Part shown: piece after piece, positions 1 to 64,000 of the stretch
How the letters are laid out: the number at the start of each line of letters is the position of its first letter
How positions within the stretch are numbered: position 1 is the stretch's first letter
Origin: Ceratothoa steindachneri
Lineage: Eukaryota; Arthropoda; Malacostraca; Isopoda; Cymothoidae
Assembly (NCBI GenBank): GCA_963969495.1
Contig: OZ018337.1
Location: 84,852,777-84,916,776, forward strand
Reading direction: 5' to 3'
DNA: 64,000 nt
The notes under the pieces: model-generated
The model's database searches: none
What the model saw: the letters and a program-made list of their open reading frames with translations, nothing else
What the model was told of the DNA's origin: nothing
Position numbers and translations under genes: made by a program

Positions 1-1123
1 CAAACGTAGTCATCATTACACTCGTGTTTCTTAGACATCGTACTGATACCTGGAAAGATGAAAGTACGTGTAGTGAATATGTAAACATATAAATAAATGT
101 GTTAAAAAAGTGATAAAAATTTCTTAAATAATAATAATATTGTGCTGATAATACTAATAATAAGAACAATAATAATATACTGAGTTTCCAATCACCGAAC
201 AATCACGACGCCCACTGACTGCATGACTGAGACGCCATTTTAACAACTTTGCAATTGACGCTATTAGCGCAGCCTCGCTACGATTCAAACGTTCTCCGAT
301 GGGTTGGGAATTTGAACATTGATTGGTTGTTAGATGTAAATATATATAATGGTAGATGTGAATAATGTGATTAATGGTAGATATGACATAATATATATCT
401 TAGTCCCAGTGCAAATACACCAATAAACTGGGTACGGCCGATAGCATGTCTCGTATACCGAAGTTTAAGCTTTCGTACCCCTTGAGGGTACAGGTACCAG
501 ACGTTAAGAACCACTGCTTTACATACTCTCGTTCGATGAAATAACAATAAGTACAACTTGTATTCACGTTGCTTTATAAATAAAAAGATGTCTTGCTCTT
601 GTAAATATCTAAGCTAAAAATCAGAGTATTTGATAAAAGGTATTTTACACTAATTCAAATAAATGCATCGATTCCCAATTAAGAATCTATGTGAGTTTTA
701 CCATCAACTTTAAGCTATGCCATTTACACATTCTTATCGTCTCGCTTATCAAATTCTAAGAAGATCTGTCTCACTTATATCAATGATTCTATTTATTCAT
801 GATGATATTATAAAAGAGTTAAAACAATGCTGATATATTCGGCTGGCGTGATATATTTTTCAATGATTTTACAGGCAATTTCATGTTTTCTGTGTATGGA
901 AGTAAAGAATTCATTTGTTTACTTAGTTTGAATTAATGCTCTTGCAATTTTAAGTGATAGAGAGAGAATAAATAATAAGACAGAGAATAATAAAAAAACT
1001 ACACGCTGTCTGATTATTTTATTCATGTATACGTTATATATATATAATGTTAAACACTTAGATAGCTCCCATTCAAAAATGGTCAATTCATACATTAGGA
1101 TTGGGCGAAACGTCTCACTTTGT
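1..1123. other. Left edge; pairing status unknown
   Basis: The mirror of this stretch would lie beyond base 64000, so I cannot tell whether it is still palindrome arm. It is AT-rich and holds no convincing gene; the short ORFs here look incidental. Confidence 0.6.
407..516. mobile_element. Possible hAT-type MITE end
   Basis: The right edge ends in CCACTG, preceded by GTTAAGAA; reversed, this reads CAGTGGTTCTTAAC, a common hAT terminal sequence. A CAGTG at 407 could be the other end. Similarity between the ends fades after five bases and the flanking 8-mers do not match well, so the left limit is weak. Confidence 0.25.
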
Positions 1124-1812
1124 ATCATTCGCCTGTTAATTTATTGTTGTTTCTTTTATATCTTCATTCTACTCTTTAGGCCCACTTAGAATTTCAACGC
1201 AGCCTATTAAGAAAAATAGTGCCGGAAATGAATATTTGTGTAATTAGGAACTCAAAAGCCGTCTTAAATTTGGAAATGCAAAGCCAAATTTGATACCATG
1301 ATCTGATGGATAATAATAAAATGGGGTCGCTAAATTCCCTTAAAGGATTTCAGCGTAGGGAAAAATTTTCCATATTTGATAATATGACTCTCATAATTCC
1401 TTGTTCAAATGTACCTCGAGAGTTGTGAAGATGTCAGAACGAATAAAAATATGTTGTTCTTAGAAAGGCCATGGCTAATTTTCATCTTCAAGGAATATGT
1501 ATATTAAATCAAAAGAGGAAAATTTTTAGGGAAGAATAACAAGTTTACTAAGTTTTGTTACCCATGGGGTCCAAGTTTCATGGAGAAAGGTGTATGTATT
1601 AAGGAGGAATTACCCATTTTTAAAGACTAATCTCTTAAAGACCATAGAAATAAATATAGTGTTAGAATTCATTCTTTACTTCTTTTCTATATATTATACG
1701 TACGATTTCACTCTATGTTTAATGATAGTTCCTATAAATTGGTGGAAGAGATTTTGATCATCTATTCACCTGAAATTTCCCAAATTTCCCCCTAGATCAG
1801 TAGCAGAATCAA

Positions 1813-2058
1813 TCACTCTATTATCACTTTCTGTCGTTTCTTGATCTCGTATCCATCTCTTTCGCAACTAACAAAACTTTTATACAGCTTTGAATGTCTA
1901 TCAATCATAAAAGTTTTATTAAAGAATAACTTATGGACTATATGTAAAGGTCCTATGCACAAATTGACCATCACTCTTGCTATTACTTGGAAGCAATCAT
2001 TGGAAGAATTAAAAGCGTTCAAATTCTCGCTAGGAGTCGAGGAGGATGAGGAGATCCC
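1813..2058 (-). CDS. Unidentified ORF remnant (left copy)
   Basis: Open frame of about 81 codons after a stop, with no ATG at its start, ending in a basic tail. It is preserved in both arms. Serine-rich at the beginning, followed by a mixed hydrophobic region. I do not recognise the family. It could be a fragment of a decayed transposon ORF or chance. Confidence 0.25.
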   Translation of the reverse strand, partial: GISSSSSTPSENLNAFNSSNDCFQVIARVMVNLCIGPLHIVHKLFFNKTFMIDRHSKLYKSFVSCERDGYEIKKRQKVIIE

Positions 2059-2212
2059 TCAAGCATTAACTCTAGCGAAGCTAATCAAATCGAGTCAACT
2101 GCGATTTCCTTATATGTCACTTTCCTTCAGGAAATCTATATCTTAGAACAGCTAGTACTTGGTAAGACTAGAAATGAAGTAAGGAGCTTTTTTGAATTTA
2201 TGACTATTTAAG

Positions 2213-2262
2213 AACGCGTTCGGCAACTAGTTTCGGTCATTACCCAAATTTGCTTCGTCTGG
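2213..2262 (-). other. Hairpin/CGAAAC-type transposon terminus (left)
   Basis: On the minus strand this reads CCAGACGAAGC, a short spacer, then GACCGAAACTAGTTG. Blocks of the form GACGAA...CGAAAC are typical near the ends of Penelope-like retroelements. No Penelope coding region is visible nearby, so this would be a fragment. The identification rests on the motif alone. Confidence 0.3.
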
Positions 2263-2633
2263 AGTCCTCGTTACCCCATAACTAAAATATTGCTTCATCT
2301 GAGATTTTTCAGTTGAAAGAGTAGTGAAACCATTTAGTTAATTTCTTCAAAGAAATAATAATTTTTATCCACTTTAATACAGCTGTAAGATAGTTGATGG
2401 TAATTAATTAAATAATAAACAAAAATATTAAAGTAATACACTACTCTCCAAAAATTTTATTTGAAACAAAACACCCACAAAGACCTTAGTCCCCATAATT
2501 TCGTCAAGACGTGGCGTTTTTGAGGTCAGGACTGATCATAATAAATTTGACATCACCGAACACAACGTCTGAGTCTTCCACAAATTCTCCCAAGGTTGGG
2601 AAAGTATATATTTTTATTTGTTCAGCCTTCTTG

Positions 2634-3862
2634 AGCTACAGCTTAATTTTTGGGTTGAATTCAGTGATTTTACACCTGCTGAGATGATGTCAATTTGTTT
2701 CCCTTGCAGTTCCTTGTTCCGAGAATTCCTAAACTCGAAGATATCGACCAAGTAAGTAAAAAGTACAGGCCATTTCGAATCTCCAAATGCTGTCCAAGAC
2801 CTTTTTTTTCAAGAAGAAAGCTCTCAATTTCGTCTTTCAGAATCCATACTAGTTTAAGAACATTTCTAAGGGATAGCCAACTAGCCTCTGAATGCAACAA
2901 GATGGTAGAAAATTGAGCCTACAAACCTTCACAGAAGTCTCGGAATAGTCGGGAGCTCAATTCATCCGCTCTTATAAAATCTTTTACTTTAATCTCCTGA
3001 TTCAACACCTCTTCAAGTTACGACTCAAGCCATTGCACAACCAAAGCTTGGCGATTAAACATAAGGTGACTATCATTATATTTAATTCTGTTTTTTTCAC
3101 GAGCGCAACCAAACCATTTAAGCATTCGAGCATTGCCGGAGCTCCATCCGTTAAATATCTCACACAATTATCCCATTCCAAGCCAACTTTGGCAAGATTG
3201 AAAAACGAATTCACTTTTTCAAAGACATCCACTCCGCGAGTTCCTAGTTCAAGAGAAGCGCTCAGTAGCATTTCTTTCTCGATAGTTCCTTCACCCCTGC
3301 ATCTGTCATATACCATCAGCTGAGCTTCGCAACTTGTATCAGTTGTCTTATCCAACTGAAGGGCGAAATCTTCACTTGTTTTAATTACAGACATTATTTG
3401 ATTTCGGATGTTCTCGACCATCATAGAAATTCGATCTTTCACACTTTTGGTGGATAAAGCAACTGCGTCAATTCCGTTGGATTGCTCCTTGCCACACATA
3501 GTTTCCACAAGTTTCAGCGGAACGGGCTTGACTAATTCCTTTGCGATTGCTTTGAGGCCTTTTACTTCTTGCAACTCTCCAAGCCACCTCAAGGCTTGCT
3601 TGTACTTCTGACCTTTGATCAAATGTACAATTCGTCATGTTTTTCAGCCGTTGCTTTGCCATTCCTAACTCCCAGTTCTCAAAATTAGCCAGTGGTTTTG
3701 GACGAGAAATCAGGATGAACATTGTCCAGGTGCTTTTTCAACTAAAATCTTTTCAAGGACTCAACCCGAAGTACCATCTTACACACAACACCTTGTGACT
3801 TCTGTTGTTCTCGATCACTTATTTCCGTGAACTCATATTTCAGAAAACTCCGCTTGATACAT
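2634..3862 (-). pseudogene. hAT-family transposase with BED finger (left copy, broken)
   Basis: Mirror of 61262-62490, with the same frameshifts and stops. The longest open part (3002-3622, 206 codons) holds the hAT catalytic-domain signatures LQLDKTTDTS and TDGAPAML. One residue differs from the right copy (LAKVG here, LPKVG there). Its antisense ORFs are shadows. Confidence 0.85.
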
Positions 3863-5663
3863 TTTTTTTCTGTCTGATGACATTTGGGGGTTAAAAATAA
3901 AATTTTATTTGTAAGATTCAAGATTGGTAATATCCGGAAGAAATGTACTAAAAATTGTTGATGGTTTTACATGTTATTGTAACATGAAATAGAACCATTG
4001 AATGGTAATGAGGAAATGTTGGTGCAAGAGTAAAAAGGTACATCTAATATCCGCTAAAGCAGACACAATAATGCTTCAAGAACAATTTCAAAAGGGTACT
4101 GATAGTCCCTAAGAAAATCCAGGTTCTGCGGAAATTTTTAGGACTATTTCATACTGATCAAAAACTGCTGAAATTTCTCACAACTGCAGTATGTATTTTT
4201 TTATTTTATCATTTATGTAAATTATTATTTTTTTTTATTTTATGTATACAAGAAAACAATATTGAGACTTTTAGGATTTTTAGGTCTTTGTAGACACATT
4301 GTATCAACCCGTGTAACCAAACGTGCAACGCATCATCCAAACGAATATTGAATTGACATGACCAACATTGGCAGCTCCCAAAATGCCAAATGCAAAAATT
4401 TTAAATAAAGAAAGAGCTCCAGAAATAAGATTTTTTGCCAGTTCGATAAAAAATAGAAAATAACATTTTAGAAAATCTTATACCTCTCCACTGAATGGCA
4501 ACTACCTGTATTTCAAATTTATAAATCCCTTATAAAACATGCCGCGTCACTACTATGGGTACTGTAAAGACAATAAAACCCCCTAACAGAAACCTATTAC
4601 AAAAACTTAGTTATTTTATAAAGGATAGTTCAAATATAAGCAAGATTTAATCTTTCCATGCAATGCAACTTTAAAATAGGCTTATTTTCGAGATAATGTT
4701 ACTACATGTTGTTGCAAATTAAAAGCACGAATTCGTTCACAAAAATCACAAAATCGAATTAAAACTACGAGCTTTATATTAAAAACCACATGATCACGAA
4801 ATTTGCATTAATTGAAAACACTAAATTATTGTGGTAAAACATGACTAGCGCCAACGCTTCTTAGAGCAATAACAGGACTTTCAGGATGGACAGAATGTGT
4901 GTGGCTCTAGTCTTGGTCCAGTGTTGCCGGATGATTTTTTTTTGTTACGATGTAAAATTACATAAGTTGATAGTAACGGAAATATTTCATACAACGGTAC
5001 TTCTCCTATCAATTCCATATTCCTCAATTACCCCCTAAAATTGTCATTTTATCCATGGTAACCTTTGTTTTCCTATCCCCTCTTTGAGTAATTATCAGCT
5101 TCCCGACTTTCCAGTAGCAGATAAGACTTGTTTTATTATACATTTGGTTCTGGATAGTTTGCTTATCAATTATTCAATTGATAAATTGCCTTTATTAATA
5201 ATAGAATTATTATTATTATTATATTAGGTGTTTTACCCCCGTATCTTCATTATAGAATAATATGAGTATTTATTAAAAGTGATTTGTTCAAAATAAGCGA
5301 TTAATTAATCCTGTTGATGTATTTTTATTCTCGGTTACGTACACTGCTTCTTTTTGTCTGTATTATTTATTTACTGCCACTTTCTTTTAATTTCACCGCA
5401 TTACACTTGCTGCACCAATTATTCATACCTGTGCTAATGCCATAATTTTTGCTGCATAATTCAGGAAATATTTCTTTAAAGAAGCGAAATTTTGTGGCTT
5501 TGAGACGAATGTATTATTAAACAGAGCTACAATTTCAAACAAGTTATATGAGTAAAAGAATAATAAAACATTATTAAAAAAGGTAATCAAGAAATATTCA
5601 GTCCTAATTCAATTTACTACTAAATTGTCATTAATATAACCAATTTTCTTAATTTACAAACCA
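3863..5663. other. No gene recognised (left arm)
   Basis: AT-rich intergenic sequence with T-runs (near 4190-4240) and short (ATT)n tracts near 5200. No ORF of note and no terminal repeats that I can support. It is mirrored at 59461-61261. Confidence 0.6.
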
Positions 5664-6384
5664 GACGATTATTATAGTTTTTGATTTGGTTCTAAGTCAC
5701 TTGCGATGGAATTTTGTCCAACTTTTCTTTGTAAAACTTTCCTATTTGGTCGGTGTTGTGTTGCCTCTTGCATAGACGGGGGCCTTCAGCTCATGACATA
5801 AAATATCTCACTAGTTAATGTCAGATAACTACGATATTCATTACAATATATTTATTCTAGCTTCATTTAATTAGAATGAAAACCTTCTCGATGTGTATTT
5901 GTGGGTTTAGTCATTTTGAAAGAACCATCTTCTTCCTTGGTCATACTTGTGAGCAGCACTCCTTAAATAATCTTAAAGAACCTCCTCTGTAGTATTCTTT
6001 ATTCCTCCTTGCTTTAAAGTGATGACTTTTGAACACCGACTGTTGCACAGAAATTGACCGAAAAGATAATAAATCCACCTCCATGTTTTACTGTGGAAAC
6101 GACGTTTTTTATTTGAGAGTTGTTTCCTTACTATTACGCAAAACATACAGGACATTATTTGCACTAAAGAACTTAATCTTTATTTTATCAGACCATAAAA
6201 AAGAGGTAAAAATCTAATGTATTCTTCAAATGATCATTGGCGTACTTCAGATGGGCATTTAAATGAATGTTTTTTAATGAAGGTGTCTTTCTGCAACGAC
6301 GCCCAAGCAGTTTGGCTTTATGCATCGTATTGTCGACTGTTCCACCTTATTTTAGTCCTTCCTCGAATAAATGATCATTTACCT
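5664..6384 (-). pseudogene. Tc1-like transposase remnant (left copy)
   Basis: Mirror of 58740-59460 with the same disruptions. Fragments of the Tc1 transposase catalytic region can be read across several frames. The 62-63 codon ORFs here are pieces or shadows of it. Confidence 0.7.
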
Positions 6385-8033
6385 CCAGTCTAAGCATACT
6401 TAGATCATTTTTACAAGAAGTAAGGAACCCTCGAATGGTGGGAATTCCAATTTAGGGAGGATGACTCGAAGAAAGGAGATTAATTACACACAGCATCGTA
6501 AGCCAAATTCTTCTGAAATTTTCTAGTAATCTTCTTAGATTATAAATTTGAAATTATTCTCTATTTGATATCAAATGTCATTTCACCAACTTTACCATGA
6601 TGATTGCTTGTAGAATAAGAGTGTTGAGGTCGATGTGCCGAATAAAAGATTGATAGAACTTCTCGACTAATTCTGCCTAGTCTAAACTATAATAGCCAGG
6701 TTACTGAAACTAGTTGTGTGACTGCAAATCTGTGTCATATTTTGATGCATATAAATTTAAAATATAATCGTAAAAATGCTGTATATAAAATTATGTGCTT
6801 CTAGTGTCTTTAGTATTTGAAATTTAGTCCATTCCATGATTCTCGCTCACCAAAGTTCTTTAGCTTGCATAAAAGGTTCCTGAAATCTGGGAAAATTTTA
6901 ATATAATGTTTGGGTACGAATATTTTGGGGGATCAAAAGTGGCTTTGTGTAGGGAACTAAATTTTAACTAAATGAGTTAGCTTCGTTAAAGTTAGGTTAG
7001 ATTTTATACTTATGAACATAATAATATTTATAACACTTATTTCAAATTTGCTTTAACATATTTTATGTTAGCTAATTAGTTTAACGCTCAACCTAGGAAA
7101 TGTAGGGCAAAATCTTCTTAAAAGTTCTGTATTTCTTTATTTTCTAGGACATACGAATTAACACAAATTCAAATCTAACATTTAACTATGTGTCCCTCAA
7201 GGGTAGGCAATTGTTGTCCTCCATTGTCGTACATTCTTTGGTCTTCACTTCATTATTACGAAGTCTAATTTTAGGTATCTCCTTGATTTTTTAGATAGAT
7301 AAACGCATCTATGATGGAAAACGGCACTAATTCAACTTCAGAGCTCCCATTTTATTTCTGACAGAATCCTACTCTTTTCTATTATTAAAATTAAATTATT
7401 TTAAAACTTTTCCAAACCAAATACGTTTTTATTTTAAGGGAAGCTTAAAATATCAATTGGTGGAAAGACACTTTTTTTCAAGAAATCACTTCCAAACTTA
7501 ACGTGCAAAAATAATTGACTAAAATGATTCGTATTAAAATTTTATTTTGTTAGTTAATATTTTAAAATGTCTTCATGGATAAATTCACGATAGCAAATAG
7601 GAATCTTACTCAAATAAGTAAAAAAGCCCTACTCACCCAAATTTTTAAGATATGGCATCTGGATATATACACGTATACGCTAATTTAATACTCATAACTT
7701 CATCCGATTTATCATTGTAATATAATTAATTAAAAGGACTTTGGATATAACTCCTATTCCATTCGTGATGAATTGCCACGATAGAGAGAGAAAGAAGTCA
7801 GAAAGATTTCCTTACAATTTTAAAGGAACGATTGAAAGTCGTTAAAGTGGATGTGAATTCCAATAAAACGTTTCACCCTAATAAAACGGATCATTTTAAA
7901 GCTGTTAAAATTTCATTCCCATTATTAAATGTCTCTTGAAAATGGTCTTTAATAACCATCGGAAAATGGAATCCCTTCAATTTCCAGGATATTGCTTCGA
8001 AAAATGGCTGATAATTGGCAATAAATTCATCCA
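6385..8033. other. No gene recognised (left arm)
   Basis: AT-rich sequence between the Tc1 remnant and the 3' end of the LINE. The ORF at 7891-8118 includes the LINE tail and is not a gene. Mirrored at 57091-58739. Confidence 0.6.
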
Positions 8034-9623
8034 CAGTAATAATAATAATAATAAATTTCTTATAATGCGCTCTTCGAGGCCAGAGGCCTTCGAGGAGCGC
8101 ACGTTTGGTTGTGGACAAAATCAGGTGGGTGAGTAGGCAATCCTGAACAGATGTATTTTTAAGCGTCGCTTGAAAATGCTAAGTGAGGCAGCAGATCTAA
8201 TTTCGGCTGGAAGAGCATTCCAAAGCTTGGGGGCACAGCCTGAGAAGTTGCGGTCGCTCATTGAGCAGAGGGACGAGCGAGGATTATTCAGTAGAGGAGC
8301 ATGAGATTACCGAAGGCCCCGAGGGACGATATGTAATGAAAGAGCGTAGTAAATGTAGGTTGGGGACTTTTGGTGAATGACCTTGAAAGTCGAGAAGAAC
8401 CTTGGGATAAGATTGATATCTGACAAGGGCTTAGAAGGAGAGAAGCGAGAGCGACTGAGCAGTAATCGGGACACGTAGTTCTGGACTAGCTAAAGGGGAA
8501 GTAGAGAGGAAGATGGTAGAATTACAAGAAGAGAGTTACAGTAATCAAGGGGAAAGGCAATGAAGGCGTGGACAGCAGTATCAAGACTTTGGCGATCGAA
8601 GTGAAAGCGAATGTGGGAGAAGTTACGGAGGAAACAAACGGCAGATTTACTAATATTGTGGATGTGGGGCTTGAAGGAGAGATGCTCATTAAACACAATG
8701 CCCAAATTTCTAACAGAGTCAGAGAAATCGACAGAGTTTCCACTCAGAGGGAGGAAGTAAAAAAGTACTTTAACGTTGTCTACTAGAGCGAGGGTACTAA
8801 ACAGAAGAACTTCAGGTTTAGAGTGTTTAAATTTGAAGAAGTTTACCGAGAGCCAGTCCGAAATAGTAGAATAGGCATATAGGAGGTCACAGATTGAGTT
8901 GGCATTGGTCGAGTGGTAAGTGGAACCAAAGATTGGAGTGTCATCGACATAGAGCTGGAAGGATAGACCGAGATTAAGTAAGAGGAAGCTAAGAGGGTAT
9001 AAGTCGATTAGAAAGAGGTGACAGCCGAGGACAGATTCTTGAGGGACACCAAAGCGAATGGGAGTGGGGTCAAAGGACACATTGTTACTCACTACAGATT
9101 GAGTGCGAGACGAAAGGTAAGAGCAAACCCAGTCAAGCAAGACGGAATGGTCAATAGTATCAAAGGCAGCGGAGAGGTCAGGTAGAATGAGGATGGAGGC
9201 AGAAGATCGGTCAGTTGCTCTAGGTAAGCAATCAGTAACATTGAGTAAAGCGATTTTGATAGAGTACCCAGCTTTAAAACCTGATTGGTAAGTCGTATCA
9301 ATATTACAGGCAACGATGTAGGAATTAATGCGCGAAACAACTACTCTCTCAAGGACCTTAGAGAGGAAGGGAAGTTGAGAGATCGGGCGATAGCGAGCTG
9401 GGCGGAAGGGTTAAGCTTTGGCAAGAAAGAAATCACTTTCGCGTCTGTTCGATCGACCCCAGAAACCCCTAGTGATATCATTCAGAGGAAACAAACATTT
9501 ATTTCCAAGGAAAGAGAAAAGAGAAATTGAAATTGCCTTCTTGGTCTTGGCATCATGGGATTTAATTCCTTTTCCTTCATCTGCTCTGAACTTCACCATT
9601 TGAAAGAAGCAATTACTGAACAT
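8034..9623 (-). mobile_element. LINE (CR1/L2-like) reverse transcriptase fragment, left copy
   Basis: 5'-truncated non-LTR retrotransposon. The frame holds RYRPISQLP, LSKVLERVV, the motif A region AAFDTIDH, GVPQESVLG (normally GVPQGS) and the YVDD box, then a stop, then the C-terminal WNALPAEIRSA. It shares the right copy's in-frame TAG but also has its own TAA at 8307-8309, where the right copy reads TCA. Over the 216-codon ORF (8490-9140) 14 residues differ from the right copy, against one in 566 for the RT-RNase H ORF elsewhere in the arms. Confidence 0.85.
8067..8100 (-). repeat. LINE 3' terminal hairpin (left)
   Basis: Imperfect palindrome gcgctc...gagcgc with an inner GGCC...GGCC pair, immediately upstream (on the minus strand) of the ATT-rich tail. 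Mirrored at 57024-57057. Probably the recognition structure for reverse transcription. Confidence 0.65.
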
Positions 9624-10457
9624 TTTAATGAAATACAGATTAGAAGTTACGGCATTCGTTAAGATTAGTGATGTTTATATAGCTTGTTATTCCTAAACCA
9701 CATGTGACTTAAAGGTTAAAGATTAAAATAAGAAATTATTAATCGATCGTGACACAGACCCTAAAATAAATGGACGGTTATAGACTTATATACTTTTTCC
9801 AATTTTAAATAATATAATTATTTTCTTTCTAATTAGTATTAGTTATATTGTTATCGATGTCACTAAAAAAAAATTAATTTCATTCCTACTAATGGCCGTG
9901 TATTCAGTCACATCGTAGGAAAATATTTAAAAATAAAACATCAACAGAGCTAATATTAAAGTTGGGGACAACATATTTTATGTTCTTACATGAGGGTTAC
10001 ATAGCAGTCACTTTCTCATGATAACTATTTTCCATCTCGCAGAGAAATCTGGAAAAAGCCTCGGCCAAAACTCACCACAGTCGAGCAAACTCAGTCCTGA
10101 AACAAGTCATTAGTTCATGACATTTATCTGTCTTCATTTCAAAGAATTCTCGCGCTTCTTAGAAATCCCGTTCGGGAAATCGACAAAAATGTATTTTTCC
10201 TGAGTCGTAAAACTACGATTTAATATAATGGTTATCTAAGGAACCCCATCTCTTTAGGTCAACAGACTATTTGTCTTGGTAAATATATAAGATAATGAGT
10301 TCGTAGTCTTCCCTGTTGAGCCTTATACACTGACGTGAAACAAGGAGGGCCATGAATCATATATGACATTTTGAACAGACTTGTTTCCATAAAAAATATA
10401 CATTATATATTTAATTATTTCGGCCTTTTCAAGTGATCAATTCGACGAGAGATTTTT
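9624..10457. other. No gene recognised; unusually diverged between arms
   Basis: AT-rich sequence upstream of the LINE. Compared with its mirror (54666-55500) it shows several substitutions per hundred bases up to about 10430, after which the arms become near-identical again. Confidence 0.6.
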
Positions 10458-10757
10458 TTAGCAAGTTGGACATTTCGTACTATTTACAAATTTCATATGT
10501 GCTGGGCAAATATTCTTGTTCCATTGGAAAAAAGAGGCACTGCACACCTTTTTGCATACGTTACACCTTGCCATCTGTCTAGAACTTGTTGGTTGTGAAT
10601 TAGCTGCTTGAAACTGGATTGGAATAAATCCTAAAAGCTCTCAGATTTTGAGAATCTCTCTCACAACGCTGTTTCTATACCGTTGAATCTGGAGAAACGT
10701 GTCATTTGTAATGAAAAGACTGAATGCTACCTTTTCTCTTGCTGAGAAAACTAAAGT
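10458..10757 (-). pseudogene. Cys-rich (zinc-binding type) ORF remnant, left copy
   Basis: Mirror of 54366-54665; same frame, same internal stop and same Cys/His pattern. Confidence 0.4.
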
Positions 10758-11296
10758 TCAAGGTTAATGAGTGCACACATTTCTACTTCATCTACGTGAT
10801 CAAAATGGATTAGAGGAAAATAGGCCTATACCAGCCTCCATTTGCATTCCATCTTGTGTACATTTTTAGCGTCTTCCTCCTCGGATGGAAATTCCTTACT
10901 AGATGTTTCTTCAAAGATCGGAAGCTGATGTATCTGTGTTTCTTCATCTGCCTTTCTCCTTTTTAAAGAGTCATTCTATCACAACTGGTATCTTCCTTTA
11001 TTGGTTCGTATCCCATATTAGAGGAATCCGCTTGCATTTCATGTTCACTGTGACATTCATCATATGTAAGTTGCTGAAGTAAGTTTTCTTTAGAAGAAAC
11101 TATACACATTACATACTCGACGCTTCATGACTACTAAATAACTGGATTGTTATTTGTTGACGTCTTTGTGCAGAAATCCAGAGTGTACGACATGAGTAGT
11201 ATTGTAGTTGAAGGGTCGAGTGCACACAAACTCGGCAACCTATGAGCGTATCCAGATACGCACTCACGAACATGGACTCGCACTCAAGTCTCCTTA

Positions 11297-11326
11297 CCCT
11301 ATCCCCTCCCCCCTCCCCCTACCCCC
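11297..11326 (-). other. G-quadruplex-forming tract (left)
   Basis: C-rich on the plus strand; the minus strand carries five G-runs of three to six separated by one to three bases. Mirrored at 53797-53826. Confidence 0.65.
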
Positions 11327-11366
11327 TTAGCATTGGTCACTGCCAGCCTTGGTAAAATGCAAGTGT

Positions 11367-11376
11367 CCCCCCCCCC
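11367..11376. repeat. C homopolymer, 10 bases (left)
   Basis: The mirrored run at 53746-53756 has 11 G. One of the length differences that distinguishes the arms. Confidence 0.8.
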
Positions 11377-11423
11377 AATACTTTCGTCAGTGACCTTTAA
11401 AAGAAAAGATTCAGAGTCTGAAA

Positions 11424-11431
<8 letters not shown>

Positions 11432-11465
<34 letters not shown>
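11432..11465. repeat. (AC)n microsatellite, 34 bases (left)
   Basis: Uninterrupted dinucleotide run; the mirror copy is two bases longer. Confidence 0.95.
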
Positions 11466-11467
<2 letters not shown>

Positions 11468-12003
11468 GAGCTTTCTAAGGCATGGACTCACATTTTAGAT
11501 GTTATTACATATATACATATTTTTCCGCTCTACAACGCTTCCCACGATTCCTTTTCGATATTGTTTTCTTGGTTGTTTATTCATCCTCTGTTTTGATTTT
11601 CAGGGCACAAGATTTGATGAAGCAGAGATAGTTATCAAACCATATTTTCCAACCTTGACACCGTTCCCTCATACGACTTGAATAAACATATTTGTTTTTT
11701 TTCTCAAAGAAGTCACAATAAGGTAAAGAGATAGCTATCTTCTGTTTAAACTGAGCCATTGACCAATCTTACTTTTCTAACCCTTACCCCTCTCCCTCGC
11801 CCCCCATTTGTAGAGATACCAAAAGGGCATTCCAAAATTTCGATATTTAATTATTATAGATCATAGCTTGTTGGGAAGAAGCTTTTTCTCTCTTATGGTA
11901 TTTTAATTTCTTTAACTTAGTTTAAGAAAATAAAAGACCTGACAGATGAGGAGTGGAAATCTTGTGGGGAGATTTGTGATTTTCTTGAACATTTCAGCGT
12001 TTG
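11466..12003. other. No gene recognised (left arm)
   Basis: Between the microsatellite and the protease remnant. The 60-codon ORFs on both strands overlap each other and match no family that I know. Mirrored at 53116-53654. Confidence 0.55.
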
Positions 12004-12469
12004 TCAGTTGAAAGCTCCTTTCACAGAATAAGTGATTTTCTTGTCTTTTTTTTCAAATGTGTTGTTTTTAAAGTCTAGCTTGATATAATGATTTATTTTA
12101 CTTTTAAACTGTTGGTTTTTAAAATGATAGACTGAAATAGACATAAAACAAGGCACATGAGTTGAAAAGTAACTTTGAACTCTGAATGGATTGACGATAA
12201 TAATTTTATTCATTTTTACTAAGTTTTTACGAATATAAACATCATTCTGCAACCCTAGACATAGGCTATCGAAATAATACAGATTTTTTGTTAACAAAGA
12301 AAGTGGTCCAATGCTTACCAAATCTATGGCTTTTGTCCAGATTAATTATATAAGCTGCTGGCGGTTTTAAAGGTAAACATAGATCAGTATCTCTCGCAAA
12401 ATATTCATCCAAATCTCGTTCTGTAGTTTTCTCTCGTTCAAATAGTTCTTTAATTTCTACTGAATTCAT
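12004..12469 (-). pseudogene. Maverick adenain-like protease (left copy, frameshifted)
   Basis: Mirror of 52650-53115. Same frameshift near the middle. The residue before the catalytic-His dipeptide differs: GKHW here, GEHW on the right. Confidence 0.65.
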
Positions 12470-12783
12470 TTTATTAAGTAAAAACTAGTACGTTCCTAAA
12501 CTTATCTATCTCAATAACAGACTGAAACTCTGCATATATAACAAGGAAGACCGGTTCTATTAATAGAGATTTAAACTAAACTGATAATGTCCTCTGTTTT
12601 ATAGGATTGGAGCATTTTCCAACTCAAGTAGTACACTTATCCTGATTTAGGTTAATACGATAAATATTTTTACTTTTTATAAATTTTTCTTAGGTAATTT
12701 CAATACTCTGCCTAACTCCAATACACCCTATACCGTTATATAACGAGTAAAAAGTCCATGACGCAACTAGACCTGTATCGTCC

Positions 12784-13247
12784 AAATAGTCTAATTCAAA
12801 TGGTCTTTCAACTTATGTTGTGAGAAGAAATCAGCGTGTAGCCTCCTATACTCCCTTTTACTAGTGTACTATCCTGCAGTTGAAAAAAAAGTAGATTTTT
12901 ATTCTTCAGTATAGTTCAACAGGGGTCTCTAAATATGCACGATAGGGGTAATTATTTCCAATCGAATTTACAGATGTTTCATTTAAATAAATATCAACAT
13001 TGATGAACAAAGTGTTAAGAATATTATTTTCAGGTAAAAGATTCTCCCCATCTAGAAGTTGGCTTCCGTTTGACTTTAAAATTCTTGCTTAAATATAAAG
13101 ATGAACCTCACTAGGGTCTACATAATACTCTCTGTTATCAGATACATAATATTCAACCGGTATGAGGTCGGAAGAGATATTGATGAAGGTAAAGAAAAGT
13201 TCATAATTGCTTTTAACAATGGAAGTTTGGGTTTGGATGAAGAGCAT
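12784..13247 (-). pseudogene. Maverick capsid-type gene, F54H12.2-like (left copy)
   Basis: Mirror of 51872-52335 with the same internal stop and frame changes. Confidence 0.6.
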
Positions 13248-13492
13248 TTATTTTACACATATAAGATTTTCAGTCGTTAATATCTTTATGAGAACATCTG
13301 TGAAATGTATGATGGTTTATATTATTTGGAAAAAATATCCTTAGACTCATCAGCATCTATTTTCAACTTTCTTCAACTTCTTTTTCATCTATTTTCGCAT
13401 ATTTATTACACCTATTTTTTTTCTGATTTCCTCTTATTATCCCTCTCAGATTTTAGCTTTATTCTAATATAGTGTCTAATATCCTAGTGATA

Positions 13493-13702
13493 TTATTTTT
13501 TACCCTTTTCCAACTGGTCTCTCAGAGCTTGCTTTGCAATCTTTCCATGCAGCATATTTCGAACAGTATCGAAACTGGCTGAAATAGCCTCCTTTCCTAG
13601 ATAACAAGCATCACTCTTTAGATATGGTGCTGTTTTTCTGAATAGGGAAGAGAAGAGAAATCGAAGACCACGTTCCCTCTGGGCTATTAATCCTTTAAAC
13701 AC
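13493..13702 (-). CDS. Small Maverick structural-type protein (left copy)
   Basis: Mirror of 51417-51626 and identical in sequence: 69 codons. Confidence 0.55.
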   Translation of the reverse strand: MFKGLIAQRERGLRFLFSSLFRKTAPYLKSDACYLGKEAISASFDTVRNMLHGKIAKQALRDQLEKGKK

Positions 13703-13865
13703 GAGTGGTCATTCTACATTTTTAATTATCGTTTAATGTTTACTCCTAATGTGTAGTTTTGTCATCACATGACCAACAAAGAATGGGGATCTTTCTCTTT
13801 TAACCGTTCTTATATAAATATAAATTGATCTCAAATTCCCAGAGCTTAGATTCAGATAGTGTGGA

Positions 13866-14527
13866 TTATAAAAAGTTATACTGAATTGAACCATCATTGA
13901 AAGGAAGTTGAATAATTCTCATCAGCCTGGACTGTCTCCCGCCTACTAACTGATAGTCTCCAAGGTTAGAATAAATATAACATGATCTCGGATGAGGAAT
14001 AAGAGCAGTAAATCTATATTTAACGCTATACAATGATTTAATTTTGGCATATTATCTCTAATAGATCTTTTCATTATAGCGGAAAATTCTTATGGCAGAT
14101 GAATTAATAGATTTTCCTTCCTTTTCACATTGATCAATGAACATATAAGCGGAAGGCATTTTCCGTTGCTTTCTGTCAGATTGAAACATTAAATCTTGAG
14201 ATGATAATTTCTGTTTCATTTTCAGATTCATTTTCTCTATAGGGGCCTTTTCATTTTTGTGATATGCAGCATTTATCCAAATCTCATCGTAAGCTTAGTC
14301 CTCTTGCCAGTATAGTATTTGATGCATAGTTCTTTACTTCTGCAATTTTTCGATAGACTGTGAATGAGTGTGTAGACTTAGTAACTATATAGATATTCCC
14401 TATAAATTGTTATTATGGATTTGTGCAACTCAATTCTATTATAGTCTGACATGGTATTTTGAGGGTAAACATTCAGAGAAGAGGAGGAAGGAATGGTTAC
14501 ATAAACACTCTCTGGCTCCATCTTCAT
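13866..14527 (-). pseudogene. Maverick capsid-type gene with YVTIPSSSS start (left copy)
   Basis: Mirror of 50592-51253, starting at an ATG (14525-14527 on the minus strand). Same disruptions as the right copy. Confidence 0.55.
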
Positions 14528-14592
14528 AACTGATATAAAACCTTCCACATCTCCCACCTTTATATAATTTTAGGAATGTATTTGCTCAATAA

Positions 14593-14958
14593 TTTAGGGA
14601 AATATCACATGCCTTGATATATGAGTTAAACGATTCTGAGACCTCTCGCCATTTTACTAAATATAACTTGTTTTTCCATGCTCTTTCAAAGCGAAAGGGC
14701 ATATAAAAACAAGCTAAATTTAGTATCCTCTCCACTATCTATTTCTTACGGGAGTCAAATTTTACTTTCTGTACTTCTTTGAAATAAACCTCACCTTTAA
14801 TATGTTCTCCATTTAAATCTTCAATATAATACAGGGCAATAGAATTGAAATTATATATCTTGTAGTTTTTCTCACTCCACCCTATTTCGTACTGGAAACG
14901 CGTGAGATTCAAACATAATCAGCTATCTTATATAGAAATTTCTTTACTTAACTTCAGC
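14593..14958 (-). pseudogene. Maverick integrase, 3' part (left copy)
   Basis: Mirror of 50160-50525: SH3-like and chromodomain parts downstream of the inserted RT-RNase H element. Confidence 0.65.
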
Positions 14959-17064
14959 TCTGTGTTTCGGGTTTTGATCATTTTTCTGATGATCTTAACA
15001 AGAAAAACAAAGACAAGGAGGGTGAACTTAACGACAAGGTCTTAATAAACAGACGAAAGACAAAGGAGGAGGTCAAAGAACAGAAAGACCCAGAGGGGAA
15101 AGAAAAAACGGGAAAGGCTATATAAAATTAAATAAAACAAGGGGAAAAGGGAGGGCGGGAGAACGTCTTGACTCTTCAGGATCCAAAAAACGACCGTCCA
15201 GATGCTTGGGCGCGTCTGCTTATATAGTCACAGGCTGAGGCGCCCACAGCGTGCCTATGATGTTGCGTAGCTCCTGGACGGCTGATCTGCAGGATTGTGA
15301 GCGGACCTGACATAAGCCAGGCTTCTGGAAGCCCGTCTGAAGGAGGCCGTGAAAGCCACCAAAGCCCTGGTAGAGAAGGCAGCGAGGAAGCGCGTAGGGA
15401 GCTTCCCCCTTTTTAGGTTCCAGAGCGCACCCTGGTTGTCACCATAGAGTAAAGCACGGGGGGCGGCTATGAGGGCCAAGGTGAGGGCAAGCGACTCTAA
15501 TTCGAAAATAGAGGCGTCCCAGGACCGAACGTCCCAGGCGATGGCTTCACCCTGACACCACCAGGCAAAACCGGTGGTCGAGGCGTCAACGAAGATGCCC
15601 GGGCCTTTAGCCTTGGGGCAGGAGAGGGACGTCCATTTCTGGTGGATAAAGGGGGCCAGAGAGGCCAGGGTGCCGGGGTTCTCGCGGAAGGGCGGGAAGT
15701 GGCACAACTGCACCCAGCAATGGGGAAGGCGAAAGGGGGGTAACACGAAATTCAGGAGGCCGGCTAGCCGCTGCCAGCACTTGTCGCTGACCGGGGTAGT
15801 GGCCAGAGTACGGAGGGCGCGTTGGGTCTTGTCCTTGAGGGTGGTAGTGAGTTGAACCTTTCTTGACTTTAAATCGATGTTCCATCCCAAGTAGCTAAGT
15901 CGCTTACTTGGAACGGACACCGACTTACGCCAATTAACGTTGGCCGAACTTGTCTCGGCAAGTTTGAGGAATCTTCTGAGGGCTCTCCTGGTGCCCACAG
16001 CCAGGACATCATCCATATAAGTGAAAGCCTTGACACCGGCAGTGTGGGCCCACTGGTTAACAACCGTGGAGGTGACCATTTGCATAAGAAATGGTGAGCC
16101 ACTGAAGCCCATGGGCAGGCGCGTGAATCTGAAGGATTCCCGGCCCACGCGGAGGCCAAACCAAGGTCTGGCGGCGGGGTGGAGACGCAGGTGATAGAAA
16201 CCATCTTTAAGGTCGATCTTGACAGCCCAAATTCCTACCGTGTTGTCGAAAATGTTCCTGATGGAGGGGAGGGAGAAGGAGGGGGGCTCATAAGCCCACG
16301 AAGCAGGAGACATATCATATATTAGTCTTGCACATCCGTTGGGTTTAGCGACCCCAAAGATTCTGTGCGCGCACCTAATATGTCCACGCTCCAGAATGCC
16401 CGTGTCGAGGAGATGGTTGACCCACGGCATGTACGAAGATGACGAAGTCTTCCAGCATTTGTAGCCTTTGTTTAAGAAGACCTTGATTCCACTACCCACA
16501 TTGGCCTTGAGAAGGTGAGAGGAAGGCGAGGCAGAGTCAAAAGAGCCCGGAGGCTCAACGTCAAGGGGGACATCCCCATCCACTCTGGGGGTATCCTGCC
16601 GAAGGGGGTCATTGCAGGGGCTGACCCATTCCTGATCAGCGTTGCCCTCTTGAGGGTTGTTGTTGTTGTTATCGTTTCCTTCGGTGCGGTTGTTGTCATC
16701 ACCGTTGTCGTTACCCCTTAAAATGTCAGGGGGGCCGCTCGCAGGGTCTAGAAGGAAATCAGGACTAGGAGGGGGTCTCACATCTTCGGAAGTGGCGGCG
16801 GAACAGATGGAAGGCGAGGGAGGGGGGAAACTGACGACGGTAGGGACGGCGAGTCCTGGAAGGGGGATGCAACTAATAGTCCTGAGCGGGGGAGAAGGTG
16901 AACGTACCCTAAGGCTGCCCAGTTCCATAGCCGCAGACGTGAAGAAATCCCTCAAAGGGGCAGGTTCGACGACGCGTAGGGCGCCGAGTTCGGAAGCGGC
17001 TTCCTCGAAGAAGTTGGCGAGGAGACCATGGCGTCTTCTCGAAGGGAAGACAGGGGAAGGGACA
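14959..17064 (-). mobile_element. GC-rich RT-RNase H retroelement inserted in integrase (left copy)
   Basis: Mirror of 48053-50159. Clearly GC-richer than everything around it. The two flanks read as consecutive parts of one integrase gene. Confidence 0.75.
15255..16928 (-). CDS. RT-RNase H protein (left copy, intact ORF)
   Basis: Same protein as 48189-49862, 557 codons from the first ATG. The only difference is in RT motif A: this copy reads KIDLKDG, the usual form, where the right copy reads KIDHKDG. Antisense and alternative-frame ORFs over this region (for example 16657-17094 plus strand) are shadows of GC-rich codon use. Confidence 0.88.
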   Translation of the reverse strand: MELGSLRVRSPSPPLRTISCIPLPGLAVPTVVSFPPPSPSICSAATSEDVRPPPSPDFLLDPASGPPDILRGNDNGDDNNRTEGNDNNNNNPQEGNADQEWVSPCNDPLRQDTPRVDGDVPLDVEPPGSFDSASPSSHLLKANVGSGIKVFLNKGYKCWKTSSSSYMPWVNHLLDTGILERGHIRCAHRIFGVAKPNGCARLIYDMSPASWAYEPPSFSLPSIRNIFDNTVGIWAVKIDLKDGFYHLRLHPAARPWFGLRVGRESFRFTRLPMGFSGSPFLMQMVTSTVVNQWAHTAGVKAFTYMDDVLAVGTRRALRRFLKLAETSSANVNWRKSVSVPSKRLSYLGWNIDLKSRKVQLTTTLKDKTQRALRTLATTPVSDKCWQRLAGLLNFVLPPFRLPHCWVQLCHFPPFRENPGTLASLAPFIHQKWTSLSCPKAKGPGIFVDASTTGFAWWCQGEAIAWDVRSWDASIFELESLALTLALIAAPRALLYGDNQGALWNLKRGKLPTRFLAAFSTRALVAFTASFRRASRSLAYVRSAHNPADQPSRSYATS

Positions 17065-17572
17065 GTAACACATGGATGTATTTCCAGGTATTAATAAAAG
17101 TAAAGTATCTGAAAAGTCTTTCTTTTATTGTTCTTTGTACCCGCTCTACAAGACTAGCTTTGTTTAGAGAGTAAACATGATAAATGTTAATCTTACATTC
17201 GCTTAATAAACGTTTCATTATATTTCCTTTAAAATCTCCCTTATCATACGAACATATATAACCTGAAATCCATATGGATTCTTCAATGAGATTTCTTACA
17301 GCATTTGACACTACCTGGTCTGTCTTCTGCTTTCTAGAAATTACCCAGAGATATCTAGAATATATGTCAATTACAAAAAGTATGTAGCGTACACCATAAT
17401 TAAACCTTTCATATTTGGACATCACAGTTAACTCTAGTTACCGAATTTCTGTAGTGCCTTGAATCTTTTTCGAATGGAAAGCTTTCCACATCAGATCTTT
17501 TGGCAATCATTTTAACAGATTGGTGAAGTCGATTTACCCCAGCAAAAGATGTTGGTAGACTCGAAGATGCAT
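17065..17572 (-). pseudogene. Maverick integrase, 5' part (left copy)
   Basis: Mirror of 47545-48052. One residue differs in the catalytic-domain ORF (KINIYHV here, KIKIYHV on the right). Confidence 0.75.
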
Positions 17573-17905
17573 ATAAGCATAACAATCGACGGTGTTTTTT
17601 TAACTGAATATCTGACTAGCTTACACTCTTATATAAAATGTAATTTTACTCTACATCTAGTTTAGAATAGATAATTTCAATTAGAATTTCATACATGTTT
17701 GCAACATTATTACTTTGTACACATTTAATGATTCTCTGCTTAAAAAGAGATGGATTAAATTAATATCAGAAGTTTTTTTTGTATGTTCCAGTATTTAAAT
17801 AAACATATATATCAAAGAATTGTGCTTTGATGAAATATTATTTGTATCTTGGGTAAACTTAAACTTTTTTCTCACAAATCTTAATGACTCAAGCGAGTGA
17901 CACTC

Positions 17906-18268
17906 TGTAGTGGGCCGAAAATCTAGACTCTAACCCCAGTCGGCTGAACTCGCTTCCTACACTTATTCGGACGTGAGAATGCGAGGGAGAAATAAAAGGG
18001 ATTGTATGTACAGTCCTTTACTTACCAAAGAATATGGGGTAAATATTTACAAGAGATCTAGTTACTTATTTATATACAATTAGTCCTATCTTATGAATAC
18101 TATCAATCAAAATATGAAACACTCAGACAATTATATTTAAAGAAAACAACATCCCCTAAAAAGAAAAAACAATTCTATGTAAAATCGAACAAAAAGTATT
18201 CGCGAAAACAACAACAAAAGGAAAAGGCCTCATTTGGTACCATAGGGGGGAAGTCCTGCCAGCTGCCA
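17906..18268. mobile_element. Possible solo LTR (left copy)
   Basis: Mirror of 46849-47211. Confidence 0.3.
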
Positions 18269-18777
18269 CTCGAGTGGGCACAATGTCTAGGACTTATCAA
18301 AATCACATATAGAAACCCACCTTATTCAAATGGGACATACAATAACTTTAGTTAACTTACTTCGAATCCTACTATCTGGAAAGATAAAACTCTTTCTTGA
18401 GATGGTATTAAGTTTGAGCGTAGCTCTTTCCCTTTTTCGAGATAAACAATAATTTTTTTCTTATGTTAGAAGCTTGGAGAGAAAATGTGTTAGAACAGGA
18501 AATAAGATTGGTAGAAACGATCCTCCATGCTGATTAATTATATTTTTCTTTGAACGTATAAAACTTGGCTTTCGAGCTAACATATTTTTATTAACTGTCT
18601 GAATGGTTATATCTTTGGTTTCTGAGATGCTGTCAATGGAAAATTACCTTTCATTAGATTAAGACACATTTGACCAAAGCACTATCCATGCTTCTTATGA
18701 TTGATTTTTTCATCTTTTTAGAGAGTGTAGGGAAGGCATGGAAGAGATAAGCATATGTTTTCATTTTATGGTTCATT

Positions 18778-19240
18778 CTAAAAGATATACGGTTTCGACT
18801 TCGTTTGAAAATATACAGGTTCGTAAGGAAAATCGTGCAGTGTTATCGGGCTAAAGTCGCAGAGCAGGTAGCCATATGGTTTAGAGACTGATTCTTTATA
18901 TATTTTCATTAAACTCTTACGTTCACCCAGCATTATTCGTCCAGCAAATATATTTATCTGAGAGATGTCTCTCCTCTGGTTAAATAAAACTAGATTGTGA
19001 CAATTTAAGGCTATATTGCGCACATGTATAAGAATTTTTATAAAATAGATTTTAAGCCACTAGGAATATGGTGATATTCTTATGGTTGGAGGTAACTGTA
19101 AATATCTCTGATATATTTGCATCTATCTTCTGCATTAAGTCCTCTAAAATACGAAATGTATGATTTTTTCCATCGAGAGATGAAACTTTGTGCCTCTCTG
19201 TGACATTCTTACTGTTTAAAAAAATCACACTCTCTTTCAC
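18778..19240 (-). pseudogene. Maverick packaging ATPase, C-terminal part (left copy)
   Basis: Mirror of 45877-46339. Two residues differ (TERHKVSS here, TERDKVLS on the right). Same stop and frame change. Confidence 0.7.
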
Positions 19241-19254
19241 GCTTCCTCTGACGC

Positions 19255-19999
19255 CCTGCTAAGCATCATCCAACATGCCAACGAAGTCCGTTACGGGTCA
19301 ACGACCAAGTGCCCACCATCCATGAACAAACAAGGAGACGTAGCTTAGAATGGCGAGAATATGCCAGCGGTGTGGTTTGCTGTTGTTTACGGAGCCATAT
19401 TGGCAACGGAAGTCATGCCCTTGGAGAAACTGATGAAAAAGAAGGAAAAATACGTATTTCAACAGGACGGTCTATTGACTTACACAGCCAAGCCAGTGCA
19501 AGAGTAGTTGGGGTCAAACATAAACTTATCATGCTTGAAGCACTTTTGGCCGCTAAGCATCAGACATCATGTCAACAAGGTCTGATACGGGCCACCATCC
19601 ATTAGCAAGCTAGGAGTCGTAGTATAGAATAGCGAGAAGATGCCAGTGGTGTGGTTTGCTGTTGTTTACGGAGACATATTGGCAACGGAAGTCATGCCCT
19701 TAGAGAAACTGATGACAAAGAAGGAAAAATACGTCTTTCAACCGGACGGTCCATTGACTTACACAGCTAAGCCAGTGCAAGAGTAGTTGGGGTCAAACCC
19801 AAAAATTTTATGCTCTAGGGACTTTTTGGCCGCTGCATTCGACAGACCTCAATTCCATCGACTATAGCTGGTAGGCACAAGTCGAAGGAAATTTCTGCAA
19901 AAATTCACCATAGCAGTGAACAAGCTTCGTCAATCACGAGTGGGCCAGCATGGGTTTGGCCTTCAGTTCTAGCATTTAGTTTAGCTTGCCGACCGGGGC
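19255..19999 (+). pseudogene. Mariner transposase fragments in tandem (left copy)
   Basis: Mirror of 45118-45862. Two related units of roughly 290 bases (about 19256-19553 and 19554-19834) share the VVCCCL / GNGSHAL and QQDG regions; the second continues into the C-terminal part. The 98-codon ORF at 19309-19605 is in a shifted frame relative to the transposase. Confidence 0.68.
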
Positions 20000-22594
20000 G
20001 GCCCTATTGATTACTACAACAATGTATACACACACATTTATGTTAAACAATAAAAAACTTTCTTACTTAATCAAATCTATTTTTGTGCCCTTTGTTGAGA
20101 ACGTCGTAACAGGTGTAACAGGATATTTGAAATAGCCGGTACAGCCTTAGCCTAAAGTCTTGGTAGACCTTGACTTTTGTGTGATTCATTGGGCTTGTTA
20201 ATGAATAAGTTGCTCAGGATTCTAATGGATGTGTTCAATATAAATCGAAAGCTATTAAAATATATGAAATCCTGAAATCAGTATGCGCTTTATAAGGTAA
20301 AAGTGTCTTCATTTTACACATCATATAATAAATTCAATAAAGGTAATAAAATTAAGTTTATTGTGATGGACTCGAGTACTCCGAAGGCGATATGCCCTAA
20401 TGATTTGAGAAAACTACATGTTTCTTAATAGATTAATCAGAGCTTGAATGAAAATATACATATATATATATTAATAAGAAATGCAATTTGTTGCTTTACG
20501 GTATATTACGTAAACTAATGCACTAATGATCCCATAATCGTGTTCATTAAGCCGATTTTTGTAATATTCGGAAAGGCTGAAAAAGAAAACGATGGCTAAA
20601 AAATAATAATAGGATTAAATCTCCCTTCAAAAGGTTTCATTTCTAGAAGATTTATGGGATTGAGATATTTTAACAAACTATTGATTATGAAAATTTTAAA
20701 ATCGACAAAATAATATTCTGCTTCATCCTAAAACCACTTTTTTGCAATTAAGCAGAAAATTCTTATTATAAGGGGAAAGAGAAAGAATTTGGCTTCGATG
20801 CATGTCACTGGAAAACATGCCAGAATTAAAATATATGAAAATGAGGGGGGTATTTTTATGAATGTAAATACTCCATCTAGTTATCAACCGCAATGATTCC
20901 TGAGTTTAATTATTTTATGTGTAAATTCTTCTCATAAGAATTGTTGCTAAAATTACGGATATATCTATAAATTTGAATTTAGTTTACGGGTAAAATATGA
21001 GGTCCGAAGGAATTCAAAAGACCAAATAACTCAATGGACTCCAAAAATCCAACACTTTGAGATGATTAGTAAGGGTGGAGGTTTAAGGGCACGGGGATTT
21101 TTCTCACCTGCGGATTCATTGGATCACATGACACTGAATTTCTGACAAGGATTATCAGATTATTTCGCTTTCCAAAGGATCAGAGCCTCATATCTTGTTC
21201 TGAGTGAAGAAGAGAAAGAGAAAGAGAGAGAGAGTAATATAGAAAAGAACTATTATATTTATTGGGTGAGTTTCTATATAGTAACAGCAAAAGGGGTAAA
21301 ATAGGACAAGAGAGAGATTTGCAGGTAAAGTTCCAAGGAAGGACAAGATTATTACCATAACAATTATAAAATTTATCTATTTTAACTTTTAAAGAAAATA
21401 AAAAATGGATAATTTATATAGGGTGAAAATAAATCCCTCTTAAAAATACGTGTGGTAGGTCAGACCTTTATGGCTGTGCTACACATCGTGGAGTGAGATT
21501 TACCATAACTTTGTTGGTTCTATCAGGTATAAATCAAATCCACAATCTCACTATGCCAAGAGGAACATTCTCAGGCTCTCAATGAGGCCAAAATTAGGCC
21601 AAGTCTGAACTAACCTGACCCATTGCCACAATTTTAATTATAATATTTATAACTTTTGAAATCTTTTTTGAATTATTAATTTCAGACTTTTATATTTCAC
21701 TCGTTTATCATGTCACTCCTTTCAGCGGTATTTGGGGAGCCCCTTTGTTCTGTCACTTCAATGAATTAGAAATTTGAGGAATATTTAGTAAAATAAACTT
21801 AAATTAGCTTGAAAATATTAGAGGAGTTGCCCCTAAACTATTCTTATACACAATAAGACTCACTATGTATGAGCTTTTATGGCTCCATAAAGGTACAAAT
21901 AAATGACATATTTGTTTTATTTGTTTGTTTGAAAACGGAAGCCCGGACTCATGTTTCAAATTTACGCTGAAAAAGGCCCAACTATTTCGTTAAAGGTAAA
22001 GATTCATAAAAATGATAAGAAAGACCGGCTCAAGAAAGTACAAAGCAAGGGAAAAATATTATCCCAAGGCTTCATTGTGCGTTACAACGAAAGAGGCGAA
22101 CCACACGGGAAATCTACTTGATCAAAGTGGTATCAGAAATTGAAAGTTGGATAGTAAAGTTTTATAGATTTTTCAATGCCTTGTGATGGTGGCCGAGAAT
22201 GTTCTTGAAATATATACATTTGTTTATAAAAAGACATCTATGAAAGGTCTCCCTTAATTACTAACTGCTTTTAACTAGAAAAAACTAGTTAGCTAGGTTA
22301 GTTTAAATTCCCCTTACAAGCAAGTGTGGTAAAAGAGTGAGGTGATATCTATCGACTGGAATTTTTTAACATTTATAGCTGTATAACATTCTTAAAATCT
22401 TACATGTTTACAAAGAATAAAGACTTTATAGAAAAAGAAATTCAATTAAAATTGTCATAAAAAAGATATATGAAAATGCAGGATTATAATTAGACATAAA
22501 TAAACTGAACTCTGAAATCTTTGAAATTCAATTATAACTTCATATTAATCCGGAAAAGAATTTCAACTATTCTATCTTGAGAGTATATATATAA
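20000..22594. other. No gene recognised (left arm)
   Basis: AT-rich sequence with a short (GA)n run near 21210-21235. No ORF above 60 codons. Mirrored at 42524-45117. Confidence 0.6.
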
Positions 22595-22657
22595 TCTGCT
22601 AGATTATCTATATATATGTATATATATATATATAAAATATATATATAATCTAGCAGA
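22595..22657. repeat. AT-rich palindrome at the Helitron end (left)
   Basis: Mirror of 42461-42523. Confidence 0.75.
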
Positions 22658-23828
22658 ATACCCGTCGTTGCCCGGGTAAAATCTGCGTTCTGAAATAAAG
22701 TAAGGGGGATTTGATCTTTTACCCTTATTTTTCTCCTATTATAGTTTTTCCTTGTGGATCAGAGACAACCAGATTAATTTTGCTTCTAAATCTCGAGCAA
22801 TTAAGCTCTGCTTGACTATAAGTCAAACAGGGTTCCTCTAATTACAACTATGCCATTAAAATAGTGTTACTTTACGATTTTTTAAAAGTTCATATTGAAA
22901 ACTTTACACGGATTGGGAAAGGTATTCTTCTGAATATAAATGGCAATTCTGATCTTGATTGATTTAGGGGTATTCTGTGAATGAAGACTCTTCTATTTTT
23001 CCACTTCCAGTCAGAATATTTACCTCTATGATATATGACATGAAATTCTTTACCACCAGCCAAGTGCCATTACAAAGTATTTGGGGAGCTCCAAATTGCG
23101 CATCAACATTATTTCGATTTACCTACGTTCAATTAATGTTTGTGAGTAAATATTTCCAGAGGTTTTAGAGAGTTTAGGAACTCTGTAGAATAATCGAGAA
23201 TTTGATCTTGATCCCAAGTTGTATCAACTAACTTGTAAATTTGTTGACGTTTTGAGATAAGAAAAAGTACATATTTATTGATTCTACTGAGTGTTTTTCT
23301 TTGGAGCTAATATAGCTCTTATACCCAGCCTGTTTTAGTTTTTTAGTTTTTGTTTAAGATTGTGTAATGTCTTTACTTTGATATTATCAATATTATTAAT
23401 AACTATGCAGACAGGAAATATTTCTATTCCACTATCAGCATCAAGAGGTACTTTGTCATTTCCTAGTGTCAGAATCTTTTTGGCAAATTGTGCTGGAAGT
23501 CAATCACCAAAGAGTTCTGCTCTTATTGTTGTGTTTTGAGACAGTGTTATAATATTCCAACAGTAAGAAGAGGATTTTAGGCAAGCTATGACCTGATATG
23601 CCCTGGTTCCATTTGGGATCACGGGAATGTGTCTGCCTAAAATCACCTTACATCTAATCAAATGAATGACACCTCCCATAGCGGCCTCACAATATCCGAT
23701 GTCTAGCATTGTCATTCCTACTGCTTCTAAGGCTCCCTTTTGATCAGCTGGTAACAAAACACCATAAGCAAGATACAGGTTGAAATCCTTAAATTCTTTT
23801 TTAAACAATACTAGATCACAACACTTAT
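22650..23828 (-). pseudogene. Helitron helicase C-terminal remnant (left copy)
   Basis: Mirror of 41290-42468. The 102-codon ORF at 23500-23808 differs from the right copy by one residue (RAYQV here, RAHQV on the right). Confidence 0.78.
22660..22677 (-). repeat. Helitron-type 3' hairpin (left)
   Basis: ACCCG...CGGGT stem on the minus strand, a few bases before CTAG. Mirrored at 42441-42458. Confidence 0.55.
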
Positions 23829-26800
23829 TTTGTAGACAATATTCTTCATCTTTTATCGTGATGCATTGAAAACATGTTGTTTTTGCTTACCACGCATAAA
23901 CAACGATGTAGGGTTAAAGTAACCAGCCTCAGGCTCCCTTTTGAGGTTCGACGTCTGGGAGATACATTTCAAAATTAAAAATTAAAGGTGTGTCGTGTTC
24001 CATTTTTTCCCTCTTTTATATCACTGATTATTGAAACTAATAATCGAGTAAGAGTCAAATAGTGGATTAATTAGTAATTCGCAGGTATTTGTATATGTAC
24101 AATGTTAAAACATTTGTTTCATTAGATTAAGAGATTTATTTACTTTAGATGGAAGAAGGTTACATTATATGTGTATGAAAGAGTGAGGCTATGTGGTATT
24201 GGTGGTCTAGATGTTGTAAGTCATATGGATGTACCTTCGTGTGGGCGCGAAGGGTCTTTTCCATTTTGTTGAAGTGTATTTCTGTAATGATATTGTAAAA
24301 TTCCTTCACGCTTAATTTACGCGTTTTCTCTTTAAACTATATGTAATTGTTCCGTTACGAAGCTGAATATATTGCGTATAACCTTTCTTCCATAATTATT
24401 AAATATTTTTTGTGTTTTTGAATTAAAACCAAGAAATAGAAGATTGAAATTTAAAGCACAAAATTCTTTACTTTTCCTACTTCATTGAACTTCGTCAACT
24501 GGGAAGCAAAAATCTTGTTTCTTTATATATTTTCCAAATAATTTCATAGTATCACATGAAATCAGAATGTCCTTTGCAACGTTAATAGAGCTTAATAAAA
24601 AGGACCAGGCCCAAATCCCGGAAATCAATGCCCCAGTTATCGAAATAAATCAATATCCATCATCTGCATCCTACCGTCCCTGAAATATTAATATCAAGCA
24701 ATTTACAATTCGCCTCAAAATTTCAAATACTTCAAAGTATTATATACTTTATAATAAACACAAGTTACCTATGTAATTGAGGATTTAGACCTAGTTATGA
24801 CGTAATCAACTTCGTTAACCTCCACGAATTTTAAATTTACTTATATTCACTACGTTGATTTAGTAAGATATTGCAAACATTTCAGGCGTCGAAGGCCTCG
24901 AGTAATGTAAATTTTAAGGAAAAATATGAATGTATTTGTTAAAATGATTTGGGTTTGTCTAAGATCGAATTTACGGGATAGTCTTATTGTTTGCCTCCGT
25001 TCGATGGGAGGCAAATGCTTTCTTAAGAACCGATTTGACTATAACGCAAACAATCTCTATTTGTTCCTCAAAGTAGTTTCATAATAATCTTCATCATCAT
25101 TTACCATTAATCACTATAGTAAGTTCAACAAAAGATTCAATTACGTTTTGATTAGGTGATACTCTAAAAGGTTTTCTTTTACAACTTTATTAAAGGGCAT
25201 AAATGTCATGGATACTTCCTCATACCCAAACCCAACTCAACTCTTTAAACCAATTTTAATTTCTGCTGATTTCTTTTACCATTTCCCATTATGTATTAAC
25301 GGCATGCCAAATTAAACGTATTTTTTTAATTATGTTTTTTATTAATTTGTCAATTGACTAATTGTTTTTCACTAAGTCGTTGAAATTTACTCAAAAATTC
25401 CACTATAAATGATTTAATTTCCAGTGAGGTTGAACATGTAGGGACGACTAAAACTAAACTGAAATTGTTTTCCAGTAGGAAATAGTATTTGGTTTTATTC
25501 ATCTCCGAAACCAACGAGGGCATTGATTGATCAGGGTAAACTTGGAGGAAGCTGAATTTATTTATACAATTACTCTAAATTATTTCATGGAAATTATTGA
25601 TGAGACGATATTAATAATGTCCCAAATGAAATCATAACTTATGAAAGATGGTATTAAAAATCCTTTAATTCCTATGGCAGTGAATATCATCGCTTGACTG
25701 TTGAAACTGCTGCCTTACTTATTTCATGAATTAATAATTATTAAGCCTTACAACCTATAGTGATGGGAAATAAATATTAATGATTACTGTGAATTAATAA
25801 TGGAAAGAGAGTGAAAACTTGAAGTCCAATAGGAAAGAGGCTTCCAAATGAGTCTCCCGTCGGCGAAGAAGGAAGGGCCAAATTGACTTTAAGATGATGT
25901 AGAGGTAGAGGGGGGGAGAAAAGGGGGATTTCAAGCATGCGGTGCATCATGTCTTCTCGTTCCGTGAATTAAATTAATTGGATATGAAAAGACTTCTGCG
26001 CATCTTGAAAAGTCTATCCGTGTAAACACAAATTCCAGGCGAACCATTTTAATTTTCTAGAGCCGGGAACGCAAGAATATACAATTTATTGTTAAAATTG
26101 TAATTGGTTTCAAAACTTTAGTCATGGAATTCAAAGAAGCGCACCATATCACGCGTGTCTCTCTTTAACGTTGCAGGTCAAGTGAAAAACAAATTCCAAT
26201 GCATTAATATATTGTGAGGGATCATTTATGGCCTTAAAGAGTAATTAAATTTCAGTAGCTGTGAAATTAGTTTTAAACCTATCAAAGCATGTACTGGCCC
26301 ATTAAAATCTAATTTCTTCCCATAATACGATTGATCTTCGTTTATTTATGTTTATATGAGAATGATTCAGCAGTTATATTAACAAACTTTTGTGTTTCCT
26401 CATAAATGACCCTTAAATCGTTTAGAATTACTCGCTTATTCACATCATTACATCCACGGAAGCTTTATGCTATTTATTATTGTCTACCTCAAATTACCAT
26501 CGTTAAAAATTAAAGAATATTTGTTCACCCTTGTCCAAATTTATTACGCATTCTATGGAACCATTGAGAATATTTATTTAGAGATTTGTAGTAAAAGAAT
26601 TTATTATATACGTATTTAATGTTAAATATTATAATACTTAGTAGGCTCCACTTTATCTTAAATTGAAGTTATAATTCGGCGTGGCATGTATTTTACCATA
26701 TTTTGACAATAATTATAAATTTAAGCCGAAACAAAAATATTATTGGTGAAATTCTGCTTTTTGAAAACATCATTTTAGAAATTGCACGCCATTTATTAAA

Positions 26801-29366
26801 ACACTAAGTAATTCCCACCGATTATCAAAATATTCATAGATAATACCAAATACATGTTATTAACATTCATACTCATTTATAATATGATAAATTCTAAAGT
26901 TTGATTAAATATGTTGAATATATAATAAACCTTTGAGGCGTGCTTTAAAATTTTAGCCAAGGGTTTATGATGAAAATGTGAAAGAGGTTCATAAGTTCTC
27001 TATTAAAATATTACAGGAAATTTTGACATTTCAAACTCTTAATGTACTTGAAGATATAATCTGCCCTGTAATTGCTGCAGCAGTCAATAAATTTTCATAA
27101 GTTCCTATAATATTTAAAAAAAAAAATCGTATATTTTTTCATACCTTAAAAAATGAACGCTAAATAATCATCGAAAATTATCTTAAATATTTAAGATTCA
27201 AAACTAAATACTTTTTCACTTTGACATAAAATAACAGATTCTTAGGGAAAATACCAGGTATGATGCAAGATAGCGAGATTTCATTGTAGGAATCGTATGA
27301 TAATATTTTGAGGTCTTAGGACGATTTGAGGAAAAGATAAAATTGGGCCAAGTATAAATGCAAATTACAAGGACTCCTTTCAAACATGGTTGATTCAATC
27401 TGGGCTTATGTACATGCGGAACACTAGAGACTGCCCCCATCCCCTCCCACCTTCATCGCTTAGAGAAAAACACATGTGTTTATTTTGGGGAACTGGCGTC
27501 GGAGGTTTTATACCCAAATTCTCCTGACTCGCCACTGGTCACACTTCCCTTGGGATCAAAAACATCCTTGTCTTTTTGGAGAAGGACAAAGCTCAGTCCC
27601 GCCAATCTTTTTGCACATTTCCTTCTAATGGTGACGTTCCAGTGATTGGCATTCTTATTTAGGCGTCAATATCATTATCCAGATGGAATCTATCTTGCCC
27701 GAATGAAATGGGTGTCGAAAGTAAATAAATTTTGATTAATTACCAAACAAATTTAGGGATGTAGCGAAAAGATATTTGTCATTTCTTTATCCAGGGTAAA
27801 AAATATACATATCTCTCATTTTGCTTGAATCTTGTTTAAAATAATGAGAATTAATCATTTTAAATTTAACCCAAGTTTACCATTTAAACAACGAAACTTA
27901 CAAGAATTATTGTTGCCAGAATTAATGTGCATAAAATCACGAATTTTGTTGATCAATTAGATAAAGCTGAATTATTGCAAATTATATCCATTTATAAGAT
28001 AATAAAGTCTATATATAAGATAGCGAGTGTAGCAGGATGCCCTTTTTTATCACTCCATTCCTGACACAACTTTTGTCGCGATATGCTTTGTGGTACGTGA
28101 GGTACTTCTTTGATGAAGTAGGCTTTGATCTAAGAGTGGTAATTCGGTTGTTTTGTTCTTAATAAAGAGCTACTTCAACACGTAAGAATAACAAGGAAAC
28201 ACAGGAATTATCCCAAAATAAACATATATTTTTAAATTTAACACTTAACTATGACAAACAAATATTTATCACCTTTCTATCCTTGTCTCAATGCTAAACT
28301 CGACTATTCCGGTTGGCATCTAGGCCTATTACAACGACAGCGATGACAAAAATAAACAAATAGGCTACATGTAAACACACCAATTGCCGATAAGTATTTT
28401 TATCGCGACCTTATTTGATTAGCGATAAACATTAAATTGAAGTACTCTCGTCTACTAGCCAATATGACCGAGGTTTACGCAAAGTGGTTTCTACTCCCCT
28501 TAAAGCAGGAGGCGTACTAAACTCCTACTATCGTAATATGAATATAAATGTTCTTTCTAACTTACATGACAGGAGGGATTAGGGATTGCTGACAGTCACT
28601 TGACTACTAGACCAACAGAGCGAAACAGTACAATTGACTGGATGAATAAAAGAAATTGACGAAGACGTAAATGGATAAATAAATTAAAGGATTGACTGTC
28701 TGGTTAAAAGAACTTACCTAACAAGGATGTTTCATTAGATAGTTTGAAAATTAACTGCATTGTTGATAAGTCTAGCTAATAGCTATAAGTTTAAATTTAT
28801 AAGAGAGCGAGAACCTTTCAAATTAATGGTGTATATAATTAGCTTAAGAACATTGAAAGTGTTTGATTGTGTATATATCATTAACTGAAGTATTTTAACT
28901 GGAGCTACTTTATTTGTCTTGAGAATAGCGAAAGATTGTTTTAAGGCATTAGAAATGCTTCTTATGGGTCTCTGACGAAGCTGTTGAAGGCAAGAAAAAG
29001 ATTGCCATTTTAAACGTGACCACGAAGTTTTCTATTTCTCTTTTAGTCATTGCATCATTGTTTATATGCTGAATTAAATTTCACAAACTAATTTGATATT
29101 ATATCTATATACCCTTATAATTTCTAAGCATTGTTTGACATCTAAGATTAAAGTGTAATGAGAAATGATAAAACTTTCGAATGCATATGATGAATCCCTT
29201 CCTCTCTGCTCCCACTATTATAGTTACTTGATAGAGTCTTTCCGTACAATCCGCCTCGGGCAAACCATTTTCGGGACAGGTCGGTTCATGAAATTAAGTT
29301 AATTGAACTCTTATATCAAAATAAATGACGCAAATTTCACACATTATGCCGCATATTTGTAGAAAC
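23829..29366. other. No gene recognised (left arm, inner part)
   Basis: 5.5 kb of AT-rich arm sequence. The 74-codon ORF at 27216-27440 is preserved in both arms but has no recognisable domain and unremarkable composition. A TE-like block around 28020-28560 has longer non-AT stretches, but clean LTR ends could not be fixed. Confidence 0.55.
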
Positions 29367-30690
29367 TTGAGGGACATGTATTATAACACGCATTTTCATT
29401 ATTTTATTGAAAGAAATATCAGTTTCAGTAGAGATAAATTATTAGTAAATTATCTGATTGCATACAACTGCTTTCAAAATGTACACCGATTTTAATTTAA
29501 TAGATTTTGCAAGGCTTTCCCTAATTTTGTTGGACTTAAAGATTATGCTATGCAAAGTGCGGAGAATCGAAATAGAGCAAGTAGTCAAAGCATGACTTAA
29601 AGGCGGCGCTTTGCCGTTATGCTTTAATCGGCTTTGAAGGGGGCGAGTGCGATGAAAAAGTGGATTTGGTTCCTCTCATCTTAGAATTTATCTCTCCAGA
29701 CAACATCCAACAAGGCCTCGTTCAATAACGCTGCAACCTATTAGTCTCCGTGTTTATGAGTGGGGCGACGAATATGGATTATGCTTTCATTTCGTTTATC
29801 AAATTGAAAGTTCTGCAGTTGTGGATAAATTTGAAAGATGATAAACTATAAGGCATTTAGGAAGGGCTAAATTTCTGTTCTCAAAAATATTATCTTGATC
29901 TGAAATATAGAGATAATAAAGATTTTTTCCTACTTCTTGGCCCACCATGTTTATTATCTATACATGAATGATGATGTAAAGTTGTCCAATATAATTTCAA
30001 TCAGCAAAGCCACGCTTGAATGTAATTCAGTAGTCTTTGATCCTTGTCAATTTCAGATTAGCTTTGCACATAAACCTTTCAAGGAATAAATTTAAGACTC
30101 TTTCTTGCCACAATGTATATAATTCCATCGTTAAATAATAGGGAACTTTTCGCTTTCCCTAAAAATGACTTATCAAATATTGATGTTAAGAATTTCTGCT
30201 GCACAATATGCTTCAAATTAGAATAGACCACTCTCATATTATCGGTTTTAATGGTAAAAGAATAGTCGAAAATAGCCAAAAAGGACGATATTATTTTATT
30301 TAGTAATATATAAAATAATAAATAATGATATGCATACAGTTCCTGCTGGCAAAAATATACTAAAGGTAGAGTAAAGTGGTGTGGAGCAATTTAAGCTGCG
30401 ATATTACGTCTGCATTAAATCAGGTAAGGTTAATGACAGGTCTGCAAACTAAAGAGTTTTCCTCTTGGTGATAGTTCTCGCGCTTTGTTAAATTTATTGT
30501 TTATAATTCATTTGAACGCGTGAAATTCTATAAAATATTATTACAAATGAGAATTTGTGATTGTTTATTTATTCATTAATATAGAAGAAGAATCATAAAT
30601 GAGACAAGAACTAATCGCCCGCCTCAATTGCCTAACTTTCATTCAATGGATCACTAGATTTTAGACTCTCAAAAATTTATATTACATTTA
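29367..30690 (+). repeat. Diverged inner inverted repeat, left copy
   Basis: Continuing inward from the arm, this segment aligns in reverse complement with 35408-35751 (for 29367 to about 29690) and then with about 32880-33735. Visible anchor blocks include the stretches around 29505-29530, 29662-29675, 29700-29745 and 30434-30445. Between anchors the sequence differs by many substitutions and small indels. The first block keeps the same register as the arms (coordinate sum about 65101-65118), which suggests one duplication with uneven later homogenisation. Confidence 0.75.
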
Positions 30691-32879
30691 ATGAGATCAA
30701 TTTAGTGAAAATTTAATTCAAGAGAAAATAGAGAGTGAGGTAAAACCTACAACATTGGAAAATTTTAAAAAATGACAACTCTTCATAGAATAAGAGGTGG
30801 AGGACAGTCCGCCAACAGGAAGGTGGTCACATCGATCATTCGATTTCAAAAAGCTATTTTAATTTAGGTTTTTTCCACCTCAATATTTTACGCTGTGTTT
30901 AATAATTCACTACTTTTCGCTTTTAAACTTGTGATAGAGTAACATCTTCTCTCAATGGCAAGCAAATTAGGCACGATATTTTTCGATTTGTGAGTCTAAT
31001 TTTTGTACTGAAAAGATCATTGAAATTTGCCGTGATTATAAATCATACATGTGAGTTAATGTGTACTAAATATCATTTGTAACAGATCAGAATTATTAAG
31101 ATGTTGAAATTTAGTAAAAAGAATTTCTGCTCATTTTTCGTTTTTTCATTAATAATCGAAAAACTATCGTCATTTTAAAATGACTCGAAAGAGGAACTAG
31201 TAATGAATATAGGGGAATCGTCAATTAATTAATTCCTCCTAAAGTAAGAACAGAGCACAATATGAAAGAGGCTTTCTTTAGATTGTAAATTATATATAAA
31301 GTCTACATGAAGAGACGAGTGACATGTCTTTTTCCCTCTTTATTGCTCACCTATTTTTATTACTTTCAAAAAGGCAACTGCATGACAAAAAAATAACAAT
31401 TTATTTGAATCAAGTTATTCGAAACAGAGAAATGGAACACTATTTTATTCCTGGCCATAAGCATTTCATCATCATGCAATGGCCTCTAAAATAGGCAAAT
31501 AGTGTATCACGCTACCTATACATACCCAAGGTTGCTTCGCGTGGTTCTTGAAACACTCAATTCAACAATTTCATAAGGTCATCGTGAATGGAATCATTGA
31601 TGTATGTGAGACAGATCTTCTCAGAGATCAATAAGATAGAGGATCGGAGGGGAAAACTGTCATGGCTGGAAGATAATCGTAAAACTAGCCTAGATTGTTA
31701 ATTCAGAAATATACATTTATGTATTTTGTTTAAAATACGATTTTTCAATTTCTCTGACGTCCCGGCTTAGAATATTTACAAAAGGAAGACATTTTATATT
31801 TTGTAAGCAATATTAGTACTGGCTTGAACACATTTTTCTTAGTATTTCATCAAAGTAGAGAAAGTAAGGCAGTATATGGAAGGAAAAAATAATGAAGGTA
31901 GGACGGTAAGAAAATATCTCACAGAACATTTTCTTACAATCTCTTGTCTTTAAAGTTTAAAACGAGAAAATAAAGGAGTTTGCAACACCATTTATCAATG
32001 TAGAATGACTACAAAATGCCAGAGCAAAATGTGTAAAGAAAATGACCATTTCCAGATTGTTGAAAACCACGTCCAATATTCGAATTGAATGTATCTAACA
32101 GGTCAATAATGGTTACTATATAATGAAAAAAATGAGAATCCGCATGAGCAAAGATTAAACGAAAGAGATTGAAAGTTCTCAATGGTTTAATTGGCCATAA
32201 AATTCGAAAGATCAATTTAAAGAAGTTTGAATTAAATTGTAGTTTAAAGGATTTTCGAACTCGGTCTTAATGAGTCGTTTTATTAGAGTAAACAAGTGAA
32301 GACCAAGAAACCAACTCGGTAAGATATGAAAGTCGGTTCAAAAAATCGTCTATAGATTTGTTTGATACAAAAAAGAGGAAAGAAATGTAGATGAAAAAAA
32401 CGTAACGCATAAATCGAAATTATAGAAAGTATAGGCTATTAATCATCAATCGTCCAAATAATAAATAACTGATTCTCTATCATCATTTTGAATCAGTAAA
32501 TAATAGTTCCATGAATGATAAATTAATTTTCTCAGAAGCAATCAATATGGTAAATGTTTTTAATGATCCTTACTTTACAAAATTTAAATCATATTCAATA
32601 ATTTAAACATCTCACAAATATATGTTTATGAAGGTTTTTCCTGTTAAGAATATTTGCTTAAGTATTTAATTAAGAAGGATATCTACAAAAAATTGTGTTG
32701 TACAAATATTAATATATCTTATTTTGAATTAGACGTAATATTATACTACTAAATATGTCCACTGATGAATATGAAAACAGATATGAACAGTAAAATATCA
32801 GTCTGACCAGCAGAAATATAAATATGAATTATTTTACAATAATATTTTTATTTTAATATTAATAAATAGATACATAGAT
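30691..32879. other. Innermost spacer, nothing recognised
   Basis: AT-rich sequence with no ORF longer than 68 codons and no structure I can name. I compared its two halves by eye in reverse complement and found no convincing pairing. A distant relationship could be missed. Confidence 0.6.
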
Positions 32880-33735
32880 AAAAGATATTAGGTATCTTGA
32901 GCAGCGATTAAAAACAACAAAAACTCACGGCCCAATTCTCATTTCTCAATCTTGGTTAATTTTATATTGAAATGACTAAATGAACACTAACTTTTTCTCA
33001 GTCGCCATCATATTTCCTATAACTTGACGCGCTAAGACTAGCACCAAGAAATCTTTTTTCCAGACCTGTAATTAACCCGACCTGTTATAAAGCAGACGAA
33101 CTATGCTTGAAACCCGACACACCACGTCTACTGTGCCTTCAGTCTCTTTTTATACCTCAGAAACACTATGCTTATCCTTTGGTCAAAATTCATATATTAT
33201 TAAATAAACGCAATTCGTCAATTTGGGCTAATTTAAAAAATTATGTCACCAACAAAACCAATAAATTGAGAGTCGTCCGTTCTAATTTACAGAAAATTGA
33301 GCACCAATTGTTTCTTGGCATCTATATGTGAAGACTCATTTTAAGGAAAAATGAAACGTTCACTATTATTTAACGATCGCAATTATATACTTTGTAGCAA
33401 GATGCAGTCTTAATTTTTTCCCTTGAATTTGGTGAGACCAGAAGACGAATAAATTATATATAAGCGTAGTTTTGCTGTTTGAAATTATATTGAACATCCT
33501 TGTATAAATAATCAAAATGGACAGCTAATAAGTCTGAGGATATCTTAGTTAGCCTTAACTTATTATTATCTCTCTATTTCAGATCCAGATAAATATTTTT
33601 GAGAACTGAAATTTAGCTATCAAAAATTGCCCTTCGTATACCATCTCTCGTCCCACCGCCAAACACGGAGACAATAGATTGCAGAATTATTGAACGAGGC
33701 CCTGTCAGACTTTTTCTGGACAGAGAAATTCATCC
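32880..33735 (-). repeat. Diverged inner inverted repeat, right copy (inner part)
   Basis: This aligns in reverse complement with about 29690-30690 (coordinate sum near 63500). The best-preserved blocks are around 33059-33070, 33260-33300, 33567-33610 and 33660-33735. The ORF at 33107-33331 overlaps it; its C-terminal third resembles the middle of the opposite-strand ORF at 30079-30279. I do not recognise a protein family, and both ORFs may be shadows of a noncoding repeat. Confidence 0.7.
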
Positions 33736-35407
33736 TTCAGATCCGGAGCACCATTAAAATTTACCTAATTAAGATTATATCGGTCATTGCCGATCAGTTT
33801 TAAGTAAAATTCTCCGAAATAAGATGTGATGCCCAAACAAATTGGATACCATATCACCGTGATCAGGGGAGGACAGTTCATGGCAAAGAGGAGCAAATGA
33901 AACAGTGTGATCTGTTCTAGCTCTAGACATCAAACCTCTCTTAATTTGAACTCATCTGACAGGTAAGCATTTGATTTTATTCTTACCTCGAGCAGGTGGT
34001 ATTATTTTCTTTTTCACTATTATAAGTCTGTGTTATCAATATACAATATTATTCTCTTTTCGCGCTATGATCTTCACTAATATGCCTTTACTATAAGTTG
34101 TCCTTCTTTTTGGCTGTCTGTAACCACCCTTAGTCACCTACCCGATAAAAAGAATTAAATCTCGGAAAGTCGATAATTTCATCGAGACTAACCCATGTTT
34201 TTTTTCCAAAAAAATCATTTTCAAACAAAGAAGTGACACAGAATTCTCTGCTTTCTAAATATTTTATGAGAATATCATGAAATAGTAGTCAAATTAATAG
34301 ATTTTTAAAGTGTTAAGGCAATATATCCTTAATGATCCCAAAACAAGTGAATGAGGCACACGTCATACAAGGACGCTTATTAACATTTTTTATGTATCTG
34401 AGTTATCATACCCATGTGGGTATAGGACACTAATGAGAGGATTCAATTAGCTTGCATGCACATATAAAGTGAAAAAATATATCAACAATAAAAATCAATG
34501 TTGATATTAAACAAATTGAAACAGAATTGTCATAAACGAAATAAAAGAGAAAATTACCATCAAGCCGACACTGCAAAATTAAAATATTTCTCGAAATGAC
34601 CTCAAGAGTTGAGGGTCGGAAGATAAAAGAAAAAAATTATATTATCTGAGAGACATCAAGTGTTGTTTACCTTAATTAGCTTCAGTTGAAAACGCTTCTA
34701 ACAAACGAAGATAATATTAGATCAGAATTCCCCACAAAAGAAGTGTTATCTGTGGTAGAAATACTAAAGCAAATAACACTCATAATACCAGGCAGAGAGA
34801 ACGTTTTATCCTGTATCTTCATCTAAATCCAGAATGATTACCGCCCTTGTTCACCCTTTTATGGGTCTAACCTCGCGTGAAAAAGATAGTGAGAGATTAA
34901 AACGAGTTGCAAAAGATAACCCGAGAAAGCGAAACACCTTCTATCAGCTATTTTTTTATTAATTGGGTGAGTATTTGAACAATTTAGTTAAATAAATCCT
35001 TCTCCTATATTATTGTTTATTAATCGATTTATAGAATTAATTTTAAAGCCAAAGTTCTCTTAGAGCTTAATTAAAAAAAATAATTTTCATATTTAGGAGT
35101 AGATCATTGATCGTCCACAATTGAAATTTACTCCCATTTTAGGGATAAATTCATCGCATTAATTGTAGAAGAGGCGAAAGTAATTTAAAGGACGTAATTA
35201 AAACACCAATACAATGAGACGTACCAATATCGTAGAGGAACCGGCATCAGAATGGCAGCGCTTCATTTCCCGACCATAATAGAAACTATTACGAAAACCT
35301 ATTAGCTCACATCTTCTCATTTATTTTTATTATCACTAAGTATTGCAATAAGCACAAATCGTCCACCCATTAATCACCACCTACTTCATTGACCTATGTC
35401 ACTACTT
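33736..35407. other. Segment present only on the right side of the spacer
   Basis: This lies between the two parts of the right diverged repeat, whose left partners are contiguous near 29685. It is therefore an insertion on the right or a deletion on the left. I see no terminal inverted repeats, convincing target-site duplication or substantial ORF, so I do not assign it to an element class. The breakpoints are accurate to perhaps 10-20 bases. Confidence 0.6.
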
Positions 35408-35751
35408 ACATAATCTCCTCAAGTAATAGGATCCAAATCACACTCTTCATTGCTGTTGCCGCCTTCAAAACCGATTACGGGAAGCACCGCGCTTAAATAT
35501 CACTACTGGCACTGCGGGCGCCGTTAAGGCAGACTTCGAATCCCGATCACGCTCACTCTATTACTAATCTCGGGACTTTGCAAGTCCCATTATCTCTAAG
35601 GAAGGCCTTGCAAGATTTATTAAACTAAAATTGGCGCACATTTGGAAAACACGTCCATGCAGTCAGATTATGTAATAAAAATTACTCTTTAATGAAACTG
35701 ATATTTCTTTTAATAATATTTAAAATGGGTGTTATAATTCATGTATCTCAC
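35408..35751 (-). repeat. Diverged inner inverted repeat, right copy (outer part)
   Basis: This aligns in reverse complement with 29367 to about 29690 and abuts the near-identical arm at 35752. Shared blocks include 35429-35440, 35462-35480 and 35602-35630. The switch from near-identity to heavy divergence at 35751/35752 occurs without a register shift. Confidence 0.75.
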
Positions 35752-38700
35752 GTTTCTACAAATATGCGGCATAATGTGTGAAATTTGCGTCATTTATTTT
35801 GATATAAGAGTTCAATTAACTTAATTTCATGAACCGACCTGTCCCGAAAATGGTTTGCCCGAGGCGGATTGTACGGAAAGACTCTATCAAGTAACTATAA
35901 TAGTGGGAGCAGAGAGGAAGGGATTCATCATATGCATTCGAAAGTTTTATCATTTCTCATTACACTTTAATCTTAGATGTCAAACAATGCTTAGAAATTA
36001 TAAGGGTATATAGATATAATATCAAATTAGTTTGTGAAATTTAATTCAGCATATAAACAATGATGCAATGACTAAAAGAGAAATAGAAAACTTCGTGGTC
36101 ACGTTTAAAATGGCAATCTTTTTCTTGCCTTCAACAGCTTCGTCAGAGACCCATAAGAAGCATTTCTAATGCCTTAAAACAATCTTTCGCTATTCTCAAG
36201 ACAAATAAAGTAGCTCCAGTTAAAATACTTCAGTTAATGATATATACACAATCAAACACTTTCAATGTTCTTAAGCTAATTATATACACCATTAATTTGA
36301 AAGGTTCTCGCTCTCTTATAAATTTAAACTTATAGCTATTAGCTAGACTTATCAACAATGCAGTTAATTTTCAAACTATCTAATGAAACATCCTTGTTAG
36401 GTAAGTTCTTTTAACCAGACAGTCAATCCTTTAATTTATTTATCCATTTACGTCTTCGTCAATTTCTTTTATTCATCCAGTCAATTGTACTGTTTCGCTC
36501 TGTTGGTCTAGTAGTCAAGTGACTGTCAGCAATCCCTAATCCCTCCTGTCATGTAAGTTAGAAAGAACATTTATATTCATATTACGATAGTAGGAGTTTA
36601 GTACGCCTCCTGCTTTAAGGGGAGTAGAAACCACTTTGCGTAAACCTCGGTCATATTGGCTAGTAGACGAGAGTACTTCAATTTAATGTTTATCGCTAAT
36701 CAAATAAGGTCGCGATAAAAATACTTATCGGCAATTGGTGTGTTTACATGTAGCCTATTTGTTTATTTTTGTCATCGCTGTCGTTGTAATAGGCCTAGAT
36801 GCCAACCGGAATAGTCGAGTTTAGCATTGAGACAAGGATAGAAAGGTGATAAATATTTGTTTGTCATAGTTAAGTGTTAAATTTAAAAATATATGTTTAT
36901 TTTGGGATAATTCCTGTGTTTCCTTGTTATTCTTACGTGTTGAAGTAGCTCTTTATTAAGAACAAAACAACCGAATTACCACTCTTAGATCAAAGCCTAC
37001 TTCATCAAAGAAGTACCTCACGTACCACAAAGCATATCGCGACAAAAGTTGTGTCAGGAATGGAGTGATAAAAAAGGGCATCCTGCTACACTCGCTATCT
37101 TATATATAGACTTTATTATCTTATAAATGGATATAATTTGCAATAATTCAGCTTTATCTTATTGATCAACAAAATTCGTGATTTTATGCACATTAATTCT
37201 GGCAACAATAATTCTTGTAAGTTTCGTTGTTTAAATGGTAAACTTGGGTTAAATTTAAAATGATTAATTCTCATTATTTTAAACAAGATTCAAGCAAAAT
37301 GAGAGATATGTATATTTTTTACCCTGGATAAAGAAATGACAAATATCTTTTCGCTACATCCCTAAATTTGTTTGGTAATTAATCAAAATTTATTTACTTT
37401 CGACACCCATTTCATTCGGGCAAGATAGATTCCATCTGGATAATGATATTGACGCCTAAATAAGAATGCCAATCACTGGAACGTCACCATTAGAAGGAAA
37501 TGTGCAAAAAGATTGGCGGGACTGAGCTTTGTCCTTCTCCAAAAAGACAAGGATGTTTTTGATCCCAAGGGAAGTGTGACCAGTGGCGAGTCAGGAGAAT
37601 TTGGGTATAAAACCTCCGACGCCAGTTCCCCAAAATAAACACATGTGTTTTTCTCTAAGCGATGAAGGTGGGAGGGGATGGGGGCAGTCTCTAGTGTTCC
37701 GCATGTACATAAGCCCAGATTGAATCAACCATGTTTGAAAGGAGTCCTTGTAATTTGCATTTATACTTGGCCCAATTTTATCTTTTCCTCAAATCGTCCT
37801 AAGACCTCAAAATATTATCATACGATTCCTACAATGAAATCTCGCTATCTTGCATCATACCTGGTATTTTCCCTAAGAATCTGTTATTTTATGTCAAAGT
37901 GAAAAAGTATTTAGTTTTGAATCTTAAATATTTAAGATAATTTTCGATGATTATTTAGCGTTCATTTTTTAAGGTATGAAAAAATATACGATTTTTTTTT
38001 TTAAATATTATAGGAACTTATGAAAATTTATTGACTGCTGCAGCAATTACAGGGCAGATTATATCTTCAAGTACATTAAGAGTTTGAAATGTCAAAATTT
38101 CCTGTAATATTTTAATAGAGAACTTATGAACCTCTTTCACATTTTCATCATAAACCCTTGGCTAAAATTTTAAAGCACGCCTCAAAGGTTTATTATATAT
38201 TCAACATATTTAATCAAACTTTAGAATTTATCATATTATAAATGAGTATGAATGTTAATAACATGTATTTGGTATTATCTATGAATATTTTGATAATCGG
38301 TGGGAATTACTTAGTGTTTTAATAAATGGCGTGCAATTTCTAAAATGATGTTTTCAAAAAGCAGAATTTCACCAATAATATTTTTGTTTCGGCTTAAATT
38401 TATAATTATTGTCAAAATATGGTAAAATACATGCCACGCCGAATTATAACTTCAATTTAATATAAAGTGGAGCCTACTAAGTATTATAATATTTAACATT
38501 AAATACGTATATAATAAATTCTTTTACTACAAATCTCTAAATAAATATTCTCAATGGTTCCATAGAATGCGTAATAAATTTGGACAAGGGTGAACAAATA
38601 TTCTTTAATTTTTAACGATGGTAATTTGAGGTAGACAATAATAAATAGCATAAAGCTTCCGTGGATTTAATGATGTGAATAAGCGAGTAATTCTAAACGA

Positions 38701-41289
38701 TTTAAGGGTCATTTATGAGGAAACACAAAAGTTTGTTAATATAACTGCTGAATCATTCTCATATAAACATAAATAAACGAAGATCAATCGTATTATGGGA
38801 AGAAATTAGATTTTAATGGGCCAGTACATGCTTTGATAGGTTTAAAACTAATTTCACAGCTACTGAAATTTAATTACTCTTTAAGGCCATAAATGATCCC
38901 TCACAATATATTAATGCATTGGAATTTGTTTTTCACTTGACCTGCAACGTTAAAGAGAGACACGCGTGATATGGTGCGCTTCTTTGAATTCCATGACTAA
39001 AGTTTTGAAACCAATTACAATTTTAACAATAAATTGTATATTCTTGCGTTCCCGGCTCTAGAAAATTAAAATGGTTCGCCTGGAATTTGTGTTTACACGG
39101 ATAGACTTTTCAAGATGCGCAGAAGTCTTTTCATATCCAATTAATTTAATTCACGGAACGAGAAGACATGATGCACCGCATGCTTGAAATCCCCCTTTTC
39201 TCCCCCCCTCTACCTCTACATCATCTTAAAGTCAATTTGGCCCTTCCTTCTTCGCCGACGGGAGACTCATTTGGAAGCCTCTTTCCTATTGGACTTCAAG
39301 TTTTCACTCTCTTTCCATTATTAATTCACAGTAATCATTAATATTTATTTCCCATCACTATAGGTTGTAAGGCTTAATAATTATTAATTCATGAAATAAG
39401 TAAGGCAGCAGTTTCAACAGTCAAGCGATGATATTCACTGCCATAGGAATTAAAGGATTTTTAATACCATCTTTCATAAGTTATGATTTCATTTGGGACA
39501 TTATTAATATCGTCTCATCAATAATTTCCATGAAATAATTTAGAGTAATTGTATAAATAAATTCAGCTTCCTCCAAGTTTACCCTGATCAATCAATGCCC
39601 TCGTTGGTTTCGGAGATGAATAAAACCAAATACTATTTCCTACTGGAAAACAATTTCAGTTTAGTTTTAGTCGTCCCTACATGTTCAACCTCACTGGAAA
39701 TTAAATCATTTATAGTGGAATTTTTGAGTAAATTTCAACGACTTAGTGAAAAACAATTAGTCAATTGACAAATTAATAAAAAACATAATTAAAAAAATAC
39801 GTTTAATTTGGCATGCCGTTAATACATAATGGGAAATGGTAAAAGAAATCAGCAGAAATTAAAATTGGTTTAAAGAGTTGAGTTGGGTTTGGGTATGAGG
39901 AAGTATCCATGACATTTATGCCCTTTAATAAAGTTGTAAAAGAAAACCTTTTAGAGTATCACCTAATCAAAACGTAATTGAATCTTTTGTTGAACTTACT
40001 ATAGTGATTAATGGTAAATGATGATGAAGATTATTATGAAACTACTTTGAGGAACAAATAGAGATTGTTTGCGTTATAGTCAAATCGGTTCTTAAGAAAG
40101 CATTTGCCTCCCATCGAACGGAGGCAAACAATAAGACTATCCCGTAAATTCGATCTTAGACAAACCCAAATCATTTTAACAAATACATTCATATTTTTCC
40201 TTAAAATTTACATTACTCGAGGCCTTCGACGCCTGAAATGTTTGCAATATCTTACTAAATCAACGTAGTGAATATAAGTAAATTTAAAATTCGTGGAGGT
40301 TAACGAAGTTGATTACGTCATAACTAGGTCTAAATCCTCAATTACATAGGTAACTTGTGTTTATTATAAAGTATATAATACTTTGAAGTATTTGAAATTT
40401 TGAGGCGAATTGTAAATTGCTTGATATTAATATTTCAGGGACGGTAGGATGCAGATGATGGATATTGATTTATTTCGATAACTGGGGCATTGATTTCCGG
40501 GATTTGGGCCTGGTCCTTTTTATTAAGCTCTATTAACGTTGCAGAGGACATTCTGATTTCATGTGATACTATGAAATTATTTGGAAAATATATAAAGAAA
40601 CAAGATTTTTGCTTCCCAGTTGACGAAGTTCAATGAAGTAGGAAAAGTAAAGAATTTTGTGCTTAAAATTTCAATCTTCTATTTCTTGGTTTTAATTCAA
40701 AAACACAAAAAATATTTAATAATTATGGAAGAAAGGTTATACGCAATATATTCAGCTTCGTAACGGAACAATTACATATAGTTTAAAGAGAAAACGCGTA
40801 AATTAAGCGTGAAGGAATTTTACAATATCATTACAGAAATACACTTCAACAAAATGGAAAAGACCCTTCGCGCCCACACGAAGGTACATCCATATGACTT
40901 ACAACATCTAGACCACCAATACCACATAGCCTCACTCTTTCATACACATATAATGTAACCTTCTTCCATCTAAAGTAAATAAATCTCTTAATCTAATAAA
41001 ACAAATGTTTTAACATTGTACATATACAAATACCTGCGAATTACTAATTAATCCACTATTTGACTCTTACTCGATTATTAGATTCAATAATCAGTGATAT
41101 AAAAGAGGGAAAAGATGAAACACGACACACCTTTAATTTTTAATTTTGAAATGTATCTCCCAGACGTCGAACCTCAAAAGGGAGCCTGAGGCTGGTTACT
41201 ATAACCCTACATCGTTGTTTATGCGTGGTAAGCAAAAACAACATGTTTTCAATGCATCACGATAAAAGATGAAGAATATTGTCTACAAA
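35752..41289. other. No gene recognised (right arm, inner part)
   Basis: Mirror of 23829-29366, including the 74-codon ORF at 37678-37902. An open stretch at about 40802-40950 could be a short coding fragment, family unknown. Confidence 0.55.
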
Positions 41290-42468
41290 ATAAGTGTTGT
41301 GATCTAGTATTGTTTAAAAAAGAATTTAAGGATTTCAACCTGTATCTTGCTTATGGTGTTTTGTTACCAGCTGATCAAAAGGGAGCCTTAGAAGCAGTAG
41401 GAATGACAATGCTAGACATCGGATATTGTGAGGCCGCTATGGGAGGTGTCATTCATTTGATTAGATGTAAGGTGATTTTAGGCAGACACATTCCCGTGAT
41501 CCCAAATGGAACCAGGGCACATCAGGTCATAGCTTGCCTAAAATCCTCTTCTTACTGTTGGAATATTATAACACTGTCTCAAAACACAACAATAAGAGCA
41601 GAACTCTTTGGTGATTGACTTCCAGCAGAATTTGCCAAAAAGATTCTGACACTAGGAAATGACAAAGTACCTCTTGATGCTGATAGTGGAATAGAAATAT
41701 TTCCTGTCTGCATAGTTATTAATAATATTGATAATATCAAAGTAAAGACATTACACAATCTTAAACAAAAACTAAAAAACTAAAACAGGCTGAGTATAAG
41801 AGCTATATTAGCTCCAAAGAAAAACACTCAGTAGAATCAATAAATATGTACTTTTTCTTATCTCAAAACGTCAACAAATTTACAAGTTAGTTGATACAAC
41901 TTGGGATCAAGATCAAATTCTCGATTATTCTACAGAGTTCCTAAACTCTCTAAAACCTCTGGAAATATTTACTCACAAACATTAATTGAACGTAGGTAAA
42001 TCGAAATAATGTTGATGCGCAATTTGGAGCTCCCCAAATACTTTGTAATGGCACTTGGCTGGTGGTAAAGAATTTCATGTCATATATCATAGAGGTAAAT
42101 ATTCTGACTGGAAGTGGAAAAATAGAAGAGTCTTCATTCACAGAATACCCCTAAATCAATCAAGATCAGAATTGCCATTTATATTCAGAAGAATACCTTT
42201 CCCAATCCGTGTAAAGTTTTCAATATGAACTTTTAAAAAATCGTAAAGTAACACTATTTTAATGGCATAGTTGTAATTAGAGGAACCCTGTTTGACTTAT
42301 AGTCAAGCAGAGCTTAATTGCTCGAGATTTAGAAGCAAAATTAATCTGGTTGTCTCTGATCCACAAGGAAAAACTATAATAGGAGAAAAATAAGGGTAAA
42401 AGATCAAATCCCCCTTACTTTATTTCAGAACGCAGATTTTACCCGGGCAACGACGGGTATTCTGCTAG
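41290..42468 (+). pseudogene. Helitron helicase C-terminal remnant (right copy)
   Basis: Pif1-family helicase end of a rolling-circle Helitron. The ORF 41310-41618 has KGALEAVGMTMLDI, GRHIPVIPNGTRAHQVIAC and LKSSSYCWN, the middle helicase motifs; the usual GDFRQ just before is degraded to CKVILGRH. Later frames give FAKKILTLGNDKVPLD, RAILAPKKN, LMRNLELP, LCNGTWLVVKNF, RRIPFPIRVKF and LEEPCLTYSQAELNCSRFRSKINL, in family order, with many stops. The REP/nuclease half is absent. The 3' end has a hairpin and a CTAG terminus, consistent with a canonical Helitron end. Confidence 0.8.
42441..42458 (+). repeat. Helitron-type 3' hairpin (right)
   Basis: ACCCGGGCAACGACGGGT forms a short stem and lies six bases before CTAG at 42465-42468, the expected arrangement at a Helitron 3' end. 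Confidence 0.55.
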
Positions 42469-42523
42469 ATTATATATATATTTTATATATATATATATAC
42501 ATATATATAGATAATCTAGCAGA
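42461..42523. repeat. AT-rich palindrome at the Helitron end (right)
   Basis: TCTGCTAGATTAT at the left end pairs with ATAATCTAGCAGA at the right end; the intervening sequence is nearly pure AT alternation, so the whole 63 bases can fold into one hairpin with few mismatches. It overlaps the CTAG terminus of the Helitron. Confidence 0.75.
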
Positions 42524-45117
42524 TTATATATATACTCTCAAGATAGAATAGTTGAAATTCTTTTCCGGATTAATATGAAGTTATAATTGAATTTCAAAGA
42601 TTTCAGAGTTCAGTTTATTTATGTCTAATTATAATCCTGCATTTTCATATATCTTTTTTATGACAATTTTAATTGAATTTCTTTTTCTATAAAGTCTTTA
42701 TTCTTTGTAAACATGTAAGATTTTAAGAATGTTATACAGCTATAAATGTTAAAAAATTCCAGTCGATAGATATCACCTCACTCTTTTACCACACTTGCTT
42801 GTAAGGGGAATTTAAACTAACCTAGCTAACTAGTTTTTTCTAGTTAAAAGCAGTTAGTAATTAAAGGAGACCTTTCATAGATGTCTTTTTATAAACAAAT
42901 GTATATATTTCAAGAACATTCTCGGCCACCATCACAAGGCATTGAAAAATCTATAAAACTTTACTATCCAACTTTCAATTTCTGATACCACTTTGATCAA
43001 GTAGATTTCCCGTGTGGTTCGCCTCTTTCGTTGTAACGCACAATGAAGCCTTGGGATAATATTTTTCCCTTGCTTTGTACTTTCTTGAGCCGGTCTTTCT
43101 TATCATTTTTATGAATCTTTACCTTTAACGAAATAGTTGGGCCTTTTTCAGCGTAAATTTGAAACATGAGTCCGGGCTTCCGTTTTCAAACAAACAAATA
43201 AAACAAATATGTCATTTATTTGTACCTTTATGGAGCCATAAAAGCTCATACATAGTGAGTCTTATTGTGTATAAGAATAGTTTAGGGGCAACTCCTCTAA
43301 TATTTTCAAGCTAATTTAAGTTTATTTTACTAAATATTCCTCAAATTTCTAATTCTTCGAAGTGACAGAACAAAGGGGCTCCCCAAATACCGCTGAAAGG
43401 AGTGACATGATAAACGAGTGAAATATAAAAGTCTGAAATTAATAATTCAAAAAAGATTTCAAAAGTTATAAATATTATAATTAAAATTGTGGCAATGGGT
43501 CAGGTTAGTTCAGACTTGGCCTAATTTTGGCCTCATTGAGAGCCTGAGAATGTTCCTCTTGGCATAGTGAGATTGTGGATTTGATTTATACCTGATAGAA
43601 CCAACAAAGTTATGGTAAATCTCACTCCACGATGTGTAGCACAGCCATAAAGGTCTGACCTACCACACGTATTTTTAAGAGGGATTTATTTTCACCCTAT
43701 ATAAATTATCCATTTTTTATTTTCTTTAAAAGTTAAAATAGATAAATTTTATAATTGTTATGGTAATAATCTTGTCCTTCCTTGGAACTTTACCTGCAAA
43801 TCTCTCTCTTGTCCTATTTTACCCCTTTTGCTGTTACTATATAGAAACTCACCCAATAAATATAATAGTTCTTTTCTATATTACTCTCTCTCTCTTTCTC
43901 TTTCTCTTCTTCACTCAGAACAAGATATGAGGCTCTGATCCTTTGGAAAGCGAAATAATCTGATAATCCTTGTCAGAAATTCAGTGTCATGTGATCCAAT
44001 GAATCCGCAGGTGAGAAAAATCCCCGTGCCCTTAAACCTCCACCCTTACTAATCATCTCAAAGTGTTGGATTTTTGGAGTCCATTGAGTTATTTGGTCTT
44101 TTGAATTCCTTCGGACCTCATATTTTACCCGTAAACTAAATTCAAATTTATAGATATATCCGTAATTTTAGCAACAATTCTTATGAGAAGAATTTACACA
44201 TAAAATAATTAAACTCAGGAATCATTGCGGTTGATAACTAGATGGAGTATTTACATTCATAAAAATACCCCCCTCATTTTCATATATTTTAATTCTGGCA
44301 TGTTTTCCAGTGACATGCATCGAAGCCAAATTCTTTCTCTTTCCCCTTATAATAAGAATTTTCTGCTTAATTGCAAAAAAGTGGTTTTAGGATGAAGCAG
44401 AATATTATTTTGTCGATTTTAAAATTTTCATAATCAATAGTTTGTTAAAATATCTCAATCCCATAAATCTTCTAGAAATGAAACCTTTTGAAGGGAGATT
44501 TAATCCTATTATTATTTTTTAGCCATCGTTTTCTTTTTCAGCCTTTCCGAATATTACAAAAATCGGCTTAATGAACACGATTATGGGATCATTAGTGCAT
44601 TAGTTTACGTAATATACCGTAAAGCAACAAATTGCATTTCTTATTAATATATATATATGTATATTTTCATTCAAGCTCTGATTAATCTATTAAGAAACAT
44701 GTAGTTTTCTCAAATCATTAGGGCATATCGCCTTCGGAGTACTCGAGTCCATCACAATAAACTTAATTTTATTACCTTTATTGAATTTATTATATGATGT
44801 GTAAAATGAAGACACTTTTACCTTATAAAGCGCATACTGATTTCAGGATTTCATATATTTTAATAGCTTTCGATTTATATTGAACACATCCATTAGAATC
44901 CTGAGCAACTTATTCATTAACAAGCCCAATGAATCACACAAAAGTCAAGGTCTACCAAGACTTTAGGCTAAGGCTGTACCGGCTATTTCAAATATCCTGT
45001 TACACCTGTTACGACGTTCTCAACAAAGGGCACAAAAATAGATTTGATTAAGTAAGAAAGTTTTTTATTGTTTAACATAAATGTGTGTGTATACATTGTT
45101 GTAGTAATCAATAGGGC
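42524..45117. other. No gene recognised (right arm)
   Basis: Mirror of 20000-22594, including the (CT)n run near 43880-43910. Confidence 0.6.
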
Positions 45118-45862
45118 CGCCCCGGTCGGCAAGCTAAACTAAATGCTAGAACTGAAGGCCAAACCCATGCTGGCCCACTCGTGATTGACGAAGCTTGTTC
45201 ACTGCTATGGTGAATTTTGCAGAAATTTCCTTCGACTTGTGCCTACCAGCTATAGTCGATGGAATTGAGGTCTGTCGAATGCAGCGGCCAAAAAGTCCCT
45301 AGAGCATAAAATTTTTTGGTTTGACCCCAACTACTCTTGCACTGGCTTAGCTGTGTAAGTCAATGGACCGTCCGGTTGAAAGACGTATTTTTCCTTCTTT
45401 GTCATCAGTTCCTCTAAGGGCATGACTTCCGTTGCCAATATGTCTCCGTAAACAACAGCAAACCACACCACTGGCATCTTCTCGCTATTCTATACTACGA
45501 CTCCTAGCTTGCTAATGGATGGTGGCCCGTATCAGACCTTGTTGACATGATGTCTGATGCTTAGCGGCCAAAAGTGCTTCAAGCATGATAAGTTTATGTT
45601 TGACCCCAACTACTCTTGCACTGGCTTGGCTGTGTAAGTCAATAGACCGTCCTGTTGAAATACGTATTTTTCCTTCTTTTTCATCAGTTTCTCCAAGGGC
45701 ATGACTTCCGTTGCCAATATGGCTCCGTAAACAACAGCAAACCACACCGCTGGCATATTCTCGCCATTCTAAGCTACGTCTCCTTGTTTGTTCATGGATG
45801 GTGGGCACTTGGTCGTTGACCCGTAACGGACTTCGTTGGCATGTTGGATGATGCTTAGCAGG
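45118..45862 (-). pseudogene. Mariner transposase fragments in tandem (right copy)
   Basis: On the minus strand, each of two imperfect tandem units encodes KYVFQxDGxLTYTAKPVQE followed by a stop and LGSN, the mariner catalytic block containing the second Asp. The downstream unit goes on through HSTDLNSIDYSW, the PDLNP-type block, and NHEWASMG near the C-terminus. Multiple stops and frame changes. It abuts the truncated 5' side of the Maverick ATPase and runs on the opposite strand. Confidence 0.68.
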
Positions 45863-45876
45863 GCGTCAGAGGAAGC

Positions 45877-46339
45877 GTGAAAGAGAGTGTGATTTTTTTA
45901 AACAGTAAGAATGTCACAGAGAGGGACAAAGTTTTATCTCTCGATGGAAAAAATCATACATTTCGTATTTTAGAGGACTTAATGCAGAAGATAGATGCAA
46001 ATATATCAGAGATATTTACAGTTACCTCCAACCATAAGAATATCACCATATTCCTAGTGGCTTAAAATCTATTTTATAAAAATTCTTATACATGTGCGCA
46101 ATATAGCCTTAAATTGTCACAATCTAGTTTTATTTAACCAGAGGAGAGACATCTCTCAGATAAATATATTTGCTGGACGAATAATGCTGGGTGAACGTAA
46201 GAGTTTAATGAAAATATATAAAGAATCAGTCTCTAAACCATATGGCTACCTGCTCTGCGACTTTAGCCCGATAACACTGCACGATTTTCCTTACGAACCT
46301 GTATATTTTCAAACGAAGTCGAAACCGTATATCTTTTAG
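45877..46339 (+). pseudogene. Maverick packaging ATPase, C-terminal part (right copy)
   Basis: FtsK/HerA-type genome-packaging ATPase of Polintons. The first frame (45877-46065) has the Walker B-like RILEDLMQKID and the family block TSNHKNITIFLV. After a stop and a frame change the second (46094-46339) continues with RNIALNCHNLVLFNQRRD, SQINIFAGRI and SKPYGYLLCDFSPITLH, matching the conserved C-terminal half. The N-terminal part with Walker A is missing; the sequence upstream is mariner-derived and runs on the opposite strand, so that insertion or a deletion probably removed it. Confidence 0.73.
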
Positions 46340-46848
46340 AATGAACCATAAAATGAAAACATATGCTTATCTCTTCCATGCCTTCCCTACACTCTCTAAA
46401 AAGATGAAAAAATCAATCATAAGAAGCATGGATAGTGCTTTGGTCAAATGTGTCTTAATCTAATGAAAGGTAATTTTCCATTGACAGCATCTCAGAAACC
46501 AAAGATATAACCATTCAGACAGTTAATAAAAATATGTTAGCTCGAAAGCCAAGTTTTATACGTTCAAAGAAAAATATAATTAATCAGCATGGAGGATCGT
46601 TTCTACCAATCTTATTTCCTGTTCTAACACATTTTCTCTCCAAGCTTCTAACATAAGAAAAAAATTATTGTTTATCTCGAAAAAGGGAAAGAGCTACGCT
46701 CAAACTTAATACCATCTCAAGAAAGAGTTTTATCTTTCGAGATAGTAGGATTCGAAGTAAGTTAACTAAAGTTATTGTATGTCCCATTTGAATAAGGTGG
46801 GTTTCTATATGTGATTTTGATAAGTCCTAGACATTGTGCCCACTCGAG

Positions 46849-47211
46849 TGGCAGCTGGCAGGACTTCCCCCCTATGGTACCAAATGAGGCCTTTTCCTTT
46901 TGTTGTTGTTTTCGCGAATACTTTTTGTTCGATTTTACATAGAATTGTTTTTTATTTTTAGGGGATGTTGTTTTCTTTAAATATAATTGTCTGAGTGTTT
47001 CATATTTTGATTGATAGTATTCATAAGATAGGACTAATTGTATATAAATAAGTAACTAGATCTCTTGTAAATATTTACCCCATATTCTTTGGTAAGTAAA
47101 GGACTGTACATACAATCCCTTTTATTTCTCCCTCGCATTCTCACGTCCGAATAAGTGTAGGAAGCGAGTTCAGCCGACTGGGGTTAGAGTCTAGATTTTC
47201 GGCCCACTACA
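46849..47211. mobile_element. Possible solo LTR (right copy)
   Basis: A 363-base block starting TGGCAG and ending CCCACTACA, i.e. TG...CA, with a TATA-like TATATAAATA near 47041 and a more GC-balanced 3' third than its surroundings. It interrupts the stretch between the Maverick ATPase and integrase. The bases GAG occur on both sides, but a clean 4-5 bp duplication depends on shifting the start by two bases. No internal retroelement sequence is adjacent. Confidence 0.3.
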
Positions 47212-47544
47212 GAGTGTCACTCGCTTGAGTCATTAAGATTTGTGAGAAAAAAGTTTAAGTTTACCCAAGATACAAATAATATTTCATCAAAGCACAATTC
47301 TTTGATATATATGTTTATTTAAATACTGGAACATACAAAAAAAACTTCTGATATTAATTTAATCCATCTCTTTTTAAGCAGAGAATCATTAAATGTGTAC
47401 AAAGTAATAATGTTGCAAACATGTATGAAATTCTAATTGAAATTATCTATTCTAAACTAGATGTAGAGTAAAATTACATTTTATATAAGAGTGTAAGCTA
47501 GTCAGATATTCAGTTAAAAAAACACCGTCGATTGTTATGCTTAT

Positions 47545-48052
47545 ATACATCTTCGAGTCTACCAACATCTTTTGCTGGGGTAAATCGACTTCACCAATCT
47601 GTTAAAATGATTGCCAAAAGATCTGATGTGGAAAGCTTTCCATTCGAAAAAGATTCAAGGCACTACAGAAATTCGGTAACTAGAGTTAACTGTGATGTCC
47701 AAATATGAAAGGTTTAATTATGGTGTACGCTACATACTTTTTGTAATTGACATATATTCTAGATATCTCTGGGTAATTTCTAGAAAGCAGAAGACAGACC
47801 AGGTAGTGTCAAATGCTGTAAGAAATCTCATTGAAGAATCCATATGGATTTCAGGTTATATATGTTCGTATGATAAGGGAGATTTTAAAGGAAATATAAT
47901 GAAACGTTTATTAAGCGAATGTAAGATTAAAATTTATCATGTTTACTCTCTAAACAAAGCTAGTCTTGTAGAGCGGGTACAAAGAACAATAAAAGAAAGA
48001 CTTTTCAGATACTTTACTTTTATTAATACCTGGAAATACATCCATGTGTTAC
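47545..48052 (+). pseudogene. Maverick integrase, 5' part (right copy)
   Basis: Retroviral-type DDE integrase of a Maverick/Polinton. The N-terminal part is readable from about 47545 (FAGVNRLHQSVK). A frame change follows, then the catalytic core in the ORF at 47692-48165: FVIDIYSRYLWV (first Asp), SYDKGDF (second Asp), and NKASLVERVQRTIKERL (Glu), ending at TWKYIHVLL. Beyond this the frame runs into GC-rich sequence unrelated to integrase, so the last ~37 codons of that ORF belong to the inserted element. The rest of the integrase resumes at 50160. Confidence 0.78.
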
Positions 48053-50159
48053 TGTCCCTTCCCCTGTCTTCCCTTCGAGAAGACGCCATGGTCTCCTCGC
48101 CAACTTCTTCGAGGAAGCTGCTTCCGAACTCGGCGCCCTACGCGTCGTCGAACCTGCCCCTTTGAGGGATTTCTTCACGTCTGCGGCTATGGAACTGGGC
48201 AGCCTTAGGGTACGTTCACCTTCTCCCCCGCTCAGGACTATTAGTTGCATCCCCCTTCCAGGACTCGCCGTCCCTACCGTCGTCAGTTTCCCCCCTCCCT
48301 CGCCTTCCATCTGTTCCGCCGCCACTTCCGAAGATGTGAGACCCCCTCCTAGTCCTGATTTCCTTCTAGACCCTGCGAGCGGCCCCCCTGACATTTTAAG
48401 GGGTAACGACAACGGTGATGACAACAACCGCACCGAAGGAAACGATAACAACAACAACAACCCTCAAGAGGGCAACGCTGATCAGGAATGGGTCAGCCCC
48501 TGCAATGACCCCCTTCGGCAGGATACCCCCAGAGTGGATGGGGATGTCCCCCTTGACGTTGAGCCTCCGGGCTCTTTTGACTCTGCCTCGCCTTCCTCTC
48601 ACCTTCTCAAGGCCAATGTGGGTAGTGGAATCAAGGTCTTCTTAAACAAAGGCTACAAATGCTGGAAGACTTCGTCATCTTCGTACATGCCGTGGGTCAA
48701 CCATCTCCTCGACACGGGCATTCTGGAGCGTGGACATATTAGGTGCGCGCACAGAATCTTTGGGGTCGCTAAACCCAACGGATGTGCAAGACTAATATAT
48801 GATATGTCTCCTGCTTCGTGGGCTTATGAGCCCCCCTCCTTCTCCCTCCCCTCCATCAGGAACATTTTCGACAACACGGTAGGAATTTGGGCTGTCAAGA
48901 TCGACCATAAAGATGGTTTCTATCACCTGCGTCTCCACCCCGCCGCCAGACCTTGGTTTGGCCTCCGCGTGGGCCGGGAATCCTTCAGATTCACGCGCCT
49001 GCCCATGGGCTTCAGTGGCTCACCATTTCTTATGCAAATGGTCACCTCCACGGTTGTTAACCAGTGGGCCCACACTGCCGGTGTCAAGGCTTTCACTTAT
49101 ATGGATGATGTCCTGGCTGTGGGCACCAGGAGAGCCCTCAGAAGATTCCTCAAACTTGCCGAGACAAGTTCGGCCAACGTTAATTGGCGTAAGTCGGTGT
49201 CCGTTCCAAGTAAGCGACTTAGCTACTTGGGATGGAACATCGATTTAAAGTCAAGAAAGGTTCAACTCACTACCACCCTCAAGGACAAGACCCAACGCGC
49301 CCTCCGTACTCTGGCCACTACCCCGGTCAGCGACAAGTGCTGGCAGCGGCTAGCCGGCCTCCTGAATTTCGTGTTACCCCCCTTTCGCCTTCCCCATTGC
49401 TGGGTGCAGTTGTGCCACTTCCCGCCCTTCCGCGAGAACCCCGGCACCCTGGCCTCTCTGGCCCCCTTTATCCACCAGAAATGGACGTCCCTCTCCTGCC
49501 CCAAGGCTAAAGGCCCGGGCATCTTCGTTGACGCCTCGACCACCGGTTTTGCCTGGTGGTGTCAGGGTGAAGCCATCGCCTGGGACGTTCGGTCCTGGGA
49601 CGCCTCTATTTTCGAATTAGAGTCGCTTGCCCTCACCTTGGCCCTCATAGCCGCCCCCCGTGCTTTACTCTATGGTGACAACCAGGGTGCGCTCTGGAAC
49701 CTAAAAAGGGGGAAGCTCCCTACGCGCTTCCTCGCTGCCTTCTCTACCAGGGCTTTGGTGGCTTTCACGGCCTCCTTCAGACGGGCTTCCAGAAGCCTGG
49801 CTTATGTCAGGTCCGCTCACAATCCTGCAGATCAGCCGTCCAGGAGCTACGCAACATCATAGGCACGCTGTGGGCGCCTCAGCCTGTGACTATATAAGCA
49901 GACGCGCCCAAGCATCTGGACGGTCGTTTTTTGGATCCTGAAGAGTCAAGACGTTCTCCCGCCCTCCCTTTTCCCCTTGTTTTATTTAATTTTATATAGC
50001 CTTTCCCGTTTTTTCTTTCCCCTCTGGGTCTTTCTGTTCTTTGACCTCCTCCTTTGTCTTTCGTCTGTTTATTAAGACCTTGTCGTTAAGTTCACCCTCC
50101 TTGTCTTTGTTTTTCTTGTTAAGATCATCAGAAAAATGATCAAAACCCGAAACACAGAG
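48053..50159 (+). mobile_element. GC-rich RT-RNase H retroelement inserted in integrase (right copy)
   Basis: About 2.1 kb defined on both sides by the interrupted integrase gene. It holds one long ORF and a 3' region of about 300 bases with pyrimidine-rich tracts, ending in a hairpin GATCAT-cagaaaa-ATGATC followed by aaaacCCGAAACAC. No LTRs, no second ORF, and no integrase or tyrosine recombinase of its own are visible. The 5' limit is set by loss of integrase similarity and could be off by about 10 bases; I could not identify a target-site duplication. Confidence 0.75.
48189..49862 (+). CDS. RT-RNase H protein (right copy, intact ORF)
   Basis: Reverse transcriptase followed by RNase H, making and processing an RNA-templated DNA copy. 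From the first ATG the protein is 557 residues; the frame is open farther upstream to about 48027 without another ATG. Residues 1-140 are low-complexity (Ser/Pro-rich, then an Asn/Asp run). RT: motif A KIDHKDGFYHL (Asp239; the left copy has Leu at 240), LPMGFSGSPFL, the YMDD box (304-307) and LGWNID. RNase H: FVDAST (Asp448), ELES (Glu476/478), YGDN (Asp497) and HNPADQPSR (Asp548), so all four catalytic acidic residues are present. The layout resembles DIRS-type or other LTR-lineage RT-RH units, not LINE or Penelope. No protease, integrase or recombinase is attached. Confidence 0.88.
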   Translation: MELGSLRVRSPSPPLRTISCIPLPGLAVPTVVSFPPPSPSICSAATSEDVRPPPSPDFLLDPASGPPDILRGNDNGDDNNRTEGNDNNNNNPQEGNADQEWVSPCNDPLRQDTPRVDGDVPLDVEPPGSFDSASPSSHLLKANVGSGIKVFLNKGYKCWKTSSSSYMPWVNHLLDTGILERGHIRCAHRIFGVAKPNGCARLIYDMSPASWAYEPPSFSLPSIRNIFDNTVGIWAVKIDHKDGFYHLRLHPAARPWFGLRVGRESFRFTRLPMGFSGSPFLMQMVTSTVVNQWAHTAGVKAFTYMDDVLAVGTRRALRRFLKLAETSSANVNWRKSVSVPSKRLSYLGWNIDLKSRKVQLTTTLKDKTQRALRTLATTPVSDKCWQRLAGLLNFVLPPFRLPHCWVQLCHFPPFRENPGTLASLAPFIHQKWTSLSCPKAKGPGIFVDASTTGFAWWCQGEAIAWDVRSWDASIFELESLALTLALIAAPRALLYGDNQGALWNLKRGKLPTRFLAAFSTRALVAFTASFRRASRSLAYVRSAHNPADQPSRSYATS

Positions 50160-50525
50160 CTGAAGTTAAGTAAAGAAATTTCTATATAAGATAGCTGATT
50201 ATGTTTGAATCTCACGCGTTTCCAGTACGAAATAGGGTGGAGTGAGAAAAACTACAAGATATATATAATTTCAATTCTATTGCCCTGTATTATATTGAAG
50301 ATTTAAATGGAGAACATATTAAAGGTGAGGTTTATTTCAAAGAAGTACAGAAAGTAAAATTTGACTCCCGTAAGAAATAGATAGTGGAGAGGATACTAAA
50401 TTTAGCTTGTTTTTATATGCCCTTTCGCTTTGAAAGAGCATGGAAAAACAAGTTATATTTAGTAAAATGGCGAGAGGTCTCAGAATCGTTTAACTCATAT
50501 ATCAAGGCATGTGATATTTCCCTAA
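50160..50525 (+). pseudogene. Maverick integrase, 3' part (right copy)
   Basis: Resumes the integrase after the inserted element. YKIADYV and ISRV (near 50190-50222), EIGWSEKNYKI, and then after a frame change EDLNGEHIKGEVYFKEVQ form the SH3-like C-terminal domain. Farther on, KNKLYLVKWREVSESFNSYI (about 50443-50505) is a chromodomain of the kind at the end of Polinton integrases. At least one stop and two frame changes. Confidence 0.68.
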
Positions 50526-50591
50526 ATTATTGAGCAAATACATTCCTAAAATTATATAAAGGTGGGAGATGTGGAAGGTTTTATATCAGTT

Positions 50592-51253
50592 ATGAAGATG
50601 GAGCCAGAGAGTGTTTATGTAACCATTCCTTCCTCCTCTTCTCTGAATGTTTACCCTCAAAATACCATGTCAGACTATAATAGAATTGAGTTGCACAAAT
50701 CCATAATAACAATTTATAGGGAATATCTATATAGTTACTAAGTCTACACACTCATTCACAGTCTATCGAAAAATTGCAGAAGTAAAGAACTATGCATCAA
50801 ATACTATACTGGCAAGAGGACTAAGCTTACGATGAGATTTGGATAAATGCTGCATATCACAAAAATGAAAAGGCCCCTATAGAGAAAATGAATCTGAAAA
50901 TGAAACAGAAATTATCATCTCAAGATTTAATGTTTCAATCTGACAGAAAGCAACGGAAAATGCCTTCCGCTTATATGTTCATTGATCAATGTGAAAAGGA
51001 AGGAAAATCTATTAATTCATCTGCCATAAGAATTTTCCGCTATAATGAAAAGATCTATTAGAGATAATATGCCAAAATTAAATCATTGTATAGCGTTAAA
51101 TATAGATTTACTGCTCTTATTCCTCATCCGAGATCATGTTATATTTATTCTAACCTTGGAGACTATCAGTTAGTAGGCGGGAGACAGTCCAGGCTGATGA
51201 GAATTATTCAACTTCCTTTCAATGATGGTTCAATTCAGTATAACTTTTTATAA
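50592..51253 (+). pseudogene. Maverick capsid-type gene with YVTIPSSSS start (right copy)
   Basis: Begins at tandem in-frame ATGs (50592 and 50598) with ESVYVTIPSSSS and YPQNTMSDY, the characteristic N-terminus of a conserved Polinton virion-type protein. After a decayed middle, a later frame (about 51101-51253) carries CYIYSNLGDYQLVGG, matching that protein's C-terminal block. Lies directly downstream of the integrase C-terminus on the same strand. Exact capsid role not resolved. Confidence 0.58.
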
Positions 51254-51416
51254 TCCACACTATCTGAATCTAAGCTCTGGGAATTTGAGATCAATTTATA
51301 TTTATATAAGAACGGTTAAAAGAGAAAGATCCCCATTCTTTGTTGGTCATGTGATGACAAAACTACACATTAGGAGTAAACATTAAACGATAATTAAAAA
51401 TGTAGAATGACCACTC

Positions 51417-51626
51417 GTGTTTAAAGGATTAATAGCCCAGAGGGAACGTGGTCTTCGATTTCTCTTCTCTTCCCTATTCAGAAAAACAGCACCATATCTA
51501 AAGAGTGATGCTTGTTATCTAGGAAAGGAGGCTATTTCAGCCAGTTTCGATACTGTTCGAAATATGCTGCATGGAAAGATTGCAAAGCAAGCTCTGAGAG
51601 ACCAGTTGGAAAAGGGTAAAAAATAA
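51417..51626 (+). CDS. Small Maverick structural-type protein (right copy)
   Basis: A short basic protein with FLFSSLFRKTAPYLK, GKEAISASFDTVRNML and a Lys-rich C-terminus. Small Maverick proteins with the pattern LFR.a.P.LK..A..vGKEAl are, from memory, a constant companion of the capsid genes; a role in the virion or DNA binding is inference. The 69-codon frame starts at a TTT/TTA region without a clear ATG, so the true N-terminus may lie upstream and be lost. It sits between two capsid-type genes, all on the same strand. Confidence 0.55.
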   Translation: MFKGLIAQRERGLRFLFSSLFRKTAPYLKSDACYLGKEAISASFDTVRNMLHGKIAKQALRDQLEKGKK

Positions 51627-51871
51627 TATCACCAGGATATTAGACACTATATTAGAATAAAGCTAAAATCTGAGAGGGATAATAAGAGGAAATCAGAAAA
51701 AAAATAGGTGTAATAAATATGCGAAAATAGATGAAAAAGAAGTTGAAGAAAGTTGAAAATAGATGCTGATGAGTCTAAGGATATTTTTTCCAAATAATAT
51801 AAACCATCATACATTTCACAGATGTTCTCATAAAGATATTAACGACTGAAAATCTTATATGTGTAAAATAA

Positions 51872-52335
51872 ATGCTCTTCATCCAAACCCAAACTTCCAT
51901 TGTTGAAAGCAATTATGAACTTTTCTTTACCTTCATCAATATCTCTTCCGACCTCATACCGGTTGAATATTATGTATCTGATAACAGAGAGTATTATGTA
52001 GACCCTAGTGAGGTTCATCTTTATATTTAAGCAAGAATTTTAAAGTCAAACGGAAGCCAACTTCTAGATGGGGAGAATCTTTTACCTGAAAATAATATTC
52101 TTAACACTTTGTTCATCAATGTTGATATTTATTTAAATGAAACATCTGTAAATTCGATTGGAAATAATTACCCCTATCGTGCATATTTAGAGACCCCTGT
52201 TGAACTATACTGAAGAATAAAAATCTACTTTTTTTTCAACTGCAGGATAGTACACTAGTAAAAGGGAGTATAGGAGGCTACACGCTGATTTCTTCTCACA
52301 ACATAAGTTGAAAGACCATTTGAATTAGACTATTT
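51872..52335 (+). pseudogene. Maverick capsid-type gene, F54H12.2-like (right copy)
   Basis: N-terminal part of the Polinton gene often annotated as F54H12.2-like, a virion-type (jelly-roll) structural protein. Blocks can be read in order: REYYVDPSEVHLYI, a stop, NGSQLLDGENLLP, NILNTLFINVDIYLNET, YPYRAYLET, then after a frame change LLNYTEE and KSTFFQLQ, and finally RLHADFFSQHKL. These match the family order closely, but the C-terminal half is missing. I am not sure whether this is the major or a minor capsid protein. Confidence 0.62.
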
Positions 52336-52649
52336 GGACGATACAGGTCTAGTTGCGTCATGGACTTTTTACTCGTTATATAACGGTATAGGGTGTATTG
52401 GAGTTAGGCAGAGTATTGAAATTACCTAAGAAAAATTTATAAAAAGTAAAAATATTTATCGTATTAACCTAAATCAGGATAAGTGTACTACTTGAGTTGG
52501 AAAATGCTCCAATCCTATAAAACAGAGGACATTATCAGTTTAGTTTAAATCTCTATTAATAGAACCGGTCTTCCTTGTTATATATGCAGAGTTTCAGTCT
52601 GTTATTGAGATAGATAAGTTTAGGAACGTACTAGTTTTTACTTAATAAA

Positions 52650-53115
52650 ATGAATTCAGTAGAAATTAAAGAACTATTTGAACGAGAGAAAACTACAGAA
52701 CGAGATTTGGATGAATATTTTGCGAGAGATACTGATCTATGTTTACCTTTAAAACCGCCAGCAGCTTATATAATTAATCTGGACAAAAGCCATAGATTTG
52801 GTGAGCATTGGACCACTTTCTTTGTTAACAAAAAATCTGTATTATTTCGATAGCCTATGTCTAGGGTTGCAGAATGATGTTTATATTCGTAAAAACTTAG
52901 TAAAAATGAATAAAATTATTATCGTCAATCCATTCAGAGTTCAAAGTTACTTTTCAACTCATGTGCCTTGTTTTATGTCTATTTCAGTCTATCATTTTAA
53001 AAACCAACAGTTTAAAAGTAAAATAAATCATTATATCAAGCTAGACTTTAAAAACAACACATTTGAAAAAAAAGACAAGAAAATCACTTATTCTGTGAAA
53101 GGAGCTTTCAACTGA
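52650..53115 (+). pseudogene. Maverick adenain-like protease (right copy, frameshifted)
   Basis: Cysteine protease of the adenovirus-protease type found in Maverick/Polinton elements, where it matures capsid proteins. The first frame (52650-52853) carries AAYIINLDKSHRFGEHW, the block with the catalytic His. The second (open at 52798-53115) continues with YYFDSLCLGL, the partner acidic block, then QSYFSTHVPCF, the expected position of the catalytic Cys. A one-base frame change separates the halves, and the context around the Cys is altered from the usual CG. It is the last recognisable gene of the Maverick block. Confidence 0.68.
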
Positions 53116-53652
53116 CAAACGCTGAAATGTTCAAGAAAATCACAAATCTCCCCACAAGATTTCCACTCCTCATCTGTCAGGTCTTTTATTTTCTTAAACT
53201 AAGTTAAAGAAATTAAAATACCATAAGAGAGAAAAAGCTTCTTCCCAACAAGCTGTGATCTATAATAATTAAATATCGAAATTTTGGAATGCCCTTTTGG
53301 TATCTCTACAAATGGGGGGCGAGGGAGAGGGGTAAGGGTTAGAAAAGTAAGATTGGTCAATGGCTCAGTTTAAACAGAAGATAGCTATCTCTTTACCTTA
53401 TTGTGACTTCTTTGAGAAAAAAAACCAAATATGTTTATTCAAGTCGTATGAGGGAACGGTGTCAAGGTTGGAAAATATGGTTTGATAACTATCTCTGCTT
53501 CATCAAATCTTGTGCCCTGAAAATCAAAACAGAGGATGAATAAACAACCAAGAAAACAATATCGAAAAGGAATCGTGGGAAGCGTTGTAGAGCGGAAAAA
53601 TATGTATATATGTAATAACATCTAAAATGCGAGTCCATGCCTTAGAAAGCTC

Positions 53653-53654
<2 letters not shown>
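53116..53654. other. No gene recognised (right arm)
   Basis: Mirror of 11466-12003. Confidence 0.55.

Positions 53655-53690
<36 letters not shown>
53655..53690. repeat. (GT)n microsatellite, 36 bases (right)
   Basis: Uninterrupted run; mirror of 11432-11465, one repeat unit longer. Confidence 0.95.
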
Positions 53691-53698
<8 letters not shown>

Positions 53699-53745
53699 TT
53701 TCAGACTCTGAATCTTTTCTTTTAAAGGTCACTGACGAAAGTATT

Positions 53746-53756
53746 GGGGGGGGGGG
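53746..53756. repeat. G homopolymer, 11 bases (right)
   Basis: Mirror of the 10-base C run at 11367-11376. Confidence 0.8.
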
Positions 53757-53796
53757 ACACTTGCATTTTACCAAGGCTGGCAGTGACCAATGCTAA

Positions 53797-53826
53797 GGGG
53801 GTAGGGGGAGGGGGGAGGGGATAGGG
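53797..53826 (+). other. G-quadruplex-forming tract (right)
   Basis: Runs of 5, 5, 6, 4 and 3 G separated by TA, A, A and ATA. This satisfies the usual four-run pattern with very short loops. Confidence 0.65.
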
Positions 53827-54365
53827 TAAGGAGACTTGAGTGCGAGTCCATGTTCGTGAGTGCGTATCTGGATACGCTCATAGGTTGCCGAGTTTGTGTG
53901 CACTCGACCCTTCAACTACAATACTACTCATGTCGTACACTCTGGATTTCTGCACAAAGACGTCAACAAATAACAATCCAGTTATTTAGTAGTCATGAAG
54001 CGTCGAGTATGTAATGTGTATAGTTTCTTCTAAAGAAAACTTACTTCAGCAACTTACATATGATGAATGTCACAGTGAACATGAAATGCAAGCGGATTCC
54101 TCTAATATGGGATACGAACCAATAAAGGAAGATACCAGTTGTGATAGAATGACTCTTTAAAAAGGAGAAAGGCAGATGAAGAAACACAGATACATCAGCT
54201 TCCGATCTTTGAAGAAACATCTAGTAAGGAATTTCCATCCGAGGAGGAAGACGCTAAAAATGTACACAAGATGGAATGCAAATGGAGGCTGGTATAGGCC
54301 TATTTTCCTCTAATCCATTTTGATCACGTAGATGAAGTAGAAATGTGTGCACTCATTAACCTTGA

Positions 54366-54665
54366 ACTTTAGTTTTCTCAGCAAGAGAAAAGGTAGCATT
54401 CAGTCTTTTCATTACAAATGACACGTTTCTCCAGATTCAACGGTATAGAAACAGCGTTGTGAGAGAGATTCTCAAAATCTGAGAGCTTTTAGGATTTATT
54501 CCAATCCAGTTTCAAGCAGCTAATTCACAACCAACAAGTTCTAGACAGATGGCAAGGTGTAACGTATGCAAAAAGGTGTGCAGTGCCTCTTTTTTCCAAT
54601 GGAACAAGAATATTTGCCCAGCACATATGAAATTTGTAAATAGTACGAAATGTCCAACTTGCTAA
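54366..54665 (+). pseudogene. Cys-rich (zinc-binding type) ORF remnant, right copy
   Basis: A frame of 100 codons with one internal TGA. After the stop it reads through to a C-terminal module with pairs C-x2-C-x3-C, C-x2-H and C-x2-C (from ATG 54549: C4, C7, C11, C23, H26, C35, C38). This looks like a RING-like or transposase C-terminal zinc ribbon. Upstream (about 54060-54290) an acidic Glu/Asp/Ser-rich stretch is readable with frame changes. An acidic N-terminus plus a Cys-rich C-terminus would fit a piggyBac-type transposase lacking its core, but no catalytic motif is visible, so the family is open. Confidence 0.4.
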
Positions 54666-55500
54666 AAAAATCTCTCGTCGAATTGATCACTTGAAAAGGC
54701 CGAAATAATTAAATATATAATGTATATTTTGTATGGAAACAAGGCTGTTCAAAATGTTATATATGATTCATGGCCCTCCTTGTTTCACGTCAGTGTATAA
54801 GGCTCAACAGGGAAGACTACGAACTCATTATCTTATATATTTACCAAGACAAATAGTCTGTTGACTTAAAGAGATGGGGTTCCTTAGATAACCATTATAT
54901 TAAATCGTTGTTTTACGACTAAGGAGAAATACATTTTTGTCGATTGCCCGAACGGAATTTCTAAGAAGCACGAGAATTCTTTGAAATGAAGACAGATAAA
55001 TGTCATGAACTAATGAGGTGTTTCAGGACTGAGTTTTCTCGACTGTGGTGATTTTTGGCCGAGGCTTTTTTCAGATTTCTCTACTAGATGGAAAATAGTT
55101 ATCATGAGAAAGTGACTGCTATGTAACCCTCATGTAAGAACATAAAATATGTTGTCCCCAACTTTAATATTAGCTCTGTTGATGTTTTATTTTTAAATAT
55201 TTTCCTACGATGTGACTGAATACACGGCCATTAGTAGAAATGAAATTAATTTTATATAAGTGACATCGATAACAATATAACTAATACTGATTAGAAAGAA
55301 AATAATTATATTATTTAAAATTGGAAAAAGTATATAAGTCTATAACCGTCCATTTATTTTAGGGTCTGTGTCACGATCGATTAATAATTTCTTATTTTAA
55401 TCTTTAACCTTTAAGTCACATGTGGTTTAGGAATAACAAGCTATATAAACATCACTAATCTTAACGAATGCCGTAACTTCTAATCTGTATTTCATTAAAA
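54666..55500. other. No gene recognised; unusually diverged between arms
   Basis: Mirror of 9624-10457. Around 55010-55105 about seven differences per hundred bases are visible against the left arm, while 54550-54665 matches it exactly. Confidence 0.6.
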
Positions 55501-57090
55501 TGTTCAGTAATTGCTTCTTTTAAATGGTGAAGTTCAGAGCAGATGAAGGAAAAGGAATTAAATCCCATGATGCCAAGACCAAGAAGGGAATTTCAATTTA
55601 TCTCTTCTCTTTCCTTGGAAATTAATGTTTGTTTCCTCTGAATGATATCACTAGGGGTTTCTGGGGTCGATCGAACAGACGCGAAAGTGATTTCTTTCTT
55701 GCCAAAGCTTAACCCTTCTGCCCAGCTAGCTATCGCCCGATCTCTCAACTTCCCTTACTTTCTAAGGTCCTTGAGAGAGTAGTTGTTTCGCGCATTAATT
55801 TCTACATCGTTGCCTGTAATATTGATACGACTTACCAATCAGGTTTTAAAGCTGGGTACTCTATCAAAATCGCTTTACTCAATGTTACTGATTGCTTACC
55901 TAGAGCTACTGACCGGGCTTCTGCCTCCATCCTCATTCTACCTGACCTCTCCGCTGCCTTTGATACTATTGACCATTCCGTCTTGCTTGACTGGGTTTGC
56001 TCTTACCTTTCGTCTCGCACTCAATCTGTAGTGAGTAACAATGTGTCCTTTGACCCCACTCCCATTCGCTTTGGTGTCCCTCAAGAATCTGTCCTCGGCT
56101 CTCACCTCTTTCTAATCGACTTATACCCTCTTAGCTTCCTCTTACTTAATCTCGGTCTATCCTTCCAGCTCTATGTCGATGACACTCCAATCTTTGGTTC
56201 CCCTTACCACTCGACCAATGCCAACTCAATCTGTGACCTCCTATATGCCTATTCTACTATTTCGGACTGGCTCTCGGTAAACTTCTTCAAATTTAAACAC
56301 TCTAAACCTGAAGCTCTTCTGTTTAGTACCCTCGCTCTAGTAGACAACGTTAGAGTACTTTTTTACTTCCTCCCTCTGGGTGGAAACTCTGTCGATTTCT
56401 CTGATTCTGTTAGAAATCTAGGCATTGTGTTTAATGAGCATCTCTCCTTTAAGCCCCACATCTACAATATTAGTAAATCTGCCGTTTGTTTCCTCCGTAA
56501 CTTCTCCCACATTCGCTTTCACTTCGATCGCCAAAGTCTTGATAATACTGTCTACGCCTTTATTACCTCCCGCCTTGATTACTGTAACTCTCTTCTTGTA
56601 ATTCTACCATCTTCCTCTTTTCCTCCCCTTTAGCTAGTCCAGAACTACGTGGCCCGATTACTGCTCAGTCGCTCTCGCTTCTCTCCTTCTAAGCCCTTGT
56701 CAGATATCAATCTTATCCCAAGGTTCTTCTCGACTTTCAAGGTCATTCACCAAAAGTCCCCAACCTACATTTCCTACGCTCTTTCATTACATATCGTCCC
56801 TCGGGGCCTTCGGTCATCTCATGCTCCTCTACTGAATACTCCTCGCTCGTTCCTGTGCTCAATGAGCGACCGCCACTTCTCAGGCTGTGCCCCCAAGCTT
56901 TGGAATGCTCTTCCAGCCGAAATTAGATCTGCTGCCTCACTTACCATTTTCAAGCGACGCCTAAAAATACATCTGTTCAGGATTCCCTACTCACCCACCT
57001 GATTTTAGACCACAACCAAACGTGCGCTCCTCGAAGGCCTCTGGCCTCGAAGAGCGCATTATAAGAAATTTATTATTATTATTATTACTG
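55501..57090 (+). mobile_element. LINE (CR1/L2-like) reverse transcriptase fragment, right copy
   Basis: Non-LTR retrotransposon, truncated at the 5' end; no endonuclease domain is visible. The RT frame is open from about 55720 (SYRPISQLP, LSKVLERVV, AAFDTIDH, GVPQESVLG, YVDD, then NFFKFKHSKPE) to a TAG at 56631-56633, and continues in the same frame to 57002 with LVQNYVARLL and WNALPAEIRSA, the usual C-terminal signature of CR1/L2/Jockey-type LINEs. The Gly-to-Glu change in GVPQGS is probably inactivating. The 3' end has a hairpin (57024-57057) and a (TTA)n tail, as expected for this group. A further in-frame stop lies just before SYRPIS. Confidence 0.87.
57024..57057 (+). repeat. LINE 3' terminal hairpin (right)
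   Basis: Stem gcgctcctcga / tcgaagagcgc around GGCCTCTGGCC, followed within about 10 bases by a run of TTA repeats to 57088. Hairpin plus microsatellite tail is the expected 3' end of a CR1/L2-type LINE. Confidence 0.65.
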
Positions 57091-58739
57091 TGGATGAATT
57101 TATTGCCAATTATCAGCCATTTTTCGAAGCAATATCCTGGAAATTGAAGGGATTCCATTTTCCGATGGTTATTAAAGACCATTTTCAAGAGACATTTAAT
57201 AATGGGAATGAAATTTTAACAGCTTTAAAATGATCCGTTTTATTAGGGTGAAACGTTTTATTGGAATTCACATCCACTTTAACGACTTTCAATCGTTCCT
57301 TTAAAATTGTAAGGAAATCTTTCTGACTTCTTTCTCTCTCTATCGTGGCAATTCATCACGAATGGAATAGGAGTTATATCCAAAGTCCTTTTAATTAATT
57401 ATATTACAATGATAAATCGGATGAAGTTATGAGTATTAAATTAGCGTATACGTGTATATATCCAGATGCCATATCTTAAAAATTTGGGTGAGTAGGGCTT
57501 TTTTACAGATTTGAGTAAGATTCCTATTTGCTATCGTGAATTTATCGATGAAGACATTTTAAAATATTAACTAACAAAATAAAATTTTAATACGAATCAT
57601 TTTAGTCAATTATTTTTGCACGTTAAGTTTGGAAGTGATTTCTTGAAAAAAAGTGTCTTTCCACCAATTGATATTTTAAGCTTCCCTTAAAATAAAAACG
57701 TATTTGGTTTGGAAAAGTTTTAAAATAATTTAATTTTAATAATAGAAAAGAGTAGGATTCTGTCAGAAATAAAATGGGAGCTCTGAAGTTGAATTAGTGC
57801 CGTTTTCCATCATAGATGCGTTTATCTATCTAAAAAATCAAGGAGATACCTAAAATTAGACTTCGTAATAATGAAGTGAAGACCAAAGAATGTACGACAA
57901 TGGAGGACAACAATTGCCTACCCTTGAGGGACACATAGTTAAATGTTAGATTTGAATTTGTGTTAATTCGTATGTCCTAGAAAATAAAGAAATACAGAAC
58001 TTTTAAGAAGATTTTGCCCTACATTTCCTAGGTTGAGCGTTAAACTAATTAGCTAACATAAAATATGTTAAAGCAAATTTGAAATAAGTGTTATAAATAT
58101 TATTATGTTCATAAGTATAAAATCTAACCTAACTTTAACGAAGCTAACTCATTTAGTTGAAATTTAGTTCCCTACACAAAGCCACTTTTGATCCCCCAAA
58201 ATATTCGTACCCAAACATTATATTAAAATTTTCCCAGATTTCAGGAACCTTTTATGCAAGCTAAAGAACTTTGGTGAGCGAGAATCATGGAATGGACTAA
58301 ATTTCAAATACTAAAGACACTAGAAGCACATAATTTTATATACAGCATTTTTACGATTATATTTTAAATTTATATGCATCAAAATATGACACAGATTTGC
58401 AGTCACACAACTAGTTTCAGTAACCTGGCTATTATAGTTTAGACTAGGCAGAATTAGTCGAGAAGTTCTATCAATCTTTTATTCGGCACATCGACCTCAA
58501 CACTCTTATTCTACAAGCAATCATCATGGTAAAGTTGGTGAAATGACATTTGATATCAAATAGAGAATAATTTCAAATTTATAATCTAAGAAGATTACTA
58601 GAAAATTTCAGAAGAATTTGGCTAAAGATGCTGTGTGTAATTAATCTCCTTTCTTCGAGTCATCCTCCCTAAATTGGAATTCCCACCATTCGAGGGTTCC
58701 TTACTTCTTGTAAAAATGATCTAAGTATGCTTAGACTGG
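57091..58739. other. No gene recognised (right arm)
   Basis: Mirror of 6385-8033; nothing recognised. Confidence 0.6.
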
Positions 58740-59460
58740 AGGTAAATGATCATTTATTCGAGGAAGGACTAAAATAAGGTGGAACAGTCGACAATACGAT
58801 GCATAAAGCCAAACTGCTTGGGCGTCGTTGCAGAAAGACACCTTCATTAAAAAACATTCATTTAAATGCCCATCTGAAGTACGCCAATGATCATTTGAAG
58901 AATACATTAGATTTTTACCTCTTTTTTATGGTCTGATGAAATAAAGATTAAGTTCTTTAGTGCAAATAATGTCCTGTATGTTTTGCGTAATAGTAAGGAA
59001 ACAACTCTCAAATAAAAAACGTCGTTTCCACAGTAAAACATGGAGGTGGATTTATTATCTTTTCGGTCAATTTCTGTGCAACAGTCGGTGTTCAAAAGTC
59101 ATCACTTTAAAGCAAGGAGGAATAAAGAATACTACAGAGGAGGTTCTTTAAGATTATTTAAGGAGTGCTGCTCACAAGTATGACCAAGGAAGAAGATGGT
59201 TCTTTCAAAATGACTAAACCCACAAATACACATCGAGAAGGTTTTCATTCTAATTAAATGAAGCTAGAATAAATATATTGTAATGAATATCGTAGTTATC
59301 TGACATTAACTAGTGAGATATTTTATGTCATGAGCTGAAGGCCCCCGTCTATGCAAGAGGCAACACAACACCGACCAAATAGGAAAGTTTTACAAAGAAA
59401 AGTTGGACAAAATTCCATCGCAAGTGACTTAGAACCAAATCAAAAACTATAATAATCGTC
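58740..59460 (+). pseudogene. Tc1-like transposase remnant (right copy)
   Basis: Translating across frames gives an ordered series of Tc1-family blocks. HKAKLLGRRCRKTPSL and HLNAHLKYANDHL match the segment before the catalytic core. A WSDE-like stretch follows near 58930, then VLYVLRN, then KHGGGFI near 59040 (the family's conserved KHGGGS block). A weak match to the D-PKHT region lies near 59210 and a basic C-terminal piece (KVLQRKVGQN) near 59400. At least three frame changes and several stops make it long dead. Terminal inverted repeats were not found. Confidence 0.72.
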
Positions 59461-61261
59461 TGGTTTGTAAATTAAGAAAATTGGTTATATTAATGACAAT
59501 TTAGTAGTAAATTGAATTAGGACTGAATATTTCTTGATTACCTTTTTTAATAATGTTTTATTATTCTTTTACTCATATAACTTGTTTGAAATTGTAGCTC
59601 TGTTTAATAATACATTCGTCTCAAAGCCACAAAATTTCGCTTCTTTAAAGAAATATTTCCTGAATTATGCAGCAAAAATTATGGCATTAGCACAGGTATG
59701 AATAATTGGTGCAGCAAGTGTAATGCGGTGAAATTAAAAGAAAGTGGCAGTAAATAAATAATACAGACAAAAAGAAGCAGTGTACGTAACCGAGAATAAA
59801 AATACATCAACAGGATTAATTAATCGCTTATTTTGAACAAATCACTTTTAATATATACTCATATTATTCTATAATGAAGATACGGGGGTAAAACACCTAA
59901 TATAATAATAATAATAATTCTATTATTAATAAAGGCAATTTATCAATTGAATAATTGATAAGCAAACTATCCAGAACCAAATGTATAATAAAACAAGTCT
60001 TATCTGCTACTGGAAAGTCGGGAAGCTGATAATTACTCAAAGAGGGGATAGGAAAACAAAGGTTACCATGGATAAAATGACAATTTTAGGGGGTAATTGA
60101 GGAATATGGAATTGATAGGAGAAGTACCGTTGTATGAAATATTTCCGTTACTATCAACTTATGTAATTTTACATCGTAACAAAAAAAAATCATCCGGCAA
60201 CACTGGACCAAGACTAGAGCCACACACATTCTGTCCATCCTGAAAGTCCTGTTATTGCTCTAAGAAGCGTTGGCGCTAGTCATGTTTTACCACAATAATT
60301 TAGTGTTTTCAATTAATGCAAATTTCGTGATCATGTGGTTTTTAATATAAAGCTCGTAGTTTTAATTCGATTTTGTGATTTTTGTGAACGAATTTGTGCT
60401 TTTAATTTGCAACAACATGTAGTAACATTATCTCGAAAATAAGCCTATTTTAAAGTTGCATTGCATGGAAAGATTAAATCTTGCTTATATTTGAACTATC
60501 CTTTATAAAATAACTAAGTTTTTGTAATAGGTTTCTGTTAGGGGGTTTTATTGTCTTTACAGTACCCATAGTAGTGACGCGGCATGTTTTATAAGGGATT
60601 TATAAATTTGAAATACAGGTAGTTGCCATTCAGTGGAGAGGTATAAGATTTTCTGAAATGTTATTTTCTATTTTTTATCGAACTGGCAAAAAATCTTATT
60701 TCTGGAGCTCTTTCTTTATTTAAAATTTTTGCATTTGGCATTTTGGGAGCTGCCAATGTTGGTCATGTCAATTCAATATTCGTTTGGATGATGCGTTGCA
60801 CGTTTGGTTACACGGGTTGATACAATGTGTCTACAAAGACCTAAAAATCCTAAAAGTCTCAATATTGTTTTCTTGTATACATAAAATAAAGAAAAATAAT
60901 AATTTACATAAATGATAAAATAAAAAAATACATACTGCAGTTGTGAGAAACTTCAGCAGTTTTTGATCAGTATGAAATAGTCCTAAAAATTTCCGCAGAA
61001 CCTGGATTTTCTTAGGGACTATCAGTACCCTTTTGAAATTGTTCTTGAAGCATTATTGTGTCTGCTTTAGCGGATATTAGATGTACCTTTTTACTCTTGC
61101 ACCAACATTTCCTCATTACCATTCAATGGTTCTATTTCATGTTACAATAACATGTAAAACCATCAACAATTTTTAGTACATTTCTTCCGGATATTACCAA
61201 TCTTGAATCTTACAAATAAAATTTTATTTTTAACCCCCAAATGTCATCAGACAGAAAAAAA
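59461..61261. other. No gene recognised (right arm)
   Basis: Mirror of 3863-5663. Simple A/T tracts and short trinucleotide runs only. Confidence 0.6.
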
Positions 61262-62490
61262 ATGTATCAAGCGGAGTTTTCTGAAATATGAGTTCACGGA
61301 AATAAGTGATCGAGAACAACAGAAGTCACAAGGTGTTGTGTGTAAGATGGTACTTCGGGTTGAGTCCTTGAAAAAATTTTAGTTGAAAAAGCACCTGGAC
61401 AATGTTCATCCTGATTTCTCGTCCAAAACCACTGGCTAATTTTGAGAACTGGGAGTTAGGAATGGCAAAGCAACGGCTGAAAAACATGACGAATTGTACA
61501 TTTGATCAAAGGTCAGAAGTACAAGCAAGCCTTGAGGTGGCTTGGAGAGTTGCAAGAAGTAAAAGGCCTCAAAGCAATCGCAAAGGAATTAGTCAAGCCC
61601 GTTCCGCTGAAACTTGTGGAAACTATGTGTGGCAAGGAGCAATCCAACGGAATTGACGCAGTTGCTTTATCCACCAAAAGTGTGAAAGATCGAATTTCTA
61701 TGATGGTCGAGAACATCCGAAATCAAATAATGTCTGTAATTAAAACAAGTGAAGATTTCGCCCTTCAGTTGGATAAGACAACTGATACAAGTTGCGAAGC
61801 TCAGCTGATGGTATATGACAGATGCAGGGGTGAAGGAACTATCGAGAAAGAAATGCTACTGAGCGCTTCTCTTGAACTAGGAACTCGCGGAGTGGATGTC
61901 TTTGAAAAAGTGAATTCGTTTTTCAATCTTCCCAAAGTTGGCTTGGAATGGGATAATTGTGTGAGATATTTAACGGATGGAGCTCCGGCAATGCTCGAAT
62001 GCTTAAATGGTTTGGTTGCGCTCGTGAAAAAAACAGAATTAAATATAATGATAGTCACCTTATGTTTAATCGCCAAGCTTTGGTTGTGCAATGGCTTGAG
62101 TCGTAACTTGAAGAGGTGTTGAATCAGGAGATTAAAGTAAAAGATTTTATAAGAGCGGATGAATTGAGCTCCCGACTATTCCGAGACTTCTGTGAAGGTT
62201 TGTAGGCTCAATTTTCTACCATCTTGTTGCATTCAGAGGCTAGTTGGCTATCCCTTAGAAATGTTCTTAAACTAGTATGGATTCTGAAAGACGAAATTGA
62301 GAGCTTTCTTCTTGAAAAAAAAGGTCTTGGACAGCATTTGGAGATTCGAAATGGCCTGTACTTTTTACTTACTTGGTCGATATCTTCGAATTTAGGAATT
62401 CTCGGAACAAGGAACTGCAAGGGAAACAAATTGACATCATCTCAGCAGGTGTAAAATCACTGAATTCAACCCAAAAATTAAGCTGTAGCT
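61262..62490 (+). pseudogene. hAT-family transposase with BED finger (right copy, broken)
   Basis: A cut-and-paste transposase of the hAT superfamily, closest in style to the ZBED5/FAM200 group. A degenerate BED zinc finger lies near 61320-61420 (GVVC followed by LKKHLDNVHPDF, giving the terminal H-x4-H; one expected cysteine is lost). An RVARSKRPQS block follows near 61550, then a frameshift into the 206-codon ORF at 61502-62122 with LQLDKTTDTS and TDGAPAML, which carry the first two catalytic Asp positions. After its stop, a further segment at 62224-62454 (HSEASWLS, then DEIESFL) matches the C-terminal half of the family. Several stops and frameshifts make it non-functional. I did not find matching terminal inverted repeats. 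Confidence 0.87.
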
Positions 62491-62861
62491 CAAGAAGGCT
62501 GAACAAATAAAAATATATACTTTCCCAACCTTGGGAGAATTTGTGGAAGACTCAGACGTTGTGTTCGGTGATGTCAAATTTATTATGATCAGTCCTGACC
62601 TCAAAAACGCCACGTCTTGACGAAATTATGGGGACTAAGGTCTTTGTGGGTGTTTTGTTTCAAATAAAATTTTTGGAGAGTAGTGTATTACTTTAATATT
62701 TTTGTTTATTATTTAATTAATTACCATCAACTATCTTACAGCTGTATTAAAGTGGATAAAAATTATTATTTCTTTGAAGAAATTAACTAAATGGTTGCAC
62801 TACTCTTTCAACTGAAAAATCTCAGATGAAGCAATATTTTAGTTATGGGGTAACGAGGACT

Positions 62862-62911
62862 CCAGACGAAGCAAATTTGGGTAATGACCGAAACTAGTTG
62901 CCGAACGCGTT
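62862..62911 (+). other. Hairpin/CGAAAC-type transposon terminus (right)
   Basis: Mirror of 2213-2262, containing GACGAAGC and GACCGAAAC. See that entry for the basis. The RT-RNase H element at 48053-50159 ends in a comparable hairpin-plus-CGAAAC block. Confidence 0.3.
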
Positions 62912-63065
62912 CTTAAATAGTCATAAATTCAAAAAAGCTCCTTACTTCATTTCTAGTCTTACCAAGTACTAGCTGTTCTAAGATATAGATTTCCTGAAGG
63001 AAAGTGACATATAAGGAAATCGCAGTTGACTCGATTTGATTAGCTTCGCTAGAGTTAATGCTTGA

Positions 63066-63311
63066 GGGATCTCCTCATCCTCCTCGACTCCTAGCGAGAA
63101 TTTGAACGCTTTTAATTCTTCCAATGATTGCTTCCAAGTAATAGCAAGAGTGATGGTCAATTTGTGCATAGGACCTTTACATATAGTCCATAAGTTATTC
63201 TTTAATAAAACTTTTATGATTGATAGACATTCAAAGCTGTATAAAAGTTTTGTTAGTTGCGAAAGAGATGGATACGAGATCAAGAAACGACAGAAAGTGA
63301 TAATAGAGTGA
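63066..63311 (+). CDS. Unidentified ORF remnant (right copy)
   Basis: Mirror of 1813-2058 with the same predicted residues from the serine run to the stop. The frame opens just after a TGA and has no ATG early on. It lies about 600 bases downstream of the hAT transposase and on the same strand, but no link between them is shown. Function unknown. Confidence 0.25.
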   Translation, partial: GISSSSSTPSENLNAFNSSNDCFQVIARVMVNLCIGPLHIVHKLFFNKTFMIDRHSKLYKSFVSCERDGYEIKKRQKVIIE

Positions 63312-64000
63312 TTGATTCTGCTACTGATCTAGGGGGAAATTTGGGAAATTTCAGGTGAATAGATGATCAAAATCTCTTCCACCAATTTATAGGAACTATC
63401 ATTAAACATAGAGTGAAATCGTACGTATAATATATAGAAAAGAAGTAAAGAATGAATTCTAACACTATATTTATTTCTATGGTCTTTAAGAGATTAGTCT
63501 TTAAAAATGGGTAATTCCTCCTTAATACATACACCTTTCTCCATGAAACTTGGACCCCATGGGTAACAAAACTTAGTAAACTTGTTATTCTTCCCTAAAA
63601 ATTTTCCTCTTTTGATTTAATATACATATTCCTTAAAGATGAAAATTAGCCATGGCCTTTCTAAGAACAACATATTTTTATTCGTTCTGACATCTTCACA
63701 ACTCTCGAGGTACATTTGAACAAGGAATTATGAGAGTCATATTATCAAATATGGAAAATTTTTCCCTACGCTGAAATCCTTTAAGGGAATTTAGCGACCC
63801 CATTTTATTATTATCCATCAGATCATGGTATCAAATTTGGCTTTGCATTTCCAAATTTAAGACGGCTTTTGAGTTCCTAATTACACAAATATTCATTTCC
63901 GGCACTATTTTTCTTAATAGGCTGCGTTGAAATTCTAAGTGGGCCTAAAGAGTAGAATGAAGATATAAAAGAAACAACAATAAATTAACAGGCGAATGAT

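Follow-up and report, generated by a model that had tools for sequence, protein, structure and literature searches.

The window analysed here, a 64,000-nt stretch of contig OZ018337.1 from the isopod Ceratothoa steindachneri, holds a large palindrome whose outer arms are almost identical and whose centre carries a decayed continuation of the same mirror symmetry. The structure is probably real, biological and of a known kind, with a core that is unusual and informative, and we consider it likely that the palindrome exists as such in the chromosome. The account of its origin that we tentatively prefer is that an old inverted repeat was recently the site of a fold-back or template switch through which one arm was copied.

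In a self-BLAST of the window, positions 1124-29523 pair in inverted orientation with 35597-64000 over 28,404 columns at 99.45% identity. The alignment contains 146 mismatches (145 in the reciprocal alignment and in the separate mismatch count) and seven gap openings totalling 10 gap bases, with a net difference of 4 bases. By alignment register the partner of position 29366 is 35752, which leaves a middle of 6,385 bp between the near-perfect arms, and the window contains no Ns. A first-pass annotation made from the sequence letters had proposed a near-perfect palindrome with arms of at least 28 kb, a 6.4 kb spacer and only a few bases of net indel in 28 kb, all of which these values bear out; the mirror-paired ORFs that it described were recovered as well (3002-3634/61490-62122, 8490-9410/55713-56633, 15255-17090/48027-49862 and 16952-17437/47680-48165). 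Large palindromes are recognised by long inverted arms of more than 99% identity around a short spacer, and here arms of 28.4 kb at 99.45% identity were found, their near-perfect parts lying 6.4 kb apart. For the near-perfect arm 28.2 kb is a minimum length, since the right arm ends solely because the window ends at 64000. Positions 1-1123 have no partner inside the window, and the left arm probably extends leftward past 1124, with its partner lying past the window edge. The arms and the one divergent island within them are as follows.

1124-29366, forward strand: left arm, near-perfect part, pairing with 35752-64000, 0.185% mismatch outside the island
35752-64000, reverse strand: right arm, near-perfect part, partner of the left arm, cut by the window end
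8115-10392, no strand: divergent island of the left arm, 67 mismatches (2.9%), partner at about 54.7-57.0 kb

Mismatches between the arms are spread unevenly, 67 falling in 8115-10392, 30 in 29367-29516 and 48 elsewhere in the arm. This last and main tier covers most of the arm (48 mismatches in 25,958 bp, or 0.185%). Compared with a Poisson scatter, its variance-to-mean ratios were 1.14, 1.25 and 1.00 at 0.5, 1 and 2 kb (P 0.23, 0.23 and 0.58), a test of evenness that has little power with 48 sites. The longest mismatch-free gap in this tier is 2,724 bp (P 0.23), the rates on either side of the island are alike (17 and 31 mismatches, P 0.19), and the 0.185% compartment looks to be of a single age. 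The difference pattern along the arm is, in outline, one clear island and a Poisson-like remainder, and the inner end of the arm is a sharp step: 27959-29366 (1,408 bp) contains no mismatch at all, and the next 150 positions, 29367-29516, contain 30. The island itself comprises a LINE (40 mismatches in 1355 bp) and about 980 bp of non-LINE DNA past the LINE 5' end (27 mismatches), at equal density (P 0.81). That the LINE of one arm had simply been overwritten by another LINE copy was considered and dropped, and because the divergence reaches about 980 bp beyond the LINE at the same density, a donor of the island must carry the whole segment. Within the LINE reverse transcriptase (RT) frame, 21 island changes lie in residue-changing codons and 8 are silent, with 11, 8 and 10 at the three codon positions, and these changes look neutral.

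Inverted homology does not stop at the step. It runs on into the spacer in register with the arms, pairing 29380-30483 with 33029-35738 at 67-80% identity in an indel-rich alignment, and the middle resolves into the following parts.

29367-29674, forward strand: decayed inner arm, left, outer piece, pairing with 35428-35751, with 30 mismatches in 29367-29516
29684-30483, forward strand: decayed inner arm, left, inner piece, pairing with 33029-33731
30484-33028, no strand: unpaired core loop of 2.5 kb, GC 29%, inverted score at random level
33029-33731, reverse strand: decayed inner arm, right, inner piece, pairing with 29684-30483
33732-35427, no strand: one-sided piece of 1,696 bp, right only, whose counterpart on the left is 9 bp, 29675-29683
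35428-35751, reverse strand: decayed inner arm, right, outer piece, pairing with 29367-29674

A sensitive self-comparison aligned the outer piece (29380-29674 with 35428-35738) at 67% with 16% gaps, and the inner piece in two blocks, 29684-29768 with 33648-33731 at 80% (85 columns) and 29833-30483 with 33029-33649 at 69% (659 columns, E 6.7e-88). These pieces are collinear with one another and with the outer arms, save for the 1,696 bp on the right, which represent either an insertion on the right or a deletion on the left; no clear target duplication was seen at their ends. The best inverted score in the spacer was 315 bits, whereas 15 Markov-random spacers gave no more than 55.4. Inside the loop, 30484-33028, no further inverted repeat was significant, the best score of 36.8 bits equalling the maximum of 15 Markov-random sequences. 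One identical run of 18 bp (29410-29427) survives within the decayed outer piece. Aligned with MAFFT, the inner piece has 718 ungapped columns, of which 521 are identical (Jukes-Cantor distance, JC, 0.34), a divergence about 185-fold the 0.00185 of the arms. Because this decayed homology continues in register, the mirror axis must greatly predate the last event by which the arms were equalised. Among the matches listed (E below 1e-5, low-complexity filtering applied, query ends no higher than 35,000), a single other inverted self-match was left unexplained by the palindrome, 513-823 against 31561-31873 at 71%, so inverted repeats of this kind are not frequent enough here for one to be expected on the axis by chance. 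A constrained coding pair is an unlikely explanation of the core repeat, as the mirrored frames 30079-30390 and 33023-33331, judged by eye, resemble each other as proteins no better than they do as DNA. The first-pass description of two arms around a spacer thus stands as regards the arms; its spacer is not plain unique DNA, and the decayed continuation of the palindrome within it had been missed.

The recognisable content of the arms consists of transposon remains, listed here for the left arm with their mirror copies.

8057-9412, reverse strand: dead, 5'-truncated LINE, RT reading frame 8490-9410 (RVT_1, E 3.8e-18), ends read by eye
about 8037-8057: (TAA)n-like tail of the LINE, by eye
55713-56633, forward strand: mirror RT frame of the LINE, from ORF pairing
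15255-17090, reverse strand: GC-rich, open RT frame of 611 codons with an RNase H-like end (RVT_1, E 4.7e-16)
16952-17437, reverse strand: integrase-like fragment overlapping the RT frame (rve, E 0.0053, below the Pfam cut-off), mirror copy at 47680-48165 on the forward strand
3002-3634, reverse strand: frame of 210 codons with no Pfam match, mirror copy at 61490-62122 on the forward strand with 1 difference

The Pfam search covered 126 stop-to-stop pieces from 1-35596, among the 149 longest of 183, and at E ≤ 0.01 returned two RVT_1 matches, the one weak rve and a match to DNA_pol_viral_C (E 1.4e-4) that narrowly misses its cut-off. For ten pieces the search was widened to E ≤ 1, which added four matches (hGDE_N, Adenylate_cycl, PDXDC1-like and PIF1, E 0.03-0.08); these were far below their cut-offs and were taken as chance. 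No host gene was recognised among the 126 pieces, a search that would miss small-exon genes or genes without Pfam domains, and NCBIfam gave no match over the same pieces. No tRNA was found in the window, nor any Rfam RNA at gathering scores. The first-pass annotation had the arms filled with old transposons instead of an obvious gene, which is upheld in part: at E ≤ 0.01 Pfam gave just the two RT matches and the two below curated cut-offs (DNA_pol_viral_C and rve). Against PDB sequences the 611-codon frame matches reverse transcriptases (best E 3.3e-9), the LINE RT had no match, and the 210-residue frame had one match at E 0.94, which is not meaningful. Pattern matches yielded no relative of the 611-codon frame among 3 in viral contigs and 31 in genome contigs, none of the LINE RT among 4 in viral contigs, and none of the integrase-like piece among 8 in viral contigs. 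By general appearance the 611-codon frame may be DIRS-like, the integrase-like fragment Polinton/Maverick-like and the 210-codon frame, by eye only, hAT-derived; CR1/L2-like is likewise a family label given by appearance. The 611-codon RT element is probably the youngest of the elements. Its mirror copy, at 48027-49862 on the forward strand, lies at the corresponding position of the right arm and shows 2 differences, and since this open frame is common to both arms, the arms must have been equalised long after the core split. CpG depletion is moderate (observed/expected 0.77), which together with the transposon types would suit an animal host.

On the recent-copying account, the starting state would have been an old inverted repeat with arms of about 1.1 kb or more, some 70% alike, a 2.5 kb loop and the one-sided 1.7 kb piece. 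A broken or stalled strand may then recently have folded back, or switched template, between the halves of this repeat, so that one flank would have been copied outward for at least 28 kb as the mirror of the other. The arms would since have accumulated the 0.185% of differences, and later a 2.3 kb block of one arm would have been overwritten from a copy 3% different, an allele or a paralog of the whole segment. Such a history presumes that the molecule exists as assembled, that copying took a single round and that the island had a source of this kind. The sharp step, the in-register old core and arms that are about 185-fold younger by divergence support it, and we lean, short of proof, to recent copying as the simplest account of the even 0.185% tier together with the shared young RT element. 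Reports from yeast bear on it in both directions. In its favour, inverted repeats in cells with uncapped telomeres are reported to drive rearrangements at a divergence of up to 25% and a spacing of up to 30 kb, by way of inverted dimers that form in long stretches of single-stranded DNA; when the DNA is double-stranded, inverted-repeat instability is reported to be lost at 75% homology (PMC10164571). Against it, the core, now about 27-33% divergent, lies past the 25% limit, so that the event would have had to use short stretches of identity. On the favourable side again, 5 bp of microhomology are described as a possible explanation of the junction in a newly arisen human Y palindrome (PMC6790999), and the decayed outer piece keeps its identical 18 bp. 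Two further points weigh against the account: the GC of the whole left arm (0.354) exceeds that of the spacer, and the island requires a separate event.

The main alternative, possible though less probable in our judgement and a close second to recent birth, is that the palindrome is old: its core lost homology through indels and the 1.7 kb piece and decayed to about 70%, and its outer arms were repeatedly rehomogenised by conversion, most recently across nearly their whole length. That the decayed core shares its axis and register with the arms is in keeping with such a history. There are precedents, as in primate X palindromes, where part of the spacer is reported, citing earlier work, to be arm in other species at 5 of 12 conserved palindromes (PMC8981503), and in a Caenorhabditis inverted repeat of three species, described as having arms more than 95% alike within and less than 80% alike between species (PMC1803023). 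Conversion tracts inferred in human P6 are given minimum lengths of 2,068 bp on average and more than 9 kb at most (PMC3723533). Steady conversion was simulated with runs kept at 36-60 mismatches (300 per tract length, 150 for 100 bp). With tracts of 1-5 kb, a variance as low as that observed arose in 12.7-16.7% (500 bp), 10.0-14.0% (1 kb) and 3.7-4.7% (2 kb windows) of runs, so that the even tier is matched in just about 4-17%; other lengths fit better (100 bp 27-49%, 300 bp 15-27% and 15 kb 10-29% of runs). A 3% relic would moreover be about 16 mean ages old, which is unexpected for a steady process, and outside the GC-rich elements the arms lack a rise in GC. GC is 0.354 in the whole left arm, 0.333 without the island and the RT element and 0.319 in 20-29.4 kb, compared with 0.321 in the spacer and 0.318 in 1-1123; arm DNA outside the GC-rich elements (0.319-0.333) is thus not raised over the spacer, itself a weak control. 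Some human Y palindromes are also described as showing no GC rise in arms over spacers (PMC8981503), and GC does not choose between the histories. The gap in age between core and arms on one axis (JC 0.34 and 0.00185) could also mean that the core predates the arms. We are more doubtful about the fuller claim of an ancient, gene-poor, transposon-filled palindrome whose arms were kept alike while its core diverged by about 0.34 substitutions per site. If it were true, conversion would preserve a palindrome in which there is no gene to safeguard, and the core would document, as fossils do, how conversion withdrew from the spacer toward the outer arms.

An assembly artefact of a particular kind is unlikely, yet would explain much. 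If the loop had been flipped by the old repeat in an inversion heterozygote, a short-read walk could have run from the left flank of haplotype 1 through the loop to the left flank of haplotype 2, making the arms alleles. This fold accounts for the sharp step within an inverted repeat and for the absence of an outer end in view, and it would make 0.185% the heterozygosity and the 3% island a divergent haplotype block. On the other hand, it would need reads shorter than about 6.4 kb, which could hardly separate two 28 kb copies that differ once per 540 bp and share identical runs of up to 2.7 kb; the window has no N, and long reads would be expected to support the junctions. Fold-back reads (missed adapter or amplification chimera) and misjoins are an existing class of artefact, and a simple head-to-head error of this sort is very improbable, because the mirror homology continues past the arms as a 67-80% inverted repeat in register: a misjoin predicts no 6.4 kb middle with a 70% core, arms read from a single molecule should not show 145 substitutions with a clustered island, an assembler would presumably not bridge a junction at 67-80% identity, and we infer that an old inverted repeat sharing this axis, and lying no more than about 15 bp from where the arms end, is not there by chance. 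The choice offered by the first-pass annotation, between conversion that keeps a true palindrome alike and a head-to-head join of two haplotypes, is therefore upheld in part: conversion is possible and the plain misjoin is disfavoured, while the inversion-heterozygote artefact survives.

Large palindromes are often argued to persist since conversion repairs the genes in their arms. If the present structure is real, a palindrome in which no gene is recognisable, joined to a decayed mirror core, would let birth be separated from maintenance: it would show either that a divergent inverted repeat seeded a lasting palindrome or that conversion acts where no obvious gene needs protection. Should it be an assembly fold, it would serve as a caution about inversion heterozygotes. 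Palindromes of this sort are known for the most part from sex chromosomes. With the ampliconic palindromes found there (human Y, primate X and willow W) it shares tens-of-kilobase inverted arms more than 99% alike around a spacer, willow W.P1 being described with arms of 20 kb that flank a few kilobases of spacer (PMC7023750). It differs from them in having no gene family recognised in its arms, a spacer with a decayed arm continuation and no GC rise outside the GC-rich elements. Under ODIRA one expects three copies, the middle one inverted, and repeats that are short and lie close together. Like the inverted triplication attributed to ODIRA, the palindrome would have inverted junctions seeded at inverted repeats (PMC4689423), but it shows two copies within a window that ends inside the right arm, and its switch points are 6.4 kb apart. 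The maintained inverted repeats of Caenorhabditis likewise have arms more alike than their age suggests and a faster-evolving spacer, but are described as pairs of genes whose intergenic arms are short (160 bp in the first case given) and whose age was shown by orthologues (PMC1803023). Akin to recent copying are the fold-back palindromes and dicentrics formed by inverted-repeat fusion in yeast, in which a spaced, divergent older inverted repeat is reported to be central to a new long palindrome; in contrast to those cases, the structure here would be a retained and presumably germline one, and its repeat is somewhat more divergent than the yeast limit (PMC10164571).

The 611-codon RT frame has the look of a newcomer that recently inserted into an older element, and it overlaps a frame of integrase-like character. 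It is GC-rich, with a local maximum of 0.55 against a background of 32%. It is listed here with the short frames of the same arm.

15255-17090, minus strand: open RT frame, 611 codons, RNase H-like end; mirror copy at 48027-49862, plus strand
10461-10640, minus strand: zinc-ribbon-like short frame, cysteine-rich
12266-12484, minus strand: short frame, by-eye resemblance
13493-13708, minus strand: short frame, by-eye resemblance

Both arms carry a tandem duplication of ∼300 bp (19258-19566 and 19552-19844, units 82-88% alike; mirror 45273-45859). Inverted similarity (71% over 310 bp) links the far left of the window (513-823) to the unpaired core loop (31561-31873), and this pair is probably a dispersed repeat.

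The zinc-ribbon-like frame lies a short way to the right of the divergent island, a more mismatched stretch of the arm. Pfam gave no meaningful support for the frames at 12266-12484 and 13493-13708, which by eye resemble fragments, protease-like and others, of a broken Polinton/Maverick.
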